In this document: piece by piece, positions 1 through 64,000 of the stretch | How positions within the stretch are numbered: the first letter of the stretch is position 1 | Layout of the letters: each line of letters opens with the position of its first letter | DNA from: Brucella rhizosphaerae | Lineage (GTDB): Bacteria > Pseudomonadota > Alphaproteobacteria > Rhizobiales > Rhizobiaceae | Length of the DNA: 64,000 bases | Direction of reading: 5' to 3' | Assembly: GCF_002252475.1 (NCBI RefSeq) | Contig: NZ_NNRK01000025.1 | Span: forward strand, 1 to 64,000 | Program-made: the position numbers and the translations under genes | The notes under the pieces: model-generated | What the model saw: the letters and a program-made list of their open reading frames with translations, nothing else | The model's database searches: none | What the model was told of the DNA's origin: nothing

Positions 1-183
1 GGCACGGGCCAGATGCGATTGGAGTTTCGCTTCCCCGCCAGTGGATCGTTTGAGCACAAACGGCAGATGCGACACGACAAGACCTGCATCGCCCGGTGTA
101 ACCACGGTTGCAAAAACGGTTGCCTCGATAAGATCGAACACTTCGTTTTCTGAAATTGGTGCAAATTCTGGTTTTGTATACAT
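1..183 (-). CDS. PaiB-like FMN-binding protein (partial, N-terminal end only)
   Basis: Only the first 61 codons are in the window; the gene runs off the left edge. The protein begins MYTKPEFAPISENEVFDLI and continues with a segment ending in VVSHLPFVLKR, the N-terminal pattern of the PaiB family ('FMN-binding negative transcriptional regulator', a split-barrel flavin fold). It closely resembles the complete protein at 50790-51416. Its ATG shares one base with the livH stop (TGATG), so it is the last visible gene of the liv-type operon. The biochemical role of such proteins in transport operons is unknown; flavin-dependent chemistry on the imported compound or regulation are both possible. Confidence 0.85.
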   Translation of the reverse strand, partial: MYTKPEFAPISENEVFDLIEATVFATVVTPGDAGLVVSHLPFVLKRSTGGEAKLQSHLARA

Positions 184-1064
184 CAGCTTCTCTGTATGCG
201 CATGGCGGGGATCAGTCCGTTTGGACGAATGAGCAGGATGACGATCACACCGGATAAAACCATGGCATCACGATAGGGCGCCAGTTCGGCTGGTAGGATT
301 ACCTGCAACAGCACTTCGATGAAGCCGAGGAGAAAGCCGCCAGCAACCGCACCTGAAAGACTGCCAAGGCCGCCAACGACCGCTGCAATGAAAGCCTTTA
401 ACACTGGTGTGAACCCCATCAACGGATCGACAGACGCACGCTGCGCTATCCATAACATGGATGCAAGGCCCGCCAACAAGCCCGAAAGCAGGAAGGCTGT
501 GGCGATGATCCTGCCAGCTGGAATGCCCATCAGGCGCACCACATTGAAATCTTCTGCGGCTGCGCGCATCGCTGTGCCCGTCACGGTGCGTCTGAGGAAT
601 ATTTCCAGCGAAATCAATGCCAGAATGGAGACAGAGATCGAAATCGCCGGGCCTACGCCGACCGTCATGTCACCGATTTGGAAAGCGCCGGTCATCCAGC
701 TTGGCATGGGCACAGGCTGCGCGCGCGCCGATACACCATTTTGAAAGAAGACTTTCAGCAGGCTGGACACGGCAAAACTTGTTAAGAGCAGACTGGTGAC
801 GCTTGCCCCGCGCATGGGACGAAAAGCGATGCGCTCCATCAGCACAGCGGCAATCGCTCCGGCGCAAAGCGCAACTGCGACAGCTAATCCGAATGGCACG
901 CCCATGAACAGGGCACCTAAAAGCGCATAGCCTGAAATCGTCATCAGCTCGCCATGCGCGAAGTTAATCAGGCCGACGATGGAGAAGACAATCGCCAGGC
1001 CAAGCGCCAGCAAGGCATAGACGCCGCCGAGGCTGATGGCATTGATGATTTGTTGCATAATCAT
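183..1064 (-). CDS. livH: Branched-chain amino acid-type ABC transporter permease (LivH family)
   Basis: Inner-membrane permease of a HAAT-type importer. The 293-residue protein has the usual LivH length, about eight hydrophobic segments, the early block ISLGGVYALLALGLAIVFS followed by GLINFAHGELM, and the late block VVGGLGSLSGAVAGGF, which is the cytoplasmic coupling region. The ATG at 1064 is chosen because GGGAG lies ten bases upstream; a GTG at 1073 would overlap the livF stop but sits too close to that ribosome-binding site. It lies directly after livF and before the PaiB-like gene in one minus-strand operon. Substrate is unknown; the divergent enzyme operon suggests an amine- or amino-acid-like compound. 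Confidence 0.93.
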   Translation of the reverse strand: MIMQQIINAISLGGVYALLALGLAIVFSIVGLINFAHGELMTISGYALLGALFMGVPFGLAVAVALCAGAIAAVLMERIAFRPMRGASVTSLLLTSFAVSSLLKVFFQNGVSARAQPVPMPSWMTGAFQIGDMTVGVGPAISISVSILALISLEIFLRRTVTGTAMRAAAEDFNVVRLMGIPAGRIIATAFLLSGLLAGLASMLWIAQRASVDPLMGFTPVLKAFIAAVVGGLGSLSGAVAGGFLLGFIEVLLQVILPAELAPYRDAMVLSGVIVILLIRPNGLIPAMRIQRS

Positions 1065-1069
1065 CGTAT

Positions 1070-1774
1070 TCACGCTCCCAGATAGGCTTGGCGGACAAGA
1101 TCGGAATGGGCAAGTTCTTTGGCGGTTCCCGACAGAACGACCTCGCCATTTGCCAGCACTGTCGCTTTGTCAGCGATCTCCAACGCTAGCGCCACATTCT
1201 GCTCAATGAGAAGAACAGTGAGCCCTTGTTCACGCAGACTGGCGATGAGATCGAATACCGTGTCGATAATCTGTGGGGCGAGCCCCAGCGAAGGTTCATC
1301 AAGAAGGATCAGCTTGGGTTTTGACATCAGCGCCCGACCAATAGCCAGCATCTGCTGCTCACCACCGGAAAGATTGCCGCCCTTGATGCGGTAGTATCGG
1401 CGCAGGATCGGAAACAGCGCCAGAATTTCTTCCTCGCGCGCTTTCGCTTCTGTACTGGTAAGATGCACGGCACCGCCTAGCCGCAGATTATCTGCTACCG
1501 TGAGACTGGCGAAAATTCTGCGGCCTTCCGGGACAAGCGCTATGCCAAGCCGGGAGATGGTTTCAGAGGCAAGGCCTTTCAGTTCCTTGCCTTCAAATGT
1601 GATTTTACCGGACGCTGCCGGCACAAGACCGGCAATGGCACCAAGCGTTGAGCTTTTGCCCGCGCCATTGGCACCGACGAGCGCGACGATTTCGCCGCGG
1701 TCGACGTTGAGGTCGACGCCGCGTACCGCCTCAACCTCCCCATATCGAATTTTAAGAGCGTCCAGTGTCAGCAT
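1070..1774 (-). CDS. livF: Branched-chain amino acid-type ABC transporter ATP-binding protein (LivF family)
   Basis: A 234-residue ATPase of normal LivF length. It shows Walker A GANGAGKSS (about residue 34), Q-loop region, signature LSGGEQQM (about 137), Walker B KLILLDEPSLGLAP (about 154) and the switch histidine replaced by the LivF-typical LLIEQN. It pairs with the LivG-like domain of the upstream fusion protein (3015-4910) to energise uptake. A CGGGA ribosome-binding site precedes the ATG. It is transcribed with livK upstream and livH downstream, from which it is separated by only a few bases. Confidence 0.95.
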   Translation of the reverse strand: MLTLDALKIRYGEVEAVRGVDLNVDRGEIVALVGANGAGKSSTLGAIAGLVPAASGKITFEGKELKGLASETISRLGIALVPEGRRIFASLTVADNLRLGGAVHLTSTEAKAREEEILALFPILRRYYRIKGGNLSGGEQQMLAIGRALMSKPKLILLDEPSLGLAPQIIDTVFDLIASLREQGLTVLLIEQNVALALEIADKATVLANGEVVLSGTAKELAHSDLVRQAYLGA

Positions 1775-1815
1775 TGCAGTATCCCGATTGAGTAAGGCTT
1801 CAGTGACGCATTTGC

Positions 1816-2988
1816 TCAGGGAGCAGGAACGTCTGCAGCCGCCGGGATTTCTGTCTTCACATATTGTGGCACACCACCTTCATAGCGCATCAGAACGACA
1901 GGCCGCAGCGGCATGCCTGTTGTTCCCGCATAGGTGATTTTACCGGTCACACCGTCAAAATCCTTGGTGGCAGCAATGGCATCACGGATGGCGCGTGGGT
2001 CGTCAGAACCTGCCGTTTTCACCGCAGCGTCGAGGATCAGACCTATTTCATAACCGTTGACTTCATAGGTGGATTCCGGCGCATGCCCGGTGGTTGTTGC
2101 GAAGGCTTTGTCGAAAGCTTCAAGCTTGCTACCCGGCTCCGCATAACCTGCGGCAGTGAAAACCACGCCGTCCACCAGCTTACCAAGACCCTTGATGGTA
2201 GGTGTGTTGAGCGCATCAGCGCCATACACTGGCGTATCAACGCCAGCGGCGCGCAACTGCTGAATAAAGGCTGGGAAATCCGGTTCATAAGCTGCGGTCA
2301 TGATCAGGTCGGGCTTTTCGGCGAGATTTTTGATCTTGGTCACCTCGGCGGAAAAGTCTGGCTGGTTCATCGTGAAGGTGCCGCGACCGACGATCTTGCC
2401 GCCCTTCTTCTCAAACACTTTGCCGAAATATTCCGGCAGATTGGCGACATAGGTCGTATCGGGCGAAGTCAGCAGATAAACCGACTTCTTGCCTTCAGAA
2501 ATCGCAAAATCTGCGACTGCTGTGGCCTGCACATTGTCAGCCGGATAGGTGCCGAACATCACGTCGCCCACCGCGACGCTGAGAATGGGGGCTGTGCCGC
2601 AGAATGTGAGCGTTGGAATATTGAGTGGCTGCGTCAGCTGGCCAGCTGCAATGGAGGCATCAGCATCGCAGGGTGTGATCATTATCTTTGCACCAGCGTC
2701 GATAAGTTCCTGCGCGACAGTTGCTGTTTGTGCTGTGTCGGTGCGGGTGTCCTTGATGATCAGCTTCGCCTGATATTTTCCACCAAGGCCACCTTTGGCG
2801 TTCAGTTCGTTGATGGCCATGCGAAAGCCGGCCAGCGAAGGCTGGTCATAAGGTGCAAGGCCGCCAGTCTGTGCAGTGGCGACACCGATAATGATATCTT
2901 CAGCCTTGGCCGTCGAAGCCGCAGCAATTGCGAGGCCGCAGGCTGATGCTGCGAGGATGGAACGTCTGATGAGTTTGTATTGAGACAT
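1816..2988 (-). CDS. Periplasmic amino-acid-type substrate-binding protein (LivJ/LivK family)
   Basis: Periplasmic binding protein of the Leu/Ile/Val-binding type (Peripla_BP_6). The 390-residue product starts with a basic n-region, a hydrophobic core and the cleavage-like end ASTAKAE around residue 29, then the mature start DIIIGVATAQTGGLAPYDQP, typical for the fold. Two alpha/beta lobes follow at about 30-380. A GGGGAAA ribosome-binding site precedes the ATG. It lies between the livMG fusion and livF, so it delivers substrate to that transporter. The family binds branched-chain amino acids, amides, urea and other small molecules, so the ligand is open. Confidence 0.92.
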   Translation of the reverse strand: MSQYKLIRRSILAASACGLAIAAASTAKAEDIIIGVATAQTGGLAPYDQPSLAGFRMAINELNAKGGLGGKYQAKLIIKDTRTDTAQTATVAQELIDAGAKIMITPCDADASIAAGQLTQPLNIPTLTFCGTAPILSVAVGDVMFGTYPADNVQATAVADFAISEGKKSVYLLTSPDTTYVANLPEYFGKVFEKKGGKIVGRGTFTMNQPDFSAEVTKIKNLAEKPDLIMTAAYEPDFPAFIQQLRAAGVDTPVYGADALNTPTIKGLGKLVDGVVFTAAGYAEPGSKLEAFDKAFATTTGHAPESTYEVNGYEIGLILDAAVKTAGSDDPRAIRDAIAATKDFDGVTGKITYAGTTGMPLRPVVLMRYEGGVPQYVKTEIPAAADVPAP

Positions 2989-3014
2989 TTTATTGTTTCC
3001 CCTTTGTTATAGTC

Positions 3015-4910
3015 TTAATTTTCGTTGTGGTGCTGTTTGGTACGAGCGCTGCGGCTACCAAGATAAGCTGCAACGACGTCCGGGTTCTTTTGAACTTCTG
3101 CTGGCACGCCATCGGCTATGACTTTGCCATGGTCGATCACCACGATCCGCTCGCATAAGCCCATCACCAGCCGCATGTCGTGTTCGATAAGAATGATGCC
3201 GATCTGACGCTCTTTACGGATTTCAGCCAGAATGGCGATGAGGTCGGCGGTTTCGACCGCGTTCATGCCTGCAGCTGGCTCATCGAGGAGCAGAAAGCGT
3301 GGTTTTAGAACGAGCGCGCGGGCGATTTCCAATCGTCGGCGCAAGCCGTAAGCAAGCCCCGCAGCGTTGCGGTCGGCAAAATCGGCAAGCCCCATGCGCT
3401 GCAGTTCGCGCATTGCTGTTGCTTCAGCAAGCATCAGGCTTGGTTCGACCTGTCTTGCCGCGACCACCACATTTTCCATCACGGTCATACGCGGGAAAAT
3501 ACGAATATTCTGGAACGTACGCGCTATACCCTTGCGAGCAAACCGGAATGCGGAATGCGGAATGGCATCGCTGCTGACGGAGACGTGGCCGGAACTGGGA
3601 ACAACATCGCCAGAGATCATGTTGATGAAGGTCGTCTTGCCTGCCCCGTTCGGGCCGATGATCCCGGTGATCATGTTGGTGTGGAATTCCAGCGACGCAT
3701 CGTCGACGGCAACCACGCCTGCGTAACGACGTGTCAGGTGGCTGGCGATGATGGGGGTGGCATCGGGATTGCGTGCAGGTTCTGCGGCAGCAGTTTGCTT
3801 TCCCGCGAGACCGAAACGACGGAGCAAATTAAACTCACCCTTGCCGAACAGTCCTTCCGGACGACGCCAGATGATGAGGATCATCGCGAGCGCCAAGGCT
3901 CCCTGCGTCAGACCAAAGACCGGCGGAACATGGAAGCCGAGAATATCGCCGCCACCTTCAAAGCGCCGCACGATTTCGATAACGACAGTGGTCGCTATCA
4001 CCCCGGAAAAGGCACCGAGTGCTGAGTGCATGCCCCCAACAATCAGCATAGCAAGGATGGTAAAGCCAAGGTCGAAATAGAAGTCGCGCGGCGAAAAGGC
4101 GCCAAGAAATTGCGCCATCATTGCACCCGCTGCCATGGCCACAATGATGCTGAGTACCCATGAGAACAACCATGCAGCACGATGATTGACGCCGACTGCC
4201 GCCGCTCCGCGTTCGTCATCGGAAGCTGCACGTGCGGCCAGTCCGAACGGTGTATCACGGAAAATGCGGGCGACAGTCAGTGCTATTGAAGCCACCAGCA
4301 CCGTGGTCCACAGGCCCACGTCGCGCGGAACGCCGTAAAATGGCTGGCTGCCGCGAGTGATTTCGCGGGCTGCTACCAACACTGTGTAAATGATGATGAG
4401 CAGAGCAAGCGTTGCAATAGGCGCGCTGGATCCGGACAAGCGTAAGAGCGGTATCCCAGTGATGAAGCCAATGACTATGGCCGCTAGCGCCACTACAATC
4501 AGCGCACCGAGAAATGGCAATTCATAGCCTGCCATGAAAGAAGGCAGGTCGCGTAAGGTGGTGGCTTGCATCGCCGCAGGCATGGTGAGGATGCCTGTGA
4601 TATAGGCGCCGATGCCCATGAAACCTGCATGACCGAACGAAACGATGCCAGTGTTACCTGAAAAAATCTGCAAACCCACAACTGCTGTCAGCATGATCGC
4701 GGCATAGGCGACAACCCGTTGAATAGCAGGGCCACCGAAAATGAATGCGACAATGGCGACCGCAATAATCAACAGAACCATTGCCGTGCTGTCGACCAAT
4801 GCGTTGCGCAGTGCTGCCGACAGAAAGCCGCGATTTGTAACGGGCGTATCAGCCAGCGTGCGGGCCTGCGTGTCGGACTGCAGCGACGATGAATGTGTGC
4901 TTGTTGTCAT
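3015..4910 (-). CDS. Fused LivM permease and LivG ATPase of an amino-acid-type ABC transporter
   Basis: One 631-residue chain combines two usually separate subunits. Residues about 40-365 form a LivM-like permease with GNTGIVSFGHAGFMGIGAY near the start and a late LGAFSGVIATTVV block. A Pro/Ala-rich linker (about 370-390) joins it to a LivG-like ATPase with Walker A GPNGAGKTT, the LivG-type signature LAYGLRRRLEIARAL and Walker B FLLLDEPAAGM. There is no stop or frameshift between the domains. It is the first gene of the minus-strand operon and diverges from the RpiR gene across about 160 bases. Such fusions occur elsewhere in Rhizobiales. Confidence 0.93.
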   Translation of the reverse strand: MTTSTHSSSLQSDTQARTLADTPVTNRGFLSAALRNALVDSTAMVLLIIAVAIVAFIFGGPAIQRVVAYAAIMLTAVVGLQIFSGNTGIVSFGHAGFMGIGAYITGILTMPAAMQATTLRDLPSFMAGYELPFLGALIVVALAAIVIGFITGIPLLRLSGSSAPIATLALLIIIYTVLVAAREITRGSQPFYGVPRDVGLWTTVLVASIALTVARIFRDTPFGLAARAASDDERGAAAVGVNHRAAWLFSWVLSIIVAMAAGAMMAQFLGAFSPRDFYFDLGFTILAMLIVGGMHSALGAFSGVIATTVVIEIVRRFEGGGDILGFHVPPVFGLTQGALALAMILIIWRRPEGLFGKGEFNLLRRFGLAGKQTAAAEPARNPDATPIIASHLTRRYAGVVAVDDASLEFHTNMITGIIGPNGAGKTTFINMISGDVVPSSGHVSVSSDAIPHSAFRFARKGIARTFQNIRIFPRMTVMENVVVAARQVEPSLMLAEATAMRELQRMGLADFADRNAAGLAYGLRRRLEIARALVLKPRFLLLDEPAAGMNAVETADLIAILAEIRKERQIGIILIEHDMRLVMGLCERIVVIDHGKVIADGVPAEVQKNPDVVAAYLGSRSARTKQHHNEN

Positions 4911-5072
4911 GTTGTTCCCCGCAGAATTGGGTTCTGCTTTTCTTCAAAGTAAGGCCAGTTTTTATTTTATGTCAATATCTCTTCACGATTGACGAGAATT
5001 AAAATTTCTGTAATTGAATCTGCATAACTTGCGAAACAGGCAAGGCGGGACGGGAAAGGCAGGGGAGAAAAC

Positions 5073-6011
5073 ATGGCGATACGGGACGTGTTGATGCGCG
5101 GCGATCTGGCGCTCACTCCGTCGGAGGAGAAGATCGTCAAGCTGCTTTTGACAGACTATCCGACGTCCGGTCTTGGAACTGCCACCAGTCTGGCCCGCAG
5201 GGCAGGGGTGAGCGATCCAACAGTTATCCGGCTGGTGATGAAGCTGGGCTTTGATGGTTTTGCAGACTTTCAGGCCAGACTTCTGGCGGAGATTGAATCG
5301 CGACTGCATTCGCCGCTTTTGATGATGGAGGCGAAACGAGCTGATCAGGCTGCCGCGAGCGCCGATCAGGCTGTGGTTATCACCTATATCCAGTCGGTCA
5401 TAAATGCGCTCGATAAGGCGATGACGACGACGCCCGTCACCACCTATGACAGAGCCGCAAGAATCATCATGGAAGCCAAAGGGCAGGTCATGTTTCTGGG
5501 CGGACGGTTCAGCCGCCATGTCGCCGGAATGCTTGCCAGCTATATTTATCAGTTCCGCAGCGGCGTTGTCGATATGGGCACCCTTTCAGCACAACAGTTT
5601 GATATTCTTGCAGATATGGGCAAGCGCGATGTGCTGGTCGTGTTCGATTATCGCCGCTATCAGCTCGATGTCGTGGCTTTTGCCAAACAGGCAGCGGCGC
5701 GTGGTGTGAAGATTGTTCTGTTCACCGATCCCTGGCTTTCACCGGTGTCGGAATACGCGGAGGCAACAATTGTCAGCCCGCAGGAAGTGACGTCGCCTTA
5801 CGATACGCTGGGACCATCCATCGTGCAGATGGAAGCATTGGTTACCCACATTCTTTCCACGATCAGCGAAGCCACGCATGACCGCATCGAAGCGCTTGAA
5901 GAGGTGCGGCGACAAAATACCGTCACGCTCGACAGTGTCAGGGATAACGGCCGCAATATCCTGGATGAGGAGCCAGGGATGCGTGATTTTCCGGGCCCCA
6001 AAGCACGATAG
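5073..6011 (+). CDS. RpiR/MurR-family transcriptional regulator
   Basis: A 312-residue DNA-binding regulator with the two family parts: an N-terminal HTH_6 domain (about residues 1-80, including TSLARRAGVSDPTVIRLVMKL) and a SIS sugar-isomerase-like ligand domain (about 125-260, GQVMFLGGRFSRHVAGML). The ATG follows AGGGGAGAAAAC. Its position between the divergent liv-type operon and the enzyme operon it heads suggests that it controls both. RpiR proteins usually sense phosphosugars, but many in alphaproteobacteria sit beside amino acid pathways, so the effector is not predictable. The 160-base divergent gap holds an imperfect AT-rich palindrome (AGAA...TTCT) at 4995-5009. Confidence 0.93.
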   Translation: MAIRDVLMRGDLALTPSEEKIVKLLLTDYPTSGLGTATSLARRAGVSDPTVIRLVMKLGFDGFADFQARLLAEIESRLHSPLLMMEAKRADQAAASADQAVVITYIQSVINALDKAMTTTPVTTYDRAARIIMEAKGQVMFLGGRFSRHVAGMLASYIYQFRSGVVDMGTLSAQQFDILADMGKRDVLVVFDYRRYQLDVVAFAKQAAARGVKIVLFTDPWLSPVSEYAEATIVSPQEVTSPYDTLGPSIVQMEALVTHILSTISEATHDRIEALEEVRRQNTVTLDSVRDNGRNILDEEPGMRDFPGPKAR

Positions 6012-6062
6012 ACCCAAGCACAATCACCACAGGTTCAAGAACAAACAGAGGGAACACCTGAT

Positions 6063-6710
6063 ATGGTACATTCGACTATAAGACGCGACGCTCCATTCGT
6101 TGCCGGTGAGACAGCTATTCTGCTCGTCGATATGCAGCGTATATGGCTTGAGCCCGGTCTCGATCCATCGCATCCTGAGCGTGACGCTGACCACTATTTT
6201 ATCAAGCAGACATCGGGCGTCACGATTCCAAACAATGAAAAGCTGCTGGCTGCAGCGCGCGCCAACGGTGTGGAAGTGTTGCACACGATCATTCAAAGCC
6301 TGACCGAAGATGGCCGCGACTGTTCTCTCGATCACAAGATGACACCCATCCACGTTGCACCAAGCCGTCCGGAAGGTCTGCCCGTGCCCTCGCTGATGCC
6401 TGTGCGCGATGAGATCATGTTGCCTAAGACATCATCCGGCGTCTTTAATTCCACCAATATCGATTACGTTCTCAAGAATCTGAATGTACGATATCTGATC
6501 ATCACTGGCATCATGACCGACCAGTGTGTCGACATGGCGGTACGTGATGCCGCCGATCGCGGATATCTGGTGACCTGTGTCAGCGACGCCTGTGCTTCGG
6601 CGACACCTGAGCGCCACGAGGGCGCGCTGAAGGCATTCGGCGGTTATTGCTGGCAGGCTGATACGCAAACTGTTGTTGAACGTTTCAACCAGATGGGAAA
6701 GCGGTCATGA
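6063..6710 (+). CDS. Isochorismatase-family cysteine hydrolase
   Basis: A 215-residue cysteine hydrolase of the isochorismatase/nicotinamidase superfamily. The catalytic triad is visible as D23 (LLVDMQ), K122 (LPKTSSGVF) and C155 (IMTDQCVD). The I-M-T-D-Q-C-V-D segment fits members that hydrolyse amides, ureas or N-carbamoyl compounds rather than the isochorismatase-specific subgroup. It follows the RpiR gene by 51 bases, and its stop overlaps the next start (ATGA). In this operon it probably releases ammonia or an acyl group from an amide intermediate. This is inference from context. Confidence 0.92.
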   Translation: MVHSTIRRDAPFVAGETAILLVDMQRIWLEPGLDPSHPERDADHYFIKQTSGVTIPNNEKLLAAARANGVEVLHTIIQSLTEDGRDCSLDHKMTPIHVAPSRPEGLPVPSLMPVRDEIMLPKTSSGVFNSTNIDYVLKNLNVRYLIITGIMTDQCVDMAVRDAADRGYLVTCVSDACASATPERHEGALKAFGGYCWQADTQTVVERFNQMGKRS

Positions 6711-8029
6711 CAACAGCTTTTGAACCACTGGTTGCTATCGTCACGACAGATTTGTCGGGCGTGACCCGTGGCCGCTCCATTGCACAGAGCCGTCTGGAAA
6801 AACAGGCGGCCACCGGCATCGGCTGGCTGCAGGCCAATCTGTCGCTGACTCCATTCAACTCCATTGTCGCTGAAAACCCATGGGGATCGTCGGGCGATCT
6901 GCGTATTCTGCCCGATCTGAAGGCGCGTTACAGAACCGATCTGACAGGCGGCTCGACCCCATTCGATATGGTGGCTGGCGATATCGTTGATCTCGATGGC
7001 AATGCCTGGTTGGGTTGCACCCGTTCCATGCTGCGTAAGGCACTCGCTGATTTAAAGGCGCTGACCGGCTTGTCGCTGGTGTCTACATTCGAGCAGGAAT
7101 TCCAGATTTTCGGCGGTAATTTTCCACAAGCCCATTCGCTTTCAATGGAGGCATTGCGCCGCACTGATCCGTTCGCACCGCAATTGATGGCCGCGCTGGA
7201 AGAGGCGGGTGTTGCGCCGGAAGTCATTATCGCCGAGTTCGGTGAAGATCAGTTCGAGGTAACGCACGCGCCGACCGATGGTCTGACGGCTGCTGATCGT
7301 GCGGTAGCGATCCGGGAAATCACCCGTGAAGTCGCACGTAATCTTGGATGGAAGGCAAGTTTTGCCCCGAAAACTGCACCCAATGCGGTGGGAAACGGTG
7401 TTCATATCCATTTCAGCTTTGTGGATGAGAAGGGGGAACCGGCTACTTATGATCCGCAAAAGCCGGGTCGGTTGTCGAAAGCGGCTGGTGCATTTTGCGC
7501 GGGCGTTCTGCGCCATCTGCCCGCAATCACCGTGTTAACCGCTTCAAATCCGTCTTCGTTTTACCGTCTCAAGCCACATAGCTGGAGCTCTTCCTATACC
7601 TGGCTTGCCGATAAGGAACGGGAGGCAAGTCTGCGCATCTGCCCCACTGTCACCATTGGCGGACGTGATCCGGCAAAGCAGTTCAACATTGAATATCGCG
7701 CGGCTGATGCCACCGCCAATCCATATCTGTCGCTGGCGGCTATCGTCTGGGCAGGATTGGAAGGGCTTAAAGCCGACCTCGCCACGCCGCCACTGGTAGC
7801 CGGTGATCCGACCTTGATGAGCGATCAGGAACGAGCCGATCTTGGTCTTGTACGCTTGCCTGAAACGCTGACACAGGCGCTTGACGTGCTTCAGGCAGAC
7901 AAAACCGTTTGCGGCTGGTTTGCTCCGGCGTTCATCGAAACATTTGTCGGTGTCAAGCAGGCGGAGCTTTCCCGCGTTGCCGATCTCGATGCAGACGAGA
8001 CCTGTGCGCTTTATCGGACGCTATATTGA
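6707..8029 (+). CDS. Glutamine-synthetase-family ligase (gamma-glutamyl-amine synthetase-like)
   Basis: A 440-residue member of the glutamine synthetase superfamily, similar in size to PuuA/GlnT-type enzymes. The N-terminal beta-grasp is divergent (TTDLSGVTRGRSI). The C-terminal catalytic domain shows the glutamate/metal-binding EQEFQIF, IAEFGEDQFEVT and NGVHIHFSF motifs and the arginine segment NIEYRAADATANPYL. These enzymes ligate glutamate through its gamma-carboxyl to ammonia or another amine using ATP. Next to an aminotransferase and two amidohydrolases, a gamma-glutamylation step in amine breakdown is the best guess. Overlaps both neighbours by a few bases (ATGA and TGATG), indicating translational coupling. 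Confidence 0.9.
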   Translation: MTTAFEPLVAIVTTDLSGVTRGRSIAQSRLEKQAATGIGWLQANLSLTPFNSIVAENPWGSSGDLRILPDLKARYRTDLTGGSTPFDMVAGDIVDLDGNAWLGCTRSMLRKALADLKALTGLSLVSTFEQEFQIFGGNFPQAHSLSMEALRRTDPFAPQLMAALEEAGVAPEVIIAEFGEDQFEVTHAPTDGLTAADRAVAIREITREVARNLGWKASFAPKTAPNAVGNGVHIHFSFVDEKGEPATYDPQKPGRLSKAAGAFCAGVLRHLPAITVLTASNPSSFYRLKPHSWSSSYTWLADKEREASLRICPTVTIGGRDPAKQFNIEYRAADATANPYLSLAAIVWAGLEGLKADLATPPLVAGDPTLMSDQERADLGLVRLPETLTQALDVLQADKTVCGWFAPAFIETFVGVKQAELSRVADLDADETCALYRTLY

Positions 8030-8802
8030 TGTCAGATCATGTCCTTGAACGACGACCCATCGATTGGCCCGATCCTGTCGAAATACACAATGAAGACGGT
8101 AGTTCCGACATCGTATTGTTGTGTGAACACGCCTCGCATCACATGCCATCCGAATATGCCGATCTGGGCCTTTCCGGCGTTGATCGGCTGCGCCATATCG
8201 CGTGGGATATCGGCGCTGCCGAAGTAACGCGGGGTTTGGTCGAGCGTCTGAATGCACCTGCTTTCCTGTCGACCTATTCGCGTTTGCTGATTGATCTCAA
8301 TCGTCCGATTGAGGCAGGTTCCAGTATCCCGCAGCTTTCAGAAACTACGGATATTCCGGGCAATATCGGTCTGAGTGATGATGAGAAAGCGCGCCGTGCC
8401 GCACGCATTTTCACACCATTTCATGATCGCGTTGCAGCGCATATTACTGCGCGCGAAAAAGCCGGGCGCAAGGTGAAGATCGTCGCTATTCATTCTTTTA
8501 CGCCGGTCTTTAAAGGCAATGTCCGACCGTGGCATGCGGGTATTCTCTATGATCGCTCGCATGAACTTGCGCAAATCGTGATCGATGGATTGCGCAGCGA
8601 CCCGACCATGAATGTGGAAGGCAATGTTCCTTACACGGTGAGCCGCGACGATGATTACGCCATTCCGGTACATGGTCAGGATCGCGGGCATGACGCTATT
8701 CTCGTTGAAATTCGTCAGGATCTCGTATCGACCCCGCAGGGCATAGCCGAATGGACGGACCGTCTGGCAAAGGCTTTGCTTGCTCCCTCACATCAGGAGT
8801 GA
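8029..8802 (+). CDS. N-formylglutamate amidohydrolase-family protein
   Basis: A 257-residue protein of the HutG-type N-formylglutamate amidohydrolase family. The LLCEHASHHMPSEY motif near residue 30 carries the conserved E and H residues, followed by WDIGA, LIDLNRP, IHSFTP and EIRQDL, in family order. Its ATG shares a base with the stop of the ligase gene, so the start is well fixed. Family members hydrolyse N-formyl-L-glutamate to glutamate and formate, but here no other histidine-degradation genes are present. A different N-acyl or gamma-glutamyl substrate made by the neighbouring ligase is more likely. Confidence 0.88.
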   Translation: MSDHVLERRPIDWPDPVEIHNEDGSSDIVLLCEHASHHMPSEYADLGLSGVDRLRHIAWDIGAAEVTRGLVERLNAPAFLSTYSRLLIDLNRPIEAGSSIPQLSETTDIPGNIGLSDDEKARRAARIFTPFHDRVAAHITAREKAGRKVKIVAIHSFTPVFKGNVRPWHAGILYDRSHELAQIVIDGLRSDPTMNVEGNVPYTVSRDDDYAIPVHGQDRGHDAILVEIRQDLVSTPQGIAEWTDRLAKALLAPSHQE

Positions 8803-8804
8803 AA

Positions 8805-10127
8805 ATGATGCAGACATCGCTTTCATTGCGTGAACGCGACGCGCGTGTCATCGCCGAAATTGGACGCTTGCGGTTTTCACCGCTGAGCCTGATCGGCGGT
8901 AAGGGAAACCGTCTGATCGAGGAAGGTGGACGCTCGGTGCTCGACTTGTCAGGCTCTGCCGGGCCTGCCGCATTGGGCTATGGCCATCCGGCCATTGTTG
9001 AGGCAGTTGAAAAATCGGTTCGCGATATGGCCGGTGCAAGCCTGTTGCTTTACCCGAACGAGCCTGCTGTTTCGCTTGCCGAGGATTTGCTGCGCATCAC
9101 GCCGGGTGAGGGTGAGCGCCGTGTCTGGTTCGGCCATTCCGGATCAGACGCCAATGATTGTGCGGTGCGTGTGCTTACGGCTGCCACCAAACGCTCACGG
9201 ATCATATCTTTCATCGGTTCTTATCATGGTAACCTGACCGGTTCGATGGGGATTAGCGGCCATACCGCCATGACGCATACGCTGCCGCGCCCCGGCGTGC
9301 TGCTACTCCCCTATCCCGATCCATTTCGACCGCGCTTTTCAGCAGAAGCCGTGCTCGATCTTCTCGATTATCATTTCGCGACGAGTTGTCCACCGGAACA
9401 GGTTGCCGCCGTTTTCATCGAGCCGATCCTGTCTGATGGTGGCCTTGTGGTGCCGCCGCCGGGCTTTTTGAAAGCGCTGCAGGATCGTTGTCGCAAACAT
9501 GGAATTCTTGTGGTTGTCGATGAAGTCAAGGTTGGTCTTGGCCGCACCGGCTTGATGCATTGTTTCCAGCATGAAGGGCTTGAACCGGACATGGTGGTGT
9601 TCGGCAAGGGCTTGGGCGGTGGATTGCCGCTTTCTGCGGTCGTCGGCCCGCAATGGGTCATGGATCATGCGCCGGCCTTTGTGCTGCAGACAACAGCCGG
9701 AAATCCGGTGGCGACCGCTGCCGGACACGCTGTCCTTAACACCATCGAACAGCAAGGACTTGCCGCCCGTTCAGAGCGTATGGGGCATCTGTTTGCTGAT
9801 GGCCTACGCCAATTGGGCAATAAGCACGCAATCATCGGCGATGTACGAGGGCGCGGACTGGCAATCGGTGTCGATCTTGTCACCGATCGGACAACACGCG
9901 AGCCGGTTCCCGCTACCACGACCGCAAAGATTATCTATCGCGGCTATCAGCTTGGTGCGGCTTTCACCTATGTTGGTCTGAATGCCAATGTTCTGGAATT
10001 TATGCCGCCTCTGACGCTGACTGAACCGGAGATAGAGGAGGCCGTGGGCATCGTCGATCAGGCTATCGCAGATGTTATGGACGGCAAGGTTGCCGATGCC
10101 GATGTCGCCCGTTTTATGATGTGGTAG
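8805..10127 (+). CDS. Class III PLP-dependent aminotransferase
   Basis: A 440-residue fold-type I aminotransferase. The PLP-binding lysine lies in VFGKGLGGGLPLSAVVG and the PLP-pyridine aspartate in VVVDEVKVGLGRTG, matching the acetylornithine/GABA/2,2-dialkylglycine group. The GSDANDCAVR segment binds the cofactor phosphate. The start at 8805 follows CAGGAG and lies two bases after the previous stop. It is the last gene of the RpiR-headed operon. Together with the ligase and amidohydrolases it probably transaminates the terminal amine of the degraded compound to a semialdehyde or oxo acid. The precise substrate is not predictable. Confidence 0.92.
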   Translation: MMQTSLSLRERDARVIAEIGRLRFSPLSLIGGKGNRLIEEGGRSVLDLSGSAGPAALGYGHPAIVEAVEKSVRDMAGASLLLYPNEPAVSLAEDLLRITPGEGERRVWFGHSGSDANDCAVRVLTAATKRSRIISFIGSYHGNLTGSMGISGHTAMTHTLPRPGVLLLPYPDPFRPRFSAEAVLDLLDYHFATSCPPEQVAAVFIEPILSDGGLVVPPPGFLKALQDRCRKHGILVVVDEVKVGLGRTGLMHCFQHEGLEPDMVVFGKGLGGGLPLSAVVGPQWVMDHAPAFVLQTTAGNPVATAAGHAVLNTIEQQGLAARSERMGHLFADGLRQLGNKHAIIGDVRGRGLAIGVDLVTDRTTREPVPATTTAKIIYRGYQLGAAFTYVGLNANVLEFMPPLTLTEPEIEEAVGIVDQAIADVMDGKVADADVARFMMW

Positions 10128-10290
10128 GATATGGAAATGCTTGGGTGCCTATAGACGGTGCCCTATAGCATTCCAGCACTTAGTGACTTTGTGGGGCTAA
10201 TCTCGCATTGAGTGAGGGCAGCCACTGCGATGAGATGTCAGCGCATAAGTCCTGCTTCTACGAGCCAGGGGCGTGCGCAGGTATGGCAAT

Positions 10291-10809
10291 TCAAGCTTTG
10301 CCGAAGTCTTTCTGCTTAAAATCAGTTTGGGCCTGATATCCATATCTCGCCGAAATTCTGGCAAAGTCGTCGTTGGAAAAGCCCGCCCATGAATAATTTC
10401 GGACGTCTTTTCCGTCCTTTATCTTTCTGACATAGAAGGATAGGGCGGCCTTCTTCTCGGGGAAATTGACCGTTTTATGTAGCGCTGGAATCCATGCATA
10501 TTCTGTCAGAGGGTAGATTTTCCCGGCACCAAATACTGTATGCACTGAAAATGCGGTTGGCCCGAATGTGTATTTACTAACGAATACATAATCACGGCGG
10601 ACCGCAACGAATACGATAAGCGCCAGGACAAGAGTCGATACATAAAATAACGGCGATGAAACTGTCCAATCAACTGCATAACGATACGCATAGTTGAATA
10701 TCAGCGATATTAGTCCCACGGCGATGATAAGTTGTCCGAGCTGGGAGAATAGCCATTTGGCTTTGTTTTGAACGGTTATCGTCTCAACAGTTGCTGTTGT
10801 TTGTGGCAT
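10291..10809 (-). CDS. Hypothetical protein with two membrane segments
   Basis: A 172-residue protein I do not recognise. Two hydrophobic stretches (about residues 20-43 and 52-70) are followed by a soluble C-terminal part of about 100 residues rich in aromatic and basic residues (YAWIPALHKTVNFPEKKAAL, WAGFSNDDFARISARYGY). This resembles small inner-membrane proteins with a PH-like cytoplasmic tail, though that is only an impression. It is isolated: convergent to the aminotransferase and divergent from the small exported protein. Codon use looks native and no antisense gene competes, so it is probably real. Confidence 0.65.
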   Translation of the reverse strand: MPQTTATVETITVQNKAKWLFSQLGQLIIAVGLISLIFNYAYRYAVDWTVSSPLFYVSTLVLALIVFVAVRRDYVFVSKYTFGPTAFSVHTVFGAGKIYPLTEYAWIPALHKTVNFPEKKAALSFYVRKIKDGKDVRNYSWAGFSNDDFARISARYGYQAQTDFKQKDFGKA

Positions 10810-10992
10810 GTGGTGATCTCAACATAGGATGGGTCAAAAGCGAACTAGTAAGGTCGGAGCTGCTCTCATTAAAACCGCCAATCCAGCGAACATGCAAGAA
10901 GACTAAACCAGCCCATCTATGTCATTGGATTACCTCTATGCAAACCGAGAGTGTCGGTTTGTTTAATGCTGCTATTTAAAGGTGTGTTCAAT

Positions 10993-11301
10993 ATGCGCTT
11001 ATCCCTCAGTGTCGCCCTCGTTTTGTTGCCAACTGTCGCCTTCGCTGAAAGCGACAAAGACTATATTTCCTATATTTGCGACCATGATAACGTGATTGAG
11101 ATCATCACGTCGCAGAACGATCCGGAGCACATCACTCTCAATGCGTTTGGGCGCGAGCGTATCCTCAAGAGAGATGCAGAGGCCGCCAGGAATAGCTTTG
11201 TAGGAGAAGGCTATGAAATTACGTTTGTCACAAGCATGGAGAAGATTGCCGTCACGTCCCAAGGTGCAACACTTGCCTGCAAGGTGGACACGGTCGGCTA
11301 A
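10993..11301 (+). CDS. Small exported protein resembling the lysozyme inhibitor MliC
   Basis: A 102-residue secreted protein. The start at 10993 gives a clean signal peptide (MRLSLSVALVLLPTVAFAE), which the longer upstream start would spoil. The mature part has a YICDHDNVIEI block near its start and a final TLACKV block, a cysteine pair about 65 residues apart, with an alternating beta-strand pattern between. This layout (Y-x-C near the start, C near the end, G-Y-E before the last strands) matches MliC/PliC-type inhibitors of c-type lysozyme. The family call is tentative. It stands alone between unrelated genes. Confidence 0.7.
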   Translation: MRLSLSVALVLLPTVAFAESDKDYISYICDHDNVIEIITSQNDPEHITLNAFGRERILKRDAEAARNSFVGEGYEITFVTSMEKIAVTSQGATLACKVDTVG

Positions 11302-11442
11302 TGCCGGGTTGGATCGCGTGTATATCGAAAATTGAGGGTGCCGGAGGAAATGCTCATGCTCGAAGCAAGCAGTAGACGAGAATTTGACACCAGAGTGTCA
11401 GCGAAAGCCGCGCTAAAAGGCGGCTTTCATTCCGAATGAAAA

Positions 11443-12702
11443 TTACATAACGGCCAAAGCATCCAGAAGAACGGTTTCAGTTCCCGTTTTGCCCGATTTG
11501 AAAAAGAACCTGATCTGTTCGTTACCTTCACTGACGCAAAACCCTGTCCCGATGCCATTATCAGGGAAAGCACGAAGCCGTTGTAAGCCGAGACGCTCGA
11601 TGACCCCTCCGGAGGTCTCTCCACCTACGACAACAAGCTTGTCTATGCCGAGTTCGGAAATAGCTGAAGCCAGTTCGGATATCAGCCGCTCGCCTTTTTC
11701 ACTGGCGCCGCGAACGCCCAATTCGGCCTGAATTTCCTTCACGCGCGCGTCGTTCACAGCCGTTGATATCAAGTAAGGCTGATTGCCATGATGAGCTTGC
11801 GCCCATTGCATGGATTTTGAAACCATTTCGGCAATGCTGCCGTCTCTTATGAGATCGAGCGTCAGAACCGGATGCTTTTCGGCAAAGACGGCAATCTGCA
11901 TGTCCGCAATCGGCCCAACGGTTCCAACCAATACCGCGGCGGTGCCGTTGTTTGGTGATGGTGGAGCAACAGTTGTGGCAGGCCGGGGCGCAAAACGGTC
12001 GATCCCAAGCTGGATGAGAACTGCGTCGGAGCTGACCATAGTCGGCTGAGACCTTGCGAGTTTGGCAGCGATTTTTACATCGCCATCGTCGCTGGAATCG
12101 ACGACGCAATAGCAAGTGCCTGCTTTTGCCAGCGCATCAAGATGTGCTTGCGCAGCATCTCCGCCTTTGAGCAGAATGGAGTGAGGCAGGAGGCCAACCG
12201 GTTCGGCGGTTTGCTTGCCGATGAAGCGTACCATGTCTGGATCACTCATAGGTGTCGCGGGGTCGTAGCGCTTGACGGATTCAGAAATGAGACGGCTTCG
12301 ATAGAAGAGATAGCCCTGATGTACTGTGGCGTTGAATTTCGGGAAGCCGGGGCAGAACAAAAGGCTGCCTGGATTATAGCGAGCGCGTAATATGTCTGCC
12401 GCAGGACCCACATTTCCCTGTTCCGTTGAATCGAAACTGGCGCAGACTTTGTAAATTACCTGATCACATTCAATGGCATCGAAAGCATCTGCGGCGTGTG
12501 TTATCTGTCGACGTGCCTCGTCCGGGTCGGCCAGACGTGTTCTTCCAGCCCATATGACAACCGCTTCGCCTTTGCATTCCCGGATCGCATCGATTTCAGT
12601 GACAACTGCAGTTTTGATGCCTGCTGTCTCGTAATAGGCTGCGACCATCAATGCGCCAGTCATGTCGTCGGCAATAATGCCCAGAGTGGCTGTGTTCCCC
12701 AT
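11443..12702 (-). CDS. Four-carbon acid sugar kinase family protein (DUF1537, OtnK/DtnK-like)
   Basis: A 419-residue kinase of the DUF1537 family, which phosphorylates acid sugars such as erythronate, threonate or 3-oxo-tetronate. The N-terminal substrate domain opens with LGIIADDMTGALMVA and the C-terminal nucleotide domain contains VVVGGETSGGVIERLG. Length fits the family (about 420). The ATG at 12702 is preferred over 12714 because GAGGACGAAA lies just before it. It is divergent from a class II aldolase (13026-13688), the usual partner. A KdgR-like palindrome lies at 12745-12765 upstream. Confidence 0.92.
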   Translation of the reverse strand: MGNTATLGIIADDMTGALMVAAYYETAGIKTAVVTEIDAIRECKGEAVVIWAGRTRLADPDEARRQITHAADAFDAIECDQVIYKVCASFDSTEQGNVGPAADILRARYNPGSLLFCPGFPKFNATVHQGYLFYRSRLISESVKRYDPATPMSDPDMVRFIGKQTAEPVGLLPHSILLKGGDAAQAHLDALAKAGTCYCVVDSSDDGDVKIAAKLARSQPTMVSSDAVLIQLGIDRFAPRPATTVAPPSPNNGTAAVLVGTVGPIADMQIAVFAEKHPVLTLDLIRDGSIAEMVSKSMQWAQAHHGNQPYLISTAVNDARVKEIQAELGVRGASEKGERLISELASAISELGIDKLVVVGGETSGGVIERLGLQRLRAFPDNGIGTGFCVSEGNEQIRFFFKSGKTGTETVLLDALAVM

Positions 12703-12744
12703 TTTCGTCCTCATATCAGGCCATACCCAATGCTACTTCTTTAA

Positions 12745-12765
12745 TAATGAAATTTAATTCCAAAT
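12745..12765. promoter_or_regulatory. Candidate IclR-family operator, copy 1
   Basis: A 21-bp AT-rich site with core TGAAATTTAATTCCA. It matches the perfect palindrome at 32972-32992 at 17 of 21 positions. It lies about 42 bases upstream of the acid sugar kinase start. The pattern resembles the KdgR box known from enterobacteria (arms AAATGAAA / TTTCATTT). Assignment to the IclR protein at 32085-32918 is inference. Confidence 0.5.
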
Positions 12766-12812
12766 AATTATCATTTTGATAGACCACGTCAATTGCTGGG
12801 ATTATGAAGTTG

Positions 12813-12910
12813 GAGCGCATCTCGAAAAGTGTGGAACGGTTTTCAGAAAAGATGTGCGTGAAAACAAACAAACTGAGCGCTGATCTGATTTAATCAGATC
12901 GAAACGCGCT
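12813..12910. repeat. Dispersed palindromic intergenic repeat, copy A
   Basis: About 98 bases that match the element at 60926-61023 over nearly the whole length. Shared blocks include GAGCGCATC, CGAAAAGTGTG, AGCGCTGATCTGAT and ATCAGATCGAA. The element contains a hairpin (GATCTGATTTAATCAGATC) near its right end. It lies between the divergent kinase and aldolase genes. It is likely a family of short non-coding repeats spread through this genome group. Confidence 0.75.
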
Positions 12911-12984
12911 CTGGTGGATTGAATTTAGCGTTTGAATCCCGACTGACATACATGCTGTTTCAAACGTCAAATTCAATCCACCAG
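12911..12984. repeat. Large inverted repeat (28-bp arms) upstream of the class II aldolase
   Basis: Left arm 12911-12938 and right arm 12957-12984 match at 25 of 28 positions with an 18-base loop. The outer 16 bases (CTGGTGGATTGAATTT) are perfect. It directly abuts repeat copy A, so the two may form one composite mobile or structural element. No open reading frame is inside it. The rest of the 12703-13025 gap shows only the operator candidate and these repeats. Confidence 0.85.
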
Positions 12985-13025
12985 ACATCATCAAAAAATC
13001 TTGGTTGCCAACAGATGGGGAATGA

Positions 13026-13688
13026 ATGATGCCAACCGATTACGATCAGAACCTTACCGCGCGTCACGCTATTGTGGATGCGATGCGCCATATGGAAAAC
13101 AAGGGTTTTAATCACGGTAGCAGCGGCAATATCAGCATTCGGGAGGGCGAACATGTCTGGGTGACGCCGACCGGTGCCACATCGCTTATGAAGCCCGAAG
13201 ACATGAGCCTTGTGTCTGTGGAAGGCGAGCATCTGGCGGGCAGGGTTCCCTCGAGCGAATGGCGCATTCACACAGAGATTATGCGCAATCATCCCGAGGC
13301 AGGAGCCGTCATTCACTCCCATGCAGATAATTGCGTTGCACTTTCGTGCCTGCGGAAACCATTGCCAGCGTTCCATTACATGATCGCTTCTTTTGGAGGG
13401 AACGAAGTTCCCTGCGCTGATTATCGGGTGTTCGGGTCCGACGCTCTGGCCTATGAAATCGTTCGTGCTATGGGCAATCATCGCGCCTGTCTGATGGCTA
13501 GTCACGGGATGGTCGTGTGGGGTCGGGATATGGCTCACGCAACGCTTCTGGCAGAAAAGCTCGAAACTCTGGCGCGTCAGTATATTTTGGCTTGTCAGAT
13601 CGGTGACCCGGCTATCCTGAGCGCCGATGAGCTTGATGAAGTACGTGCACGCTATGGATATTATGGCAGCAAGCCGATGCCGCGTTGA
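13026..13688 (+). CDS. Class II aldolase/adducin family protein (OtnC-like)
   Basis: A 220-residue metal-dependent aldolase or decarboxylase. Family motifs are GNISIREG, TPTGATS, the acid SSEWRIHTEI, the zinc-ligand histidines in VIHSHADN and the third histidine in LMASHGMVVWG. Length fits fuculose-1-phosphate aldolase and 3-oxo-tetronate 4-phosphate decarboxylase (about 215). Paired with the DUF1537 kinase, it would decarboxylate a phosphorylated 3-oxo-tetronate to a triose phosphate; the dehydrogenase and isomerase of that pathway are not adjacent. A strong terminator follows at 13698-13736. Confidence 0.9.
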   Translation: MMPTDYDQNLTARHAIVDAMRHMENKGFNHGSSGNISIREGEHVWVTPTGATSLMKPEDMSLVSVEGEHLAGRVPSSEWRIHTEIMRNHPEAGAVIHSHADNCVALSCLRKPLPAFHYMIASFGGNEVPCADYRVFGSDALAYEIVRAMGNHRACLMASHGMVVWGRDMAHATLLAEKLETLARQYILACQIGDPAILSADELDEVRARYGYYGSKPMPR

Positions 13689-13697
13689 CCGGCGGTC

Positions 13698-13736
13698 AAC
13701 CAGGCCCGAATGAGATATTCGGGCCTGGTTGTTTTA
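13698..13736. terminator. Bidirectional rho-independent terminator
   Basis: A 14-bp perfect stem (AACCAGGCCCGAAT / ATTCGGGCCTGGTT) with a five-base loop, followed by GTTTT on the plus strand. It sits between the convergent class II aldolase and the dimethylformamidase-like gene. Confidence 0.92.
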
Positions 13737-13740
13737 TCAA

Positions 13741-15420
13741 TTACGTACCAGCGGGGCCTGCTTCCTGAAACCGGTCGAGCACATTGCGGGTAATGGTAGT
13801 TGTGTAGGCGCAGTTGCGCTTCAGCCCCATCACCCACTCGCAAAGCCCGGCGGTTACTACTTCCCCATCGCCCTGCTTCATCGATACCAGCATACCTGCC
13901 CCATGCGCCAATCGCTTGCGCGCGGATTCATATCCATCCGGCGCCATTTCGCAGATGCCTTTCAGGTCGCTATCGCGAACGTAGTAACGATGTCCCTGGC
14001 CGTCGAGCTCGTATTCATAGATTGAGGCTGGTGTCATGGCCAGGATATTGATTTTTTCAGTCGGAACGCCGTGTTCTTCCACGGCGTATGGGAAGCCGTT
14101 CCTGAACGAATAATTGAGGCCATCGACTTCATATCCGAAGATCTGTGCCTCATGGCCGAAGATGTCGGCATAGCGCAGATGCGTGCCTTCGAATATCCAA
14201 TGTTCCGGTTGATAGACGGTGAGCCCGCGTGAGCCGCGTGGAGAGAAACCACCCCAGCTGCCATACATTCCGTTTTCGCCGTTAACACCAACCGTGGATG
14301 CTCCGGGCCAGTTGACCGCGCCGCTTGCCCAGTTCGCTGTGCAAAGATGTTTCTGGTCGGTCTGCATGATGGGGTCTTGCGTCGGTGCCTTGGTCTTCCA
14401 GCACACTTGCGTCTGTCCATCATTCTCCAGGCGGATCTGCCAGAGAAAATTGCCACCAAAGCGCGCGAGATTCCCGCCGCGTGCAACAAACTCTTCGACG
14501 GTCTTGCGCATGTCCCATGACCAATACTCGTCATGGCCAACGGTAACGAGGCAATTATAGTCGTCAAGAATAGCAGGATTATTGTGCAGATCGGTCTGGG
14601 TAATGTAGTCGATCTGGTAACCCGCCGCTTCAGCCCAGGTCACAAAATAACGTTCGTATTGTGCATAGCCCGCAGAGGAATAAAACTGCGAGAAGCCCAT
14701 CGTATAACCCCATTCCTTAGATGGGTAACGGGTAGCATCGCCCATGTCCTGCCAGACAGGATTACAGACGCGTGCAGCTCCCTCCGGCAGCCAGATCATC
14801 CCTTTTGACCATGGACGGCGCAGGCTCAATATGGGGGAACCCTCGTTTTTGTTTGGACCCCATGTTCCAAAATAGTGATTGGCACCACCCCAGTCATTAT
14901 AGGCAGTCCAGGTACCCGTTGCGAACATGAGAAGAATGCGGCCCGAGCGGGTCTTCTGTGTGGGGCGCACAACGACAAAATGATGCTGGACGAAGCGTTC
15001 GCCATCCGGACGCATACATGTCGAGACAACGCGATAGAAACCGGAGCGAGCATCTTCCGGAACTTTCCAGCGATAGAGAACCGGCCAGTCGCAACCATCC
15101 ATATAGGCGGTTTCCGATGTTTTGGTGAAGCTTCCGGGAAGGTCGAAAGCCTCGTCCATCATCTGTGGCTCATGGCTGTCCCGGTATATCTGGATGGACC
15201 ATGTTTTGGCTGTGGTGGAGCCATGAAATTCGACCGTCTCGCCGGGATCGTAAGACATTTTTTCGGTATAGACGAAAACTTCGGGAAGGTTCGGGTCTTC
15301 ACGTGGAAACTGATAGCGATAATCGGAGAGGAAATGCTCGTCCGCATAGCCTTTGCGGACCGCCCATGGCTTGATTGCATGCGGTCCCATCTCGGGAAAA
15401 TTAAACTTGTCGCGGGGCAT
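13741..15420 (-). CDS. N,N-dimethylformamidase beta-subunit-like protein
   Basis: A 559-residue protein resembling the large subunit of N,N-dimethylformamidase, an iron-dependent amidohydrolase. The diagnostic block is about residues 290-335, TVGHDEYWSWDMRKTVEEF followed by GGNLARFGGNFLWQIRLE. An N-terminal beta-sandwich-like part (about 40-155) precedes it. No small alpha subunit is visible nearby, and the chain is shorter than the roughly 760-residue catalytic subunit of characterised enzymes. AAGGAGGAAG before the ATG is a strong ribosome-binding site. It ends the aminotransferase-GntR-DMFase-like operon. Likely role is hydrolysis of an amide substrate; the actual compound is unknown. Confidence 0.82.
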   Translation of the reverse strand: MPRDKFNFPEMGPHAIKPWAVRKGYADEHFLSDYRYQFPREDPNLPEVFVYTEKMSYDPGETVEFHGSTTAKTWSIQIYRDSHEPQMMDEAFDLPGSFTKTSETAYMDGCDWPVLYRWKVPEDARSGFYRVVSTCMRPDGERFVQHHFVVVRPTQKTRSGRILLMFATGTWTAYNDWGGANHYFGTWGPNKNEGSPILSLRRPWSKGMIWLPEGAARVCNPVWQDMGDATRYPSKEWGYTMGFSQFYSSAGYAQYERYFVTWAEAAGYQIDYITQTDLHNNPAILDDYNCLVTVGHDEYWSWDMRKTVEEFVARGGNLARFGGNFLWQIRLENDGQTQVCWKTKAPTQDPIMQTDQKHLCTANWASGAVNWPGASTVGVNGENGMYGSWGGFSPRGSRGLTVYQPEHWIFEGTHLRYADIFGHEAQIFGYEVDGLNYSFRNGFPYAVEEHGVPTEKINILAMTPASIYEYELDGQGHRYYVRDSDLKGICEMAPDGYESARKRLAHGAGMLVSMKQGDGEVVTAGLCEWVMGLKRNCAYTTTITRNVLDRFQEAGPAGT

Positions 15421-15461
15421 TTCGGACTTCCTCCTTCAATCACAAATTCTCTGATGGCTGT

Positions 15462-16172
15462 TCAGTACGAACGATCACTTGCGAGCTGGTCTTCGCCGGG
15501 ATTTGCTTGTTCGTATTGCTGAAGGCGCTTCAAAAGTGCGGCGCCTCCTTCGATGAGGTCGAGTTGAACGGCGAGACGCAAGGCGTAACTATCGCGATTA
15601 CTCAAAGCCGTGATGATGTTCTCGTGCTGGTGACGCCCCGGATAGGTTGGCTTTGCTGCGGGGTAAAGTTCGGATACGAGCGGGCCGACCCTGATCCAGA
15701 GGCTTTCAAGCACATCGATAAGATGCGCCATGCCGCTTTGCTTATAGAGCGCAAAATGGAAATCCGAGTTGATCTGCAAGGCTACTGCCCAATCCCCGGT
15801 GCGCTCAGCTTCGGTCAGCTCACAATGGATCGCCTCCAGCTTTGCGATGGTCTCGTCTGTGATATTCGTCAGTGCGTGTTCCGCAGCCAGTGGTTCAAGG
15901 ACGAGCCGCATTGCGCGGATTTCCTTGTACTCAGCCAGGCTCAGACGCCGCACACGAATGTAGAAACGCGGCTTAATTTCAATCGCGCCTTCGCGTGACA
16001 ATTGCATCAGCGCTTCGCGAACAGGCGTTTCCGACGTGCCCAATGACTGTGCCAGTTGGCGAACCTTGAACCGCTGATGTGGTTTGAATTGTGCGCGCAG
16101 CAGTCCTGATTTGAGCTGCTGGTACACAATGTCAGAAAGGTTGTCCCGGTCGTCGCTTGCCTGTTCGCTCAC
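15462..16172 (-). CDS. GntR-family (FCD-type) transcriptional regulator
   Basis: A 236-residue FadR/VanR-type repressor. The winged HTH is at about residues 10-78 (VRQLAQSLGTSETPVREALM) and the all-helical FCD ligand domain at about 85-215 with the metal-binding D/H pattern (DFHFALYKQSG, RHQHENII). The GTG start is supported by AAGGACAAAGC. It lies between the aminotransferase and the DMFase-like gene. It is strikingly similar to the regulator at 21623-22351, including identical recognition-helix residues, so the two may bind the same sites. The TGATATATCA palindromes at 17481 and 17671 are the candidate operators. Confidence 0.93.
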   Translation of the reverse strand: MSEQASDDRDNLSDIVYQQLKSGLLRAQFKPHQRFKVRQLAQSLGTSETPVREALMQLSREGAIEIKPRFYIRVRRLSLAEYKEIRAMRLVLEPLAAEHALTNITDETIAKLEAIHCELTEAERTGDWAVALQINSDFHFALYKQSGMAHLIDVLESLWIRVGPLVSELYPAAKPTYPGRHQHENIITALSNRDSYALRLAVQLDLIEGGAALLKRLQQYEQANPGEDQLASDRSY

Positions 16173-16181
16173 GCTTTGTCC

Positions 16182-17432
16182 TTATCTGGTGGAGATTGCC
16201 CTGAAGGCATCCTCCGTTCGGGACAAGGCATCGTCGATTACTGCATCCGTGTGCGCGCAGGAGATGAACATATTGTGCTTGTGGTGCAGATAGACGCCAC
16301 GGTTTAAAGCTTCCCGACAGAAGCGAGCGCCAAGTTGCGCATCGGTGTCGCCGACGAACTGCACGAGAGGCATTGCGGCAGGTCCGGTTTGCAGAAGCTC
16401 AAATCCGTGAGCGCGGGCTTGTGCATCCAGTCCATTGCGCAGGCGTTCGCCCGCATGTTTCATGAGCGCAGGGCCATCAATCCGCTTTAGTTCCTTAATG
16501 GTCGCAACTGCGGCAGCCATGGATGCTCCCGCATACCAGAACGAGCCGGTCATGTAAGCCTGTCCCGCTGCTTCGCGAAAGCGGTTGGTGCCAGTAATGG
16601 CTGCAAGCGAATAACCATTGGCAATTGCTTTGGAATAGGCAGCCAGATCCGGCTCTACGCCGGTGCCACGCCAGCTTCCGCCAAGATCGATGCGGAAGCC
16701 ACCACGAACGTCGTCGAGAATGAGTGCTGCACCCGCTGCATCGCACAATGCGCGCGCTGTCTTCGCAAATTCAGATGTCGGGAGTTCCTGGGGGATAGCA
16801 AGATCGTGCTTGAAAGCAGAAACAATGATTGCAGCCAGATCATCGCCGGCTTGTTTGGCTGCCGCTATCAGGCTTTCAACATCGTTATAAACATAGTGGA
16901 TGAGATGCGCGCGATCTTCCGCCGTCACGCCAATTATCGATGGTGTGCACCATGGCACAGCGCCGTGATAAGCGCCTTTGGCAACCAGTACCTTGCGGCG
17001 CTTGGTGGCACCACGTGCAATGGTAACACAGTTGGTCGTGGCATCCGTTCCGTTCTTCTGAAGCAATGCCCAATCTGCATGTGGCACTGTCTCAACGAGC
17101 AGTTCTGCAAGTTCTACTGCATGGGCCGTCGGGCCGTTGAGGCAGTCGCCCGCCTGTATCTGGCTGAGCGCTGCAGCATCCACAAGCGCGTTGCGATGGC
17201 CCAGTATGATTGGCCCCCATGCACACATGAAATCGATATAGCTGCTGCCATTGACGTCTGTCACATGGGCACCTTCACCAGACGCAAAATACTGAGGGTA
17301 GCCCTCCGGGAGAGATGCGGCGCGTTGATGTCCCCACATGCCGTTGGGGATGACGCGTTCGGCGCGCTCGCGCAGCTCGGCGTCGAGATTTTGGGCGCTC
17401 AAGGTTTGGGCCGAAGTGGAATGCGCATGCAT
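16182..17432 (-). CDS. Glutamate-1-semialdehyde-aminomutase-like class III aminotransferase
   Basis: A 416-residue fold-type I PLP enzyme closest in layout to the HemL-like group. The PLP lysine is in AYSKAIANGYSLAAI, the aspartate in LILDDVRGGFR, and NGTDATTNCVTIAR binds the phosphate. The start at 17432 is chosen because GGGAGACAACC directly precedes that ATG; the longer GTG start at 17471 has no good site. HemL-like proteins in catabolic operons are usually omega-amino acid or diamine aminotransferases rather than haem enzymes. It is the first gene of a three-gene operon and diverges from the polyamine-type transporter. Confidence 0.88.
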   Translation of the reverse strand: MHAHSTSAQTLSAQNLDAELRERAERVIPNGMWGHQRAASLPEGYPQYFASGEGAHVTDVNGSSYIDFMCAWGPIILGHRNALVDAAALSQIQAGDCLNGPTAHAVELAELLVETVPHADWALLQKNGTDATTNCVTIARGATKRRKVLVAKGAYHGAVPWCTPSIIGVTAEDRAHLIHYVYNDVESLIAAAKQAGDDLAAIIVSAFKHDLAIPQELPTSEFAKTARALCDAAGAALILDDVRGGFRIDLGGSWRGTGVEPDLAAYSKAIANGYSLAAITGTNRFREAAGQAYMTGSFWYAGASMAAAVATIKELKRIDGPALMKHAGERLRNGLDAQARAHGFELLQTGPAAMPLVQFVGDTDAQLGARFCREALNRGVYLHHKHNMFISCAHTDAVIDDALSRTEDAFRAISTR

Positions 17433-17480
17433 TGGTTGTCTCCCATTTGACGACGTTTTTACGCTCGTCACGTCGAATTA

Positions 17481-17490
17481 TGATATATCA
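17481..17490. promoter_or_regulatory. Candidate GntR operator TGATATATCA, aminotransferase side
   Basis: A perfect 10-bp palindrome 49 bases upstream of the aminotransferase start. The identical sequence occurs at 17671-17680 on the transporter side of the same 311-base divergent gap. The rest of this gap (17433-17743) is AT-rich and holds no gene. Confidence 0.55.
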
Positions 17491-17670
17491 AAAATGATCC
17501 CGACAATGGCGATATGTCAAGATCGAATCCGCAAAGTGATACAAATATTATTATTGTAGCGTATTTTATGGATTTTTCCGCGAGAATGTCCGGGTTCTGT
17601 AATAGAAATCGAAGTTTTCCGAGAGAAAACAGCGGGAAGATTGCTGCTTGGCTGGTAAGTTTAATAAATT

Positions 17671-17680
17671 TGATATATCA
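17671..17680. promoter_or_regulatory. Candidate GntR operator TGATATATCA, transporter side
   Basis: Second perfect copy of the palindrome, about 64 bases before the start of the transporter ATPase gene. A close relative (TTGATATAT on the minus strand) lies at 22395-22403 upstream of the second GntR gene. Confidence 0.55.
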
Positions 17681-17743
17681 TTCTAGACAATGAAGTGGAA
17701 TGCGGGTTAAGCTCAGCCAACAACAAAAACATCAGGGGAAAGC

Positions 17744-18820
17744 ATGGCTAGCCATCAAAGCACGCCCGATTCCGGGCTGGGCATCAGCATTCAGGGTGTA
17801 AGGAAGACCTACGGAAGTTTCGCGGCTGTTGACGATCTCGATATGGAGATCGCGCCCGGTGAATTTCTTGCCTTGCTTGGGCCGTCTGGTTCCGGAAAAT
17901 CGACAATCCTCATGATGCTGGCTGGATTTGAGCGTCCCGATAAGGGCCGTATCCTGTTCGGTAGCAACGACTATACGCGCGTTCCGCCGCATAAGCGTAA
18001 TATTGGTATGGTGTTTCAGCATTACACGCTGTTCCCGAATATGACTGTGCTCGATAATGTGGCCTTTCCACTCAAAACGCGCGGTGTGCCGAAGGAAGAG
18101 CGGCATCGTATCGCTCGTGAGGCGCTTGCCCGTGTGCGGCTGGCAGACTTCGCCAATCGCAGTCCGAAACAACTCTCTGGTGGGCAGCAGCAGCGCGTCG
18201 CATTGGCCCGCGCCATTGTTTATTCGCCGCGTGTTCTTCTGATGGATGAGCCTTTGTCGGCGCTTGATAAAAACCTGCGCGAAGAAATGCAGATCGAGAT
18301 CAAGCGCCTTCATGCCGAGTTGGGTATGACAATCGTGTTTGTGACCCATGATCAGGGCGAAGCACTCACCATGGCCGACCGGGTTGCGATCCTGCAAGGT
18401 GGTCATATCCAGCAAATCGCGGGGGCTCGCGAACTCTACAATCGCCCGTCAAATCTGTTTTCGGCGAGCTTCATCGGTGAGATGAACCTGATCCCTATCA
18501 CATGGGATGGCGTGAATGCCCGCGCGGCAGACGGTACTGTGATTTCGATACCATCTGAAAACGTCATGGGAGCCAAATCAGGCGAAGCGCTGATGGCCGT
18601 TCGTCCGGAACGACTGATACCTGCGGAGCAGGGGCTGGAGATTACCGTGCGCGACGTCATCTATGCTGGCCCCGATACGGCTATTCTGGGTGCAATGGCC
18701 GATGGCACTGAGCTGCGTGCACGTTTGGCGAGCGCTGCCATTCCCGACATTGGTGCCGGGCAAAAACTGCGTTTAGGTTTTGCGCCTGAAGCCAGCCTCG
18801 TCTATTCCCGAGCGAGCTAA
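17744..18820 (+). CDS. Spermidine/putrescine-type ABC transporter ATP-binding protein (PotA-like)
   Basis: A 358-residue ATPase with Walker A GPSGSGKSTI (about residue 46), signature LSGGQQQRVALARA, Walker B VLLMDEPLSALD and the switch histidine in FVTHDQGEAL. A C-terminal TOBE regulatory domain is at about 275-350. AGGGGAAAGC precedes the ATG. It begins the plus-strand operon that continues with two permeases and a binding protein. PotA-type systems import polyamines, or other small cations and organophosphonates. With the divergent aminotransferase and amidase-like genes, an amine substrate is probable. Confidence 0.94.
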   Translation: MASHQSTPDSGLGISIQGVRKTYGSFAAVDDLDMEIAPGEFLALLGPSGSGKSTILMMLAGFERPDKGRILFGSNDYTRVPPHKRNIGMVFQHYTLFPNMTVLDNVAFPLKTRGVPKEERHRIAREALARVRLADFANRSPKQLSGGQQQRVALARAIVYSPRVLLMDEPLSALDKNLREEMQIEIKRLHAELGMTIVFVTHDQGEALTMADRVAILQGGHIQQIAGARELYNRPSNLFSASFIGEMNLIPITWDGVNARAADGTVISIPSENVMGAKSGEALMAVRPERLIPAEQGLEITVRDVIYAGPDTAILGAMADGTELRARLASAAIPDIGAGQKLRLGFAPEASLVYSRAS

Positions 18821-18824
18821 GCCG

Positions 18825-19691
18825 ATGTTGAAAATGTTTTTCGAGCCGGACGGACGCAAGCTTTCGAAAGGCGGGATGCTTCTCCTGCTATTGCCCTTCT
18901 TCACACTCTTATTGTTCTTCTTTATTTATCCGCTGGTCAGCCTGCTGGCTCTGTCTGTTACGGAGCCATCGCTTTCGTTTGATAATTATCAGCGGGTCTT
19001 TTCCAATCCGGTCTATCTGAATGTGCTGGGGCGCACCGTATTGATCGCAGCGCTGGTCAGCGTGATCGCCTTGTTGATGGCCTATCCGATTGCTTGGCTT
19101 ATGGCGCATTCGAGCGGACCCAAACTGATCTTTATAACGGCTTGTATTCTGTTGCCGTTCTGGTCGTCGGTACTGGTGCGAACGGCTGCATGGGCGGTGC
19201 TTTTACAGCGCAATGGATTGGTCAATCAGGGACTGCTCCAGCTTGGCCTCATCGATCAGCCGCTGAAGCTTCTTTACACGCAAACCGCTGTCCTGATTGC
19301 GATGACGCATGTACTGTTGCCATTCGTGGTGTTGCCGATCTATGGCGCCATTCGCAATGTGCCCCGCGATTATGCACGAGCCGCGGCAATTCTTGGTGCA
19401 GGCCCAATTCGGACCTTCTTTGAGGTGATTTTTCCGTTGACCCTGCCGGGTGTAATGGGCGGAATGATCCTCACCTTTCTGACTGCACTTGGATATTTCA
19501 TTACGCCGTCCCTGCTTGGATCGCCCAAGGAGATGATGATCGCAACGTTGATTTCCCAGCAGCTTCGCGAAACGCTGGATTGGCCATTTGCAGCAGCCTT
19601 GGTCGGTATACTCACGCTTCTTGTTATGGCGGTTTCGCTGATCTTCGGTCGCGTATTCAAGTTCAACCGAATGATGGGAGGCAGCGCATGA
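18825..19691 (+). CDS. PotB-like ABC transporter permease
   Basis: A 288-residue inner-membrane permease with about six transmembrane segments, beginning LLLLLPFFTLLLFFFIYPL. The coupling motif is present near residue 180-195 (RNVPRDYARAAAILGAGPIR). The ATG at 18825 lies four bases after the ATPase stop; an earlier in-frame ATG would lie inside the ATPase gene. It pairs with the PotC-like protein, whose start overlaps its stop (ATGA). Confidence 0.94.
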   Translation: MLKMFFEPDGRKLSKGGMLLLLLPFFTLLLFFFIYPLVSLLALSVTEPSLSFDNYQRVFSNPVYLNVLGRTVLIAALVSVIALLMAYPIAWLMAHSSGPKLIFITACILLPFWSSVLVRTAAWAVLLQRNGLVNQGLLQLGLIDQPLKLLYTQTAVLIAMTHVLLPFVVLPIYGAIRNVPRDYARAAAILGAGPIRTFFEVIFPLTLPGVMGGMILTFLTALGYFITPSLLGSPKEMMIATLISQQLRETLDWPFAAALVGILTLLVMAVSLIFGRVFKFNRMMGGSA

Positions 19692-20491
19692 ACAGCCGCA
19701 ATTTGCTCCTCAATGCCTATGTCTATCTGGTGCTTTGTTTTCTCGTGGTGCCGATCCTCATCATTTTGCCGATGGCTTTCAGTGAAACGGATTACATCAC
19801 GTTTCCGCCACGAGGATTTACCTGGCAGTGGTTTGGAGCCTTCTTCCAGTCTGCGCAGTGGATGAGTGCCACCGCGTTCAGTGCCCGGATTGCGTTCTTC
19901 ACGGCAATTTCAAGCGCTGTAATCGGCCTTTGCGCCAGTTATGCAATCGTGCGCGGGAAGGGTGCATTAGCGACGGTGTTCCAGACCTTGTTGATTGGGC
20001 CGATTGTCGTTCCGCATATTGCTTTGGCAATTGCGCTTTATCTGCTGTTTCAGAGCGTTGGACTGACTGAAACAACGGCTGGCTACGTCATCGCCCATAC
20101 GATTATCGCTTTACCATTCAGCGTGTTCACCATTGTTGCAGCACTTTCGCAAGTTGATCCTGCCCTGGAAGACGCGGCAATGTGCTGTGGTGCCAATCGG
20201 TTCGCAGCGTTTCGCGCCGTCACCTTGCCGCTCATATGGCCAAATGTTCTATCAGGCGGGCTTTTTGCCTTTGTGATTTCGTTTGACGAGCCAGTTATCT
20301 CTTTCTTTCTCGCAGGTGTGCGGGACAAGACCCTGCCGCGCATGATGTTCGACGATATCGAGCAAAACCTGACGCCGATCATCCCCGCAATTGCTGTCAT
20401 GCTTACGCTGCTCTCAATCGTAGTTCTGGTAGGTGCAGCCGGACTTCGGGCGCTTGCAATGCGCTCGCAACAGACCGTGTCAGAAGAATAA
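19688..20491 (+). CDS. PotC-like ABC transporter permease
   Basis: A 267-residue inner-membrane permease of the PotC type with six predicted transmembrane segments and the coupling motif LEDAAMCCGANRFAAFRAVT. It overlaps the PotB-like stop by four bases. It forms the membrane channel together with that protein. The start is set by the overlap, since the longer reading frame upstream overlaps the PotB-like gene. Confidence 0.94.
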   Translation: MNSRNLLLNAYVYLVLCFLVVPILIILPMAFSETDYITFPPRGFTWQWFGAFFQSAQWMSATAFSARIAFFTAISSAVIGLCASYAIVRGKGALATVFQTLLIGPIVVPHIALAIALYLLFQSVGLTETTAGYVIAHTIIALPFSVFTIVAALSQVDPALEDAAMCCGANRFAAFRAVTLPLIWPNVLSGGLFAFVISFDEPVISFFLAGVRDKTLPRMMFDDIEQNLTPIIPAIAVMLTLLSIVVLVGAAGLRALAMRSQQTVSEE

Positions 20492-20516
20492 ACAAAACAA
20501 TAGATGTGAGGGAAAC

Positions 20517-21566
20517 ATGTTCAAGAAAACAACCAGACTTTTGATGTGTGCCGGATTGCTGCTTGCCAGTGGAGCGTTGGCCGCAAAGGCCGATAGCGTT
20601 GTCTATGCAACGACAGGCGGACAGATGCGGCTGACACTCGAAAAGGAATTTTACGGCCCGTTCAAGGAGGAGAGCGGCACCGATGTCGTGCCTTTTGACA
20701 TAGAAGTGCCGGACCAGTGGGCGCGCGTTGAAGCCATGAAGCGCACCAACAAATATGAGTTTGATATCGTGACCGCGACAGGTCCTGATCTGGTCGATAA
20801 GGCTGATCTTCTATTGACGATTGATTGCTCCAAGTTGCCGAATGTTGAAGCCAAAGGCGTTGAAGGCTCTTGCAAGGAAAAGGGCGTTGCCAGAACGACC
20901 GGTGGCATGCTGCTTGCATATGACACGTCAGTTTACAAAGATAAGGTTCCTCAGACCTGGGCTGACTTCTGGGACGTGAACACCTTTCCTGGTCCGCGCG
21001 GATTGCCTGATACCGGCGATCGTGACTGGTGGTTGCCTGCAATTGCGCTGATCGCTGATGGCGTGCCGCGCGATAAAATCTTCCCGATGGATCTGGATCG
21101 CGCTTACAAAAAACTCGATGAAATAAAGCCGCATATCAGCGTCTGGTGGAAGACTGGCAATCAGGTGGCGCAGATCATGCGCGATCAGGAAGTTGCCATG
21201 ACCATGTCTTATTCCGGCAGGGCCTTGAGCGCCATGAATGACGGTGCACCATTCAATGTAAGCTGGAACGATGCCGTAATGGATACGGGCTATTTCGCGA
21301 TCCTCAAAGACGCGCCAAATCCAGAAGGCGCGCTGAAATTCATCAATTATTTCTATGGTCATGCCGAGGGGCATCCGGCGTTCATCAAAACAGCAAATTA
21401 TGCGACGCATTCAAAGGAAGGCGTGGCTTTGTTGCCTGAGGCCGAACAGAAGAATTACGCGACGTCACCAGATAACTATAAATTGCTGCTCGTGCCGGAT
21501 TTCAAGTGGATTGGCGAGAACCGCAGCATGTTGCGTGAGCGCTGGCAGAACTGGCTTGCTGAATAA
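20517..21566 (+). CDS. Spermidine/putrescine-type periplasmic binding protein (PotD-like)
   Basis: A 349-residue periplasmic protein with a signal peptide (KKTTRLLMCAGLLLASGALA, cleavage near residue 24) and the SBP_bac_8-type domain (VYATTGGQMRLTLEKEFY at the start). The PotD-type WWKTGNQVAQIMRDQEVAM segment is near residue 205. GTGAGGG precedes the ATG at 20517, 25 bases after the PotC-like stop. In PotABCD systems the gene order is usually A-B-C-D, as here. Specificity cannot be fixed; polyamines and related amines are the obvious candidates. A terminator follows. Confidence 0.93.
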   Translation: MFKKTTRLLMCAGLLLASGALAAKADSVVYATTGGQMRLTLEKEFYGPFKEESGTDVVPFDIEVPDQWARVEAMKRTNKYEFDIVTATGPDLVDKADLLLTIDCSKLPNVEAKGVEGSCKEKGVARTTGGMLLAYDTSVYKDKVPQTWADFWDVNTFPGPRGLPDTGDRDWWLPAIALIADGVPRDKIFPMDLDRAYKKLDEIKPHISVWWKTGNQVAQIMRDQEVAMTMSYSGRALSAMNDGAPFNVSWNDAVMDTGYFAILKDAPNPEGALKFINYFYGHAEGHPAFIKTANYATHSKEGVALLPEAEQKNYATSPDNYKLLLVPDFKWIGENRSMLRERWQNWLAE

Positions 21567-21588
21567 GCAAGGCTACAGGCAATCTCAG

Positions 21589-21616
21589 GCCGGCGCCGTT
21601 ATGGCGTCGGCTTTTG
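21589..21616 (+). terminator. Rho-independent terminator after the PotD-like gene
   Basis: Stem GCCGGCGCC / GGCGTCGGC (one G-T pair) with a five-base loop and a following TTTTG. It lies just after the transporter operon and before the convergent GntR gene. Confidence 0.88.
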
Positions 21617-21622
21617 TTTGGA

Positions 21623-22351
21623 TTAATCGGTATAGGCTGAAGATTTCAGATGCCGGATGAGGGCCGCCCCGCCCTCAAGAAGATCCATGCGGATTGCCAT
21701 GCGCAAGGCATAAGAGTCGCGGTCGCGCAGTGCTGCCAGAACGACTTCATGCTGGTGCTGACCGGCATAGGTCGGCATTGCGTGCGGGTAAAGCTCCGAA
21801 AGGATCGGACCGATGCGCATCCAGAGCGCTTCGAGCACGTCTATCAGATGCTTCATGCCTGACCGGCGATAGATGATAAAATGGAAATCGAAGTTAGTCT
21901 GCAAAGCCTCTGGCCAGTCGCCACTTTGTTCTGCGGCAATCAAACGGCGATGAAGGTCCTCTAGCTGGATGATGTCATCCTCAGTGATATGCGGTAGCGC
22001 GCGCTCGGCAGCCATGGGTTCGAGTTCAAGGCGCATCGCGCGAATTTCTTCGTACTCGTCGGCCGAAAGCTTGCGCACGCGGATATAATAGCGCGGCTTG
22101 ATCTCGATTGCGCCTTCACGGGAGAGCTGGATAAGCGCCTCACGAACCGGCGTTTCCGATGTTCCCAATGAACGCGCCAGATCACGAACCTTCAGCCGCT
22201 GCAAAGGCAGCAGCTGCGCCTGCATCAGTTGGGATTTGAGCGTGTTGTAAACGGTGTTCGATAGAACATCACCAGATTCTGCCTGAGCTTCTTCCGCTAT
22301 TACGTCATCGGTCTCAGACAAGTTGCCATCCGGTTCATTTACAAAGTTCAT
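21623..22351 (-). CDS. GntR-family (FCD-type) transcriptional regulator, second paralogue
   Basis: A 242-residue regulator with the winged HTH at about residues 25-95 (VRDLARSLGTSETPVREALI) and an FCD domain at about 100-230. The recognition helix and many stretches (REGAIEIKPR-YIRVRKL, LMQAQ..., LDVLEALWMRIGPI) match the GntR at 15462-16172 almost residue for residue, so they are recent paralogues. The ATG at 22351 follows GGAGCTGATTG. It converges on the PotD-like gene and probably co-regulates module D. The AT-rich site at 22395-22403 upstream suggests autoregulation. Confidence 0.93.
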   Translation of the reverse strand: MNFVNEPDGNLSETDDVIAEEAQAESGDVLSNTVYNTLKSQLMQAQLLPLQRLKVRDLARSLGTSETPVREALIQLSREGAIEIKPRYYIRVRKLSADEYEEIRAMRLELEPMAAERALPHITEDDIIQLEDLHRRLIAAEQSGDWPEALQTNFDFHFIIYRRSGMKHLIDVLEALWMRIGPILSELYPHAMPTYAGQHQHEVVLAALRDRDSYALRMAIRMDLLEGGAALIRHLKSSAYTD

Positions 22352-22394
22352 CAATCAGCTCCAATCGCTGGATGCATGGTTGTCCAGCAGTCGA

Positions 22395-22403
22395 ATATAT
22401 CAA
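22395..22403. promoter_or_regulatory. Partial TGATATATCA-like site upstream of the second GntR gene
   Basis: On the minus strand this reads TTGATATAT followed by TCG, matching eight of ten positions of the palindrome at 17481 and 17671. It sits 44-52 bases before the GntR start. Weak on its own; meaningful only with the other two copies. Confidence 0.35.
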
Positions 22404-22417
22404 TTCGGCGTCACTAC

Positions 22418-23206
22418 TCAAATGCCCATATGTTTGCAGGCCAGAACCATTTGTGCATCCAACATTGGCACACCATTGATGATCCTGCATCCTTTTGCCT
22501 GAGCCAGTTGCAACAGGCGCGTCATAGGCGGATTGACGATGATATCCGATACAATCATGTCTGGTGAAACATCCAAGAGATCAATTGGAAGTTCGTCGTC
22601 ATCGGCCATGCCGAGCGAGGTTGTGTTGACGATCAGGTTGAATTGTCTACCGTGATCCGGTCCACTTTGAACTGTGCAGTCGGGATAGGCGGATTGTATA
22701 TCTTCGATGAGTGCTGCGGCTTTGGCCTGATTGCGATTGGTGACCCATAGAGACCGCACACCTGCCTTGGCCAGAGCAAAACCCACGGCACGCCCGGCAC
22801 CACCGGCACCCAGCATTAATACGGACCTATCTTTAGGGTCGATATTGTTGTTGCGCAGTCCTTCGATAAAGCCGGGACCGTCAATATTGTCCCCAACAAG
22901 ACGCCCGCCTTCTTCACGTCGAACAAAATTGACAGCGCCGATTTCCTGCGCGGCATCAGTCACTTCGTCGAGAAGGGGAATGATTGCGATCTTGTGCGGA
23001 ATAGTCACTCCGAACCCACTCACATTCCCGAGTTTGCGGATTGCATCAATGATCTGCGCAAGGTCATCTGGATGGACATGCAGCGGCACTGCCGCAGCAT
23101 TTTTGCCAGTTTTGCTGAAATAGGCGTTGAAGACATGGCTGGCCCGGACGTGACCGACCGGATGTGCCAGGATGAAGAGAATTTTGCTTTTTCCAGTGAC
23201 TTCCAT
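22418..23206 (-). CDS. Shikimate/quinate-dehydrogenase-like oxidoreductase (AroE family)
   Basis: A 262-residue NAD(P)-dependent enzyme of the AroE family. The catalytic lysine is K72 in VTIPHK and the aspartate D109 in GDNIDGPGF. The Rossmann loop is GAGGAGRA (about 133-140), with NRNQAK after beta-2, which favours NADP. The N-terminal substrate motif is degenerate: HPVGHVRASHVFN replaces the usual S-x-S-P that holds the shikimate carboxylate, so the substrate may differ from shikimate. The ATG lies three bases after the acyl-CoA dehydrogenase stop, so the two are co-transcribed. It is unlikely to be the housekeeping aroE. Confidence 0.87.
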   Translation of the reverse strand: MEVTGKSKILFILAHPVGHVRASHVFNAYFSKTGKNAAAVPLHVHPDDLAQIIDAIRKLGNVSGFGVTIPHKIAIIPLLDEVTDAAQEIGAVNFVRREEGGRLVGDNIDGPGFIEGLRNNNIDPKDRSVLMLGAGGAGRAVGFALAKAGVRSLWVTNRNQAKAAALIEDIQSAYPDCTVQSGPDHGRQFNLIVNTTSLGMADDDELPIDLLDVSPDMIVSDIIVNPPMTRLLQLAQAKGCRIINGVPMLDAQMVLACKHMGI

Positions 23207-23209
23207 GGT

Positions 23210-24352
23210 TCAGGCCCTCGTCATTTCGCGCGCGATAATGATCCGCTGAATTTGCGAAGTGCCCTCATAAAGACGGAAGAGCCGCACATCACGATAGAAG
23301 TGCTCAACCGCATAATCCTGCATATAACCGGACCCGCCGTGTATCTGGACAGCGTGGTCAGCAACGCGCCCCACCATTTCCGAACAATAAAGCTTGCAGC
23401 TTGCAGCTTTTCGGATGATGGCCGGGTCTTGATCGTCGAAAGCCCGAGCGGCATCAAGCACCATGCAGCGTGCCGCATAAGCCTCCGTACTCATGTCCGC
23501 GAGCATAGCCTGTATCATCTGATGCTCGGCGATAGGCTTGCCGAACTGAACACGACTTTTGGCAAAACCGACTGCCTCATCAATTAAACGCTCCGCCATG
23601 CCCGTGCATACGGACGATATGTGAAGTCTTCCGCGATTGAGCACTTTCATTGCCGTTTTGAAGCCGCGGCCTTCAATTCCGCCGATGATATTTTCTGCGG
23701 GTACCCGAACATTCTCCAGATAAACGTCACAGGTTTGAGTACCGCGTTGCCCCATCTTGTGATCGGCTTTTCCAACGCTCAGACCGGGCGAGTTGCGGTC
23801 AACCAGAAAGGCCGTGACGCCGGAAGGTCCAGCTTCGCCCGTTCGTGCCATGAGAGTGAAAACGCCAGCAATCGGCGCATTGGTTATGAAGCGCTTCACG
23901 CCATTGAGAATGTAATCATCGCCGTCCCTTACAGCCGTGGTTTTAACAGCGCCTGCATCGGAACCAACATCGGGTTCCGTCAAAGCAAAGGAGCCAATAA
24001 TCTCGCCGCTCGCAAGCTTGGGTAGCCAGTACTTTTTCTGGTCGTCGGTTCCGTCAACGATGATCCCCTGCGATCCGATGCCATTGTTGGTTCCGATGAC
24101 AGAGCGGAATGCCGGCGAGGTATAGCCGAGCTCAAATCCGACGAGGACTTCTTCCTCCATCGTCAAGCCGAGCCCATCATATTCTTCGGGGATTGACAGA
24201 CCGAACAGGCCCATTGCACGCATGTCATTGATGACATCATCCGGGATGCTGTTTGTCTCTTCCACCTGTTTTTCGGCAGGCATCAGTCGCTCACGAACGA
24301 AGCGTCTGATCGCATTTGTGAGTGATTGGAAGGTCTCCGGATCGCGGATCAT
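23210..24352 (-). CDS. Acyl-CoA dehydrogenase
   Basis: A 380-residue FAD enzyme that makes a 2-enoyl-CoA by alpha-beta dehydrogenation. Family motifs are FALTEPDVGSDAGAVKTTA (FAD-binding), YILNGVKRFITNAP, and the catalytic glutamate in RLYEGTSQIQRIIIAREM near the C terminus. The ATG at 24352 follows GAAGGGGCAACTT, better than the upstream in-frame start at 24382. It is divergent from the enoyl-CoA hydratase across 177 bases that include a KdgR-like palindrome. It supplies the first beta-oxidation step of module E. Confidence 0.93.
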   Translation of the reverse strand: MIRDPETFQSLTNAIRRFVRERLMPAEKQVEETNSIPDDVINDMRAMGLFGLSIPEEYDGLGLTMEEEVLVGFELGYTSPAFRSVIGTNNGIGSQGIIVDGTDDQKKYWLPKLASGEIIGSFALTEPDVGSDAGAVKTTAVRDGDDYILNGVKRFITNAPIAGVFTLMARTGEAGPSGVTAFLVDRNSPGLSVGKADHKMGQRGTQTCDVYLENVRVPAENIIGGIEGRGFKTAMKVLNRGRLHISSVCTGMAERLIDEAVGFAKSRVQFGKPIAEHQMIQAMLADMSTEAYAARCMVLDAARAFDDQDPAIIRKAASCKLYCSEMVGRVADHAVQIHGGSGYMQDYAVEHFYRDVRLFRLYEGTSQIQRIIIAREMTRA

Positions 24353-24460
24353 AAGTTGCCCCTTCACGCGTGATTTCAACAAAGATGAAACACGTCGCGT
24401 TTTGCAGAAATATCCTATTGCTAAGGGAATGTTTCATAGATTAAAGTTCGAAACAATATA

Positions 24461-24481
24461 AAATGAAATTAAATTCCATTT
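24461..24481. promoter_or_regulatory. Candidate IclR-family operator, copy 2
   Basis: A 21-bp palindromic site that matches the site at 32972-32992 at 19 of 21 positions (arms AAATGAAAT and ATTCCATTT). It lies in the divergent gap between the acyl-CoA dehydrogenase and the enoyl-CoA hydratase, 49 bases before the latter's start. Confidence 0.6.
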
Positions 24482-24529
24482 GCTGTTTTGGCTGTGACTG
24501 GAGTTGATTGAGGGGAAGTTGGGGAGAGG

Positions 24530-25312
24530 ATGACCGAGCTTACCGATGTCGTGATTGAGAGCCGTCCGGCGACTGGTGTGACCTTACTGGAAATCAATCG
24601 TCCAGAAGCACTCAACGCTCTGAATATGGATATCCGTCAAAAGCTTGCAGAAGCCGTTGACCGACTTGCAGCTGATCGCGAAACGCGGGTTATCGTCATT
24701 TCAGGCAGAGGCGGAAATTTCGCCGCTGGGTCAGACGTGAAAGTATTCGCGCAGACCGGTGCGGGAGAAATCCTGGCGCAGCGGCTTCACCGTTACTGGG
24801 AAAGTCTCGCCCGTTGCCCGAAGCCTGTGATTGCTGCCGTTGAAGGTTACGCGCTGGGTGGTGGATGCGAGCTTGCGATGCACGCCGATATTATTGTTGC
24901 ATCGCGGACTGCGAATTTCGGTCAGCCAGAAATCAAGCTGGGGCTTATGCCGGGCGCTGGTGGCACACAACGGCTTTTGCGAGCAATTGGTAAATACAAG
25001 ACCATGTTACTCACCCTGACTGGCGAAATGTTGTCGGCAGTGGATGCAGAAAGATATGGTCTTGTCAGTCGGTTGACGGATGAGGGGCAGGCGCTGGAGG
25101 AAGCTCTGAAGCTCGCCGGGAAAATAGCGCTGATGCCGCCGCTTGCCGCAGAGCAGATTAAAGAAGCGGTCATGCATGGTGAGGATGCACCTCTGGAAAC
25201 CGCTTTAAGACTGGAGCGCAAGGCGTTTCAGCTGCTGTTTGATACTGAAGACAAGCGCGAAGGCATTGATGCCTTCTTGTCCAAGCGTAAGCCTGAGTTC
25301 AAGGGGCGTTGA
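24530..25312 (+). CDS. Enoyl-CoA hydratase/isomerase
   Basis: A 260-residue crotonase-family enzyme that hydrates 2-enoyl-CoA. Both catalytic glutamates are present, E114 in GGGCELAMHADI and E134 in GQPEIKLGLMPGAGGTQ. The oxyanion-hole segment is FAAGSDV (usually FsAGaDi). GGGGAGAGG precedes the ATG. It starts the plus-strand operon and is followed within two bases by the 3-hydroxyacyl-CoA dehydrogenase. Confidence 0.95.
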   Translation: MTELTDVVIESRPATGVTLLEINRPEALNALNMDIRQKLAEAVDRLAADRETRVIVISGRGGNFAAGSDVKVFAQTGAGEILAQRLHRYWESLARCPKPVIAAVEGYALGGGCELAMHADIIVASRTANFGQPEIKLGLMPGAGGTQRLLRAIGKYKTMLLTLTGEMLSAVDAERYGLVSRLTDEGQALEEALKLAGKIALMPPLAAEQIKEAVMHGEDAPLETALRLERKAFQLLFDTEDKREGIDAFLSKRKPEFKGR

Positions 25313-25313
25313 G

Positions 25314-26828
25314 ATGGAGATGATGTCGCAGCGTTTTGGCCCCATCAATGTGGTCGGTATCGTTGGTGCCGGGATAATGGGTACTGGCATTGCCGAAGCA
25401 ATGGCTGCTGCTGATCTTAAAGTTTATCTGTTCGACCAGCTTCCCGGCAAAGCTGAAGCTGCGAAACAGGAGCTTTCAAAGCGTCTGTATAGCCGGGTTG
25501 AGCGCGGAAAAATCGAAGCGAGCAAAGCTGCTGGCATTCTGGATCTGATTGTCTCTATCGATGCCTTCAACGATTTGGCTTCGACCGATCTGGTCATCGA
25601 AGCCATCGTCGAAGATCTCGCGGTGAAGCGCGAACTGATCGCATCACTGGAAGCACATCTATCGCCGCAGACGATTATTGCAACAAACACATCGTCTTTG
25701 TCCGTCACCGCAATTGCTGGGAAAGCTGAAAATCCACAGCGAATAGCCGGGTTTCATTTTTTTAATCCCGTTCCGCTGATGCGGGTTGTGGAAGTGATCA
25801 AGGGTGCTCTGACAGATGATGCGGTCCTTGAGTGTCTGAAAGAACTGGCGGATCGGATAGGCCATCGACCCGTAATGGCCGCCGATACACCGGGGTTCAT
25901 CGTCAATCATGCGGGCCGCGCCTATGGCACTGAAGCACTTGCGATGATCCGCGAAAATATTGCCGATTTCACGACGATCGACGCTATTCTGCGTGATGCC
26001 GCAGGCTTCCGTATGGGGCCTTTCGAGCTTCTCGACCTGACAGGCCTTGATGTGTCTCATCCGGTCATGGAAGCGATTTACGGTCAGTATTATCAGGAGC
26101 CGCGTTATCGCCCGTCGGTGCTGACGCGCCAACGGCTCGATGCTGGCCTGCTTGGGCGTAAGAGTGGTCGGGGCTTTTATGATTATTCTGACGATTCAAA
26201 GCCTGTTGCGGCGAACAATACACAAGGTAGCCTGCCGAAATCTGTGACAATTATCGGAGATACACCCGAAAAAGCGCTGCATAAAGTTGCCGGGCTGGCG
26301 GGCGTTCAAATCAGTGATGATGCGAGTTCCAGTGCACTCGTTCTGATTGGTTTGATTGGTGATGATCTGACCTCGACAATCGTCCGCGAAGGCCTCGACG
26401 CTGCCAATGTCATTGGGTTTGATCCGCTATTCGGTATCGATAAGCATCGGACGCTGGTCGCTTCGCCGGGAGCGCGTGATGATACACGAGTGCAGGCTGT
26501 GGCTCTTGCGCAATCCGATGGTGTCAAAGCTTCGCTCGTCGAAGACACATGCGGAACGGTTTGCCAGCGCGTGTTGGCGATGATCGTGAATATTGCGGCC
26601 GACATCGTTCATCAGAACATTGCATCAGCAGATGATCTTGATGCTGCGGTGCGGCTGGGGCTCGGTTATCCGTATGGACCACTCGAATGGGGTGACAGGA
26701 TCGGTGCGGATATGATTGTCCGTGTTCTCGATCGCATTCATGAAAGAACCGGTGACCCGCGATATCGCGCCAGCCTATGGTTGCGCCGCAGGGCCGAACT
26801 GAAACTGCCATTGGCAGAATACAATTAG
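25314..26828 (+). CDS. 3-hydroxyacyl-CoA dehydrogenase (PaaH-like)
   Basis: A 504-residue NAD-dependent dehydrogenase. The Rossmann motif GIVGAGIMGTGIAEA is at about residues 15-29. The catalytic histidine is in RIAGFHFFNPVPLMRVVEVI and DTPGFIVNHAGRAYGTEA follows. Two 3HCDH C-terminal domains (about 190-290 and 405-500) give the PaaH-type length, longer than the single-domain 280-residue type. The ATG at 25314 is two bases after the hydratase stop. It oxidises the 3-hydroxyacyl-CoA before thiolysis. Confidence 0.94.
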   Translation: MEMMSQRFGPINVVGIVGAGIMGTGIAEAMAAADLKVYLFDQLPGKAEAAKQELSKRLYSRVERGKIEASKAAGILDLIVSIDAFNDLASTDLVIEAIVEDLAVKRELIASLEAHLSPQTIIATNTSSLSVTAIAGKAENPQRIAGFHFFNPVPLMRVVEVIKGALTDDAVLECLKELADRIGHRPVMAADTPGFIVNHAGRAYGTEALAMIRENIADFTTIDAILRDAAGFRMGPFELLDLTGLDVSHPVMEAIYGQYYQEPRYRPSVLTRQRLDAGLLGRKSGRGFYDYSDDSKPVAANNTQGSLPKSVTIIGDTPEKALHKVAGLAGVQISDDASSSALVLIGLIGDDLTSTIVREGLDAANVIGFDPLFGIDKHRTLVASPGARDDTRVQAVALAQSDGVKASLVEDTCGTVCQRVLAMIVNIAADIVHQNIASADDLDAAVRLGLGYPYGPLEWGDRIGADMIVRVLDRIHERTGDPRYRASLWLRRRAELKLPLAEYN

Positions 26829-26839
26829 GGAACCTTATC

Positions 26840-29017
26840 ATGGCCGAAAAAATTGACCTGAAACCGTCTGCGCCCTGGTATCGGCTCAATGTCACGGAAG
26901 ATGACTGGCGCGCTGCAAAAGCCGGTGATCTGCTGAAATGGTATAGCCAGATGAAGCTCATCCGGCGCTTTGAAGAAAAAATACTCGACTTTGAAAAAGC
27001 TGGACTTGTTCACGGGCCAGCTCATGCCAGTATCGGTCAGGAAGCCGCTGCAGTTGGCGCCATGTCGATGCTTGGCTCAGACGATCAGATCAATGGCACC
27101 CATCGTGCGCATCATCAGGTCCTCACAAAGCTGATCAACGCACAGACGCCATCAGATTTCGATATTCTTCAATCTGATTTTACCGACGACATGAATGATG
27201 CCGTCTATCGCCTGATGGCTGAGATCATGGGGCTTAATCCCGGATATTGCGGTGGGCGTGGCGGGTCCATGCATATGCGTGATGCAGCCTCGGGTATTGC
27301 AGGAACGAGCGCTATTGTTGGCGGCAATATTCCGCATGCCGCCGGTTATGCGCTTGCTGACAAGCTTCTTGGCAGAAAAGGCATATCGGTCGCTTTCTTC
27401 GGCGATGGTGCTTCGCTGCAAGGTGCCACTTATGAAGCGATGAATATCGCAGCACTTTACCGGTTGCCGGTCATTTTCTACGTCGAGAATAATCTCTACG
27501 CCGTGTCCACCCACATTCAGGATGCCACCCGCGAAACACGTATCGCATCGCGCGGTCCGATGCTCGGTTTTGCAGGCATTGAGTGCGACGGGATGGATGT
27601 TGTCGCCGTTCATCAGGCCATGCGCGATGCCTGCCGCATCATCGAAGAAGACGGCGGCCCTGTCGTCATCGAAGCGCAATGCTATCGTTATCTTCATCAG
27701 AGCGGCAGCAAGGCTGGCAGCGATTTCGGCTATCGCACGGGTGACGAAGAGGAAGAGTGGAAGCGTCGCGATCCGATTGCGCAGGCAGAGCGATGGTTAA
27801 AGGAACTCGGTATTGCAGGCGATGCCGAACTTGCCCAGATCGATGAAAAAGTCAGCGCTGCGGTGCAGGTTGCTGGCGGACGCCTGACAGAAGCTGCACC
27901 CGGCAGCAATGTGTTGCGTATCCCAGAGGCTTTATGGCCATCGCCGGAGAGCGTCGATGAAGGCATCCTTGGAGATGGCAAAGAATTTTCGGACGCCCGT
28001 TTTCGTGAAATAGAAGACTACTCCCCAGACGAGCTGGAAAAGGTACGTTTTGCGGCTGCCGCGTCTGATGCCCTTGGCCGGGCGATGGAGAAAGATCCCA
28101 CAATTATCGTCATGGGCGAGGATGTTCATCGCTTTGCCGGTGGTGTGAGCGGTTTCACCAAGAACGCACTTGAACAGTTTCCCGGTAGAGTTCTGGCGAT
28201 GCCGATTGCTGAAAATGGCTTTACGGGTGTCGCGTTGGGGGCAGCATTGCGCGGGCTGCGGCCTGTCGTAGAAATCATGTTTGGTGACTTCTGCTTCGTT
28301 GCAGCCGACCAGATCGCAAACGGCATCTCAAAAGTCCGGCACATGTTCGGTGATGGCTTTCCGGTGCCGATTGTCCTGCGCGTTCGTGTGTCGCCACACA
28401 CCGGCTACGGTTCGCAGCATTCGGGCGATCCATCGGCTTTGTTTGCCATGTTCCCGGGTTGGCGCGTCGTGTCACCAACCAATTCCTTTGACTATGTCGG
28501 GCTGATGAACAGCGCACTAAAGTCTAACGATCCTGTGGCCATCATCGAACATGTCGAGTTTTACCAGCGCGAGAGCCTCCTACCCAAGGATGATCGCGAT
28601 TATTGCATTCCCCTTGGAAAGGCGCGGATCGTCAGATCAGGTTCGGCATGTACCGTGCTTGCCACTTCGGTAATGGTGCAGGCCTCGGTTAAAGCTGCAG
28701 ATGAATCCGGTATTGATGCCGAGATTATCGACATGCGCAGCCTCGATATGACCGGCATCGACTGGGAGCTTATTGGCCAATCTATTGCGAAAACCAATCG
28801 CGTGGTGATTACCGAGCAGGTGGCGAGCGGGTTGTCTTTGGGACGGCATTGGGCCGCAGAAATCCAGCGGCGCTTCTTCAACGATCTTGATCACGAAATT
28901 CTTCATGTGACGGGCAGTCTGTCGTCGCCTGTGGTTTCACTGGTCTTGAATAAGGCGGCTCTCGGGTCGGCGGAAAAGGTTCGGGCGGCGCTGGAGCAGA
29001 TCACGCGTACCGCCTGA
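26840..29017 (+). CDS. Fused 2-oxoacid dehydrogenase E1 (alpha and beta in one chain)
   Basis: A 725-residue thiamine-diphosphate enzyme. The alpha part (about residues 1-380) carries the TPP motif FFGDGASLQGATYEAMN ... VIFYVENN near 185-217. The beta part (about 395-720) carries IIVMGEDVHRFAGGVSGFTK and MPIAENGFTGVALGAAL. In acetoin, branched-chain and pyruvate dehydrogenases these are usually separate genes, though natural fusions occur. It oxidatively decarboxylates or cleaves a 2-oxo compound and passes the acyl group to the E2 lipoyl arm; an E2 is encoded convergently at 30738-32042. No E3 gene is in the window, so a shared lipoamide dehydrogenase is probable. Confidence 0.92.
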   Translation: MAEKIDLKPSAPWYRLNVTEDDWRAAKAGDLLKWYSQMKLIRRFEEKILDFEKAGLVHGPAHASIGQEAAAVGAMSMLGSDDQINGTHRAHHQVLTKLINAQTPSDFDILQSDFTDDMNDAVYRLMAEIMGLNPGYCGGRGGSMHMRDAASGIAGTSAIVGGNIPHAAGYALADKLLGRKGISVAFFGDGASLQGATYEAMNIAALYRLPVIFYVENNLYAVSTHIQDATRETRIASRGPMLGFAGIECDGMDVVAVHQAMRDACRIIEEDGGPVVIEAQCYRYLHQSGSKAGSDFGYRTGDEEEEWKRRDPIAQAERWLKELGIAGDAELAQIDEKVSAAVQVAGGRLTEAAPGSNVLRIPEALWPSPESVDEGILGDGKEFSDARFREIEDYSPDELEKVRFAAAASDALGRAMEKDPTIIVMGEDVHRFAGGVSGFTKNALEQFPGRVLAMPIAENGFTGVALGAALRGLRPVVEIMFGDFCFVAADQIANGISKVRHMFGDGFPVPIVLRVRVSPHTGYGSQHSGDPSALFAMFPGWRVVSPTNSFDYVGLMNSALKSNDPVAIIEHVEFYQRESLLPKDDRDYCIPLGKARIVRSGSACTVLATSVMVQASVKAADESGIDAEIIDMRSLDMTGIDWELIGQSIAKTNRVVITEQVASGLSLGRHWAAEIQRRFFNDLDHEILHVTGSLSSPVVSLVLNKAALGSAEKVRAALEQITRTA

Positions 29018-29053
29018 TGGATTGATCATAAAAAGAGAAAAATGAGGAACAAA

Positions 29054-30670
29054 ATGAAAAATGGGAAAACGGGACTTAATCGCCTTCTAACTGTGAATTT
29101 CAAAAGCCTGATGATGGCAGCAACGCTATTGACTGCTGTACCGGCGGCCTATGCGCAAAATGCGGATTCATTGGTGATCGCGCGTAATATGGACATTAAC
29201 TCGCTCGATCCGCACAGGACCTTCTGCGACACATGCCAGATTTACGATTCGGCAGTCTATGAAGGTCTGTTGTCGCTGGACAAGGACAATAAGGTTATTC
29301 CTGTTCTTGCCGAAAGCTATGCAGCAAATGGTGATCAGACCGAGTTTACCTTCAAGATCAATGCGAAGGCCGTATTTTCTGATGGTTCGAAAGTTGAAGC
29401 CAAGGACGTCAAATGGTCGTGGGAACGCCTGAAGAATGTTAAGGGCAGCCCGTCGTTTCTCGCCGATACAATCGACTCCATAGAAACGCCTGATGAAGCA
29501 ACGGTTGTTGTAAAGACGAAGGCACCCAACTCGGAATTCTTCAATGTGGTGGCTTCGCCGTATTTCGGTATCGTAAACAGCAAGGTTGCGACCGCAGAAG
29601 CGAAGGCTGTCAACGGTGCGGATGCTGCCGAAAAGGATAATGCTGAGGCCTGGTTCCTGGCCAATTCGGCCGGTAGTGGGCCATTCGTTCTGGCTGCGTA
29701 TGAACCCAATTCCGAACTTCGTCTGAAGCGAAACGAGAAGTATTGGCGCGAAGCTCCGAAGGTTGCGGAGGTCGTGATACGTCAGGTGAAGGATGCGGTT
29801 GCACAGGCGCAGATGCTTGAAAATGGCTCTGCTGATATCGCAATGCAGATCGATCCCGAAACTGCCAAGACGATCCGCAATCCAGATGTGAAGATCGACT
29901 CCATTCACTCCTATAACTTTATTTACATCGCGCTCTCACCGGGTGCGAAGTCGAATGAAGTGCCGCTGACACCTGAAGTGCGCGAGGCAATTTCCACGGC
30001 GATTGATCGGGAAACATTGCTCGATTTCATGTTGGGTGACAAAGGCCAGTTGATTGGCGCAGCAATTCCGATCGGCTTTCCGGGTGGCGCGGACCACAAA
30101 ATCCCTGAATACAATCCAGACAAGGCCAAGGAACTGCTTGCGAAGGCAGGACATCCTGATGGCTTCAAGCTTGAAGCAACCTATCCGAACCTCAATGTTT
30201 ATGGTGTGGATTTCACGCAGATGATGCAGAAAATCCAGCAGGATCTGTCGAAGGTTAATATCAAGGTTGAATTGCAGCCGGTTTCTTTCGCCACCTGGCG
30301 TGAAAAGGTGAATGGAGACGGTACACCACTGACAGTGGTTTACTATGCACCTGATTTCTACGGCACATCGCAATATGTCGATGCTTTCGGTCTGGCTAAA
30401 GGCAGTCTGTGGGCCAAGCGCGCTGGTGAGGCACGCGATCCGTCATTCGTAATTGGCGACATCCAGCAGGTCATGGCCGATGCTCTTAAAGCGCCTGCCG
30501 ATGAGGCGGGTAAGGTCTGGTTTAAGGCTGGTGAGAAAATGGCCGCTGCCAATGTCATCATTCCGATGCTGAGCCCGGATGTCATTCTGGCTTACAACAG
30601 CAAAGTGAACGGTGTTCGCTATTCTGCCTGCTGCAACTTGCCATTGGCTGAAATTTCACTCGCCAAGTAA
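29054..30670 (+). CDS. Peptide-type ABC transporter periplasmic binding protein (DppA/SBP_bac_5)
   Basis: A 538-residue periplasmic protein of the DppA/OppA class. A signal peptide (MMAATLLTAVPAAYAQ, cleavage near residue 35) precedes the family start SLVIARNMDINSLDPHRT. The C-terminal portion includes ILAYNSKVNGVRYSACCNLP with a cysteine pair. The ATG at 29054 follows GAGGAACAAA; an upstream ATG at 29042 is also possible. It lies 36 bases beyond the E1 gene and feeds the DppBCDF-type transporter at 33078-37015. Related proteins bind dipeptides, opines and small acids. Confidence 0.92.
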   Translation: MKNGKTGLNRLLTVNFKSLMMAATLLTAVPAAYAQNADSLVIARNMDINSLDPHRTFCDTCQIYDSAVYEGLLSLDKDNKVIPVLAESYAANGDQTEFTFKINAKAVFSDGSKVEAKDVKWSWERLKNVKGSPSFLADTIDSIETPDEATVVVKTKAPNSEFFNVVASPYFGIVNSKVATAEAKAVNGADAAEKDNAEAWFLANSAGSGPFVLAAYEPNSELRLKRNEKYWREAPKVAEVVIRQVKDAVAQAQMLENGSADIAMQIDPETAKTIRNPDVKIDSIHSYNFIYIALSPGAKSNEVPLTPEVREAISTAIDRETLLDFMLGDKGQLIGAAIPIGFPGGADHKIPEYNPDKAKELLAKAGHPDGFKLEATYPNLNVYGVDFTQMMQKIQQDLSKVNIKVELQPVSFATWREKVNGDGTPLTVVYYAPDFYGTSQYVDAFGLAKGSLWAKRAGEARDPSFVIGDIQQVMADALKAPADEAGKVWFKAGEKMAAANVIIPMLSPDVILAYNSKVNGVRYSACCNLPLAEISLAK

Positions 30671-30690
30671 GCTGATTACCTGAAACAGAA

Positions 30691-30719
30691 AAGGCCGGAG
30701 AACATTCTCCGGCCTTTTT
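30691..30719. terminator. Bidirectional rho-independent terminator
   Basis: A 12-bp perfect stem (AAGGCCGGAGAA / TTCTCCGGCCTT) with a three-base loop and TTTTT after it on the plus strand. It ends the binding-protein operon and faces the convergent E2 gene. Confidence 0.93.
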
Positions 30720-30737
30720 CATTTTATGCCGATTTTA

Positions 30738-32042
30738 TCAGCGAACCGAACTTGCAAGTTCGCTGAGGATGCGCAGCGACAGGCTGCGTTTTTCAAGATG
30801 AGGCATGTGCCCACACGCTTCAAATGCATGGAGAGCGACATTATCGGGTAGATTGCGGCTATGTTTGAAAGGCAGGATGCGATCCTGTTTTCCGAAGATC
30901 ACGCGGACTGGTATCTCCAGCGAGGCAAGATCGTCTGTGATCGAAATTGTCTGCGTTCCATCGGCAAAAAAGCGCTTTGCAAAGGCTGCCATAGCGTCGC
31001 TCAGGTGCTGATTCTGTCGCTGTTGCACGACAGCAGAAATGAACGTTTCTGAGATAACGTCTTTTGCATGAACCAGCTCATGCAGCCATGGGGTGACGCT
31101 CTCTCTCGATTTGGCGTGCACGAAGTTCTCGACAAATCCCACGTTAATTTCAGGACCAAGACCTCCGGGTGCAAACAGCCCCAGAGCGCGTATGTCGATA
31201 TTGCCCCGGGTTGCCAGCCTTGCGCTGACGGCTGCGCCAAAGGAGTGTCCCACCATAATGGTTTCCGCGAGATTGAGCTGCCTGATGGTGGCTTCCACGA
31301 GGGCGGCTACTGCATCAAGGTCTGCAACCGCATCCAGTGGGGATGCTCCATGTGAGGGCAGATCGATGGCGAGCAAAGGTTGCTGCCATTGGCTTCCGGC
31401 GAAAAGTCCGCGCCAGTTGTTATGATCGGACGCGAAGCCGTGCAGAAGAACCAGCGGTATGCCTTCGCCCTTGCGCAACCAGACGGCGTTCAGGACTGTC
31501 TCGCCCGGAGAAAGGCTCTGTTTGCCGCTATTTTGCCGTGGCAGAACATTGCCAGTCTCCATCGCAGCAATGATATCTTTCTTTTGTATGCGCCCGCTCG
31601 GACCACTGCCATTGATCTGTGAAAGATCAATTCCGGCATCACCAGCGAGGCGTTTTGCAAGTGGTGTTGCAACGGCTCTGCCGGTCTGTGTGGTGTTTGA
31701 ACGGATATCCGGTGCCGACAGCGCTGAAACTTCATTTGTTTGAGCGATTTGTTTGGCAGTGGTTTCCGAGGCGGGTTTTGGTGAGGCGACGGACATAGCT
31801 TCGCCTTGTAAGAACAAGCTGGCAACACTCTGGCCAACGTCTATCTCATCGGAGGTCGACATCATGAGAATCTTCAGCGTTCCGTCGTGTGGGGCATCGA
31901 CTTCCACGACCGTTTTATCGTTGTCGATTTCAAACAGCAGCTGCCCTTGTCGGACAGCGTCACCGTCCTTTACATGCCAGCGTGAGATTGTGCCGGAATT
32001 GGTTTCCAGACTGACTTTTGGATATAGAATATCGGTGGCCAT
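30738..32042 (-). CDS. Acetoin-dehydrogenase-type E2 with C-terminal alpha/beta-hydrolase domain (AcoC-like)
   Basis: A 434-residue protein in three parts. The lipoyl domain (about 1-80) has the lipoylated lysine in FEIDNDKTVVEVDAP. The peripheral subunit-binding domain is at about 120-160 (ATPLAKRLAGDAGIDLSQI). Instead of the usual acyltransferase domain there is an alpha/beta hydrolase (about 190-430) with LLHGFASDHNNW, the nucleophile in MVGHSFGAAV, FGKQDRILPF and the histidine in ACGHMPHLE. This layout matches AcoC of acetoin dehydrogenases. It partners the fused E1 and shares an operon with the IclR gene. Confidence 0.9.
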   Translation of the reverse strand: MATDILYPKVSLETNSGTISRWHVKDGDAVRQGQLLFEIDNDKTVVEVDAPHDGTLKILMMSTSDEIDVGQSVASLFLQGEAMSVASPKPASETTAKQIAQTNEVSALSAPDIRSNTTQTGRAVATPLAKRLAGDAGIDLSQINGSGPSGRIQKKDIIAAMETGNVLPRQNSGKQSLSPGETVLNAVWLRKGEGIPLVLLHGFASDHNNWRGLFAGSQWQQPLLAIDLPSHGASPLDAVADLDAVAALVEATIRQLNLAETIMVGHSFGAAVSARLATRGNIDIRALGLFAPGGLGPEINVGFVENFVHAKSRESVTPWLHELVHAKDVISETFISAVVQQRQNQHLSDAMAAFAKRFFADGTQTISITDDLASLEIPVRVIFGKQDRILPFKHSRNLPDNVALHAFEACGHMPHLEKRSLSLRILSELASSVR

Positions 32043-32084
32043 GATATTTCCTGCAACAATCTGCTACGTCGCCGCTGGCGATGT

Positions 32085-32918
32085 TTAGGGTAAGGAAGTG
32101 TGTGAAAGCGCGTTTGTCTTGCCGATCAGCCGGTCTTGCAGCTCAAGGGTCAGCTGTTTGAGCGCTGGTCCGATTTCGGCATAGCAAACATCGCGTGGTG
32201 CAATGTCGGTTATGCCGCCGCAGGTGATCGCAACGAGCTGGGTGCCATCTGTCGGTCGAAACGGAATTCCAACAGCATTGATATAGCTGTACCAGTCGCC
32301 GCATGAGGCGACGAAGCCATCCTTTGCAAAGTCCTCAAGCGCTTGATTTGTCAGGCGGTGGATTTTCTCAGCATGTTCTGGTTCAGCAGCGATCATTTGC
32401 TCGAGAAGAATGTCGCGTTGCCCTTCTTCCATGCCGACATAATAGGAAAGCCCCATGGCCGTACGCCAGATCGGCAATCTTGAGCCTACATTCAGGCGCA
32501 GCGAGACTGGGTTTTCGGAACGGGCATTGGCGATATAGACCATTTCGCGCTGCTCACGCAGGCCCATGGCAACAGCAACCCCCGTTTTTTCCGCAAGCCT
32601 TCGCATCAGTGGCATGGCCATATAGACAACAGCGTTCGAGCTCAGTCCCGAATAACCAAGCGAAATTGTTGCAGGGCCGATGCTGTAGCGTCCCAGATTA
32701 TCGTCATAATTGAGGTAGCCGAGATTGACGAGTGTCAGCGTCAAACGCGAAATAGTAGCCTTCGGCAGTCCTGTACGGTCAATAAGCTCCTGATTTCCAA
32801 GAGAAATATCATTGGGGGTGAAGCTGCGCAAAATCTCCAGCCCTCGAACGAGGGCACTGGAAACCTGAGCGCTGTCTTTATCGAGGTCCACTGAACTGTG
32901 CTTCGCTCTTTTCTTCAC
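32085..32918 (-). CDS. IclR-family transcriptional regulator
   Basis: A 277-residue regulator with an N-terminal winged HTH (about 22-85; LGNQELIDRTGLPKATISRL) and a C-terminal IclR ligand domain (about 95-265). The GTG start is supported by GGAGACAAC. It heads a minus-strand operon with the E2 gene and diverges from the DppB-type permease; the gap carries a perfect 21-bp palindrome (32972-32992). That palindrome type is typical for IclR/KdgR members, and similar sites lie upstream of other module C and E genes. Confidence 0.94.
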   Translation of the reverse strand: MKKRAKHSSVDLDKDSAQVSSALVRGLEILRSFTPNDISLGNQELIDRTGLPKATISRLTLTLVNLGYLNYDDNLGRYSIGPATISLGYSGLSSNAVVYMAMPLMRRLAEKTGVAVAMGLREQREMVYIANARSENPVSLRLNVGSRLPIWRTAMGLSYYVGMEEGQRDILLEQMIAAEPEHAEKIHRLTNQALEDFAKDGFVASCGDWYSYINAVGIPFRPTDGTQLVAITCGGITDIAPRDVCYAEIGPALKQLTLELQDRLIGKTNALSHTSLP

Positions 32919-32971
32919 GTTGTCTCCTGGACGATGTTGTCGATTTCAGTTTGCAGGATTGCCGTTCCAGA

Positions 32972-32992
32972 AAATGAAATTTAATTTCATTT
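32972..32992. promoter_or_regulatory. Candidate IclR-family operator, copy 3 (perfect palindrome)
   Basis: Nine-base arms AAATGAAAT and ATTTCATTT around TTA, in the gap between the divergent IclR and DppB-type genes. Arms agree with the KdgR box described in enterobacteria. It lies 54 bases upstream of the IclR start, so autoregulation is likely if the assignment holds. Confidence 0.65.
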
Positions 32993-33077
32993 ATATTGAC
33001 GGCGTCAAATTTGCTTGTCAATACTATGCGCAAGGACGCACAAAAACTGCGCCAGATTTCCAGAATGGGAACCGTGC

Positions 33078-34091
33078 ATGTCAAATTATCTCTTTAAGCG
33101 CCTAATTGCGATGCCATTTCTAATTCTGGGCATCGTCACTATGGCGTTTGCGCTCACCACGATAACCAAAGGCGATCCGCTTACATCGATTGTGGCGGAG
33201 CAGCAGATGAATAATCCAGAGGTTGTGGCCGCTGCGAAAGCGAAGTGGGGGCTCGATCGGAGCCTTCCCGAGCGCTACGTCATCTATCTGAAAAACCTTG
33301 TGACCGGGGATATGGGAACGTCTTTCGTGACGAAGCGCCCTGTCAGTACGGATCTCATGGCGCGTTTACCCGCCACGATGGAACTGGTTTTGTCAGCAAT
33401 GGCTATAGGCTCTGTCGTCGGCATCCTGTTGGGGATTCTGGCGGCATATTATCGCGACAGCGCTGTTGATCATGTGGCGCGTCTCTTTGCACTATTGGGT
33501 TCGTCGCTACCTGTTTTCTGGTTGGGTCTCGCTGTTCTGTTTATCTTTTCAGTGAAGTTTGAGCTGCTACCCGGACCAGGTCGGCTTGATCCCCGTATGG
33601 CACCACCTGTCGCTCTGACCGGTTTCATGACCATCGATAGTCTGCTTGCAGGAAATTTTGCAGCATTCAAAAATGCAGTCGCTCATCTCATTCTTCCAGC
33701 AACTGTGCTGGGCTGGACGGTTGCTGGCACGATCTCACGTCTGGTACGCGCCAATATGCTTGATGTGATCGGGCGGGAATTCATTCTGACTGCACGCGCG
33801 AAGGGCGCTGGTGAATTCCGGGTCGTGTTCCGCCATGCTCTTCGCAACATTCTTGTGCCGGTTCTTACGGTCATCAGCTACTCGTTTGCTTATCTGATTA
33901 CGGGTGCTGTGCTGACCGAAACAATCTTTGCCTGGCCGGGAATGGGGTCCTATGCGGTTGAAGCAGCCCGGTCGCTCGACTTCCCGGCAATCATCGGTGT
34001 GACCATCGTTGGCGGCGTTATGTTCCTTGTGACGAACCTTCTGACCGACGTCGCCTATGTTCTCGCAAATCCACGCGTTCGACTGGGATAG
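33078..34091 (+). CDS. Peptide-type ABC transporter permease (DppB-like)
   Basis: A 337-residue permease with six predicted transmembrane segments. The family end block is LTETIFAWPGMGSYAVEAARSLDFP and the coupling region is FILTARAKGAGEFRVVFRHA. The ATG at 33078 follows GGGAACC; an earlier in-frame ATG at 33015 lies within the divergent operator region. It heads the DppBCDF-like operon, whose periplasmic partner is at 29054-30670. Confidence 0.94.
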   Translation: MSNYLFKRLIAMPFLILGIVTMAFALTTITKGDPLTSIVAEQQMNNPEVVAAAKAKWGLDRSLPERYVIYLKNLVTGDMGTSFVTKRPVSTDLMARLPATMELVLSAMAIGSVVGILLGILAAYYRDSAVDHVARLFALLGSSLPVFWLGLAVLFIFSVKFELLPGPGRLDPRMAPPVALTGFMTIDSLLAGNFAAFKNAVAHLILPATVLGWTVAGTISRLVRANMLDVIGREFILTARAKGAGEFRVVFRHALRNILVPVLTVISYSFAYLITGAVLTETIFAWPGMGSYAVEAARSLDFPAIIGVTIVGGVMFLVTNLLTDVAYVLANPRVRLG

Positions 34092-34100
34092 GGGGAACAA

Positions 34101-34946
34101 ATGGTTGCAACTGTAAACGCCGCACCGCGCCACTTCAGAATACCGCGCTGGCTTACCTTGCCGGTCGCCATCGGGATCGTGGTTGTTGGCTTCTGGATTC
34201 TCGCGACATTTTTTGCGCCTTACATGACGCCGTATGATCCGCTGGATATGGTAGGACGTCGTCTGCAAGCGCCGAGCTGGTCACACTGGTTTGGTACAGA
34301 TGCTCTTGGGCGCGATGTGCTGACGCGAACGCTTTATGGAGCAAAGCACTCACTGCCAATCGCTCTTGTGGTGGTGGCGAGTGCCGTCATTATCGGCGCA
34401 TTTGCGGGTGCGATCTCCGGTTATAAGGGGGGGGTGATCGGCTCTGCAATCATGCGGTTGGTCGATATCACACTATCTTTTCCACCGATGCTGTTGGCCA
34501 TGGCAGTTGCCGCTTCGCTCGGACCCGGTCTCGAAAACGCTGCCATTGCAATGGTTATTGTTTGGTGGCCTGTTTATGCACGGCTGATGCGCGCTCAGGT
34601 GCTGGAAGTGCGTGAACGTGAGCATGTGGAAGCGGCTATTGCATCGGGCGCAAGCAGCACGCGTGTTCTCATGAAGCATATTCTGCCGCTTTGCTGGACC
34701 CCCATATTGATCAGCGCCACGATGGATCTTGGCCAGGTCATTCTGCTCGCAGCCTCACTCAGCTTTATCGGGCTGGGTGCAACGCCACCGACGCCGGAAT
34801 GGGGCTCGATGATCGCGGAAGGTGCCGTCTATTTCTACAATTGGTGGATCGCCATGGGTCCGGGAATTGCCATCCTGACAATCGTTCTGGGGTTCAATTT
34901 CATCGGCGATGGTCTTCGTGACTATTTCGACCCGCGTTCGAAGTGA
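34101..34946 (+). CDS. Peptide-type ABC transporter permease (DppC-like)
   Basis: A 281-residue permease with an N-terminal OppC domain (HWFGTDALGRDVLTRTLYGA) and coupling region EREHVEAAIASGASSTRVLM. GGGGGAACAA precedes the ATG, nine bases after the DppB-like stop. It pairs with the DppB-like protein to form the channel. Confidence 0.95.
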   Translation: MVATVNAAPRHFRIPRWLTLPVAIGIVVVGFWILATFFAPYMTPYDPLDMVGRRLQAPSWSHWFGTDALGRDVLTRTLYGAKHSLPIALVVVASAVIIGAFAGAISGYKGGVIGSAIMRLVDITLSFPPMLLAMAVAASLGPGLENAAIAMVIVWWPVYARLMRAQVLEVREREHVEAAIASGASSTRVLMKHILPLCWTPILISATMDLGQVILLAASLSFIGLGATPPTPEWGSMIAEGAVYFYNWWIAMGPGIAILTIVLGFNFIGDGLRDYFDPRSK

Positions 34947-34958
34947 TTGGAGAGCAAA

Positions 34959-35993
34959 ATGACAAATCCAAATGAGAGCGCCAGTCTGTTTCGGGTTGAA
35001 AATTTGCGCGTCGGCTTTGGCCGTGACGGTACAGTGCTTGATGCCGTCAGAGGCATCAATCTCGAATTGAAACGACGCGAGGTTTTGGGAATTGTCGGCG
35101 AATCCGGTTCCGGAAAATCCATCGGGATGCTGGCTTCTATCGGACTAAATCCACCAAATTCAAAAGTGACGGGCTCGGTCACTTTTCTGGGTGAAGAGCT
35201 GGTCGGCAAATCGCGCAGAGAAATGCGAAGCCTGCGCGGTTCGAAAATTGCCATGATTTTTCAGGACCCGCTCTCGTCGCTTAATCCGGTGATGAAGATC
35301 GGAGATCAGCTGATTGAAGCATTGCAGCTTCATCAACGAAAACTGAGCCGTAAGGCTGCAATGGCGCGCGCTATCGAGTTGCTCGAGCTTGTTTCCATCC
35401 CGCAACCGGATCAGCGGGTAAAGCAGTATCCGCATGAGTTTTCGGGCGGGATGCGGCAGCGTGTCATGATTGCCATGGCAGTTGCCAATGACCCCGACCT
35501 GCTGATTGCCGACGAGCCGACAACTGCGCTCGACGTGACTGTGCAGGCACAGATTATGGCGGTCCTGCGTGAGCTGCAAAACAAGCTGGGTCTGGGGTTA
35601 ATTCTCATCACGCACGACTTGGGTGTGCTTGCGGGTCATGCCGACCGCGTTGCGGTGGTCTATGCGGGCGAAGTGGTTGAAGAAGCCGATGTTTTCGAAC
35701 TTTTCGATAATCCCCGCCATCCCTATACGCGCGGATTGATTGCTTCGATCCCGACGCTCAGCGACAGCGGTGGCAAGCTTTATTCCATTGAAGGGGCGCC
35801 ACCTGTTTTGGGTGCGTTTCCAACCGGCTGCGCCTTTCATCCGCGTTGCGCTCATGCGCAGGATATCTGCAAAACAACACCACCCGCATACCAGCATTTC
35901 GGACGTCACATATCGGCATGCTACTTTGCTGACAGCCTGCCTGCATATCAACGCAAGGCCGATATGCCGGTCACGAAAGAGGCCGCACTATGA
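34959..35993 (+). CDS. Peptide-type ABC transporter ATP-binding protein (DppD-like)
   Basis: A 344-residue ATPase with Walker [11 protein letters not shown] (about residue 47), signature [14 protein letters not shown], Walker [19 protein letters not shown] and the C-terminal oligopeptide/dipeptide extension with the cysteines of [15 protein letters not shown], which in this family bind an iron-sulphur cluster. Start at 34959 follows GGAGAGCAAA, better than the TTG at 34947. Confidence 0.95.
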
Positions 35994-37015
35994 ACCCTGA
36001 TTTTTCATCACAGACGGCAACTCCATCCTTATCCGATGCAGCTCTTTCGGTTCGTAATCTTCGAAAGTCATTTCCGATCAAAGGTGGAACGGTCTTTCAG
36101 CGTGACATTGCCGAGGTGAAAGCGGTCGACGATATTTCGTTTGATCTGGCGAAGGGCGAAACCCTTGGTTTGGTCGGGGAATCTGGTTGTGGAAAATCCA
36201 CACTGGGGCGCTGTCTGCTGCGCCTGATTGAGCCGAGCAGCGGTGAGGTTCTGTTTCAGGGACAAAACGTGGCGCAGTTTTCGCCAAAAGAAATGCGTGC
36301 GGCGCGCAAGCATCTGCAATTTGTGTTTCAGGACCCGTTTGCTTCACTCCATCCGCGTATGCGGATCGAGGAAAGCATCGCTGAACCTCTGCGTATCAGC
36401 GATTTGTCACAGCAGCAGCGCAAAGAACGTGTGCAGGAGATGTTGCGGCTGGTCAGGCTTAACCCCGAGCACGGCAAGCGGTATCCGCACGAGCTTTCCG
36501 GTGGTCAGCGTCAACGTGTCGTGATTGCGCGAGCCTTAGCACTTAATCCGCAGGTCATGGTGCTTGATGAGCCGGTTTCGGCGCTCGATGTGTCCGTGCA
36601 GGCTGGCGTTCTGAACCTTCTTCAGGAAATTCAGGCCGAGTTTGGGACTTCATATATTTTCATTGCCCATGACCTGTCGGTTGTCCGGCATATCTCGCAC
36701 ACGGTCGCGGTCATGTATCTTGGACGTATCGTTGAAAAAGCCCCGGCCAGCGAACTCTATAGCCGCCCGCTTCATCCCTATACGCAGGCTTTGATGTCGG
36801 CGGTGCCGCTGGCTGACCCGGTTATTGAGCGAAAACGACAGCAAATTCTCCTGAAAGGCGATGTGCCAAGCCCGATCAATCCGCCGTCTGGTTGTCCGTT
36901 CCGTACGCGCTGTTTCAGGGCTGAAGCGATCTGTGCAGAGATCAGACCGGAGCTTGAGATGCAGGGAAATGGCCATGGTGTGGCCTGCCACTTTCCGCAG
37001 GAATGGCGATCATAA
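35990..37015 (+). CDS. Peptide-type ABC transporter ATP-binding protein (DppF-like)
   Basis: A 341-residue ATPase with Walker [12 protein letters not shown], signature [15 protein letters not shown], Walker [19 protein letters not shown] and the C-terminal [15 protein letters not shown] segment. Its start overlaps the DppD-like stop (ATGA), so the two are translationally coupled. It completes the importer of module E. Confidence 0.95.
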
Positions 37016-37095
37016 CAGTAATTCCGCCAATGAATTTTGGCTATCGGCTCCCGCCATTTGCGGGGTTGTTTGAGAAGGACGTGACCTTGACAATA

Positions 37096-38349
37096 ATGAA
37101 TGAACTGAAGGTTCCGGCTCAGGGCGATAGTAACGCTGCCCTGCCATTGGCTGGAATAAAAGTTCTCGATCTCTCTCGCGTTCTTGCCGGTCCCTGGGCC
37201 ACGATGAGCCTCGCTGATCTGGGCGCCGAGGTCTGGAAGATCGAGAATATTCAGGGTGGTGACGACACGCGTGCATGGTCCGTTCCCAATTATAAGGGGG
37301 CTAGCACTTATTTTCTCTGCGCGAACCGCGGTAAGAAAAGCCTGGCGCTCGATTTAAAATCACCTGAAGGCCTGAAAATTATTTACGAGTTGGCAAAACA
37401 GGCTGACGTCGTCGTCGAAAATTTTCGCGCCGGAACCGTCGAGCGCCTCAAGATCGATTACGATACTCTGAAGGCGCTTAACCCTGCGCTCATCTACTGC
37501 TCCATTTCCGGCTATGGTCAGACTGGACCTGAAGCTCAGCGCCCGGGTTATGATTTTGTGGTTCAGGCTGAAAGTGGCTTGATGTCGATAACCGGACAAA
37601 CCGACGGTGAACCGATGCGTATTGGTGTCGCCATGACGGATATTGTTGCCGGGATGGTCGGTACACAATCCATTCTTGCGGCACTTTATCAGCGCAAAAC
37701 CACTGGTGTCGGGCAGTTTGTCGATATTTCCTTGTTTGAATGCGCGCTGAATACGCTCATCAATATCGGCAGCGCGCACCTGAATGGCGGTCACGTACCC
37801 AAGCGCTTTGGCAACGCGCATCCCACGGTCGTTCCCTATCAGATTTTTGAATGTTCAGATGGTGCTTTTGCGCTTGCGGTTGGCAATGATCGCCAGTTCG
37901 CTATCCTTTGCGAAAAGATCATCGATCTGCCTGAACTTGCAGCAGATGAACGCTTCAAGACAGCAAGCGGTCGCGCCTTAAATCGGGTCGATCTGATCCC
38001 GCCTATGGCAAAACGCTTCTCCACCAATACCCGCGAATTCTGGATGGCTGAGTGCCTGCGAGCGGGTGTTCCCGCCGGCCAGGTGAAAACCGTTCCTGAA
38101 GCTTTTGAAAGCCCGAATGTGCTGGCGCGCGAAGTCGTGCAAACCTTGGAGAGCCCTTATCTGGGGCCGGTATCTCTGGTGCGGCCAGCACAGGGGTTGG
38201 AAGCCCAAAAGCAGGCATCTTACAAAGCACCACCGATGCTGGGTGAGGACAGTGTTTCTATTCTGGAGAATGTTCTCAGCATGGACAAGGTCAAGCTGGC
38301 TGAGCTGATCGATGCGGGCGTCATTCACCAATACCAGCCGACAGTTTAA
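37096..38349 (+). CDS. Type III CoA-transferase (CaiB/BaiF family)
   Basis: A 417-residue CoA-transferase with N-terminal block [19 protein letters not shown], the CoA-binding GADLGAEV-type segment, and the catalytic aspartate probably D153 in [11 protein letters not shown]. Family III enzymes move CoA between acids through an aspartyl thioester. Starts are uncertain: AAGGAC at 37075 could serve a TTG at 37087 or this ATG. It follows the transporter and precedes the aldehyde dehydrogenase and thiolase, so it probably activates the acid that enters beta-oxidation. Confidence 0.9.
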
Positions 38350-38364
38350 GAATAGGAGAGAGCG

Positions 38365-39813
38365 ATGGGAACTCAGGTTGAATATTCCGACGTGCAGCTC
38401 TTCATTGATGGAAAATGGCGTGATGGGTCGCGTGGCGAGACGATAGAGGTTCTAAATCCTGCCACCAATGAGGTCATTGGGCATATCGCCAAAGCCACCA
38501 CCACTGATCTTGATGATGCATTGACTGCTGCCGATCGCGGGTTTGAGATTTGGCGTAAGGTCTCGGCCTTTGATCGCTATAAAGTTTTGCGAAAGGCGGC
38601 TGATATCTTTCGCAGTCGTGGCGAAATCGTAGCCCATTTGCTGACGATGGAGCAGGGCAAGCCTCTGGCGGAAGCACGCACCGAAGCTGCGGCTGCCTGC
38701 GATTTGATCGATTGGTTTGCAGAAGAAGCGCGCCGCAGCTATGGGCGCATTGTCCCGCCGCGTTTTGCCCATGTCATGCAGTCCGAGGTTAAGGAACCGG
38801 TCGGGCCTGTAGCGGCGTTCACACCATGGAATTTCCCGATCAATCAGTCGGTTCGTAAAATATCGGCAGCACTTGCTGCTGGGTGTTCTATTATTTTGAA
38901 AGCTGCGGAAGATACGCCTGCTGCTCCAGCCGAGTTGGTGCGTGCTGTTGCTGATGCTGGTTTGCCAGACGGCGTCATCAATCTGGTTTATGGCGATCCG
39001 GCGGAAATTTCATCTTATCTGATCTCTCATCCGGTTATCAAAAAAGTATCGTTCACCGGTTCTACGCAGGTTGGTAAGCAGCTCGCGGCATTAAGCGGCT
39101 TGCATATGAAGCGGGCGACGATGGAGCTGGGCGGGCATGCGGCGGTCATCATCATGGCAGATGCTGACGTTGATCAGGCGATCAAGGTAGCGGCTGCGGC
39201 AAAGTTTCGAAATGCGGGACAGATTTGTATCGCACCAACTCGATTTCTGGTCGAAGAACCGGCTTACGAACGGGTCATTGAGGGACTTTCCAACTATGCA
39301 AGCGCGTTGAAAGTTGGAAATGGTCTGGATGCCGAAACGACCATGGGGCCGCTGGTCAATGCGCGCCGGGTCAATGCTATGGAACGCTTGATAGGCGAAG
39401 CACAAGAACACAACGCCGCTGTGGTTACAGGTGGTGAGCGCATCGGTAATCGCGGCAATTTTTTCCAGCCAACCGTACTGGCCGATGTGCCGCGCGATGC
39501 CGCAATCATGAATGAAGAACCGTTTGGTCCTGTGGCTCTTCTCAATAGTTTTCAGACACTGGACGAGGCGTTGAGTGAGGCTAATCGGCTTAACTATGGC
39601 CTTGCGGCCTATGCATTCACCGGATCATCAGCCAATGCCGCGAAAATCTCATCGTCCGTGCGCAGCGGGATGATCACCATCAATCATTATGGTCTGGCTC
39701 TGCCGGAAGTGCCATTCGGCGGCATCAACGATTCCGGTTACGGAACCGAAGGTGGTGCCGACGCGCTGGATGCTTACCAGAATACGAAATTCGTTTCGCA
39801 TTTGCAGGCCTGA
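38365..39813 (+). CDS. NAD(P)-dependent semialdehyde dehydrogenase (GabD-like)
   Basis: A 482-residue aldehyde dehydrogenase of the succinate-semialdehyde group. Catalytic E254 (TMELGGHAA) and C288 ([12 protein letters not shown]) are present, along with the FTGSTQVGK cofactor-binding segment and [22 protein letters not shown] precedes the ATG. In this operon, oxidation of a semialdehyde to the dicarboxylate that the CoA-transferase activates would make a coherent pathway; that link is inference. Confidence 0.93.
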
Positions 39814-39851
39814 ATGCGTCCAGAATTTTTCCAGAGCCAAGAGACTTCATA

Positions 39852-41054
39852 ATGAGTGACGCCTATATTTGTGACTATGTCCGTACGCCTATCGGTCGCT
39901 TTGGCGGTTCGCTTTCGTCTGTAAGAGCGGATGATCTCGGAGCTATTCCGTTCCGATCATTGATGGCACGCAATGCATTGGTCGACTGGGAAGCCGTCGA
40001 CGATGTTATTTTCGGCTCAGCCAATCAGGCAGGCGAAGACAACCGCAATGTCGCACGCATGTCGCTGCTTCTTGCTGGATTACCCGAGAGTGTATCCGGC
40101 ACCACCATTAATCGCCTGTGTGGCTCAGGCATGGATGCGGTTATCAGTGCCGCGCGTGCAATCAAAGCGGGCGAAGCGGAGTTGATCATCGCAGGTGGCG
40201 TCGAAAGCATGAGCCGCGCCCCATTTGTGATGCCGAAGGCCGATGCTGCATTTTCCCGTAAAGCGGAAATCTTTGATACAACAATCGGCTGGCGCTTTGT
40301 AAATCCGCTGATGAAAAAGCAATATGGCGTCGAATCCATGCCGGAGACCGGCGAAAATGTTGCTGAAGATTACCAGATCTCACGTGAAGATCAGGATGCC
40401 TTTGCGCTGCGCAGTCAGGCGAAAGCTGCCGCAGCACAGGCCAATGGACGTCTTGCGCAAGAAATCGTCTCAGTAAGCATTCCGCAGCGTAAAGGCGAAC
40501 CGGTCGTTGTGGATAGGGATGAACATCCGCGTGCCACCACGATGGAAGCACTTGCAAAGCTGGGCACGCCTTTTCGAGACGGTGGCACTGTGACGGCAGG
40601 CAATGCATCCGGCGTCAATGATGGTGCGGCGGCGTTAATCATTGCTTCTGAGGCGGCTATTCAGAAATATGGCCTGAAACCTCTTGCACGTATCGCTGGT
40701 GGTGCGGCGGCCGGTGTTCCGCCAAGGATCATGGGCATCGGCCCTCTGCCTGCCACACAAAAACTTCTGACCCGGCTTGGGGTCGGGATTGATGCGATCA
40801 ATGTGATTGAGCTTAACGAAGCGTTCGCGTCGCAAGGGCTGGCCGTTCTGCGGGAACTCGGAATTGCTGATGACGATAGCCGCGTCAATCCAAATGGTGG
40901 AGCAATCGCATTAGGGCACCCGCTGGGCATGTCAGGCGCACGCATTACAGGTTCGGCGGCGCTTGAACTTTCACTGACTGGTGGCCAATACGCATTGGCG
41001 ACAATGTGTATCGGTGTTGGGCAAGGGATTGCGATAGCGCTGGAACGAGTTTGA
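39852..41054 (+). CDS. Acetyl-CoA acyltransferase (thiolase, PaaJ/PcaF-like)
   Basis: A 400-residue thiolase. The acylated cysteine C90 is in NRLCGSGMDAV, the catalytic histidine in AIALGHPLGMSGARI and the second cysteine in TMCIGVGQGIAI. Length and start motif (DYVRTPIGRFGGSL) fit the 3-oxoadipyl-CoA thiolase group. It ends the module E operon and completes the beta-oxidation set with the genes at 23210-26828. It converges on the GntR gene with only 40 bases between. Confidence 0.94.
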   Translation: MSDAYICDYVRTPIGRFGGSLSSVRADDLGAIPFRSLMARNALVDWEAVDDVIFGSANQAGEDNRNVARMSLLLAGLPESVSGTTINRLCGSGMDAVISAARAIKAGEAELIIAGGVESMSRAPFVMPKADAAFSRKAEIFDTTIGWRFVNPLMKKQYGVESMPETGENVAEDYQISREDQDAFALRSQAKAAAAQANGRLAQEIVSVSIPQRKGEPVVVDRDEHPRATTMEALAKLGTPFRDGGTVTAGNASGVNDGAAALIIASEAAIQKYGLKPLARIAGGAAAGVPPRIMGIGPLPATQKLLTRLGVGIDAINVIELNEAFASQGLAVLRELGIADDDSRVNPNGGAIALGHPLGMSGARITGSAALELSLTGGQYALATMCIGVGQGIAIALERV

Positions 41055-41094
41055 CCCAGCGACGCGAACTCTGCACTTAAGTTTGTCTCACCAC

Positions 41095-42006
41095 TTACAC
41101 GTCCTCGGCACCAGATCGGCTGATGTGGCGCTTCAACAATGCTGCCGCGAATTCGAAATCCTTATTCTCGATGGCGTCCAAGATACCCAAATGGTCTGTA
41201 CAGGCCTTGCGAATACGTTCTTCGCCCAAACGGTCGAAGTCAGAATACTCCGTCATACGGCGCAGATGGTTCTGCCAGCGGACGGATTGCGTGAAAAAGC
41301 GATTGTTTGCCCATGAAACGATGGTTTCGTGAAAGTTCGCATTGGCATTGAACCAAAGGTCCCGGGTGAGGCTTTGGAGCGGCAATACGAGTATTTCTTT
41401 TTGCTCACGTTGTAGCGCAGCAAGTTGGTTCGGATCAGGGAAATAATCGGTTTGTGAAAGCGCCCCGCACTCAATCACCAGACGGAAGGCATAGCTTTCG
41501 TTGACAGCCCGCTCATTGTCGAGGGATTCCGCAAATCGCCAGCCATGGCCAGGCAGGCGCTCCGCCAGACCTTCGGTTGCAAAGCGCATCAATACACGCC
41601 GGACCACACCGCGCGTCGCACCGAGTTGGTCCGCAAGTTCTGCTTCCGAGACTTCATCTCCGACAACACCAGAGGCGCGTGAACTCATCAGACGTCTGTA
41701 AAGCTCTTCCGCCTCCGAGGGTGGCAGCAGCTTGTCGTTGAGTTCGTCCGGTTCAGGAAGGCGATGCAGCTGGTAGCCGCGATTTGGGGTCTGACTCACA
41801 ATACCTTGTTGCACCAGCAGGTTAAGCACCTGTCGAACGGGCGAACGCGATACGCGAAGCTCCTTGGCAATCGCCGCATCAGACAGCCGATCACCAATAT
41901 TCCAGCGAGCGGCGGATATGAGCGAGACCATTTTATGCGCAACTTCCGCCTGAAGGCTGCTCAGACCGGATTCGCCCTCTGTCGATCTCCTAACGTTCAT
42001 ATTCAC
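41095..42006 (-). CDS. GntR-family regulator with two predicted winged-HTH domains and FCD domain
   Basis: About 303 residues, longer than usual GntR-FCD proteins (about 230). The N-terminal winged HTH (about 15-75; AIAKELRVSRSPVRQVLNLL) is followed by a second HTH-like segment (about 100-155; ELADQLGATRGVVRRVLMRF) and a helical FCD-type domain (about 165-290; FHETIVSW, DHLGILDAI). The GTG at 42006 is chosen because AGGGGG lies eight bases before it; ATG 42000 is possible. It is divergent from the C45-hydrolase operon and probably controls it. Confidence 0.88.
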   Translation of the reverse strand: MNMNVRRSTEGESGLSSLQAEVAHKMVSLISAARWNIGDRLSDAAIAKELRVSRSPVRQVLNLLVQQGIVSQTPNRGYQLHRLPEPDELNDKLLPPSEAEELYRRLMSSRASGVVGDEVSEAELADQLGATRGVVRRVLMRFATEGLAERLPGHGWRFAESLDNERAVNESYAFRLVIECGALSQTDYFPDPNQLAALQREQKEILVLPLQSLTRDLWFNANANFHETIVSWANNRFFTQSVRWQNHLRRMTEYSDFDRLGEERIRKACTDHLGILDAIENKDFEFAAALLKRHISRSGAEDV

Positions 42007-42241
42007 GCCCAACACCCCCTGAATGTGCGTTCTCCCATGAATGTAAGTTCAAAGAATACGGGATATTTCGCAATAGGCCATTTCTTTCTCGTAATGCCTA
42101 TCCCATTGGAATGACAGGCTGACTCTGCATGTGATGGGTATAAATCAAATTGTTCCATATTCTAATAAAAAACTGTTGACTCCGCAATGATTGAATGTGA
42201 ATTGTATTAAGAAGATGCAAAATACAAAAAATGGAACGACA

Positions 42242-43408
42242 ATGTCTATTACCCCATTTCCTTTCATTACAGTTTCTGGTGCACCGGAAGAGCGCGGTCG
42301 CCAATATGGGGTTTTGGCTGCAGAGCGCATCCGGCGGAGTGCTGGCCTTTACTCAGGCACACTTGATGCGTTCGGTCTTTCGCCTGAGCGTAAACAGAGC
42401 CTGATTGAGGATTTCGCCGGACGGATCGAAGAATTCGATGCTTCTTACGTCGAGGAAATGCGCGGTATCGGCAAGGGGGCAGACGTTCCTTTCGAGCAGA
42501 TCGTCATGATCAATGCGCGTACGGAAGTCGTTGCGATGGCACGTGCGGAAACGGGTGCACCTGATCCGGAAGAGCAGGATGATGGTTGCACTGGCGCTCT
42601 CATCATGCCTGCAAAAAGTGCATCGGGTAATCTGGTGCATGGCCAGAACTGGGACTGGCGTTCGGAGTGTGTGGAAACCGGAATTGTGCTGCGTGTCCGC
42701 AACAATAGCGGTCCAGATTTTGTTACTTTTGTAGAGGCTGGTGGTCTGGCGCGTAGCGGCTTTAACGAAGCCGGTATCTCGATCACTGCCAATTATCTCG
42801 AATGCGAGCGCGACTATAAGAAGCTGGGTGTTCCGCTGGGATTAGTACGTCGCAAGGTGCTTGAGCAGGAGCACTTCGCCAAGGCGATCAAAGCAGTGGC
42901 CTCAACGCCAAAGTCTTGCTCAAACAACATCATGATCGCGACAAGCGCGGGCTTTGGTATCGACTTCGAATGTGCTCCGGATGAATCCTTCCCGATCCTG
43001 CCGGAAAACGATCTGATCGTTCATGCCAATCATTGGGTGAGCCCGATTGCGCTGACAAAGTTGCGCGATACCGGCATTCCATATGTGCCGGAAAGTTTCT
43101 ACCGCGATTGGCGCGTACGTCAGTGTCTTGAAGCGCATGGCGGCAAGATTGGTCGCGCTGAACTTAAAGAGGCACTGTTTGATGACTTCCTGACACCTTA
43201 TGCCGTGTGCCGTCCACCACGACCCGGCAACCACGACAATATCACGGCAACGGTTGCCATGGTGGTGATGGAAGCAGCTCTTGGCATGATGGAAATCGCG
43301 CCCTTGCCGGCATTGAATCGACAGTTCGCAACCTACTGTCTGCAGGATTATACGCCGCTTCCTTCCGATGCCGCGCCGCGCGCAAAATCCCTCTTTATCG
43401 AAGGCTAA
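42242..43408 (+). CDS. C45-family Ntn-hydrolase (acyl-CoA:6-aminopenicillanate acyltransferase-like)
   Basis: A 388-residue member of the peptidase C45 / penicillin acyltransferase family. The predicted self-cleavage site is DDGCTGAL with the nucleophile C116, released as the N terminus of the mature beta chain. The segments HGQNWDWR and ANHWVSP are typical. Bacterial relatives hydrolyse amide bonds of N-acyl compounds or peptides and seldom make penicillins. No signal peptide is seen, so it is cytoplasmic. It heads an operon with a peptide-type ABC transporter and an amidase, which supports degradation of imported amides. Confidence 0.9.
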   Translation: MSITPFPFITVSGAPEERGRQYGVLAAERIRRSAGLYSGTLDAFGLSPERKQSLIEDFAGRIEEFDASYVEEMRGIGKGADVPFEQIVMINARTEVVAMARAETGAPDPEEQDDGCTGALIMPAKSASGNLVHGQNWDWRSECVETGIVLRVRNNSGPDFVTFVEAGGLARSGFNEAGISITANYLECERDYKKLGVPLGLVRRKVLEQEHFAKAIKAVASTPKSCSNNIMIATSAGFGIDFECAPDESFPILPENDLIVHANHWVSPIALTKLRDTGIPYVPESFYRDWRVRQCLEAHGGKIGRAELKEALFDDFLTPYAVCRPPRPGNHDNITATVAMVVMEAALGMMEIAPLPALNRQFATYCLQDYTPLPSDAAPRAKSLFIEG

Positions 43409-43412
43409 AGAA

Positions 43413-44357
43413 ATGCTGCGCTTTGCGCTCTCCAGAATAGGCATGGCCATTCCAACATTGCTGATCGTGGCAGTGGCTGTGTTTGTGATTGTCCGGTTGA
43501 TACCGGGCGATCCTGCGGCCCTGATGCTGGGCGATTCTGCGGATGCGGCGACATTGGCTGCCTTGCGCGAACAGCTGGGGCTTAATCACAGTATTCTGAC
43601 CCAGTTTCTGATCTGGGGTGGCAATGTTTTGCATGGCGATCTTGGTGTTTCCATTGCCAATCAGCAGCCAGTGTTGTCGCTGGTTCTGGAGCGGTTTTCC
43701 GTCAGCGCGCGTATTGTATTGTCTGCAGTGGTACTTTCCACGCTCGTCGCTGTTCCACTTGGAATGATTGCGGCGTGGAAGCAGAATAGCCTGACGGATC
43801 TGACACTTGTGACCTGTGCCACATTGCTGTTGTCGATCCCCGCTTTCTGGATGGGCTTGCTTCTGTTGCTCGCTTTTGGCCTGAAACTAGGCTGGTTGCC
43901 GATTGTCGGCTATGTCAGTTTTGGCGAGAACCCGTGGAAGGCTTTCCTCTATCTGGTGCTGCCAATCACAACGCTGTTTCTGCATGAAATTGGCGTCATC
44001 CTGCGCATGGCGCGAGCATCAACCCTTGAAGTGCTGAACCTTGATTACATCACGCATGCGCGTGCCAAGGGCCTCTCGGAAGCGACGGTCATGTGGCGCC
44101 ATGCCTTTCGCAATGCATTCGGTCCCACCTGGACATTGCTTGGTTTGATCCTCGGAAATCTTCTTGGTGGCATTGCTGTAGTGGAAACGGTTTTCACCAT
44201 TCCGGGTCTCGGCAGGCTTCTGGTTGATGCGATTTTTGCCCGCGATTATCCGGTTATTCAGGGCTGCTTGCTGTTTACAGCCTGTGTTTATGTGCTGGTC
44301 AATCTGATCGTGGATCTTCTCTATCCGTTCTTCGACCCGAAGGTGACGGCAAAATGA
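43413..44357 (+). CDS. Peptide-type ABC transporter permease (DppB-like), second system
   Basis: A 314-residue permease with six transmembrane segments and end block VETVFTIPGLGRLLVDAIFARDYPVIQG. The coupling region is YITHARAKGLSEATVMWRHA. The ATG at 43413 follows the C45-hydrolase stop by four bases. The reading frame upstream to 43368 overlaps the hydrolase and is not used. Confidence 0.94.
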   Translation: MLRFALSRIGMAIPTLLIVAVAVFVIVRLIPGDPAALMLGDSADAATLAALREQLGLNHSILTQFLIWGGNVLHGDLGVSIANQQPVLSLVLERFSVSARIVLSAVVLSTLVAVPLGMIAAWKQNSLTDLTLVTCATLLLSIPAFWMGLLLLLAFGLKLGWLPIVGYVSFGENPWKAFLYLVLPITTLFLHEIGVILRMARASTLEVLNLDYITHARAKGLSEATVMWRHAFRNAFGPTWTLLGLILGNLLGGIAVVETVFTIPGLGRLLVDAIFARDYPVIQGCLLFTACVYVLVNLIVDLLYPFFDPKVTAK

Positions 44358-45168
44358 AAAATATCTCTCTCAACGCACTAATTGGTGGAACATTGACTGC
44401 AACGCTGCTGACGATAGCAATCGTTGGTTCAGTCTGGACACCTTATAATCCGCTCGCGCTCGACTTTTCGGCACGTCTTGCATCGCCAAATGCTGCACAT
44501 TGGTTGGGTACGGATGAGTTTGGACGTGATCAGCTAAGCCGCCTCATGCAAGGCGCATCAGCCAGCGTTTCCATCAGCGTTTTCACAGTCTTTCTCGCCA
44601 CTTTGGGTGGGGTTTTGATTGGTGCGACCAGTGGCTTTCTGCGTGGCTGGTTCGACCGGTTGCTTATGATGGTCAATGATGCGCTGCTGGCGTTCCCCGG
44701 CATCTTGATGGCTCTTGGTCTTCTGGCAGTCTTTGGTGCCAACAAGAACGGCATCATCCTCGCACTGGCTCTGGCTTATATGTCATCGGTTATCCGTGTT
44801 GTGCGCGGTACGGTGTTGAGCCTGCGTGAAAGAGAGTTTGTCGAGGCATCCCGCGTTATGGGGAACTCGGAACTTTACACGATGGTGCGCCATATTCTGC
44901 CCAATTGCCTTGCGCCTGTTCTGGTCATGGCGACGTCTATGTGCGGCTGGGCAATTCTTGCAGAAAGCTCGCTCAGCTTTCTGGGTTTGGGTGTGCCGCC
45001 GCCAGCACCCACATGGGGTAACATGCTAGCCGGAAGCCGGAATTTCATTGAGCAGGCCGTGTGGCTTGGCATTTTTCCAGGCCTTGCAATTTCGCTGTCG
45101 CTGCTCGGTATTAATCTTCTTGGTGACGCGTTGCGCGACCGCCTCGACCCACGCATGAGGAAGCGTTC

Positions 45169-45172
<4 letters not shown>
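44354..45172 (+). CDS. Peptide-type ABC transporter permease (DppC-like), second system
   Basis: A 272-residue permease with HWLGTDEFGRDQLSRLMQGA near residue 45 and the coupling motif REREFVEASRVMGNSELYTM. It overlaps both neighbours by four bases (ATGA), so the transporter genes are translationally coupled. Confidence 0.95.
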
Positions 45173-46831
<1,659 letters not shown>

Positions 46832-46845
<14 letters not shown>

Positions 46846-47698
46846 AGAACAGCCTGTAACCAAGCGGCAGGGCCATGGCAAAAAGCTCAGTTTCTATGAT
46901 TTTGGAGCGACAACTTTCTTTGCGAGCCAGTTTGATCAGCGGTTCAGCTACTGCCTTTATGTGCCGGAAGACTATGATGAAGACGGTACGGAAACACACG
47001 AGCTGATCGTTATAATTCACGGCACTGGACGCACCGCGGCGCAATATCGCGATCATTTTGCAAATTTTGCGCAGAAGAACCGCTGCATTGTGCTGGCACC
47101 GCTGTTTCCTGCGGGCATTGTCGTGCAGGGCGACCTCGCCAATTACAAGCGTATCGAGTTTCACGGTATTCGCTTTGATCTCATTCTGCTGTCGATGATT
47201 GATGAAGTGGCGGCCAAATATCGCCTCAAGAGTAATCGCGCGATCATGTATGGCTTTTCTGGCGGCGGGCAGTTCTGCCAGCGCTTTTTCATGCTGCATC
47301 CGCAACGGCTCAAGGCCGTATCCATAGGTGCACCCGGCGTCGTGACACTGCTCAATCAGGATTATGACTGGTGGACGGGCGTGCGCGATGTTGAAGCGCG
47401 TTTTGGTTGTCGTATTGATCTTGAAGCGATGAAAGCGGTGACGGTTCAAACGGTTATCGGCGAGGAAGATACTGCAACCTGGGAAATCGCCATTCCGCGC
47501 GACAGCGCCTTCTGGATAGATGGTGCAGATTTGCAGGGCGATTGCCGTATCGACCGTATTGAGGCGCTGGCCCGGTCTTTCGAGACACATGGCATTGCAG
47601 TTCGCAGAGACAGAGTGCCGGGCGTGGCACACGAGCCTTTCAAAGTGCTGGAACCTGTCGAAGCGTTCTTCGCAGATGTTCTGAGGTCGCAAAACTGA
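46832..47698 (+). CDS. Alpha/beta hydrolase
   Basis: A 288-residue alpha/beta-hydrolase with the oxyanion region IIHGTGRTAAQY and the nucleophile elbow YGFSGGGQF (S143); the catalytic histidine is probably in PGVAHEPFK near the C terminus. It is cytoplasmic and has the layout of poly(3-hydroxyalkanoate) depolymerase-like or esterase-type members. The ATG at 46832 follows GGGAGGAGGG and overlaps the ATPase gene by 14 bases. It probably cleaves an ester or amide from the imported compound. Confidence 0.85.
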
Positions 47699-47736
47699 CC
47701 ACGCCACAAAATCAAAAATAAAAAGGGGAAATCAAA

Positions 47737-49299
47737 ATGTTCAATCCAACTTCACTACGCTCAGCGTTCAGCATCGCGCTTCTTGGCCTCTGTGCCACAT
47801 CCTTTCAGGCAAAAGCCGCAGATGACGAGACTTTACGCGTGGCCTTTCACTCCGATGTTGCAAGCATCAATCCGGGCGTGAACCGAGACGCCAATGCCGA
47901 TTTGGTCGTAGCGCACATTGTGGAGGGTTTGGTTGCCTATGGCGATGATCTGGCGATCAAGCCGATGCTGGCGGAAAGCTGGACTGCAAACGCTGATCAC
48001 ACGGTCTATGATTTCAAATTGCGCAAGGGTGTGAAATTCCAGAACGGTAAAGACCTGACTGCCAAAGATGTTGTCTGGAACTTCGAGCGTTATCTTAAAC
48101 CTGAAACGAGTTTCCAGTGTGTGAACCGCTATAACGGCAAAGTGGATTCTGAATTGAAGTCGATAGAAGCTGTTGATGACGGCACTGTGCGCTTCAACTT
48201 CGCATCGCCTGCGCCAAACTTCATCATCACCATGGCGACCATTCAGTGCACGCCATGGATTTTAAGCCCTGAATCCGTTGATGCCGATGGTAAGTTTGTA
48301 AAGCCGATTGGCACTGGTCCTTATGCCTTTTCCAAGTGGGAACGCGGTCGTTTTCTGGACCTGAACCGTTTTGACGATTACGCAGCACTATCTGGCGCAG
48401 CGGATGGTTTGGCCGGCAACAAAAAGGGTCACGTAAAGACCATTCAGTTCATGACTGTTCCGGATGCAAGCACACGCACGAATGGCTTGCTTTCAGGTGA
48501 AATCGATTTCATCGATGAAGTAGAGCCAACTATCGTCAAGGATCTGGAAGCGAAGGGCATGAAGGTCAATGTCCAGCAGACACTTGCATGGATGGTGCTT
48601 CAGATCCAGTCGGCTTCTGACAAGCTCAAAGATCCACAGATGCGTCAGGCGATAGCGCATTCCATCGACCTTAATCAGCTGGCTGCTGCTATTGGTGAAG
48701 GTATGTATACGCCGAACCCGTCGGTCATCGCACCAAATACGATCTATTCCGACAATCAGGCGGCGGCCTGGCCTGCTTATGATCCCGCCAAGGCACAGGA
48801 ACTGCTGACCAAGGCTGGATACAAGGGCGAGTCGATCAGTCTTCTGGTTGCCAACCGCCAGAACCGTGTGCAGGTCGCCACCATCATTCAGGCATTCCTC
48901 GCGGGATCTGGTATCAATGCGCAGCTCGAAGTGCGTGATTGGGCGACACAGCTCGATCAATATCGTCGTGGTGCATACGAACTTGCAGTCTTCGCTTATT
49001 CCGCACGTCTCGATCCGTTGTTGTCTTTCCAGTCGATGATCGGTGACAAGAAGGTCGACGCTGCACGCCAGTGGGATGACGCCAAGGCAGAAGAACTTCT
49101 CAAACAGGTTTCAGTCACGAGCGATGTTGAGGAGCGCAAAAAGCTCTTCAGCGAACTTAACAAACTGATGGCCGAGCAGGTGCCGATCCTTGGCCTCGTC
49201 AATCTGCCTTCTATCACCGCATCTGGCCCAAAAGTGAATGATTATAAGGGCTGGGCTGGCGACACGGGCCGTTTCTGGACGGTTAGCAAGGCGCAGTGA
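47737..49299 (+). CDS. Peptide-type ABC transporter periplasmic binding protein, second system
   Basis: A 520-residue periplasmic protein of the DppA/OppA class with a signal peptide (SIALLGLCATSFQAKAAD, cleavage near residue 28) and the family start LRVAFHSDVASINPGVNRD. AAAAGGGGAAATCAAA precedes the ATG. It serves the transporter encoded just upstream (43413-46845). Its mature N-terminal half is quite unlike the protein at 29054, so a different ligand is likely. Confidence 0.92.
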   Translation: MFNPTSLRSAFSIALLGLCATSFQAKAADDETLRVAFHSDVASINPGVNRDANADLVVAHIVEGLVAYGDDLAIKPMLAESWTANADHTVYDFKLRKGVKFQNGKDLTAKDVVWNFERYLKPETSFQCVNRYNGKVDSELKSIEAVDDGTVRFNFASPAPNFIITMATIQCTPWILSPESVDADGKFVKPIGTGPYAFSKWERGRFLDLNRFDDYAALSGAADGLAGNKKGHVKTIQFMTVPDASTRTNGLLSGEIDFIDEVEPTIVKDLEAKGMKVNVQQTLAWMVLQIQSASDKLKDPQMRQAIAHSIDLNQLAAAIGEGMYTPNPSVIAPNTIYSDNQAAAWPAYDPAKAQELLTKAGYKGESISLLVANRQNRVQVATIIQAFLAGSGINAQLEVRDWATQLDQYRRGAYELAVFAYSARLDPLLSFQSMIGDKKVDAARQWDDAKAEELLKQVSVTSDVEERKKLFSELNKLMAEQVPILGLVNLPSITASGPKVNDYKGWAGDTGRFWTVSKAQ

Positions 49300-49339
49300 C
49301 ACGCTCCGTTTCTAAAGCTTAGCACATCAGGATAGTCTC

Positions 49340-50773
49340 ATGACGTCTACATCGTTTGATTATACCCGGACCGACGCGGTTGGTCTGGGAGAGGCCATTC
49401 GCGCCAAAATTCTGTCGCCGCGCGAAGCCGTTCAGGAAGCATTTGCAGCAATTGATCGCTGCAATCCTCAGCTCAACGCAGTCATCCACGAGATGCGCGA
49501 TCAGGCCGAAGAACAGCTTAAAGCACTGCCGGAAGGGCCGCTCAGTGGTGTTCCGGTTTTGCTGAAGGATGATTGCCCTTCCTATGAAGGGGCGGCCATG
49601 TCTTTTGGTTGCCGGGCGGCTGAAGGCAATATTTCGCAGCGCGATCATGAACTGGTCAAGCGCTACAAGGCTGCGGGTCTGGTCGTTGTGGGAAAGACCA
49701 ATCTGCCTGAGTTTTCCTGCAATATTGCAACGGAATCCTCTCTGCACGGTCCAGCGCTTAATCCATGGGACGTTCAGCGAAGCATTGGGGGGTCATCTGG
49801 CGGTGCGGCGGCAGCGGTTGCGGCACGTATGGTGCCGGTGGCCTACGGTAATGACGGAGCGGGTTCGATCCGTATTCCTGCATCCTGCAGCGGGCTTTTC
49901 GGACTTCGTCCATCGCGTGGGCGTGTCCCATGCGGTCCAGTTTCAACGGAAAACTGGGGCGGGATGGTCAGCCACCACGTGCTGACGCGTTCTGTTCGCG
50001 ACTCCGCAATGATGCTCGATCTGACAGACGCGCTAGAGCCGGGTTCACTTTATGCTGCACCGGTAAAGACTGACCTCTTTGTTGAAAGTGCCAAAACCGT
50101 GCCGCGTAAGCTGCGCATCGGGGTTTGGCAGCAGTCCGCTCTTCGTGAACATCTGGATGATCATGCTGCCACAGCGCTCGAGGCGACAATTGCGTTGTGT
50201 GAACAGCTTGGCCACAAAGTCGTTTCCGTTCAACCAGATTTTGACGGTGCTCAACTGGCAGATGCCGTGAAAAAATTGATTGCTGTCTACACAGCGATTG
50301 AAGTGGCTGATGTTGCTGCGACGATGGCAAAGCCCGCCAATGATCGATACTTCGAGCCTTCAAATCTTGGACTAGCCACCTATGGCGATAGTTTGGCGGC
50401 AACGGAAGTCATTCAGTCGCGTTTGACGGCAAACAGCACGGCGCGCAGTTTCGGTCGTCTTTTTGAAGGATGCGATGTGGTGCTAAGCCCGGTTATGCCG
50501 GTTGCATCCTTTCCGCTTGGAATGCTCGACGTGCGCTCGCCTGACTGGGAAGTCTTTGTTCGGCAGTTTCTGGAACTCACAGCTTTCACACACCCGGTCA
50601 ATGCCGCTGGTCTGCCAGCGATGAGCGTTCCACTTAATGAAACATCCGATGGCTTCCCTGTTGGCAGCCAGTTCATTGCACCTTACGGGGCGGACAACCT
50701 GTTATTTGAACTCGCGGGCCAATTGGAAGCCATGTGCCCATGGTCTGATCGACTACCCGCAATTCACGCCTGA
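49340..50773 (+). CDS. Amidase of the amidase-signature family
   Basis: A 477-residue serine amidase. The Ser-cisSer-Lys triad is visible as K76 (VLLKDDC), S153 (SIGGSSGGAAAAVA) and S176 (NDGAGSIRIPASCSG). Length fits the family. It is cytoplasmic, with no signal peptide, and follows the binding-protein gene by 40 bases. It would hydrolyse an aliphatic or aromatic amide released after uptake. The neighbouring C45 hydrolase and alpha/beta hydrolase suggest serial cleavage of the same molecule; the exact amide is unknown. Confidence 0.93.
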   Translation: MTSTSFDYTRTDAVGLGEAIRAKILSPREAVQEAFAAIDRCNPQLNAVIHEMRDQAEEQLKALPEGPLSGVPVLLKDDCPSYEGAAMSFGCRAAEGNISQRDHELVKRYKAAGLVVVGKTNLPEFSCNIATESSLHGPALNPWDVQRSIGGSSGGAAAAVAARMVPVAYGNDGAGSIRIPASCSGLFGLRPSRGRVPCGPVSTENWGGMVSHHVLTRSVRDSAMMLDLTDALEPGSLYAAPVKTDLFVESAKTVPRKLRIGVWQQSALREHLDDHAATALEATIALCEQLGHKVVSVQPDFDGAQLADAVKKLIAVYTAIEVADVAATMAKPANDRYFEPSNLGLATYGDSLAATEVIQSRLTANSTARSFGRLFEGCDVVLSPVMPVASFPLGMLDVRSPDWEVFVRQFLELTAFTHPVNAAGLPAMSVPLNETSDGFPVGSQFIAPYGADNLLFELAGQLEAMCPWSDRLPAIHA

Positions 50774-50789
50774 AACCAAGAGACAAACG

Positions 50790-51416
50790 ATGCTCTATAC
50801 AAAGCCCTATTTCCAGCCGGCCGACATGAACGAAGTTTTCGATCTTGTTGACAGAACGGTGCTCGGCACTTTGATCACCAGCCATGAGGGCGGTGTCGCA
50901 ATTTCACATCCGATCTTCATGATGGATAGAACAAGAGGCGAGAGCGGTACACTTGTTTCACATGTTGCAGCATCCAATGATCATGTTGAGTTTCTAAAAC
51001 GCGGACTGCCGTCTATCGCAATCCTGATGGACGCTGGTCACTATGTTTCCTCATCCTGGTATCCCGGTTATCCGGAAAGAGACAGTGCGCCGACATGGAG
51101 TTTCATGGTTGCTCACATTCACGGAACACCGAAAATATTGTCGGAAGCGGCGACTGCGAAACATCTCCACGAACTCGTCAAACATATGGAAAAGGGGCGC
51201 GATAAGCCCTGGCAAATGAAGGAACTGGGCCCCGGTGGCCTTGAGCGCCGTCTGCCCAATATCGTCGGCTATGAGATGCCTATTGAGAAGCTGGAGATCA
51301 AGTTCAAGCTCGGTCAGGACGAGCGATCGGCGGATATGAGTGCTGCCGTCAAAAAGCTGCGTGAAGAGGGGCGCGATGATGTGGCCGAAATGATGGCGCG
51401 TCACTGCAAGCTTTAG
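50790..51416 (+). CDS. PaiB-like FMN-binding protein
   Basis: A 208-residue protein of the PaiB family ('FMN-binding negative transcriptional regulator'). The start MLYTKPYFQPADMNEVFDLV and the later motif VSSSWYPGYPERDSAPTWSF match the family. It is related to the partial gene at 1-183. The ATG at 50790 lies 16 bases after the amidase stop; the upstream part of the open frame overlaps the amidase. PaiB was named as a negative regulator in Bacillus, but many members are likely flavin-dependent enzymes. Position last in an amide operon mirrors the first copy. Confidence 0.88.
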   Translation: MLYTKPYFQPADMNEVFDLVDRTVLGTLITSHEGGVAISHPIFMMDRTRGESGTLVSHVAASNDHVEFLKRGLPSIAILMDAGHYVSSSWYPGYPERDSAPTWSFMVAHIHGTPKILSEAATAKHLHELVKHMEKGRDKPWQMKELGPGGLERRLPNIVGYEMPIEKLEIKFKLGQDERSADMSAAVKKLREEGRDDVAEMMARHCKL

Positions 51417-51605
51417 AAAAGTAAGTGGGGGTTTTGAGTTTGTGATGGAACGCAATGTGCCATCACATTTAGTCGAATACCCAGCATTCACAGCCATAGC
51501 GGGCGGCCGGTTTTAGCGAGTTCCGACAGCTTGTTCTCAGAACGACGGAAAGTCTCTTTCCGCCGAAAAACTCCTATTGTCAAAAATAAAGGGGACACTA
51601 CTCAC

Positions 51606-52697
51606 ATGAAGAAAATTCTAGCTGCATCAGTCACAGTGCTGGCAATGTCACAAGTGGCATCGGCGGCTGACACCATTGTTGCTCCAGAGCCTGAAGCTGT
51701 TGAATATGTTCGCGTTTGTGATGCTTATGGCAAAGGGTATTTCTATATTCCAGGTACGGAAACCTGTCTGCGATTTGCCGGTTATGTCCGTTATGATGTA
51801 AGCGGCGGCGACAATGCTTATGCGCGCGTTCCAAGCACCAGAGATATGGACACTTATGCACAGCTGACCCGCTTTACGTTTCGTACTTTTACCGGCACTG
51901 AAACCGAACTCGGTACACTCAAGACGGTCACTGAAGTGCGTTACCAGTGGTATAATGGAGCAGACTCTTCATCGTCGGGCTCTCTGCGTTTGGGCTTTAT
52001 TGAGCTTGGTGGTCTGCGCGTTGGTCTTGACCAATCGGCGTTCGTGACATTCACGGATTATCTGGGCAATGTGCTCAATGATGACGTCATTCTCGCAGGT
52101 GGCTACCGCACCAATCTGATCAGCTATACCTACAAGAATAAAGAGGGCTTTTCTGCAACCCTGTCGCTCGAACAGGGGGGGAATACCGATGCGGATGTTG
52201 ATGTAACAATCGACGATTATATGCCGCATGTGGTTGGTGGTCTGAAATACGCGCAATCATGGGGCAGCATAACTGGCGTCGCTGCCTATGATGCTCGCAA
52301 TGAAGAATGGGCAGGCAAGGTAAAAGTCGATCTCAAAGTGAACGACAAGTTCTCGTTGTGGTCGCAGTTTGCCTATAAATCCAATGATGACCACTACAAA
52401 GCCAATGCGAATGGCGAAGTCTATCGTATTGTAGACAGCTTCTACGGTACCTGGGGTGGTGATTGGGCTTTGTGGGGTGGCCTGGCCTATCAGGCGACGG
52501 AGAAGGCAAAACTCAATCTGCAGGTTGGTTATGATGCCAGTGAAACTCTGATGGCTACTGGCAATGTCAGCTATGCTCTGGTGCCAGGTTTCAACATCAC
52601 GCCAGAACTCACTTACGTTCAATGGAACAACAAGCGCACCTCGCTTGATGGCCAGGATGCGCTTGGTTTGAAAGTGCGCTTCCAGCGTTCATTCTGA
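51606..52697 (+). CDS. Outer-membrane porin (alphaproteobacterial porin family)
   Basis: A 363-residue outer-membrane beta-barrel. The signal peptide ends at about residue 20 (MSQVASAAD). The mature N-terminal region VRVCDAYGKGYFYIPGTETC, with CLRFAGYVRYDV after it, is the hallmark of Brucella/rhizobial porins (Omp2b/RopA type), and the chain ends in phenylalanine (VRFQRSF), the usual barrel-insertion signal. The ATG at 51606 starts the signal peptide; the longer frame upstream is not used. It is monocistronic and followed by a hairpin (52712-52742). Confidence 0.94.
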   Translation: MKKILAASVTVLAMSQVASAADTIVAPEPEAVEYVRVCDAYGKGYFYIPGTETCLRFAGYVRYDVSGGDNAYARVPSTRDMDTYAQLTRFTFRTFTGTETELGTLKTVTEVRYQWYNGADSSSSGSLRLGFIELGGLRVGLDQSAFVTFTDYLGNVLNDDVILAGGYRTNLISYTYKNKEGFSATLSLEQGGNTDADVDVTIDDYMPHVVGGLKYAQSWGSITGVAAYDARNEEWAGKVKVDLKVNDKFSLWSQFAYKSNDDHYKANANGEVYRIVDSFYGTWGGDWALWGGLAYQATEKAKLNLQVGYDASETLMATGNVSYALVPGFNITPELTYVQWNNKRTSLDGQDALGLKVRFQRSF

Positions 52698-52711
52698 TTT
52701 TTGCGTCCGAC

Positions 52712-52742
52712 TATGGTGCTGCCAGTTACAGGCAGCACCATA
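52712..52742. terminator. Hairpin between convergent porin and ROK genes, probable terminator
   Basis: A 12-bp perfect stem (TATGGTGCTGCC / GGCAGCACCATA) with a seven-base loop 14 bases after the porin stop and nine bases from the regulator stop. There is no T-run on either side, so it may end or protect transcripts from both directions rather than act as a classical terminator. Confidence 0.7.
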
Positions 52743-52750
52743 TGCAGAAT

Positions 52751-54037
52751 TCAGGATCCATCTTTGAAAAGAACGCTCTGATCGAAGAGATAGCGGTGCG
52801 AAAGAGGGAGACTGGCAGCGCCCATTGCTTTGCCATGAACGCCAACTTTTCCTTCTACGATTTCCGGAGCGGAGAGGCCTTGCAGGTCAATGCGGGCAAG
52901 TTCAAGTTTCGTTGCCTCTACGATGCGATGACGAACGCTTTCTGGCAGCCAGCCATCGATAATAGCCGCCGGGAAATCAATAACGGCAGTCGCTGCAACA
53001 GCAGCATGAGCCAACCCACGCGCGGCCAACGCAATCCATTCATCAAGCAAAGGGCCGAAATTCGACCAGTGCTCTGGTGAAAGCCAGAGATCATCGGAAG
53101 AGATATTGTTCTCCTGCAACATACGTTCGAGCACAAAGAGCGACGCGGTGTCGATCAGCTGCATGGTTTCGCGGGCGTCATCAGTTCCACGCATACGCAT
53201 TGGCATAGAGCCGAGTGCGCCTGCATTGCCCGTGCGCCCGGGATAGAGCGTGTTATTCAAAACAACGCCACCACCAATGAAAGACCCGATGGAGAAATAG
53301 ACGAAATCGGTAAACTCAGGCCCACGTCCGAATGTCAGTTCCGCGCCACATGCGGCTGTTCCGTCATTCTGCAGATAAACAGGAAAGGGTAGGGCGGAGC
53401 CGAAATTGTTGATCAGATCGGCATCAAGCCAAGCATTCATATCGGCGGCAGGTGCGCCCACTTCCTCTACCCAATTCCAGAGTTCAAAAGGCAGTGCAAT
53501 GCCAAGTCCGGCAATTCGTTCACGCTTACCTGGGTCGAGCGCGGCAGTAAATGCTTCGATACTGTCGAATGCAAACTGGCGGATCTGATCCGGTACAGGC
53601 CAGCGATAAGTGATGTGGCGGCGTTGACGGATTTCACCCAGAAAATCCATCAGTATGATTTCGGCGCTGCGTCGTCCGATCTTAAGCCCAAACGAAAAGA
53701 CACCATCTGCGGCAAGCCGCATGGGCATGGAAGGCTGCCCGACCCGACCACGTACACGTTCGCCCTGCGTGATGAGACCGTCCTTTTCCAGCTCACGAAT
53801 GATGACCGAAATCGTCTGCGCTGACAGACCCGTCTTGCGGGCGATATCCACGCGTGCCATCGAACCATGTCGACGCACGAGCGCCAGAACGAGGCGCTCA
53901 TTATAGGCGCGCACGCCAATCTGATTGGAACCGCGATTGATGCTGGCTCCGGGTTCTGCAAATTGCGGCATGGCGGCGCCTGCCGCGGCTGGTCCGCCGC
54001 GTTGGTCAGAACCACGTTCTGAATTGTGCCTGACCAT
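52751..54037 (-). CDS. ROK-family transcriptional regulator (FrcR-like)
   Basis: A 428-residue protein with an N-terminal winged HTH (about 50-110; VDIARKTGLSAQTISVIIREL) and a C-terminal ROK sugar-kinase-like domain (about 125-420). The usual ROK zinc cysteine motif (C-x-C-G-x(2)-G-C) is not seen; GRTGNAGALGSMPMRM occupies the region. The ATG at 54037 follows GGGAGAGGAT, better than 54058. It is divergent from frcB, the position of the regulator in rhizobial fructose loci. A perfect palindrome at 54291-54317 is the probable operator. Confidence 0.93.
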   Translation of the reverse strand: MVRHNSERGSDQRGGPAAAGAAMPQFAEPGASINRGSNQIGVRAYNERLVLALVRRHGSMARVDIARKTGLSAQTISVIIRELEKDGLITQGERVRGRVGQPSMPMRLAADGVFSFGLKIGRRSAEIILMDFLGEIRQRRHITYRWPVPDQIRQFAFDSIEAFTAALDPGKRERIAGLGIALPFELWNWVEEVGAPAADMNAWLDADLINNFGSALPFPVYLQNDGTAACGAELTFGRGPEFTDFVYFSIGSFIGGGVVLNNTLYPGRTGNAGALGSMPMRMRGTDDARETMQLIDTASLFVLERMLQENNISSDDLWLSPEHWSNFGPLLDEWIALAARGLAHAAVAATAVIDFPAAIIDGWLPESVRHRIVEATKLELARIDLQGLSAPEIVEGKVGVHGKAMGAASLPLSHRYLFDQSVLFKDGS

Positions 54038-54100
54038 ATCCTCTCCCAGGTCCCGCATATTCTAAAGCGCAATGTCACGCGTTAGCTTTTTGTTTGTACA

Positions 54101-54145
54101 CATGTCTCCCAAAACCGGTTTCCTCTTTTGAGGGACACGCTCTAA
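54101..54145. repeat. Short palindromic repeat-like sequence
   Basis: Near-palindrome (TGTCTCCCAAAACCGG ... TTTTGAGGGACACGCTCTAA) in the ROK-frcB gap. The pattern of C-rich block, AAAACCGGTTT, and G-rich block resembles short dispersed elements found between genes in Rhizobiales genomes. No second copy is seen in this window. The ROK-frcB gap (54038-54393) otherwise holds the operator-like palindrome and no gene. Confidence 0.5.
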
Positions 54146-54290
54146 CGTCGATTGGCCTATCTCATTCGATGCAGCAGAAAAAGCCCTCTTTTGTAGAACA
54201 TATTAAATAAAAACATTAACTTAGGTTCTGATGGCGTCCGCAAAGCAGATCGGCAAAATTCAATCTACCAGTCAGAGAGTGGCACAGCAG

Positions 54291-54317
54291 ATTAATAAAT
54301 CAAGTGGATTTATTAAT
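54291..54317. promoter_or_regulatory. Candidate ROK-regulator operator upstream of frcB
   Basis: Perfect 11-bp inverted repeat (ATTAATAAATC / GATTTATTAAT) separated by five bases, 77 bases before the frcB start. AT-rich palindromes with TTATTA-type arms are typical for Mlc/NagC-type ROK proteins. Confidence 0.65.
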
Positions 54318-54393
54318 TGACTCTATCGAGAAGCCGTGTTTTGCTTTGGGTATACCGGGGGAAGAGGAACCGGTTTCACTCTGGGAGGAGTTC

Positions 54394-55425
54394 ATGAAGA
54401 AGACAGTTCTCTCGGCAGCATTTGCTGCCTTTACGCTTGGCGTTGCCGCTTCCGCAGTCGGGCCAGCCAATGCCGCTGACGTTGGCGCGTGCCTGATCAC
54501 CAAGACCGACACCAATCCTTTTTTCGTTAAGATGAAAGAGGGTGCGATTGCCAAAGCCAAGGAACTTGGCGTCAATCTCAAGACCTATGCTGGCAAGATT
54601 GATGGCGATTCTGAAAGTCAGGTTGCTGCTATTGAAACCTGTATTGCAGATGGTGCCAAGGGCATTCTGATCACCGCATCCGATACAAAGGGTATTGTGC
54701 CATCGCTGCAAAAAGCGCGCGATGCAGGTGCGCTGATCATTGCGCTGGATACGCCTCTGGAACCAGCCGATGCGGCTGATGCGACTTTCGCGACTGACAA
54801 TTTCCTTGCAGGCGAGCTGGTTGGCAAATGGGCCGCAGCAACGCTTGGCGATAAGGTCAAGGATGCACGTGTTGCCTTCCTTAATCTCACAGCATCGCAG
54901 CCGAGTGTGGATGTTCTGCGCGATCAGGGCTTTGCGGTCGGCTTCGGCATTGACCCGAAGGATAAGACCAAACTCGGCGATGAAGATGATCCAAGGATCG
55001 TCGGCCGTGATCTTACAGATGGTAATGAAGAAGGTGGGCGTCGCGCCATGGAAAACCTTCTTCAGAAAGATCCGACCGTCAATGTCGTCCACACGATCAA
55101 CGAGCCAGCTGCCGCTGGTGCTTATGAAGCATTGAAGGCAGTGGGACGTGAAAAAGACGTTCTGATTGTTTCGATCGACGGTGGTTGCCCCGGCGTCAAA
55201 AACGTTGAAGCCGGAGTGATCGGCGCCACATCGCAGCAATATCCATTGCAGATGGCGGCCCTTGGCATCGAAGCGATCAAGAAGTTCGCTGATACTGGCG
55301 AAAAGCCCAAGCCGACTGAGGGCAAGACTTTTGTTGATACCGGCGTGGCGCTGGTCACTGACAAACCTGTAGAAGGTGTGGAGTCGATCGACACCAAAAC
55401 GGCTTTGGGAAAGTGCTGGGGCTAG
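54394..55425 (+). CDS. frcB: Fructose-type periplasmic binding protein (FrcB)
   Basis: A 343-residue periplasmic sugar-binding protein (Peripla_BP_4). The signal peptide ([20 protein letters not shown]) ends before [20 protein letters not shown]. Segments such as [16 protein letters not shown] and [13 protein letters not shown] match the FrcB group of rhizobial fructose transporters. The ATG at 54394 follows GGGAGGAG; the frame upstream lacks a signal sequence. FrcB in rhizobia binds fructose and also ribose and mannose. It heads frcBCA and is probably expressed far above the membrane parts. Confidence 0.92.
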
Positions 55426-55544
55426 CAGCTCGGAGCGCTTCGGGTTTTGACTAACCATAAGAGGTGCTCTGATTGTTTGTTCTACGCATTATCTGATGCA
55501 AAACTGCTGCGCACTTTTGTAGGCAATGCTTTCAACCCTTGCAT

Positions 55545-55574
55545 CCGGCAGTTTTTGCCGGGTGCTCTTGCACC
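55545..55574. promoter_or_regulatory. Two tandem small hairpins between frcB and frcC
   Basis: CCGGCA-loop-TGCCGG (55545-55561) and GGTGC-loop-GCACC (55561-55574) lie directly upstream of the frcC ribosome-binding site. They could reduce frcC expression or stabilise the frcB transcript, as often seen between binding-protein and permease genes. This is inference from sequence folding only. Confidence 0.4.
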
Positions 55575-55592
55575 AGACAGCAGGAGACTGAC

Positions 55593-56687
55593 ATGAGTGA
55601 GCCAGAGGCGACATCCGCCCCCGTAAAGCCATCGATGCAGGAGTATGAAAATACATTGTCGCGAAGTGCGAGCGATGTTGCATCCTTCGATACTGGCGAT
55701 AGTTCAGTGCTCTATCGTCTCCGCAGTTTTCTGCATCAAAATCCAGCGGCTGTGCCACTGATCGTGCTGGTGATTTCGTTGCTGGTATTTGGCATTACGC
55801 TTGGTGGCAAATTCTTTTCCGCCTTTGCACTGACACTCATTCTGCAACAGGTTGCGATAACCGGCATCGTGGCGGCAGCGCAAACACTGGTCATCCTGAC
55901 TGCAGGTATCGATCTTTCTGTCGGTGCTATCATGGTACTGTCGTCAGTCGTGATGGGACAATTTACATTTCGCTATGGTTTGCCTGCCGAACTCTCAATT
56001 CTGTTTGGCTTTGCGACCGGTGCACTATGCGGCTTTATCAATGGTTTTTTGATCGCATATGTTCGACTGCCTCCCTTTATCGTCACCTTGGGCATGTGGC
56101 AGGTGATCCTCGCTACCAATTTCCTCTATTCGGCGAATGAAACTATTCGCGCCCAGGAAATTTCCGCCGAGGCACCGATCCTGCAGTTCTTTGGCGAGAG
56201 TATTCGCTTTGGTGGTGCTGTCTTTACCTATGGCGTTATCGCCATGGTCCTTCTGGTCTTGCTGCTGTGGTTTGTTTTGAACCACACCGCTTGGGGACGA
56301 CATGTTTACGCTATTGGCGATGATCCGGAAGCGGCAAAACTATCGGGCGTTTCGGTCAAGCCGATCCTGATGTCAGTCTATATTCTCGCCGGGCTCATCT
56401 GCGCGCTTGCTGGCTGGGCTATGATCGGGCGACTTGGCTCTGTATCACCGACTTCCGGTCAGTTTGCGAATATTGAATCTATCACCGCCGTGGTGATTGG
56501 TGGAATATCGCTCTTTGGTGGACGCGGGTCTATTCTGGGCACAATGTTTGGTGCTTTGATCGTTGGTGTCTTCTCACTCGGCCTGCGCCTGTGGGGTACA
56601 GACCCACAATGGACATATCTCCTGATCGGCGTTCTCATTATCGCCGCTGTTGCAATCGACCAGTGGATCAGAAAGGCTGCCGCATGA
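55593..56687 (+). CDS. frcC: Fructose-type ABC transporter permease (FrcC)
   Basis: A 364-residue permease of the RbsC/FrcC class (BPD_transp_2) with an N-terminal cytoplasmic tail of about 50 residues and about ten transmembrane segments. Family markers are TLVILTAGIDLSVGAIMVLS and GGISLFGGRGSILGTMFGAL. The ATG at 55593 follows CAGGAG. It continues the operon begun by frcB and overlaps the frcA start (ATGA). Confidence 0.92.
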   Translation: MSEPEATSAPVKPSMQEYENTLSRSASDVASFDTGDSSVLYRLRSFLHQNPAAVPLIVLVISLLVFGITLGGKFFSAFALTLILQQVAITGIVAAAQTLVILTAGIDLSVGAIMVLSSVVMGQFTFRYGLPAELSILFGFATGALCGFINGFLIAYVRLPPFIVTLGMWQVILATNFLYSANETIRAQEISAEAPILQFFGESIRFGGAVFTYGVIAMVLLVLLLWFVLNHTAWGRHVYAIGDDPEAAKLSGVSVKPILMSVYILAGLICALAGWAMIGRLGSVSPTSGQFANIESITAVVIGGISLFGGRGSILGTMFGALIVGVFSLGLRLWGTDPQWTYLLIGVLIIAAVAIDQWIRKAAA

Positions 56688-57466
56688 AACCCTCAGTTAC
56701 GCCCGTTCTTTCTGCACGTGGTCTGGTCAAGCGCTATGGCCGTGTCACTGCCCTCGATCATGCCGATTTTGATCTTTATCCGGGAGAGGTTCTTGCCATT
56801 ATTGGCGATAACGGCGCGGGTAAATCTTCGCTCATAAAGGCTTTGTCGGGCGCGGTTCGTCCTGATGAAGGTGAAATCATGCTGGATGGAAAACCGGTGA
56901 GCTTCCACTCGCCAATGGAAGCGCGCAAGGCAGGCATCGAGACGGTGTATCAGAACCTTGCTCTGTCTCCGGCCCTTTCGATTGCCGATAATCTCTTTCT
57001 TGGGCGTGAAATCCGCCGCAAAGGGCCGCTTGGCTCATGGCTGCGGATGCTGGATCGTGGTGCAATGGAAAAGATTGCTCGTGAGAAGCTCTCGGAACTG
57101 GGACTGACGACCATTCAAAACATCGGTCAGGCCGTGGAAACGCTATCAGGCGGACAACGGCAAGGCGTTGCGGTTGCGCGCGCCGCGGCATTTGGGTCCA
57201 AGGTCATTATCATGGATGAGCCGACAGCTGCTCTCGGCGTCAAGGAATCGCGCCGGGTTCTGGAGCTTATTCAGGATGTGAAGGCGCGCGGCATGCCTAT
57301 TGTGCTGATTTCACATAACATGCCGCATGTGTTTGAGGTGGCGGACCGCATCCATATCCACCGGCTTGGGCGTCGTCTGACGGTGGTTGATCCCAAGGAA
57401 TATTCGATGTCGGATGCCGTGGCTCTGATGACTGGCGCGATGGCTCCGCGCGCTGAAGCGGCGTGA
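56684..57466 (+). CDS. frcA: Fructose-type ABC transporter ATP-binding protein (FrcA)
   Basis: A 260-residue single-domain sugar ATPase, half the size of RbsA-type proteins, which is characteristic of FrcA. Walker A GDNGAGKSS (about residue 42), signature LSGGQRQGVAVARA and Walker B VIIMDEPTAALGV are present. The ATG at 56684 overlaps the frcC stop. A fructokinase gene (frcK), often next in rhizobia, is not present here. Confidence 0.92.
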   Translation: MKPSVTPVLSARGLVKRYGRVTALDHADFDLYPGEVLAIIGDNGAGKSSLIKALSGAVRPDEGEIMLDGKPVSFHSPMEARKAGIETVYQNLALSPALSIADNLFLGREIRRKGPLGSWLRMLDRGAMEKIAREKLSELGLTTIQNIGQAVETLSGGQRQGVAVARAAAFGSKVIIMDEPTAALGVKESRRVLELIQDVKARGMPIVLISHNMPHVFEVADRIHIHRLGRRLTVVDPKEYSMSDAVALMTGAMAPRAEAA

Positions 57467-57660
57467 TTGCTCATCACCACATTGAGCGATAGCTGTGCTT
57501 CCGACTGGTTCGGGGACGGAAGATACAATCCGCTTAAAATCACAAAATATCAGTCGAATTGAACATGCAGGGCTTACGAGACGCTCATAAACTGGTTAAA
57601 TATGGCGAAAATTCTCCGGAGCCATGTGGCGGAGATGTAAGACCGTAGCAAGGCTGGACA

Positions 57661-57855
57661 ATGTTTGAGTTTGATGACCCGCGATTTCGACCTTTATGGA
57701 CCCGGGTATTGATCTCAGGAAGCTGTTTTGCCTGGGCCGCATTCGAGATTTGGATGGGCAGCGTCGGTTGGGCCATGTTGTTTGGCGCGCTGGGCCTTTG
57801 GTCGGCCTTTCGCTTCTTTGTGACTTTTGATCCTGATAAGAAAAAGCAGGGCTGA
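57661..57855 (+). CDS. Small membrane protein (DUF3329-like)
   Basis: A 64-residue protein with two hydrophobic segments (about 13-31 and 35-53) framed by PRFRPLWTR and FDPDKKKQG. The pattern resembles short Rhizobiales proteins annotated as DUF3329, whose function is unknown. It is the only reasonable gene in the 57467-58225 stretch; the segment before it (57467-57660) and the AT-rich segment after it (57856-58225) show no further gene, only possible promoters. Confidence 0.75.
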   Translation: MFEFDDPRFRPLWTRVLISGSCFAWAAFEIWMGSVGWAMLFGALGLWSAFRFFVTFDPDKKKQG

Positions 57856-58225
57856 AATAGGCCTGCTGCATTTATCGTCTGAGCGTTACCGCGCTCACAA
57901 TCTTATAAAGCACCAATTTTAAAGAGGAAGGCGGCCTTGGAAGAGGCCAGCCTCCGACTCGCCACAGCATTTTGCATGCTTATCGAGTGCGGAGATGACG
58001 TAGCTTATCCGTAAGTAACATCATTTTAAAACATAATATCACATTTAAATCGTTATAATGTTATCCACATCATTGTGATGATATCAGAACGGTGTTACGT
58101 CCTCCGTGTCTCGGCCCACTATCGGGCGTGTCTTGAAGACATCCGCATGGAGATTGCCAGTAAATGAATTCCGTTTCCCCCGCTTCCATTGTGCTGCAAC
58201 TGTTTCTTCTTCAGGAGCAGGGCGA

Positions 58226-59257
58226 ATGACGATGGCAGGAAATTTTGCGCCGCTGGTTCTGGCTGGTGATAGTGACCGCGTCGACGCTCAGGCCGTCGGG
58301 GAATATCTCGATAACTGGGCCGGTCAGGACAGCTTACGTCTTGCGACAAGCAACTCAATCAAGGCCATTCTAGCAGGATCGGGCCGCCTTGCTGGCCGCA
58401 TCGCCCGTGGTTCGCTTCCCGGCGATCCGGGCAAGCTGGTTGGTGTTAACAGCGATCAGGATCAGCAGAAGAGCATTGATGTCGGTTCGCACAATCTCTT
58501 CGTTGAATTGCTGATTGCTGCAGGTGCTGCATCGGTGCTGTCCGAAGAAGCTGATTTGCCGGTTCCAGGCAAGGCCGATGGTCTGGTTGCTGTTGCAATC
58601 GATCCGCTCGATGGCTCCGGCAATGTCGGTCTTGGCGCACCGCTTGGCACCATTTTTTCGATCCTGCCTGCAGATATGCCTGAGCCCTTCCTTCAGCCAG
58701 GCAATCGTCAGATTGCTGCGGGCTATGTATCTTTTGGCAATTCGGTCGATCTCGCATTGTCGGTTGGTGACGGCGTTATCTTCGCGACGCTTGATCCGGT
58801 CAGCGGCATTTTCCAGATCACGCGCAAGAACATTACTCTGCCAGAGCGTACATCTGATCTCGCATTCAACGCTTCCGTTTATCACCACTTGTCGGCTGGC
58901 ATGAAAGCCTATGTCGATGACGCCTTCAAGGGCAAGGATGGTCCACGCGGACGCGGTTTCAACATGCGCTGGTTGGGTGCAGCTGTCGGCGACATGCATC
59001 GCATCATGCAGCGTGGCGGTATCTTCTTCTACGTAGACGATGCACGCCCCGGTTACGAAAAGGGCCGTTTGCGCCTCGTTTATGAAGCCAATCCGATTGC
59101 TTTCCTCAGCCAGCAGGCTGGCGGCAAGGCGACCAATGGCACCACACCGATCCTCGATATCGTTCCGGAAACCTATCACGAGCGCAGCGCGCTGGTGTTT
59201 GGCGTCGCGGAAGAAGTTGACGTTCTCGGTGAGTATTACGCGCGTTCGCGCAACTAA
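58226..59257 (+). CDS. fbp: Class I fructose-1,6-bisphosphatase
   Basis: A 343-residue Mg-dependent phosphatase that makes fructose 6-phosphate for gluconeogenesis. The class I signature is present as DPLDGSGNVGLGAPLGTIF (usual DPLDGSSNI), preceded by the metal-binding SEEADL segment. The ATG at 58226 follows AGGAGCAGGG; the longer frame starting at 58106 has no good site. It begins an operon with the aldolase gene 16 bases later. In Brucella a pair of this type sits next to the erythritol genes, consistent with hexose supply from erythritol. Confidence 0.93.
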   Translation: MTMAGNFAPLVLAGDSDRVDAQAVGEYLDNWAGQDSLRLATSNSIKAILAGSGRLAGRIARGSLPGDPGKLVGVNSDQDQQKSIDVGSHNLFVELLIAAGAASVLSEEADLPVPGKADGLVAVAIDPLDGSGNVGLGAPLGTIFSILPADMPEPFLQPGNRQIAAGYVSFGNSVDLALSVGDGVIFATLDPVSGIFQITRKNITLPERTSDLAFNASVYHHLSAGMKAYVDDAFKGKDGPRGRGFNMRWLGAAVGDMHRIMQRGGIFFYVDDARPGYEKGRLRLVYEANPIAFLSQQAGGKATNGTTPILDIVPETYHERSALVFGVAEEVDVLGEYYARSRN

Positions 59258-59273
59258 TTAGGAGACAACTACA

Positions 59274-60338
59274 ATGGCGCGTATTACGCTGCGGCAATTG
59301 CTCGACCATGCTGCTGAACACAGCTATGGCGTTCCGGCATTTAACATCAACAACATGGAACAGGCGCTCGCCATCATGGAAGCGGCGGATGCTGCTGATG
59401 CGCCGGTGATCCTGCAGGCCTCGCGCGGTGCGCGTTCCTACGCAAATGATATCATGCTGCGTCACATGATGGATGCTGTGACGGAAATCTATCCGCATAT
59501 TCCAGTTTGCGTTCATCTTGATCACGGCAATGAAGCTGCCACTTGCATGACTGCAATTCAGGCCGGCTTTACGTCCGTCATGATGGACGGCTCGCTCAAG
59601 GCTGATGGTAAAACCCCAGCCGATTGGGACTATAATGTTTCGGTCACGCGTCAGGTCAGCGAGATGTCGCATCTTGGTGGCATTTCGGTCGAAGGGGAAC
59701 TGGGCGTTCTCGGCTCGCTCGAAACCGGCATGGGTGAAGCGGAAGATGGCCACGGCGCTGAAGGCCAGCTTTCGCATGACCAGCTTCTCACCGATCCGGA
59801 TGAAGCTGTGAAATTCGTGCGCGAAACCAAGGTTGATGCGCTGGCAATCGCCATGGGCACATCGCATGGTGCCTATAAGTTCAGCCGCAAGCCAGACGGT
59901 TCTGTGCTGGCCATGAACGTGATCGAAGAAATCCATCGGAAGCTGCCGAACACGCATCTTGTCATGCATGGTTCGTCGTCGGTGCCGGAAGAGCTGCAGG
60001 AAATCATCAACAAGTACGGCGGCAAGATGAAGCCGACCTGGGGTGTGCCTGTTGAAGAAATCCAGCGCGGTATCAAGCATGGCGTGCGCAAGATCAACAT
60101 CGACACTGACAACCGCATGGCGCTGACAGGTCAGATCCGCCGCGTGTTGCAGGAAGATCCAAGCGAATTTGATCCACGCAAATATCTCAAGCCAGCAATG
60201 GCTGCGATGACCAAGCTCTGCAAGGATCGTTTTGAGCAGTTCGGCACCGCTGGACATGCTTCGTCAATTCGTCCGATCCCACTTTCGGATATGGCAAAGC
60301 GTTATAGCGACGGTTCGCTGGACCCGAAGTTCAGCTAA
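59274..60338 (+). CDS. fbaA: Class II fructose-bisphosphate aldolase (Calvin-cycle subtype)
   Basis: A 354-residue zinc-dependent aldolase that reversibly joins dihydroxyacetone phosphate and glyceraldehyde 3-phosphate. Zn-ligand histidines lie in [18 protein letters not shown] and [12 protein letters not shown]; the residue layout VEGELGVLG and [10 protein letters not shown] fits the Calvin-cycle subtype. TTAGGAGACAACTACA precedes the ATG. It is the second gene after fbp. A strong terminator follows at 60361. Confidence 0.95.
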
Positions 60339-60360
60339 GTTTTAACAATAGTTGCAATAA

Positions 60361-60389
60361 AAAAGCGGAGGATACCCCTCCGCTTTTTC
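60361..60389. terminator. Bidirectional rho-independent terminator
   Basis: Stem AAAAGCGGAGG / CCTCCGCTTTT with a short loop, followed by TCTG and T-rich sequence. It lies between the convergent fbaA and rpiB genes. Confidence 0.93.
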
Positions 60390-60454
60390 TGTTTTGAAGC
60401 ATCGGCTTGTCCGAAAGTTTGTAAACTTTTCGGGGGCTGCCTGAGCTCAGACAA

Positions 60455-60910
60455 TCAGGCCTTGTTGTACTTGGCGTCGACTTCGTTGATCGCATCAACA
60501 TTGCCAGCCGAACGACCGTTTTCGTCAAACGTCTGAGCAAGGAATGCGTCAGCAATGGTCTTTGCAACTTCCGAACCGATAACGCGTGCGCCCATGGTGA
60601 TGATCTGCGCGTTGTTCGACAGTGCTGCGCGCTCCGCCGAATAGGTGTCATGCGTCAGCGCTGCGCGAATGCCCGGAACCTTGTTGGCTGCAATGCAAAC
60701 ACCGATGCCGGTACCGCAAACGAGAATTGCACGGTCATAGGTGCCATCGAGAACTGCGGATGCTACGCGATCCGAGAGGGTGGCGTAGAATGCATCTGCG
60801 CCAGCGTCCGTGCGGGAGATTTCGGACACTTCAAAGCGGTCCTTGAGATGGTCGGCAAGAACCTTGGCCAGACCTTCACCGGCGCTATCGCCTGCTACTG
60901 CTACTTTCAT
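60455..60910 (-). CDS. eryI: RpiB-type isomerase (EryI-like, erythrose 4-phosphate isomerase)
   Basis: A 151-residue RpiB/LacAB-family isomerase. C65 in [14 protein letters not shown] matches the catalytic cysteine of RpiB. The common D-H-A-G motif near the N terminus is GDSAGE here, with serine in place of histidine. In Brucella the enzyme EryI converts D-erythrulose 4-phosphate to D-erythrose 4-phosphate, so the change may reflect a four-carbon substrate. It is the last gene of the ery-type operon and is separated from the tpiA-like gene by a palindromic repeat. Confidence 0.88.
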
Positions 60911-60925
60911 GATATTGCTCCTGAA

Positions 60926-61023
60926 GAGCGCATCCCGAAAAGTGTGAAACGGCTTTCGGATAAGATGCGCAGTAAAAATAAATGATTAGAGCGCTGATCT
61001 GATATGATCAGATCGAAGGTGCT
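60926..61023. repeat. Dispersed palindromic intergenic repeat, copy B
   Basis: About 98 bases that match copy A at 12813-12910 (blocks GAGCGCATC, CGAAAAGTGTG, GAGCGCTGATCTGAT, ATCAGATCGAA). It fills almost the whole gap between the tpiA-like gene and rpiB, so it is transcribed within the operon and can fold in the mRNA. Confidence 0.75.
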
Positions 61024-61806
61024 TTAATCGGCCTGAATCTTTCTGGCGCACTTGTCCAGAATGTCGAGATAGCCTTCCACGTTCCATGCCGAACGGCCAA
61101 TGAACAGGCCATCGATATGCGGACAGGCGATAAGTTCTTCGCAATTGTCGGGATTGACCGAGCCGCCATAGAGGCACGGTACGCGGCGGCCAAGGATGCC
61201 TTCCGCGACAGCAATGATTTCAGCCTGGCGGGCATCGGCATAATCGGCGGAGGCAGGGATGCCGTTTTCGCCAATTGCCCATACTGGTTCATAGGCGAAG
61301 AGGATTTCAGCTTTTTTCTGCTCGTCGGACAGCTTGGAAAGTGCGCCGCGCACTTCTTCTGCAAGCACTTCCGCGGCACGACCGCTTTCACGATCTTCCA
61401 GCGTCTCGCCAATGCAGATAAGCGGGATCAGGCCGTGACGAACGGCTGCTTCGACCTTGAGGCCAACCGTTTCATTGGTCTCGCCAAAATGTGCGCGACG
61501 CTCGGAATGACCGAGTTCAACGATGTCGAGATTGCAATCTTTCAGCATCAGCGGCGAGATTTCGCCGGTCCATGCGCCCTGATCAGCCCAGTGCATGTTC
61601 TGCGCGCCAACCTTGACGGATGTGTCGGACAAAATTTCCTTCACTTCGCGAACATAGGTAAAAGGTGGAATAACGAAGCGCTGAATGTCAGCAGAACGAC
61701 CGGCGTCGGCGTCTTTTAGTGCAGTCGCAAAAACACGGGCTTCAGCCAGCGTTTTGTTCATTTTCCAGCTCGTACCTACCCAGAATTTGGCCCCGAATTT
61801 GGACAT
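61024..61806 (-). CDS. eryH: Triosephosphate-isomerase paralogue (EryH-like)
   Basis: A 260-residue TIM-barrel isomerase. The catalytic base E173 (FAYEPVWAIG), H100 (ELGHSERR) and K15 (SWKMN) are present, but the conserved N of the usual N-W-K-M-N motif is S13 (TSWKMN). In Brucella the corresponding second TpiA (EryH) isomerises L-3-tetrulose 4-phosphate in erythritol breakdown. This matches the operon context (eryC, eryD, regulator, this gene, rpiB). Confidence 0.9.
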   Translation of the reverse strand: MSKFGAKFWVGTSWKMNKTLAEARVFATALKDADAGRSADIQRFVIPPFTYVREVKEILSDTSVKVGAQNMHWADQGAWTGEISPLMLKDCNLDIVELGHSERRAHFGETNETVGLKVEAAVRHGLIPLICIGETLEDRESGRAAEVLAEEVRGALSKLSDEQKKAEILFAYEPVWAIGENGIPASADYADARQAEIIAVAEGILGRRVPCLYGGSVNPDNCEELIACPHIDGLFIGRSAWNVEGYLDILDKCARKIQAD

Positions 61807-61864
61807 GCTCGAATGCTCTTTCTTTTCGTGTTTATGCGCTGGGAGTGCGCTTAAAGTCTTTGCT

Positions 61865-62626
61865 TTAGTCTGCTATTGTCAGCTTGATGCCCGCGAGCTC
61901 CAGATCGGCCAGAATTTTGTCTCCCGGCGATTTGTCCGTGATGATGGCATCGAAATCTGCAAGGTCCGCCATCACATGCAGGGCGGTGCGGCGGAAGCGC
62001 TGATGATTAACCAGCAGGCAGGTGCGGGTTGCTGATGCGGTCATTGCGCGCTTGGTGCGAACGACGCTTTCATCCATGTGATAAACGAGCCGTCCATTGA
62101 CCGCCGGTGCCGAAATGAACGCAATATCTGCGCTGAGCTTGGATAGAGCTTCTTCGGTCAACAGACCGAAGAAAGCGTTAAATTTGGCAGAAAAAACACC
62201 GCCAAGTGCGATCAGATTAATTCCGCCTTCGCCCTTGAGTGTATCGATGATGACGGCATTGTTGGTGATAACCGTCAACGGGCGCTTCTCGATCAGCATG
62301 CTGCCAAGCACCGCAGCCGTTGATCCGTCATTGATCATGACGGTCATGCCGGGCTCAATCAGTTCCAGTGCTGCGCGGCCCATCTCAATCTTGGCTTCAT
62401 TGTCCTGCTGCACACGAAAACGAAAATCGCTCTCAAACTGAGAACCTGCATCCATGGTTGCACCGCCGCGCACTTTGCGCAGCACGCCAGACTCTTCAAG
62501 CGAATCCAGATCACGGTGAATGGTCATTTTGGAGACCGCAAAGCGTTCTGCAAGATCATCGAGATCGACTGCATGATTTTCAATCAGCAGATTTATGATC
62601 GCTTGTCTTCTGTCATCGCGCTTCAC
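61865..62626 (-). CDS. DeoR-family transcriptional regulator
   Basis: A 253-residue DeoR repressor with an N-terminal HTH (about 5-60; LDDLAERFAVSKMTIHRDLDSLEESGV) and a C-terminal phosphosugar-sensor domain (about 75-235; MINDGSTAAVLG, LIALGGVF). The GTG at 62626 follows GGAAACGCC and gives the usual start (V/M-KRDDRRQ); the longer frame starts with TTG. In Brucella a DeoR gene lies at the same place between eryD and tpiA. An inverted repeat at 62672-62716 lies just upstream. Confidence 0.9.
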   Translation of the reverse strand: MKRDDRRQAIINLLIENHAVDLDDLAERFAVSKMTIHRDLDSLEESGVLRKVRGGATMDAGSQFESDFRFRVQQDNEAKIEMGRAALELIEPGMTVMINDGSTAAVLGSMLIEKRPLTVITNNAVIIDTLKGEGGINLIALGGVFSAKFNAFFGLLTEEALSKLSADIAFISAPAVNGRLVYHMDESVVRTKRAMTASATRTCLLVNHQRFRRTALHVMADLADFDAIITDKSPGDKILADLELAGIKLTIAD

Positions 62627-62671
62627 GGCGTTTCCGATCTCAGAGCATGTTTGTTTATCGCACAAACTTAA

Positions 62672-62716
62672 ATCACAAAATCACAAAACAATCCATATAA
62701 AATGTTATTTTGTGAT
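62672..62716. promoter_or_regulatory. Inverted repeat, candidate DeoR or EryD operator
   Basis: Arms ATCACAAAAT (62672-62681) and ATTTTGTGAT (62707-62716) are perfect inverted repeats 25 bases apart in the gap between the eryD and DeoR genes. The CACAAAA core is repeated (62674 and 62682), giving a tandem site on the left. Probably regulates the DeoR-tpiA-rpiB genes. Confidence 0.5.
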
Positions 62717-62748
62717 ATTTTGTTGATTGGAGCGTCGCGCACTGTTTC

Positions 62749-63684
62749 TTATGACAAAAGAACCTTAGCAGTGCGCTCATCCGTGATCAGGCCATATAAA
62801 CGGCCGCTTTTCAGGACGGCGCGAATAGCTTCTGCCTTCGAAAGACCACCGGCAAGACCGATGATGCGGCTCATATCAGCATTTTCTACGGAAGCGGCGA
62901 TGGTGCGGGCAGTCAGTCCTGTTTCAAGCCTGGTTCCATTTGCATCGAAGAAGTGACCGAGCATTTCGCCTACGCCACCCAAATGGGCGATCTCTTCCAC
63001 TTCGGAGAGTTCTATTACCCCGGAGGTGACAAGCTGGGCATGGGCATCGACTGTGCCGATACCGACGATTTTCAGCTCTGCACGGCACCCCATTTCGAAA
63101 ACGCTGGTCACACCCTTTTGCGCCAGCAGCACTTCGCGGTCTTCTGCTGTGTTGGCAAAGAATGGCACCGGCATCACATAGGCCGGCCTGCCTGTCTTCT
63201 CGGCAATTCGATGCATCACGTCATGCGGGTTGGCAGCAAAGTTTCGGGTAAGACCACCAAGCAGCGATACGAACTGCAAATCTTTAGCACCAACGCGCGG
63301 CATATGGTTGACCGCTGCCGAAAGCGTGCGACCGTGTCCAAGCCCGATCACTTCGTGATCACCGTGCTCGATTTCACGACGCAGAAATTCCGCACCGGCA
63401 TTGCCGAGTGATAGCAGCGGTAAGGCTTCTTCACCGAGATCGGGTGTCACTTCGCAGTATTCGAGATTATATTTTTCAGCGAGCCGATTTTCGAGATCAA
63501 TACATTCAGTGATGTCGCCGTCGATCGTCACTTTGACCGCACCATCGGCAACCGCCTTGGCGATGAGGCGGTGTGCCTTCACGGACGGGAGTCCAAGCCG
63601 CTTGGCAACCGCCGACTGTGTCATGCCCGCGACAAAGTGGAGCCAGGCTGCACGAAGGGCCAGGGAATCGTCTGAATCTGCCAT
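62749..63684 (-). CDS. eryD: SorC-family erythritol regulator (EryD-like)
   Basis: A 311-residue regulator with an N-terminal HTH (about 5-50; VAKRLGLPSVKAHRLIAKAV) and a C-terminal SorC sugar-binding domain (about 60-310). Size, domain order and place between eryC and the DeoR gene match Brucella EryD, which represses the ery operon and is relieved by erythritol. The start ATG lies 41 bases after the eryC stop. Assignment rests on domain pattern and gene order. Confidence 0.92.
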   Translation of the reverse strand: MADSDDSLALRAAWLHFVAGMTQSAVAKRLGLPSVKAHRLIAKAVADGAVKVTIDGDITECIDLENRLAEKYNLEYCEVTPDLGEEALPLLSLGNAGAEFLRREIEHGDHEVIGLGHGRTLSAAVNHMPRVGAKDLQFVSLLGGLTRNFAANPHDVMHRIAEKTGRPAYVMPVPFFANTAEDREVLLAQKGVTSVFEMGCRAELKIVGIGTVDAHAQLVTSGVIELSEVEEIAHLGGVGEMLGHFFDANGTRLETGLTARTIAASVENADMSRIIGLAGGLSKAEAIRAVLKSGRLYGLITDERTAKVLLS

Positions 63685-63725
63685 CTCGCGTCGCCTGCTC
63701 CCGATTCTTTATATTTTTCCTATGC

Positions 63726-63998
63726 TTATATCTTCAGGTCCGCGGCGCCCGTGTCAATGTGTGGTGCCCAGAAGGCCACACTTTCCGCGATCTGTGGAAT
63801 AACTTCACGATCATTGGGCTCGCGTTCCTTAAAGGAGAGCTCAAGACAGATTTCATTGTCTTGCGCTCCGCCGTCCGCAAAAGCCTTGAGTAGCGGCTCC
63901 GGCTGAATGCGACCCTTTGCGTTGAACGCGGCGGTGAAAGGACGATGCCCACCCTTATCCATGAGGCTCTGCTTGATGTGAATGATCGGCGATATTGT
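63726..63998 (-). CDS. eryC: Xylose-isomerase-like epimerase/isomerase, C-terminal part (EryC-like)
   Basis: Only the last about 90 residues are in the window; the gene continues past the right edge. The end of the protein (IHIKQSLMDKGGHRPFTAAF and EPLLKAFADGG) fits the TIM-barrel AP-endonuclease/xylose-isomerase fold of EryC, which isomerises tetrulose phosphates in Brucella erythritol breakdown. The stop lies just ahead of eryD. Position and the neighbouring genes drive this call. Confidence 0.8.
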   Translation of the reverse strand, partial: TISPIIHIKQSLMDKGGHRPFTAAFNAKGRIQPEPLLKAFADGGAQDNEICLELSFKEREPNDREVIPQIAESVAFWAPHIDTGAADLKI

Positions 63999-64000
63999 AG

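What the first reader, a model, noticed from the sequence alone, without database searches (positions are those of the whole stretch)
12745..32992. One 21-bp palindrome upstream of three operons: a predicted IclR/KdgR-type regulon
Sites at 12745-12765, 24461-24481 and 32972-32992 share 17-19 of 21 positions pairwise, and the last is a perfect palindrome beside the gene for an IclR-family protein. The arms match the KdgR box of enterobacteria. The three sites precede the acid sugar kinase, the acyl-CoA dehydrogenase/enoyl-CoA hydratase pair and the IclR/transporter pair. This ties modules that look unrelated into one predicted circuit.
Basis: partly seen in the sequence, partly recalled or inferred. 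Interest (0 to 1): 0.7.

Follow-up and report, generated by a model that had tools for sequence, protein, structure and literature searches.

The report
IclR switch for a catabolic cluster
Three copies of one palindromic DNA site mark the promoters of a sugar-acid kinase/aldolase pair, a set of acyl-CoA enzymes and a transporter; similar sites stand at matching genes in related bacteria, so it is very probably the switch point of one IclR-type regulator for a catabolic pathway whose substrate is unknown.

Summary
The three 21-mers are where stated, share 17-19 of 21 positions, and their 15-bp core TGRAATTNAATTYCA has only three exact places in the 4.9-Mb genome, all in this window. The IclR-regulon reading is strongly supported. 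All 9 genus genomes (of 35) with a close IclR orthologue carry the sites at the same promoters; G200 lacks site 1. Outside the genus, 9 of 10 homologues (53-63% identical) have a site with up to 2 mismatches at iclR or at the head of its operon, several also at acyl-CoA dehydrogenase; G069, and G215 within the genus, do not. Five plasmid loci chosen by protein alone gave 11 of 11 hits at the two predicted promoters. The modules are not unrelated: elsewhere they form one compact cluster. 'KdgR-type' is not supported: the protein is far below that model's cut-off and the operator core differs. Where iclR faces a transporter or CoA-transferase gene, the layout core-N6-TTGACR-N17/18-CAATAN recurs in 20 of 21 loci, with the predicted iclR start inside the operator, suggesting autorepression. 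Binding, ligand and sign of control are inferred. New member of a known kind.

The parts
12745..12765 (.). operator 1, between the kinase (-) and class II aldolase (+) genes
   Evidence: present in 8 of the 9 genus genomes with a close orthologue (not in G200, where only residues 242-423 of the kinase are matched, about 27 kb from site 2)
24461..24481 (.). operator 2, between the acyl-CoA dehydrogenase (-) and enoyl-CoA hydratase (+) genes
   Evidence: 9 of 9 genus genomes with a close orthologue; sites at acyl-CoA dehydrogenase, E1 or enoyl-CoA hydratase in other genera
32972..32992 (.). operator 3, between iclR (-) and the Opp-type transporter operon (+)
   Evidence: 9 of 9 genus genomes with a close orthologue, 7 genomes outside the genus (iclR facing transporter or CoA-transferase) and 5 of 5 plasmid loci
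32085..32918 (-). IclR-family regulator (HTH_IclR + IclR_C), GTG start
30738..32042 (-). E2-like lipoyl/E3-binding/alpha-beta hydrolase protein (acetoin dehydrogenase E2 type), probably co-transcribed with iclR
   Evidence: 412.3 bits against cut-off 307, NF011457
33078..34091 (+). transporter permease, OppB-like; likely start ATG 33078 rather than the listed TTG 33015
   Evidence: start chosen by eye
34101..37015 (+). transporter permease and two ATPases (OppC, OppD, OppF type)
37003..41054 (+). CoA-transferase III, aldehyde dehydrogenase, 3-oxoadipyl-CoA thiolase (above cut-off), downstream of operator 3
24530..30670 (+). enoyl-CoA hydratase, 3-hydroxyacyl-CoA dehydrogenase, fused E1 alpha/beta, family 5 solute-binding protein, downstream of operator 2
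22418..24382 (-). acyl-CoA dehydrogenase and shikimate-dehydrogenase-like protein, downstream of operator 2
11443..12714 (-). four-carbon acid sugar kinase family protein, downstream of operator 1
13026..13688 (+). class II aldolase, divergent from the kinase across operator 1
32993..33024 (.). overlapping divergent promoters: + TTGACG 32996-33001, N17, CAATAC 33019-33024; - TTGACA 33021-33016, N17, CAATAT 32998-32993
   Evidence: inference from conservation; one search finds the + promoter with an 18-nt spacer
24454..24459 (+). predicted -10 CAATAT of the enoyl-CoA hydratase operon, abutting operator 2
   Evidence: inference from conservation
12764..12792 (-). predicted kinase promoter TTGACG-N17-AATTAT, -10 abutting operator 1
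   Evidence: inference

Best explanation
The IclR-family protein at 32085-32918 binds the three palindromes as a dimer (core TGRAATTNAATTYCA) and controls six transcription units read outward from them: kinase and aldolase; acyl-CoA dehydrogenase/shikimate-dehydrogenase-like and enoyl-CoA hydratase-3-hydroxyacyl-CoA dehydrogenase-E1-binding protein; iclR-E2 and transporter-CoA-transferase-aldehyde dehydrogenase-thiolase. Each operator covers the predicted +1 of one divergent promoter (kinase, enoyl-CoA hydratase, iclR) and stands just upstream of the predicted -35 of the other. The likeliest action is repression without ligand, including autorepression, lifted by a pathway metabolite; control of the outward promoters could instead be activation. 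The pathway probably imports a substrate through the Opp-type transporter and ends at 3-oxoadipyl-CoA. Shown: the sites, exclusivity of the exact core, co-inheritance, conservation and layout. Inferred: binding, dimer, operon extents, start points, sign, ligand, substrate.
For: Only 3 exact cores in 4.9 Mb, all here. 9 of 9 genus genomes with a close orthologue carry 2-4 exact sites; two or three of them stand at the same promoters, the fourth of G232 is elsewhere. A/T-centred exact sites occur in 1 of the other 26 genomes (Fisher p 1.4e-7, not corrected for relatedness). The kinase is found in the same 9 of 35. In the stretches around 11 more distant homologues, 12 of 19 hits with up to 2 mismatches fall in promoter zones making up 3.4% of 192 kb (binomial 1.1e-13); 9 of these 11 homologues lie beside a site or in an operon headed by one. 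In G092 iclR is on contig C4 and acyl-CoA dehydrogenase|E1 on C1, both with TGGAATTAAATTCCG. A matrix from 18 non-genus sites ranks the three window sites 1-3 (28.8-32.2 bits, next 12.7; best of 20 simulated 64-kb sequences 24.8, mean of their maxima 13.4). Held-out plasmid loci: 11 of 11 hits at the two predicted promoters, 5 of 5 loci. In those 5 and in G565 and G413 the kinase lies directly behind acyl-CoA dehydrogenase, under that operator; in the genus, where it is about 10 kb away, it has its own site 1. Fixed layout 20 of 21.
Against: No binding or expression data. G069 (51%) and G215 (55%) show no comparable site near iclR, although their recognition helix is the same; the helix is also alike in a 42% homologue, G082, so it does not single out this group. 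7 of the 19 hits are outside promoter zones. Site 1 is seen only within the genus. G354, whose iclR faces acyl-CoA dehydrogenase, has a weak site and not the promoter layout. The fixed spacing to the outward -35 would also suit an activator. The 9 genus genomes are related to each other.
Confidence: 0.78

Rival explanations
1. Dual regulator of the PobR/PcaU style: it represses its own gene but activates the outward promoters (transporter, acyl-CoA dehydrogenase, aldolase) when it holds its ligand, from a position near -50.
For: The operator centre lies 14 nt upstream of the -35, with N6 between core and -35 in 20 of 21 loci; the best of 8 matching NCBIfam models is PcaR/PcaU/PobR though below cut-off (110.0 against 284.75); the family includes repressors, activators and dual regulators (PMC8222616, introduction part 1 read). 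That PobR and PcaU combine activation with autorepression is recalled.
Against: The transporter promoter has a good -35 and a 17-nt spacing, so it should need no helper; the fixed spacing may follow from the overlap with the iclR promoter.
Confidence: 0.27
2. Another regulator, such as one of the GntR/FCD proteins in the window (15462-16172, 21623-22354, 41095-42015), owns the sites.
For: Three GntR/FCD genes lie in the same window; clusters G493, G413 and G092 also show a hit to one.
Against: The stretches fetched for G309, G565, G334 and G403 show no hit to any of the three at E <= 1e-15 but do show sites; the palindrome has the arm pattern TGRAA-N5-TTYCA of IclR-family boxes. That iclR is in every cluster is no argument here, since it was the search query.
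Confidence: 0.06
3. Chance AT-rich palindromes.
For: With 3 mismatches the core is as frequent as in shuffles; some C/G-centred exact copies in the genus read by eye as the first codons of a protein.
Against: Exact copies, exclusivity in the genome, and sites at matching promoters in stretches of 58-69% G+C.
Confidence: 0.01

Closest known systems
E. coli IclR operator (TGGAAATNATTTCCA, PMC8222616 Table 1)
   Same: 15-bp A/T-rich palindrome, arms TGGAA/TTCCA, one free central base
   Different: inner bases AT-N-AT against TT-N-AA here; the protein is far below the IclR model cut-off (59.6 against 380)
KdgR box of gammaproteobacteria (RWWGAAACGNCGTTTCAKKA, same table)
   Same: GAAA/TTTC arms at the same spacing
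   Different: core CGNCG against TTNAA; protein 56.9 against cut-off 275; no pectin genes among the proteins that I ran through family searches
Group 2 IclR-family motifs (TGRAACAN1-2TGTTYCA, PMC8222616)
   Same: outer TGRAA/TTYCA arms and their order
   Different: inner ACA/TGT replaced mostly by ATT/AAT; whether this regulon is one of that paper's 181 groups could not be checked (supplements not available)
Clusters on Agrobacterium sp. T29 plasmid unnamed2 and Shinella sp. HZN7 plasmid pShin-08
   Same: most of the same genes, two operators (three sites in T29), same promoter layout at iclR
   Different: kinase and aldolase follow acyl-CoA dehydrogenase and have no operator of their own; acyl-CoA dehydrogenase faces E1; the hydratase and 3-hydroxyacyl-CoA dehydrogenase are one fused, distant protein; no thiolase seen in the HZN7 stretch
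Bidirectional promoters of Warman et al. 2026 (PMC12825309; abstract and sections 4 and 19 read)
   Same: divergent transcription from one overlapping stretch, so that only one polymerase should bind at a time
   Different: those share a -10 element; here the -10 of one direction overlaps the -35 of the other

Membership tests
IclR-family transcription factors | HTH_IclR and IclR_C domains | tested here: met
   PF09339 55.3 bits (cut-off 22), PF01614 56.4 bits (cut-off 24)
IclR-family transcription factors | direct binding to the palindrome | not testable with these tools
   needs a bench test
IclR group 2 motif | TGRAACAN1-2TGTTYCA | tested here: inconclusive
   outer arms met, inner triplets not (sites; consensus)
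KdgR | NCBIfam equivalog NF011671 above cut-off | tested here: not met
   56.9 against 275
KdgR | operator core CGNCG | tested here: not met
   window cores are TTTAA, TTAAA and TTTAA; no site listed has CGNCG
PcaR/PcaU/PobR subfamily | TIGR02431 above cut-off | tested here: not met
   110.0 against 284.75, the best of the 8 models that matched
E. coli IclR | NF008601 above cut-off | tested here: not met
   59.6 against 380
local catabolic regulon | similar site upstream of related genes in several genera | tested here: met

The most novel reading that the evidence does not exclude
The iclR|transporter region is a conserved direction switch: two inverted copies of an element resembling ATATTGACR, each read as -35 one way and as -10 the other way, make a near-symmetric promoter that can hold one RNA polymerase in either orientation, and the IclR dimer, sitting on the iclR start, lets polymerase bind only towards the transporter.
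Probability: 0.2. Interest if true: 0.55.

Novelty: new member of a known kind. Interest (0 to 1): 0.42.

Why it matters
It turns a window that looks like scattered catabolic genes into one defined regulon with a named operator, recognisable in other genera and on plasmids. That gives a handle for finding the substrate (which genes carry the site) and a clean, sequence-diverse example of an IclR-type operator fused to overlapping divergent promoters.

Tried and rejected
KdgR identity: rejected on model score and operator core. More sites in the own genome: 4 places with one mismatch, all on other contigs (L095 not checked for genes); the places with two mismatches were not followed. A site beside the partial kinase match of G200: none with up to 3 mismatches in 6 kb. 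Sites near iclR in G069 and G215: none convincing. Family of G092: 1 of 4 genomes has the homologue. Substrate and novelty by literature: the searches listed no paper that by its title or abstract treats this cluster or regulon; only PMC8222616 (abstract, introduction part 1, results, discussion), PMC12825309 (abstract, sections 4 and 19) and PMC12285266 (passages, not used further) were opened. The supplementary tables of PMC8222616 were not available, so the regulon may be listed there. A whole-genome matrix scan was not possible; pattern searches took its place. Structure prediction and structure search were not used.
Full report
What was claimed and what is there. The three 21-mers are at the stated places. 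Their common 15-bp core TGRAATTNAATTYCA has exactly three places in the 4,898,985-base genome, all in this window, and none for the reversed control. With up to two mismatches there are 60 places against 19 for the control; four of them have one mismatch: one inside a helicase-like ORF (L093), one at the first codons of an ORF (L092), one 87 bp upstream of an ORF that looks AraC-type by eye (L094), one not examined for genes (L095). In the window, with three mismatches allowed, the pattern is no commoner than chance, so the claim rests on the exact copies.

Where the sites lie. Each is in a divergent intergenic region: kinase (-) and class II aldolase (+); acyl-CoA dehydrogenase (-) and enoyl-CoA hydratase (+); iclR (-) and an Opp-type permease (+). 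To the right of site 2 are enoyl-CoA hydratase, 3-hydroxyacyl-CoA dehydrogenase, a fused E1 and a family 5 binding protein; to the left of site 3 iclR and an acetoin-dehydrogenase-type E2, to the right the transporter, a CoA-transferase III, an aldehyde dehydrogenase and a 3-oxoadipyl-CoA thiolase. Operon extents are inferred from order and strand.

Co-inheritance in the genus. Of 35 genus genomes, 10 have a homologue at E <= 1e-60: nine at 81-100% identity and G215 at 55%. All nine carry exact sites: three each in seven, two in G200, four in G232. Of the other 26, eight carry one to three exact cores (11 in all), of which one (in G219) has an A/T centre like the window's sites. Several C/G-centred ones, the fourth of G232 among them, read by eye as the first codons of a protein. 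The Fisher value of 1.4e-7 for A/T-centred sites (9 of 9 against 1 of 26) ignores relatedness. The kinase occurs in the same 9 of 35. In G200, whose cluster is broken into several frames, only residues 242-423 of the kinase are matched, about 27 kb from site 2; site 1 is missing there while sites 2 and 3 remain.

Footprint. In the alignments (8 genomes for site 1, 9 for sites 2 and 3) the 15-bp core is kept except that site 3 changes one half from TTTCA to TTCCA in four genomes and site 2 flips its centre in two, both within the pattern. The side of site 3 towards iclR and the side of site 2 towards enoyl-CoA hydratase drift; the other sides are conserved too, as promoters would be.

Other genera. 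A search of 394 family genomes gave 11 with a homologue at E <= 1e-65, nine of them outside the genus; G092 of another family came from the order search, where 26 of 199 genomes had a match at E <= 1e-30. I studied these ten and G215, eleven in all; the remaining matches were not examined for sites. With up to two mismatches a site lies directly at iclR in eight (G309, G413, G354, G565, G493, G334, G403, G092), and in G318 at the head of an E1-iclR-CoA-transferase operon; none is convincing in G069 and G215. Further sites stand at acyl-CoA dehydrogenase|E1 (G565, G334, G403, G092), in front of acyl-CoA dehydrogenase (G413, two sites 88 bp apart), at enoyl-CoA hydratase (G309), E1 (G493) and the binding protein (G413). 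In G092 iclR is on contig C4 and acyl-CoA dehydrogenase|E1 on C1, with the same 15-mer at both. Of all 19 hits in the eleven stretches around the homologues, 12 fall in the 3.4% that is promoter zone and seven do not. Over the same eleven whole genomes the one-mismatch pattern has 39 places against 1 for the control (sums mine), of which I assign 13 to clusters and 26 elsewhere; the 3.0e-20 uses a cluster share of 0.55% that I estimated. A matrix made from 18 non-genus sites puts the three window sites first, but those 18 were chosen by likeness to the window pattern.

Held-out test. Five plasmid loci were taken by protein similarity alone, five of the six best rows (H4 was not fetched): Agrobacterium sp. 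T29, Shinella sp. HZN7, Shinella sp. WSC3-e, Rhizobium sp. SSA_523, Sinorhizobium sp. RAC02. In about 204 kb, all 11 hits with up to two mismatches are at iclR|transporter or acyl-CoA dehydrogenase|E1. Of the 48 records the other 43 were not examined; those listed (H7-H25) are 35-45% identical. In all five, and in G565 and G413, the kinase lies directly behind acyl-CoA dehydrogenase on the same strand, so under that operator. In the genus it is about 10 kb away and has site 1. This fits one regulon whose parts were moved, each part keeping an operator; it is an inference.

Promoter layout. In 21 loci iclR faces a transporter or CoA-transferase gene across a site. Reading away from iclR, the core is followed by N6, TTGACR, 17 nt (18 in G493) and CAATAN in 15 of 16 and 5 of 5 plasmid loci; the exception is G092 (N4 and no such -10). 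G354, where iclR faces acyl-CoA dehydrogenase, lacks it; with it the count is 20 of 22. On the other strand TTGACA, 17 or 18 nt and CAATAT (CAATAG, CAACAT, CAACAA or CAACGT in most loci outside the genus) point to iclR, the -10 ending 3 nt from the core, so that iclR would start inside the operator. The conserved TG before CAATAN could instead be an extended -10 of the transporter promoter, and the iclR -10 is poor in most other genera, which is why I give the symmetric-switch reading only 0.2. Predicted promoters of kinase and enoyl-CoA hydratase likewise end with their -10 against the operator (by eye).

What kind of regulator. Domains are those of the IclR family. No NCBIfam model is reached: PcaR/PcaU/PobR 110.0 of 284.75, E. 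coli IclR 59.6 of 380, KdgR 56.9 of 275. The recognition helix reads GLPKAT(I/V)SR(L/I)T in most of the 18 proteins aligned (G334 has GLAGATVSRLT), including G069 and G215, so it agrees with a shared motif without proving it. The nearest solved chain is 5whm (169 bits; I recall, not from a call, that it is from Brucella abortus). The motif has the arm order of group 2 of PMC8222616 but a different inner part, nearest to the E. coli IclR box given there.

What the pathway may be. The thiolase is above cut-off for 3-oxoadipyl-CoA thiolase, and T29 also has pcaF, two shikimate dehydrogenases and class III and IV aminotransferases around its cluster. I infer a route from an imported, perhaps amino-bearing or cyclic compound to a six-carbon dicarboxyl-CoA; the acetoin-type E1/E2 could cleave a hydroxyketone. 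This is a guess from families; no call shows the substrate.

Verdict. The circuit is real with high likelihood, the KdgR label is not supported, and the finding is a new member of a known kind with an unusually clean operator-promoter layout.

Noticed in passing
window 24414-24439: A second block beside site 2 (acyl-CoA dehydrogenase strand CTATGAAACATTCNCTTAGCAATAGG) is nearly invariant in 9 genus genomes, and several other genera show a CTAAGCYG-like word near their acyl-CoA dehydrogenase or E1 operator; possibly a second regulator's site.
   Followed up: partly
window 12882-12900 and 12910-12985: In front of the aldolase gene lie a 19-bp palindrome GATCTGATTTAATCAGATC (also in G214) and a 27-bp inverted repeat with a 22-nt loop (absent in G214); the other six genomes aligned lack both (repeat read by eye).
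   Followed up: no
L125 25346 and 25730: In Agrobacterium sp. T29 the acyl-CoA dehydrogenase|E1 operator occurs twice, identical 21-mers 384 bp apart, on a plasmid typed conjugative.
   Followed up: no
L077, L078 (G200): The cluster of G200 is split into several frames and its regulator has an in-frame stop; decay or sequencing error (85% completeness).
   Followed up: no
L094 about 1469: A one-mismatch palindrome TGGAAATTAATTCCA lies 87 bp upstream of an AraC-like ORF in the same genome, perhaps the site of another IclR paralogue (one search lists 22 HTH_IclR matches over the cut-off, the best ten well above the rest).
   Followed up: no
window 41095-46845: A second transporter set with a C45 autoproteolytic acyltransferase and a GntR/FCD gene follows the regulon.
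   Followed up: no
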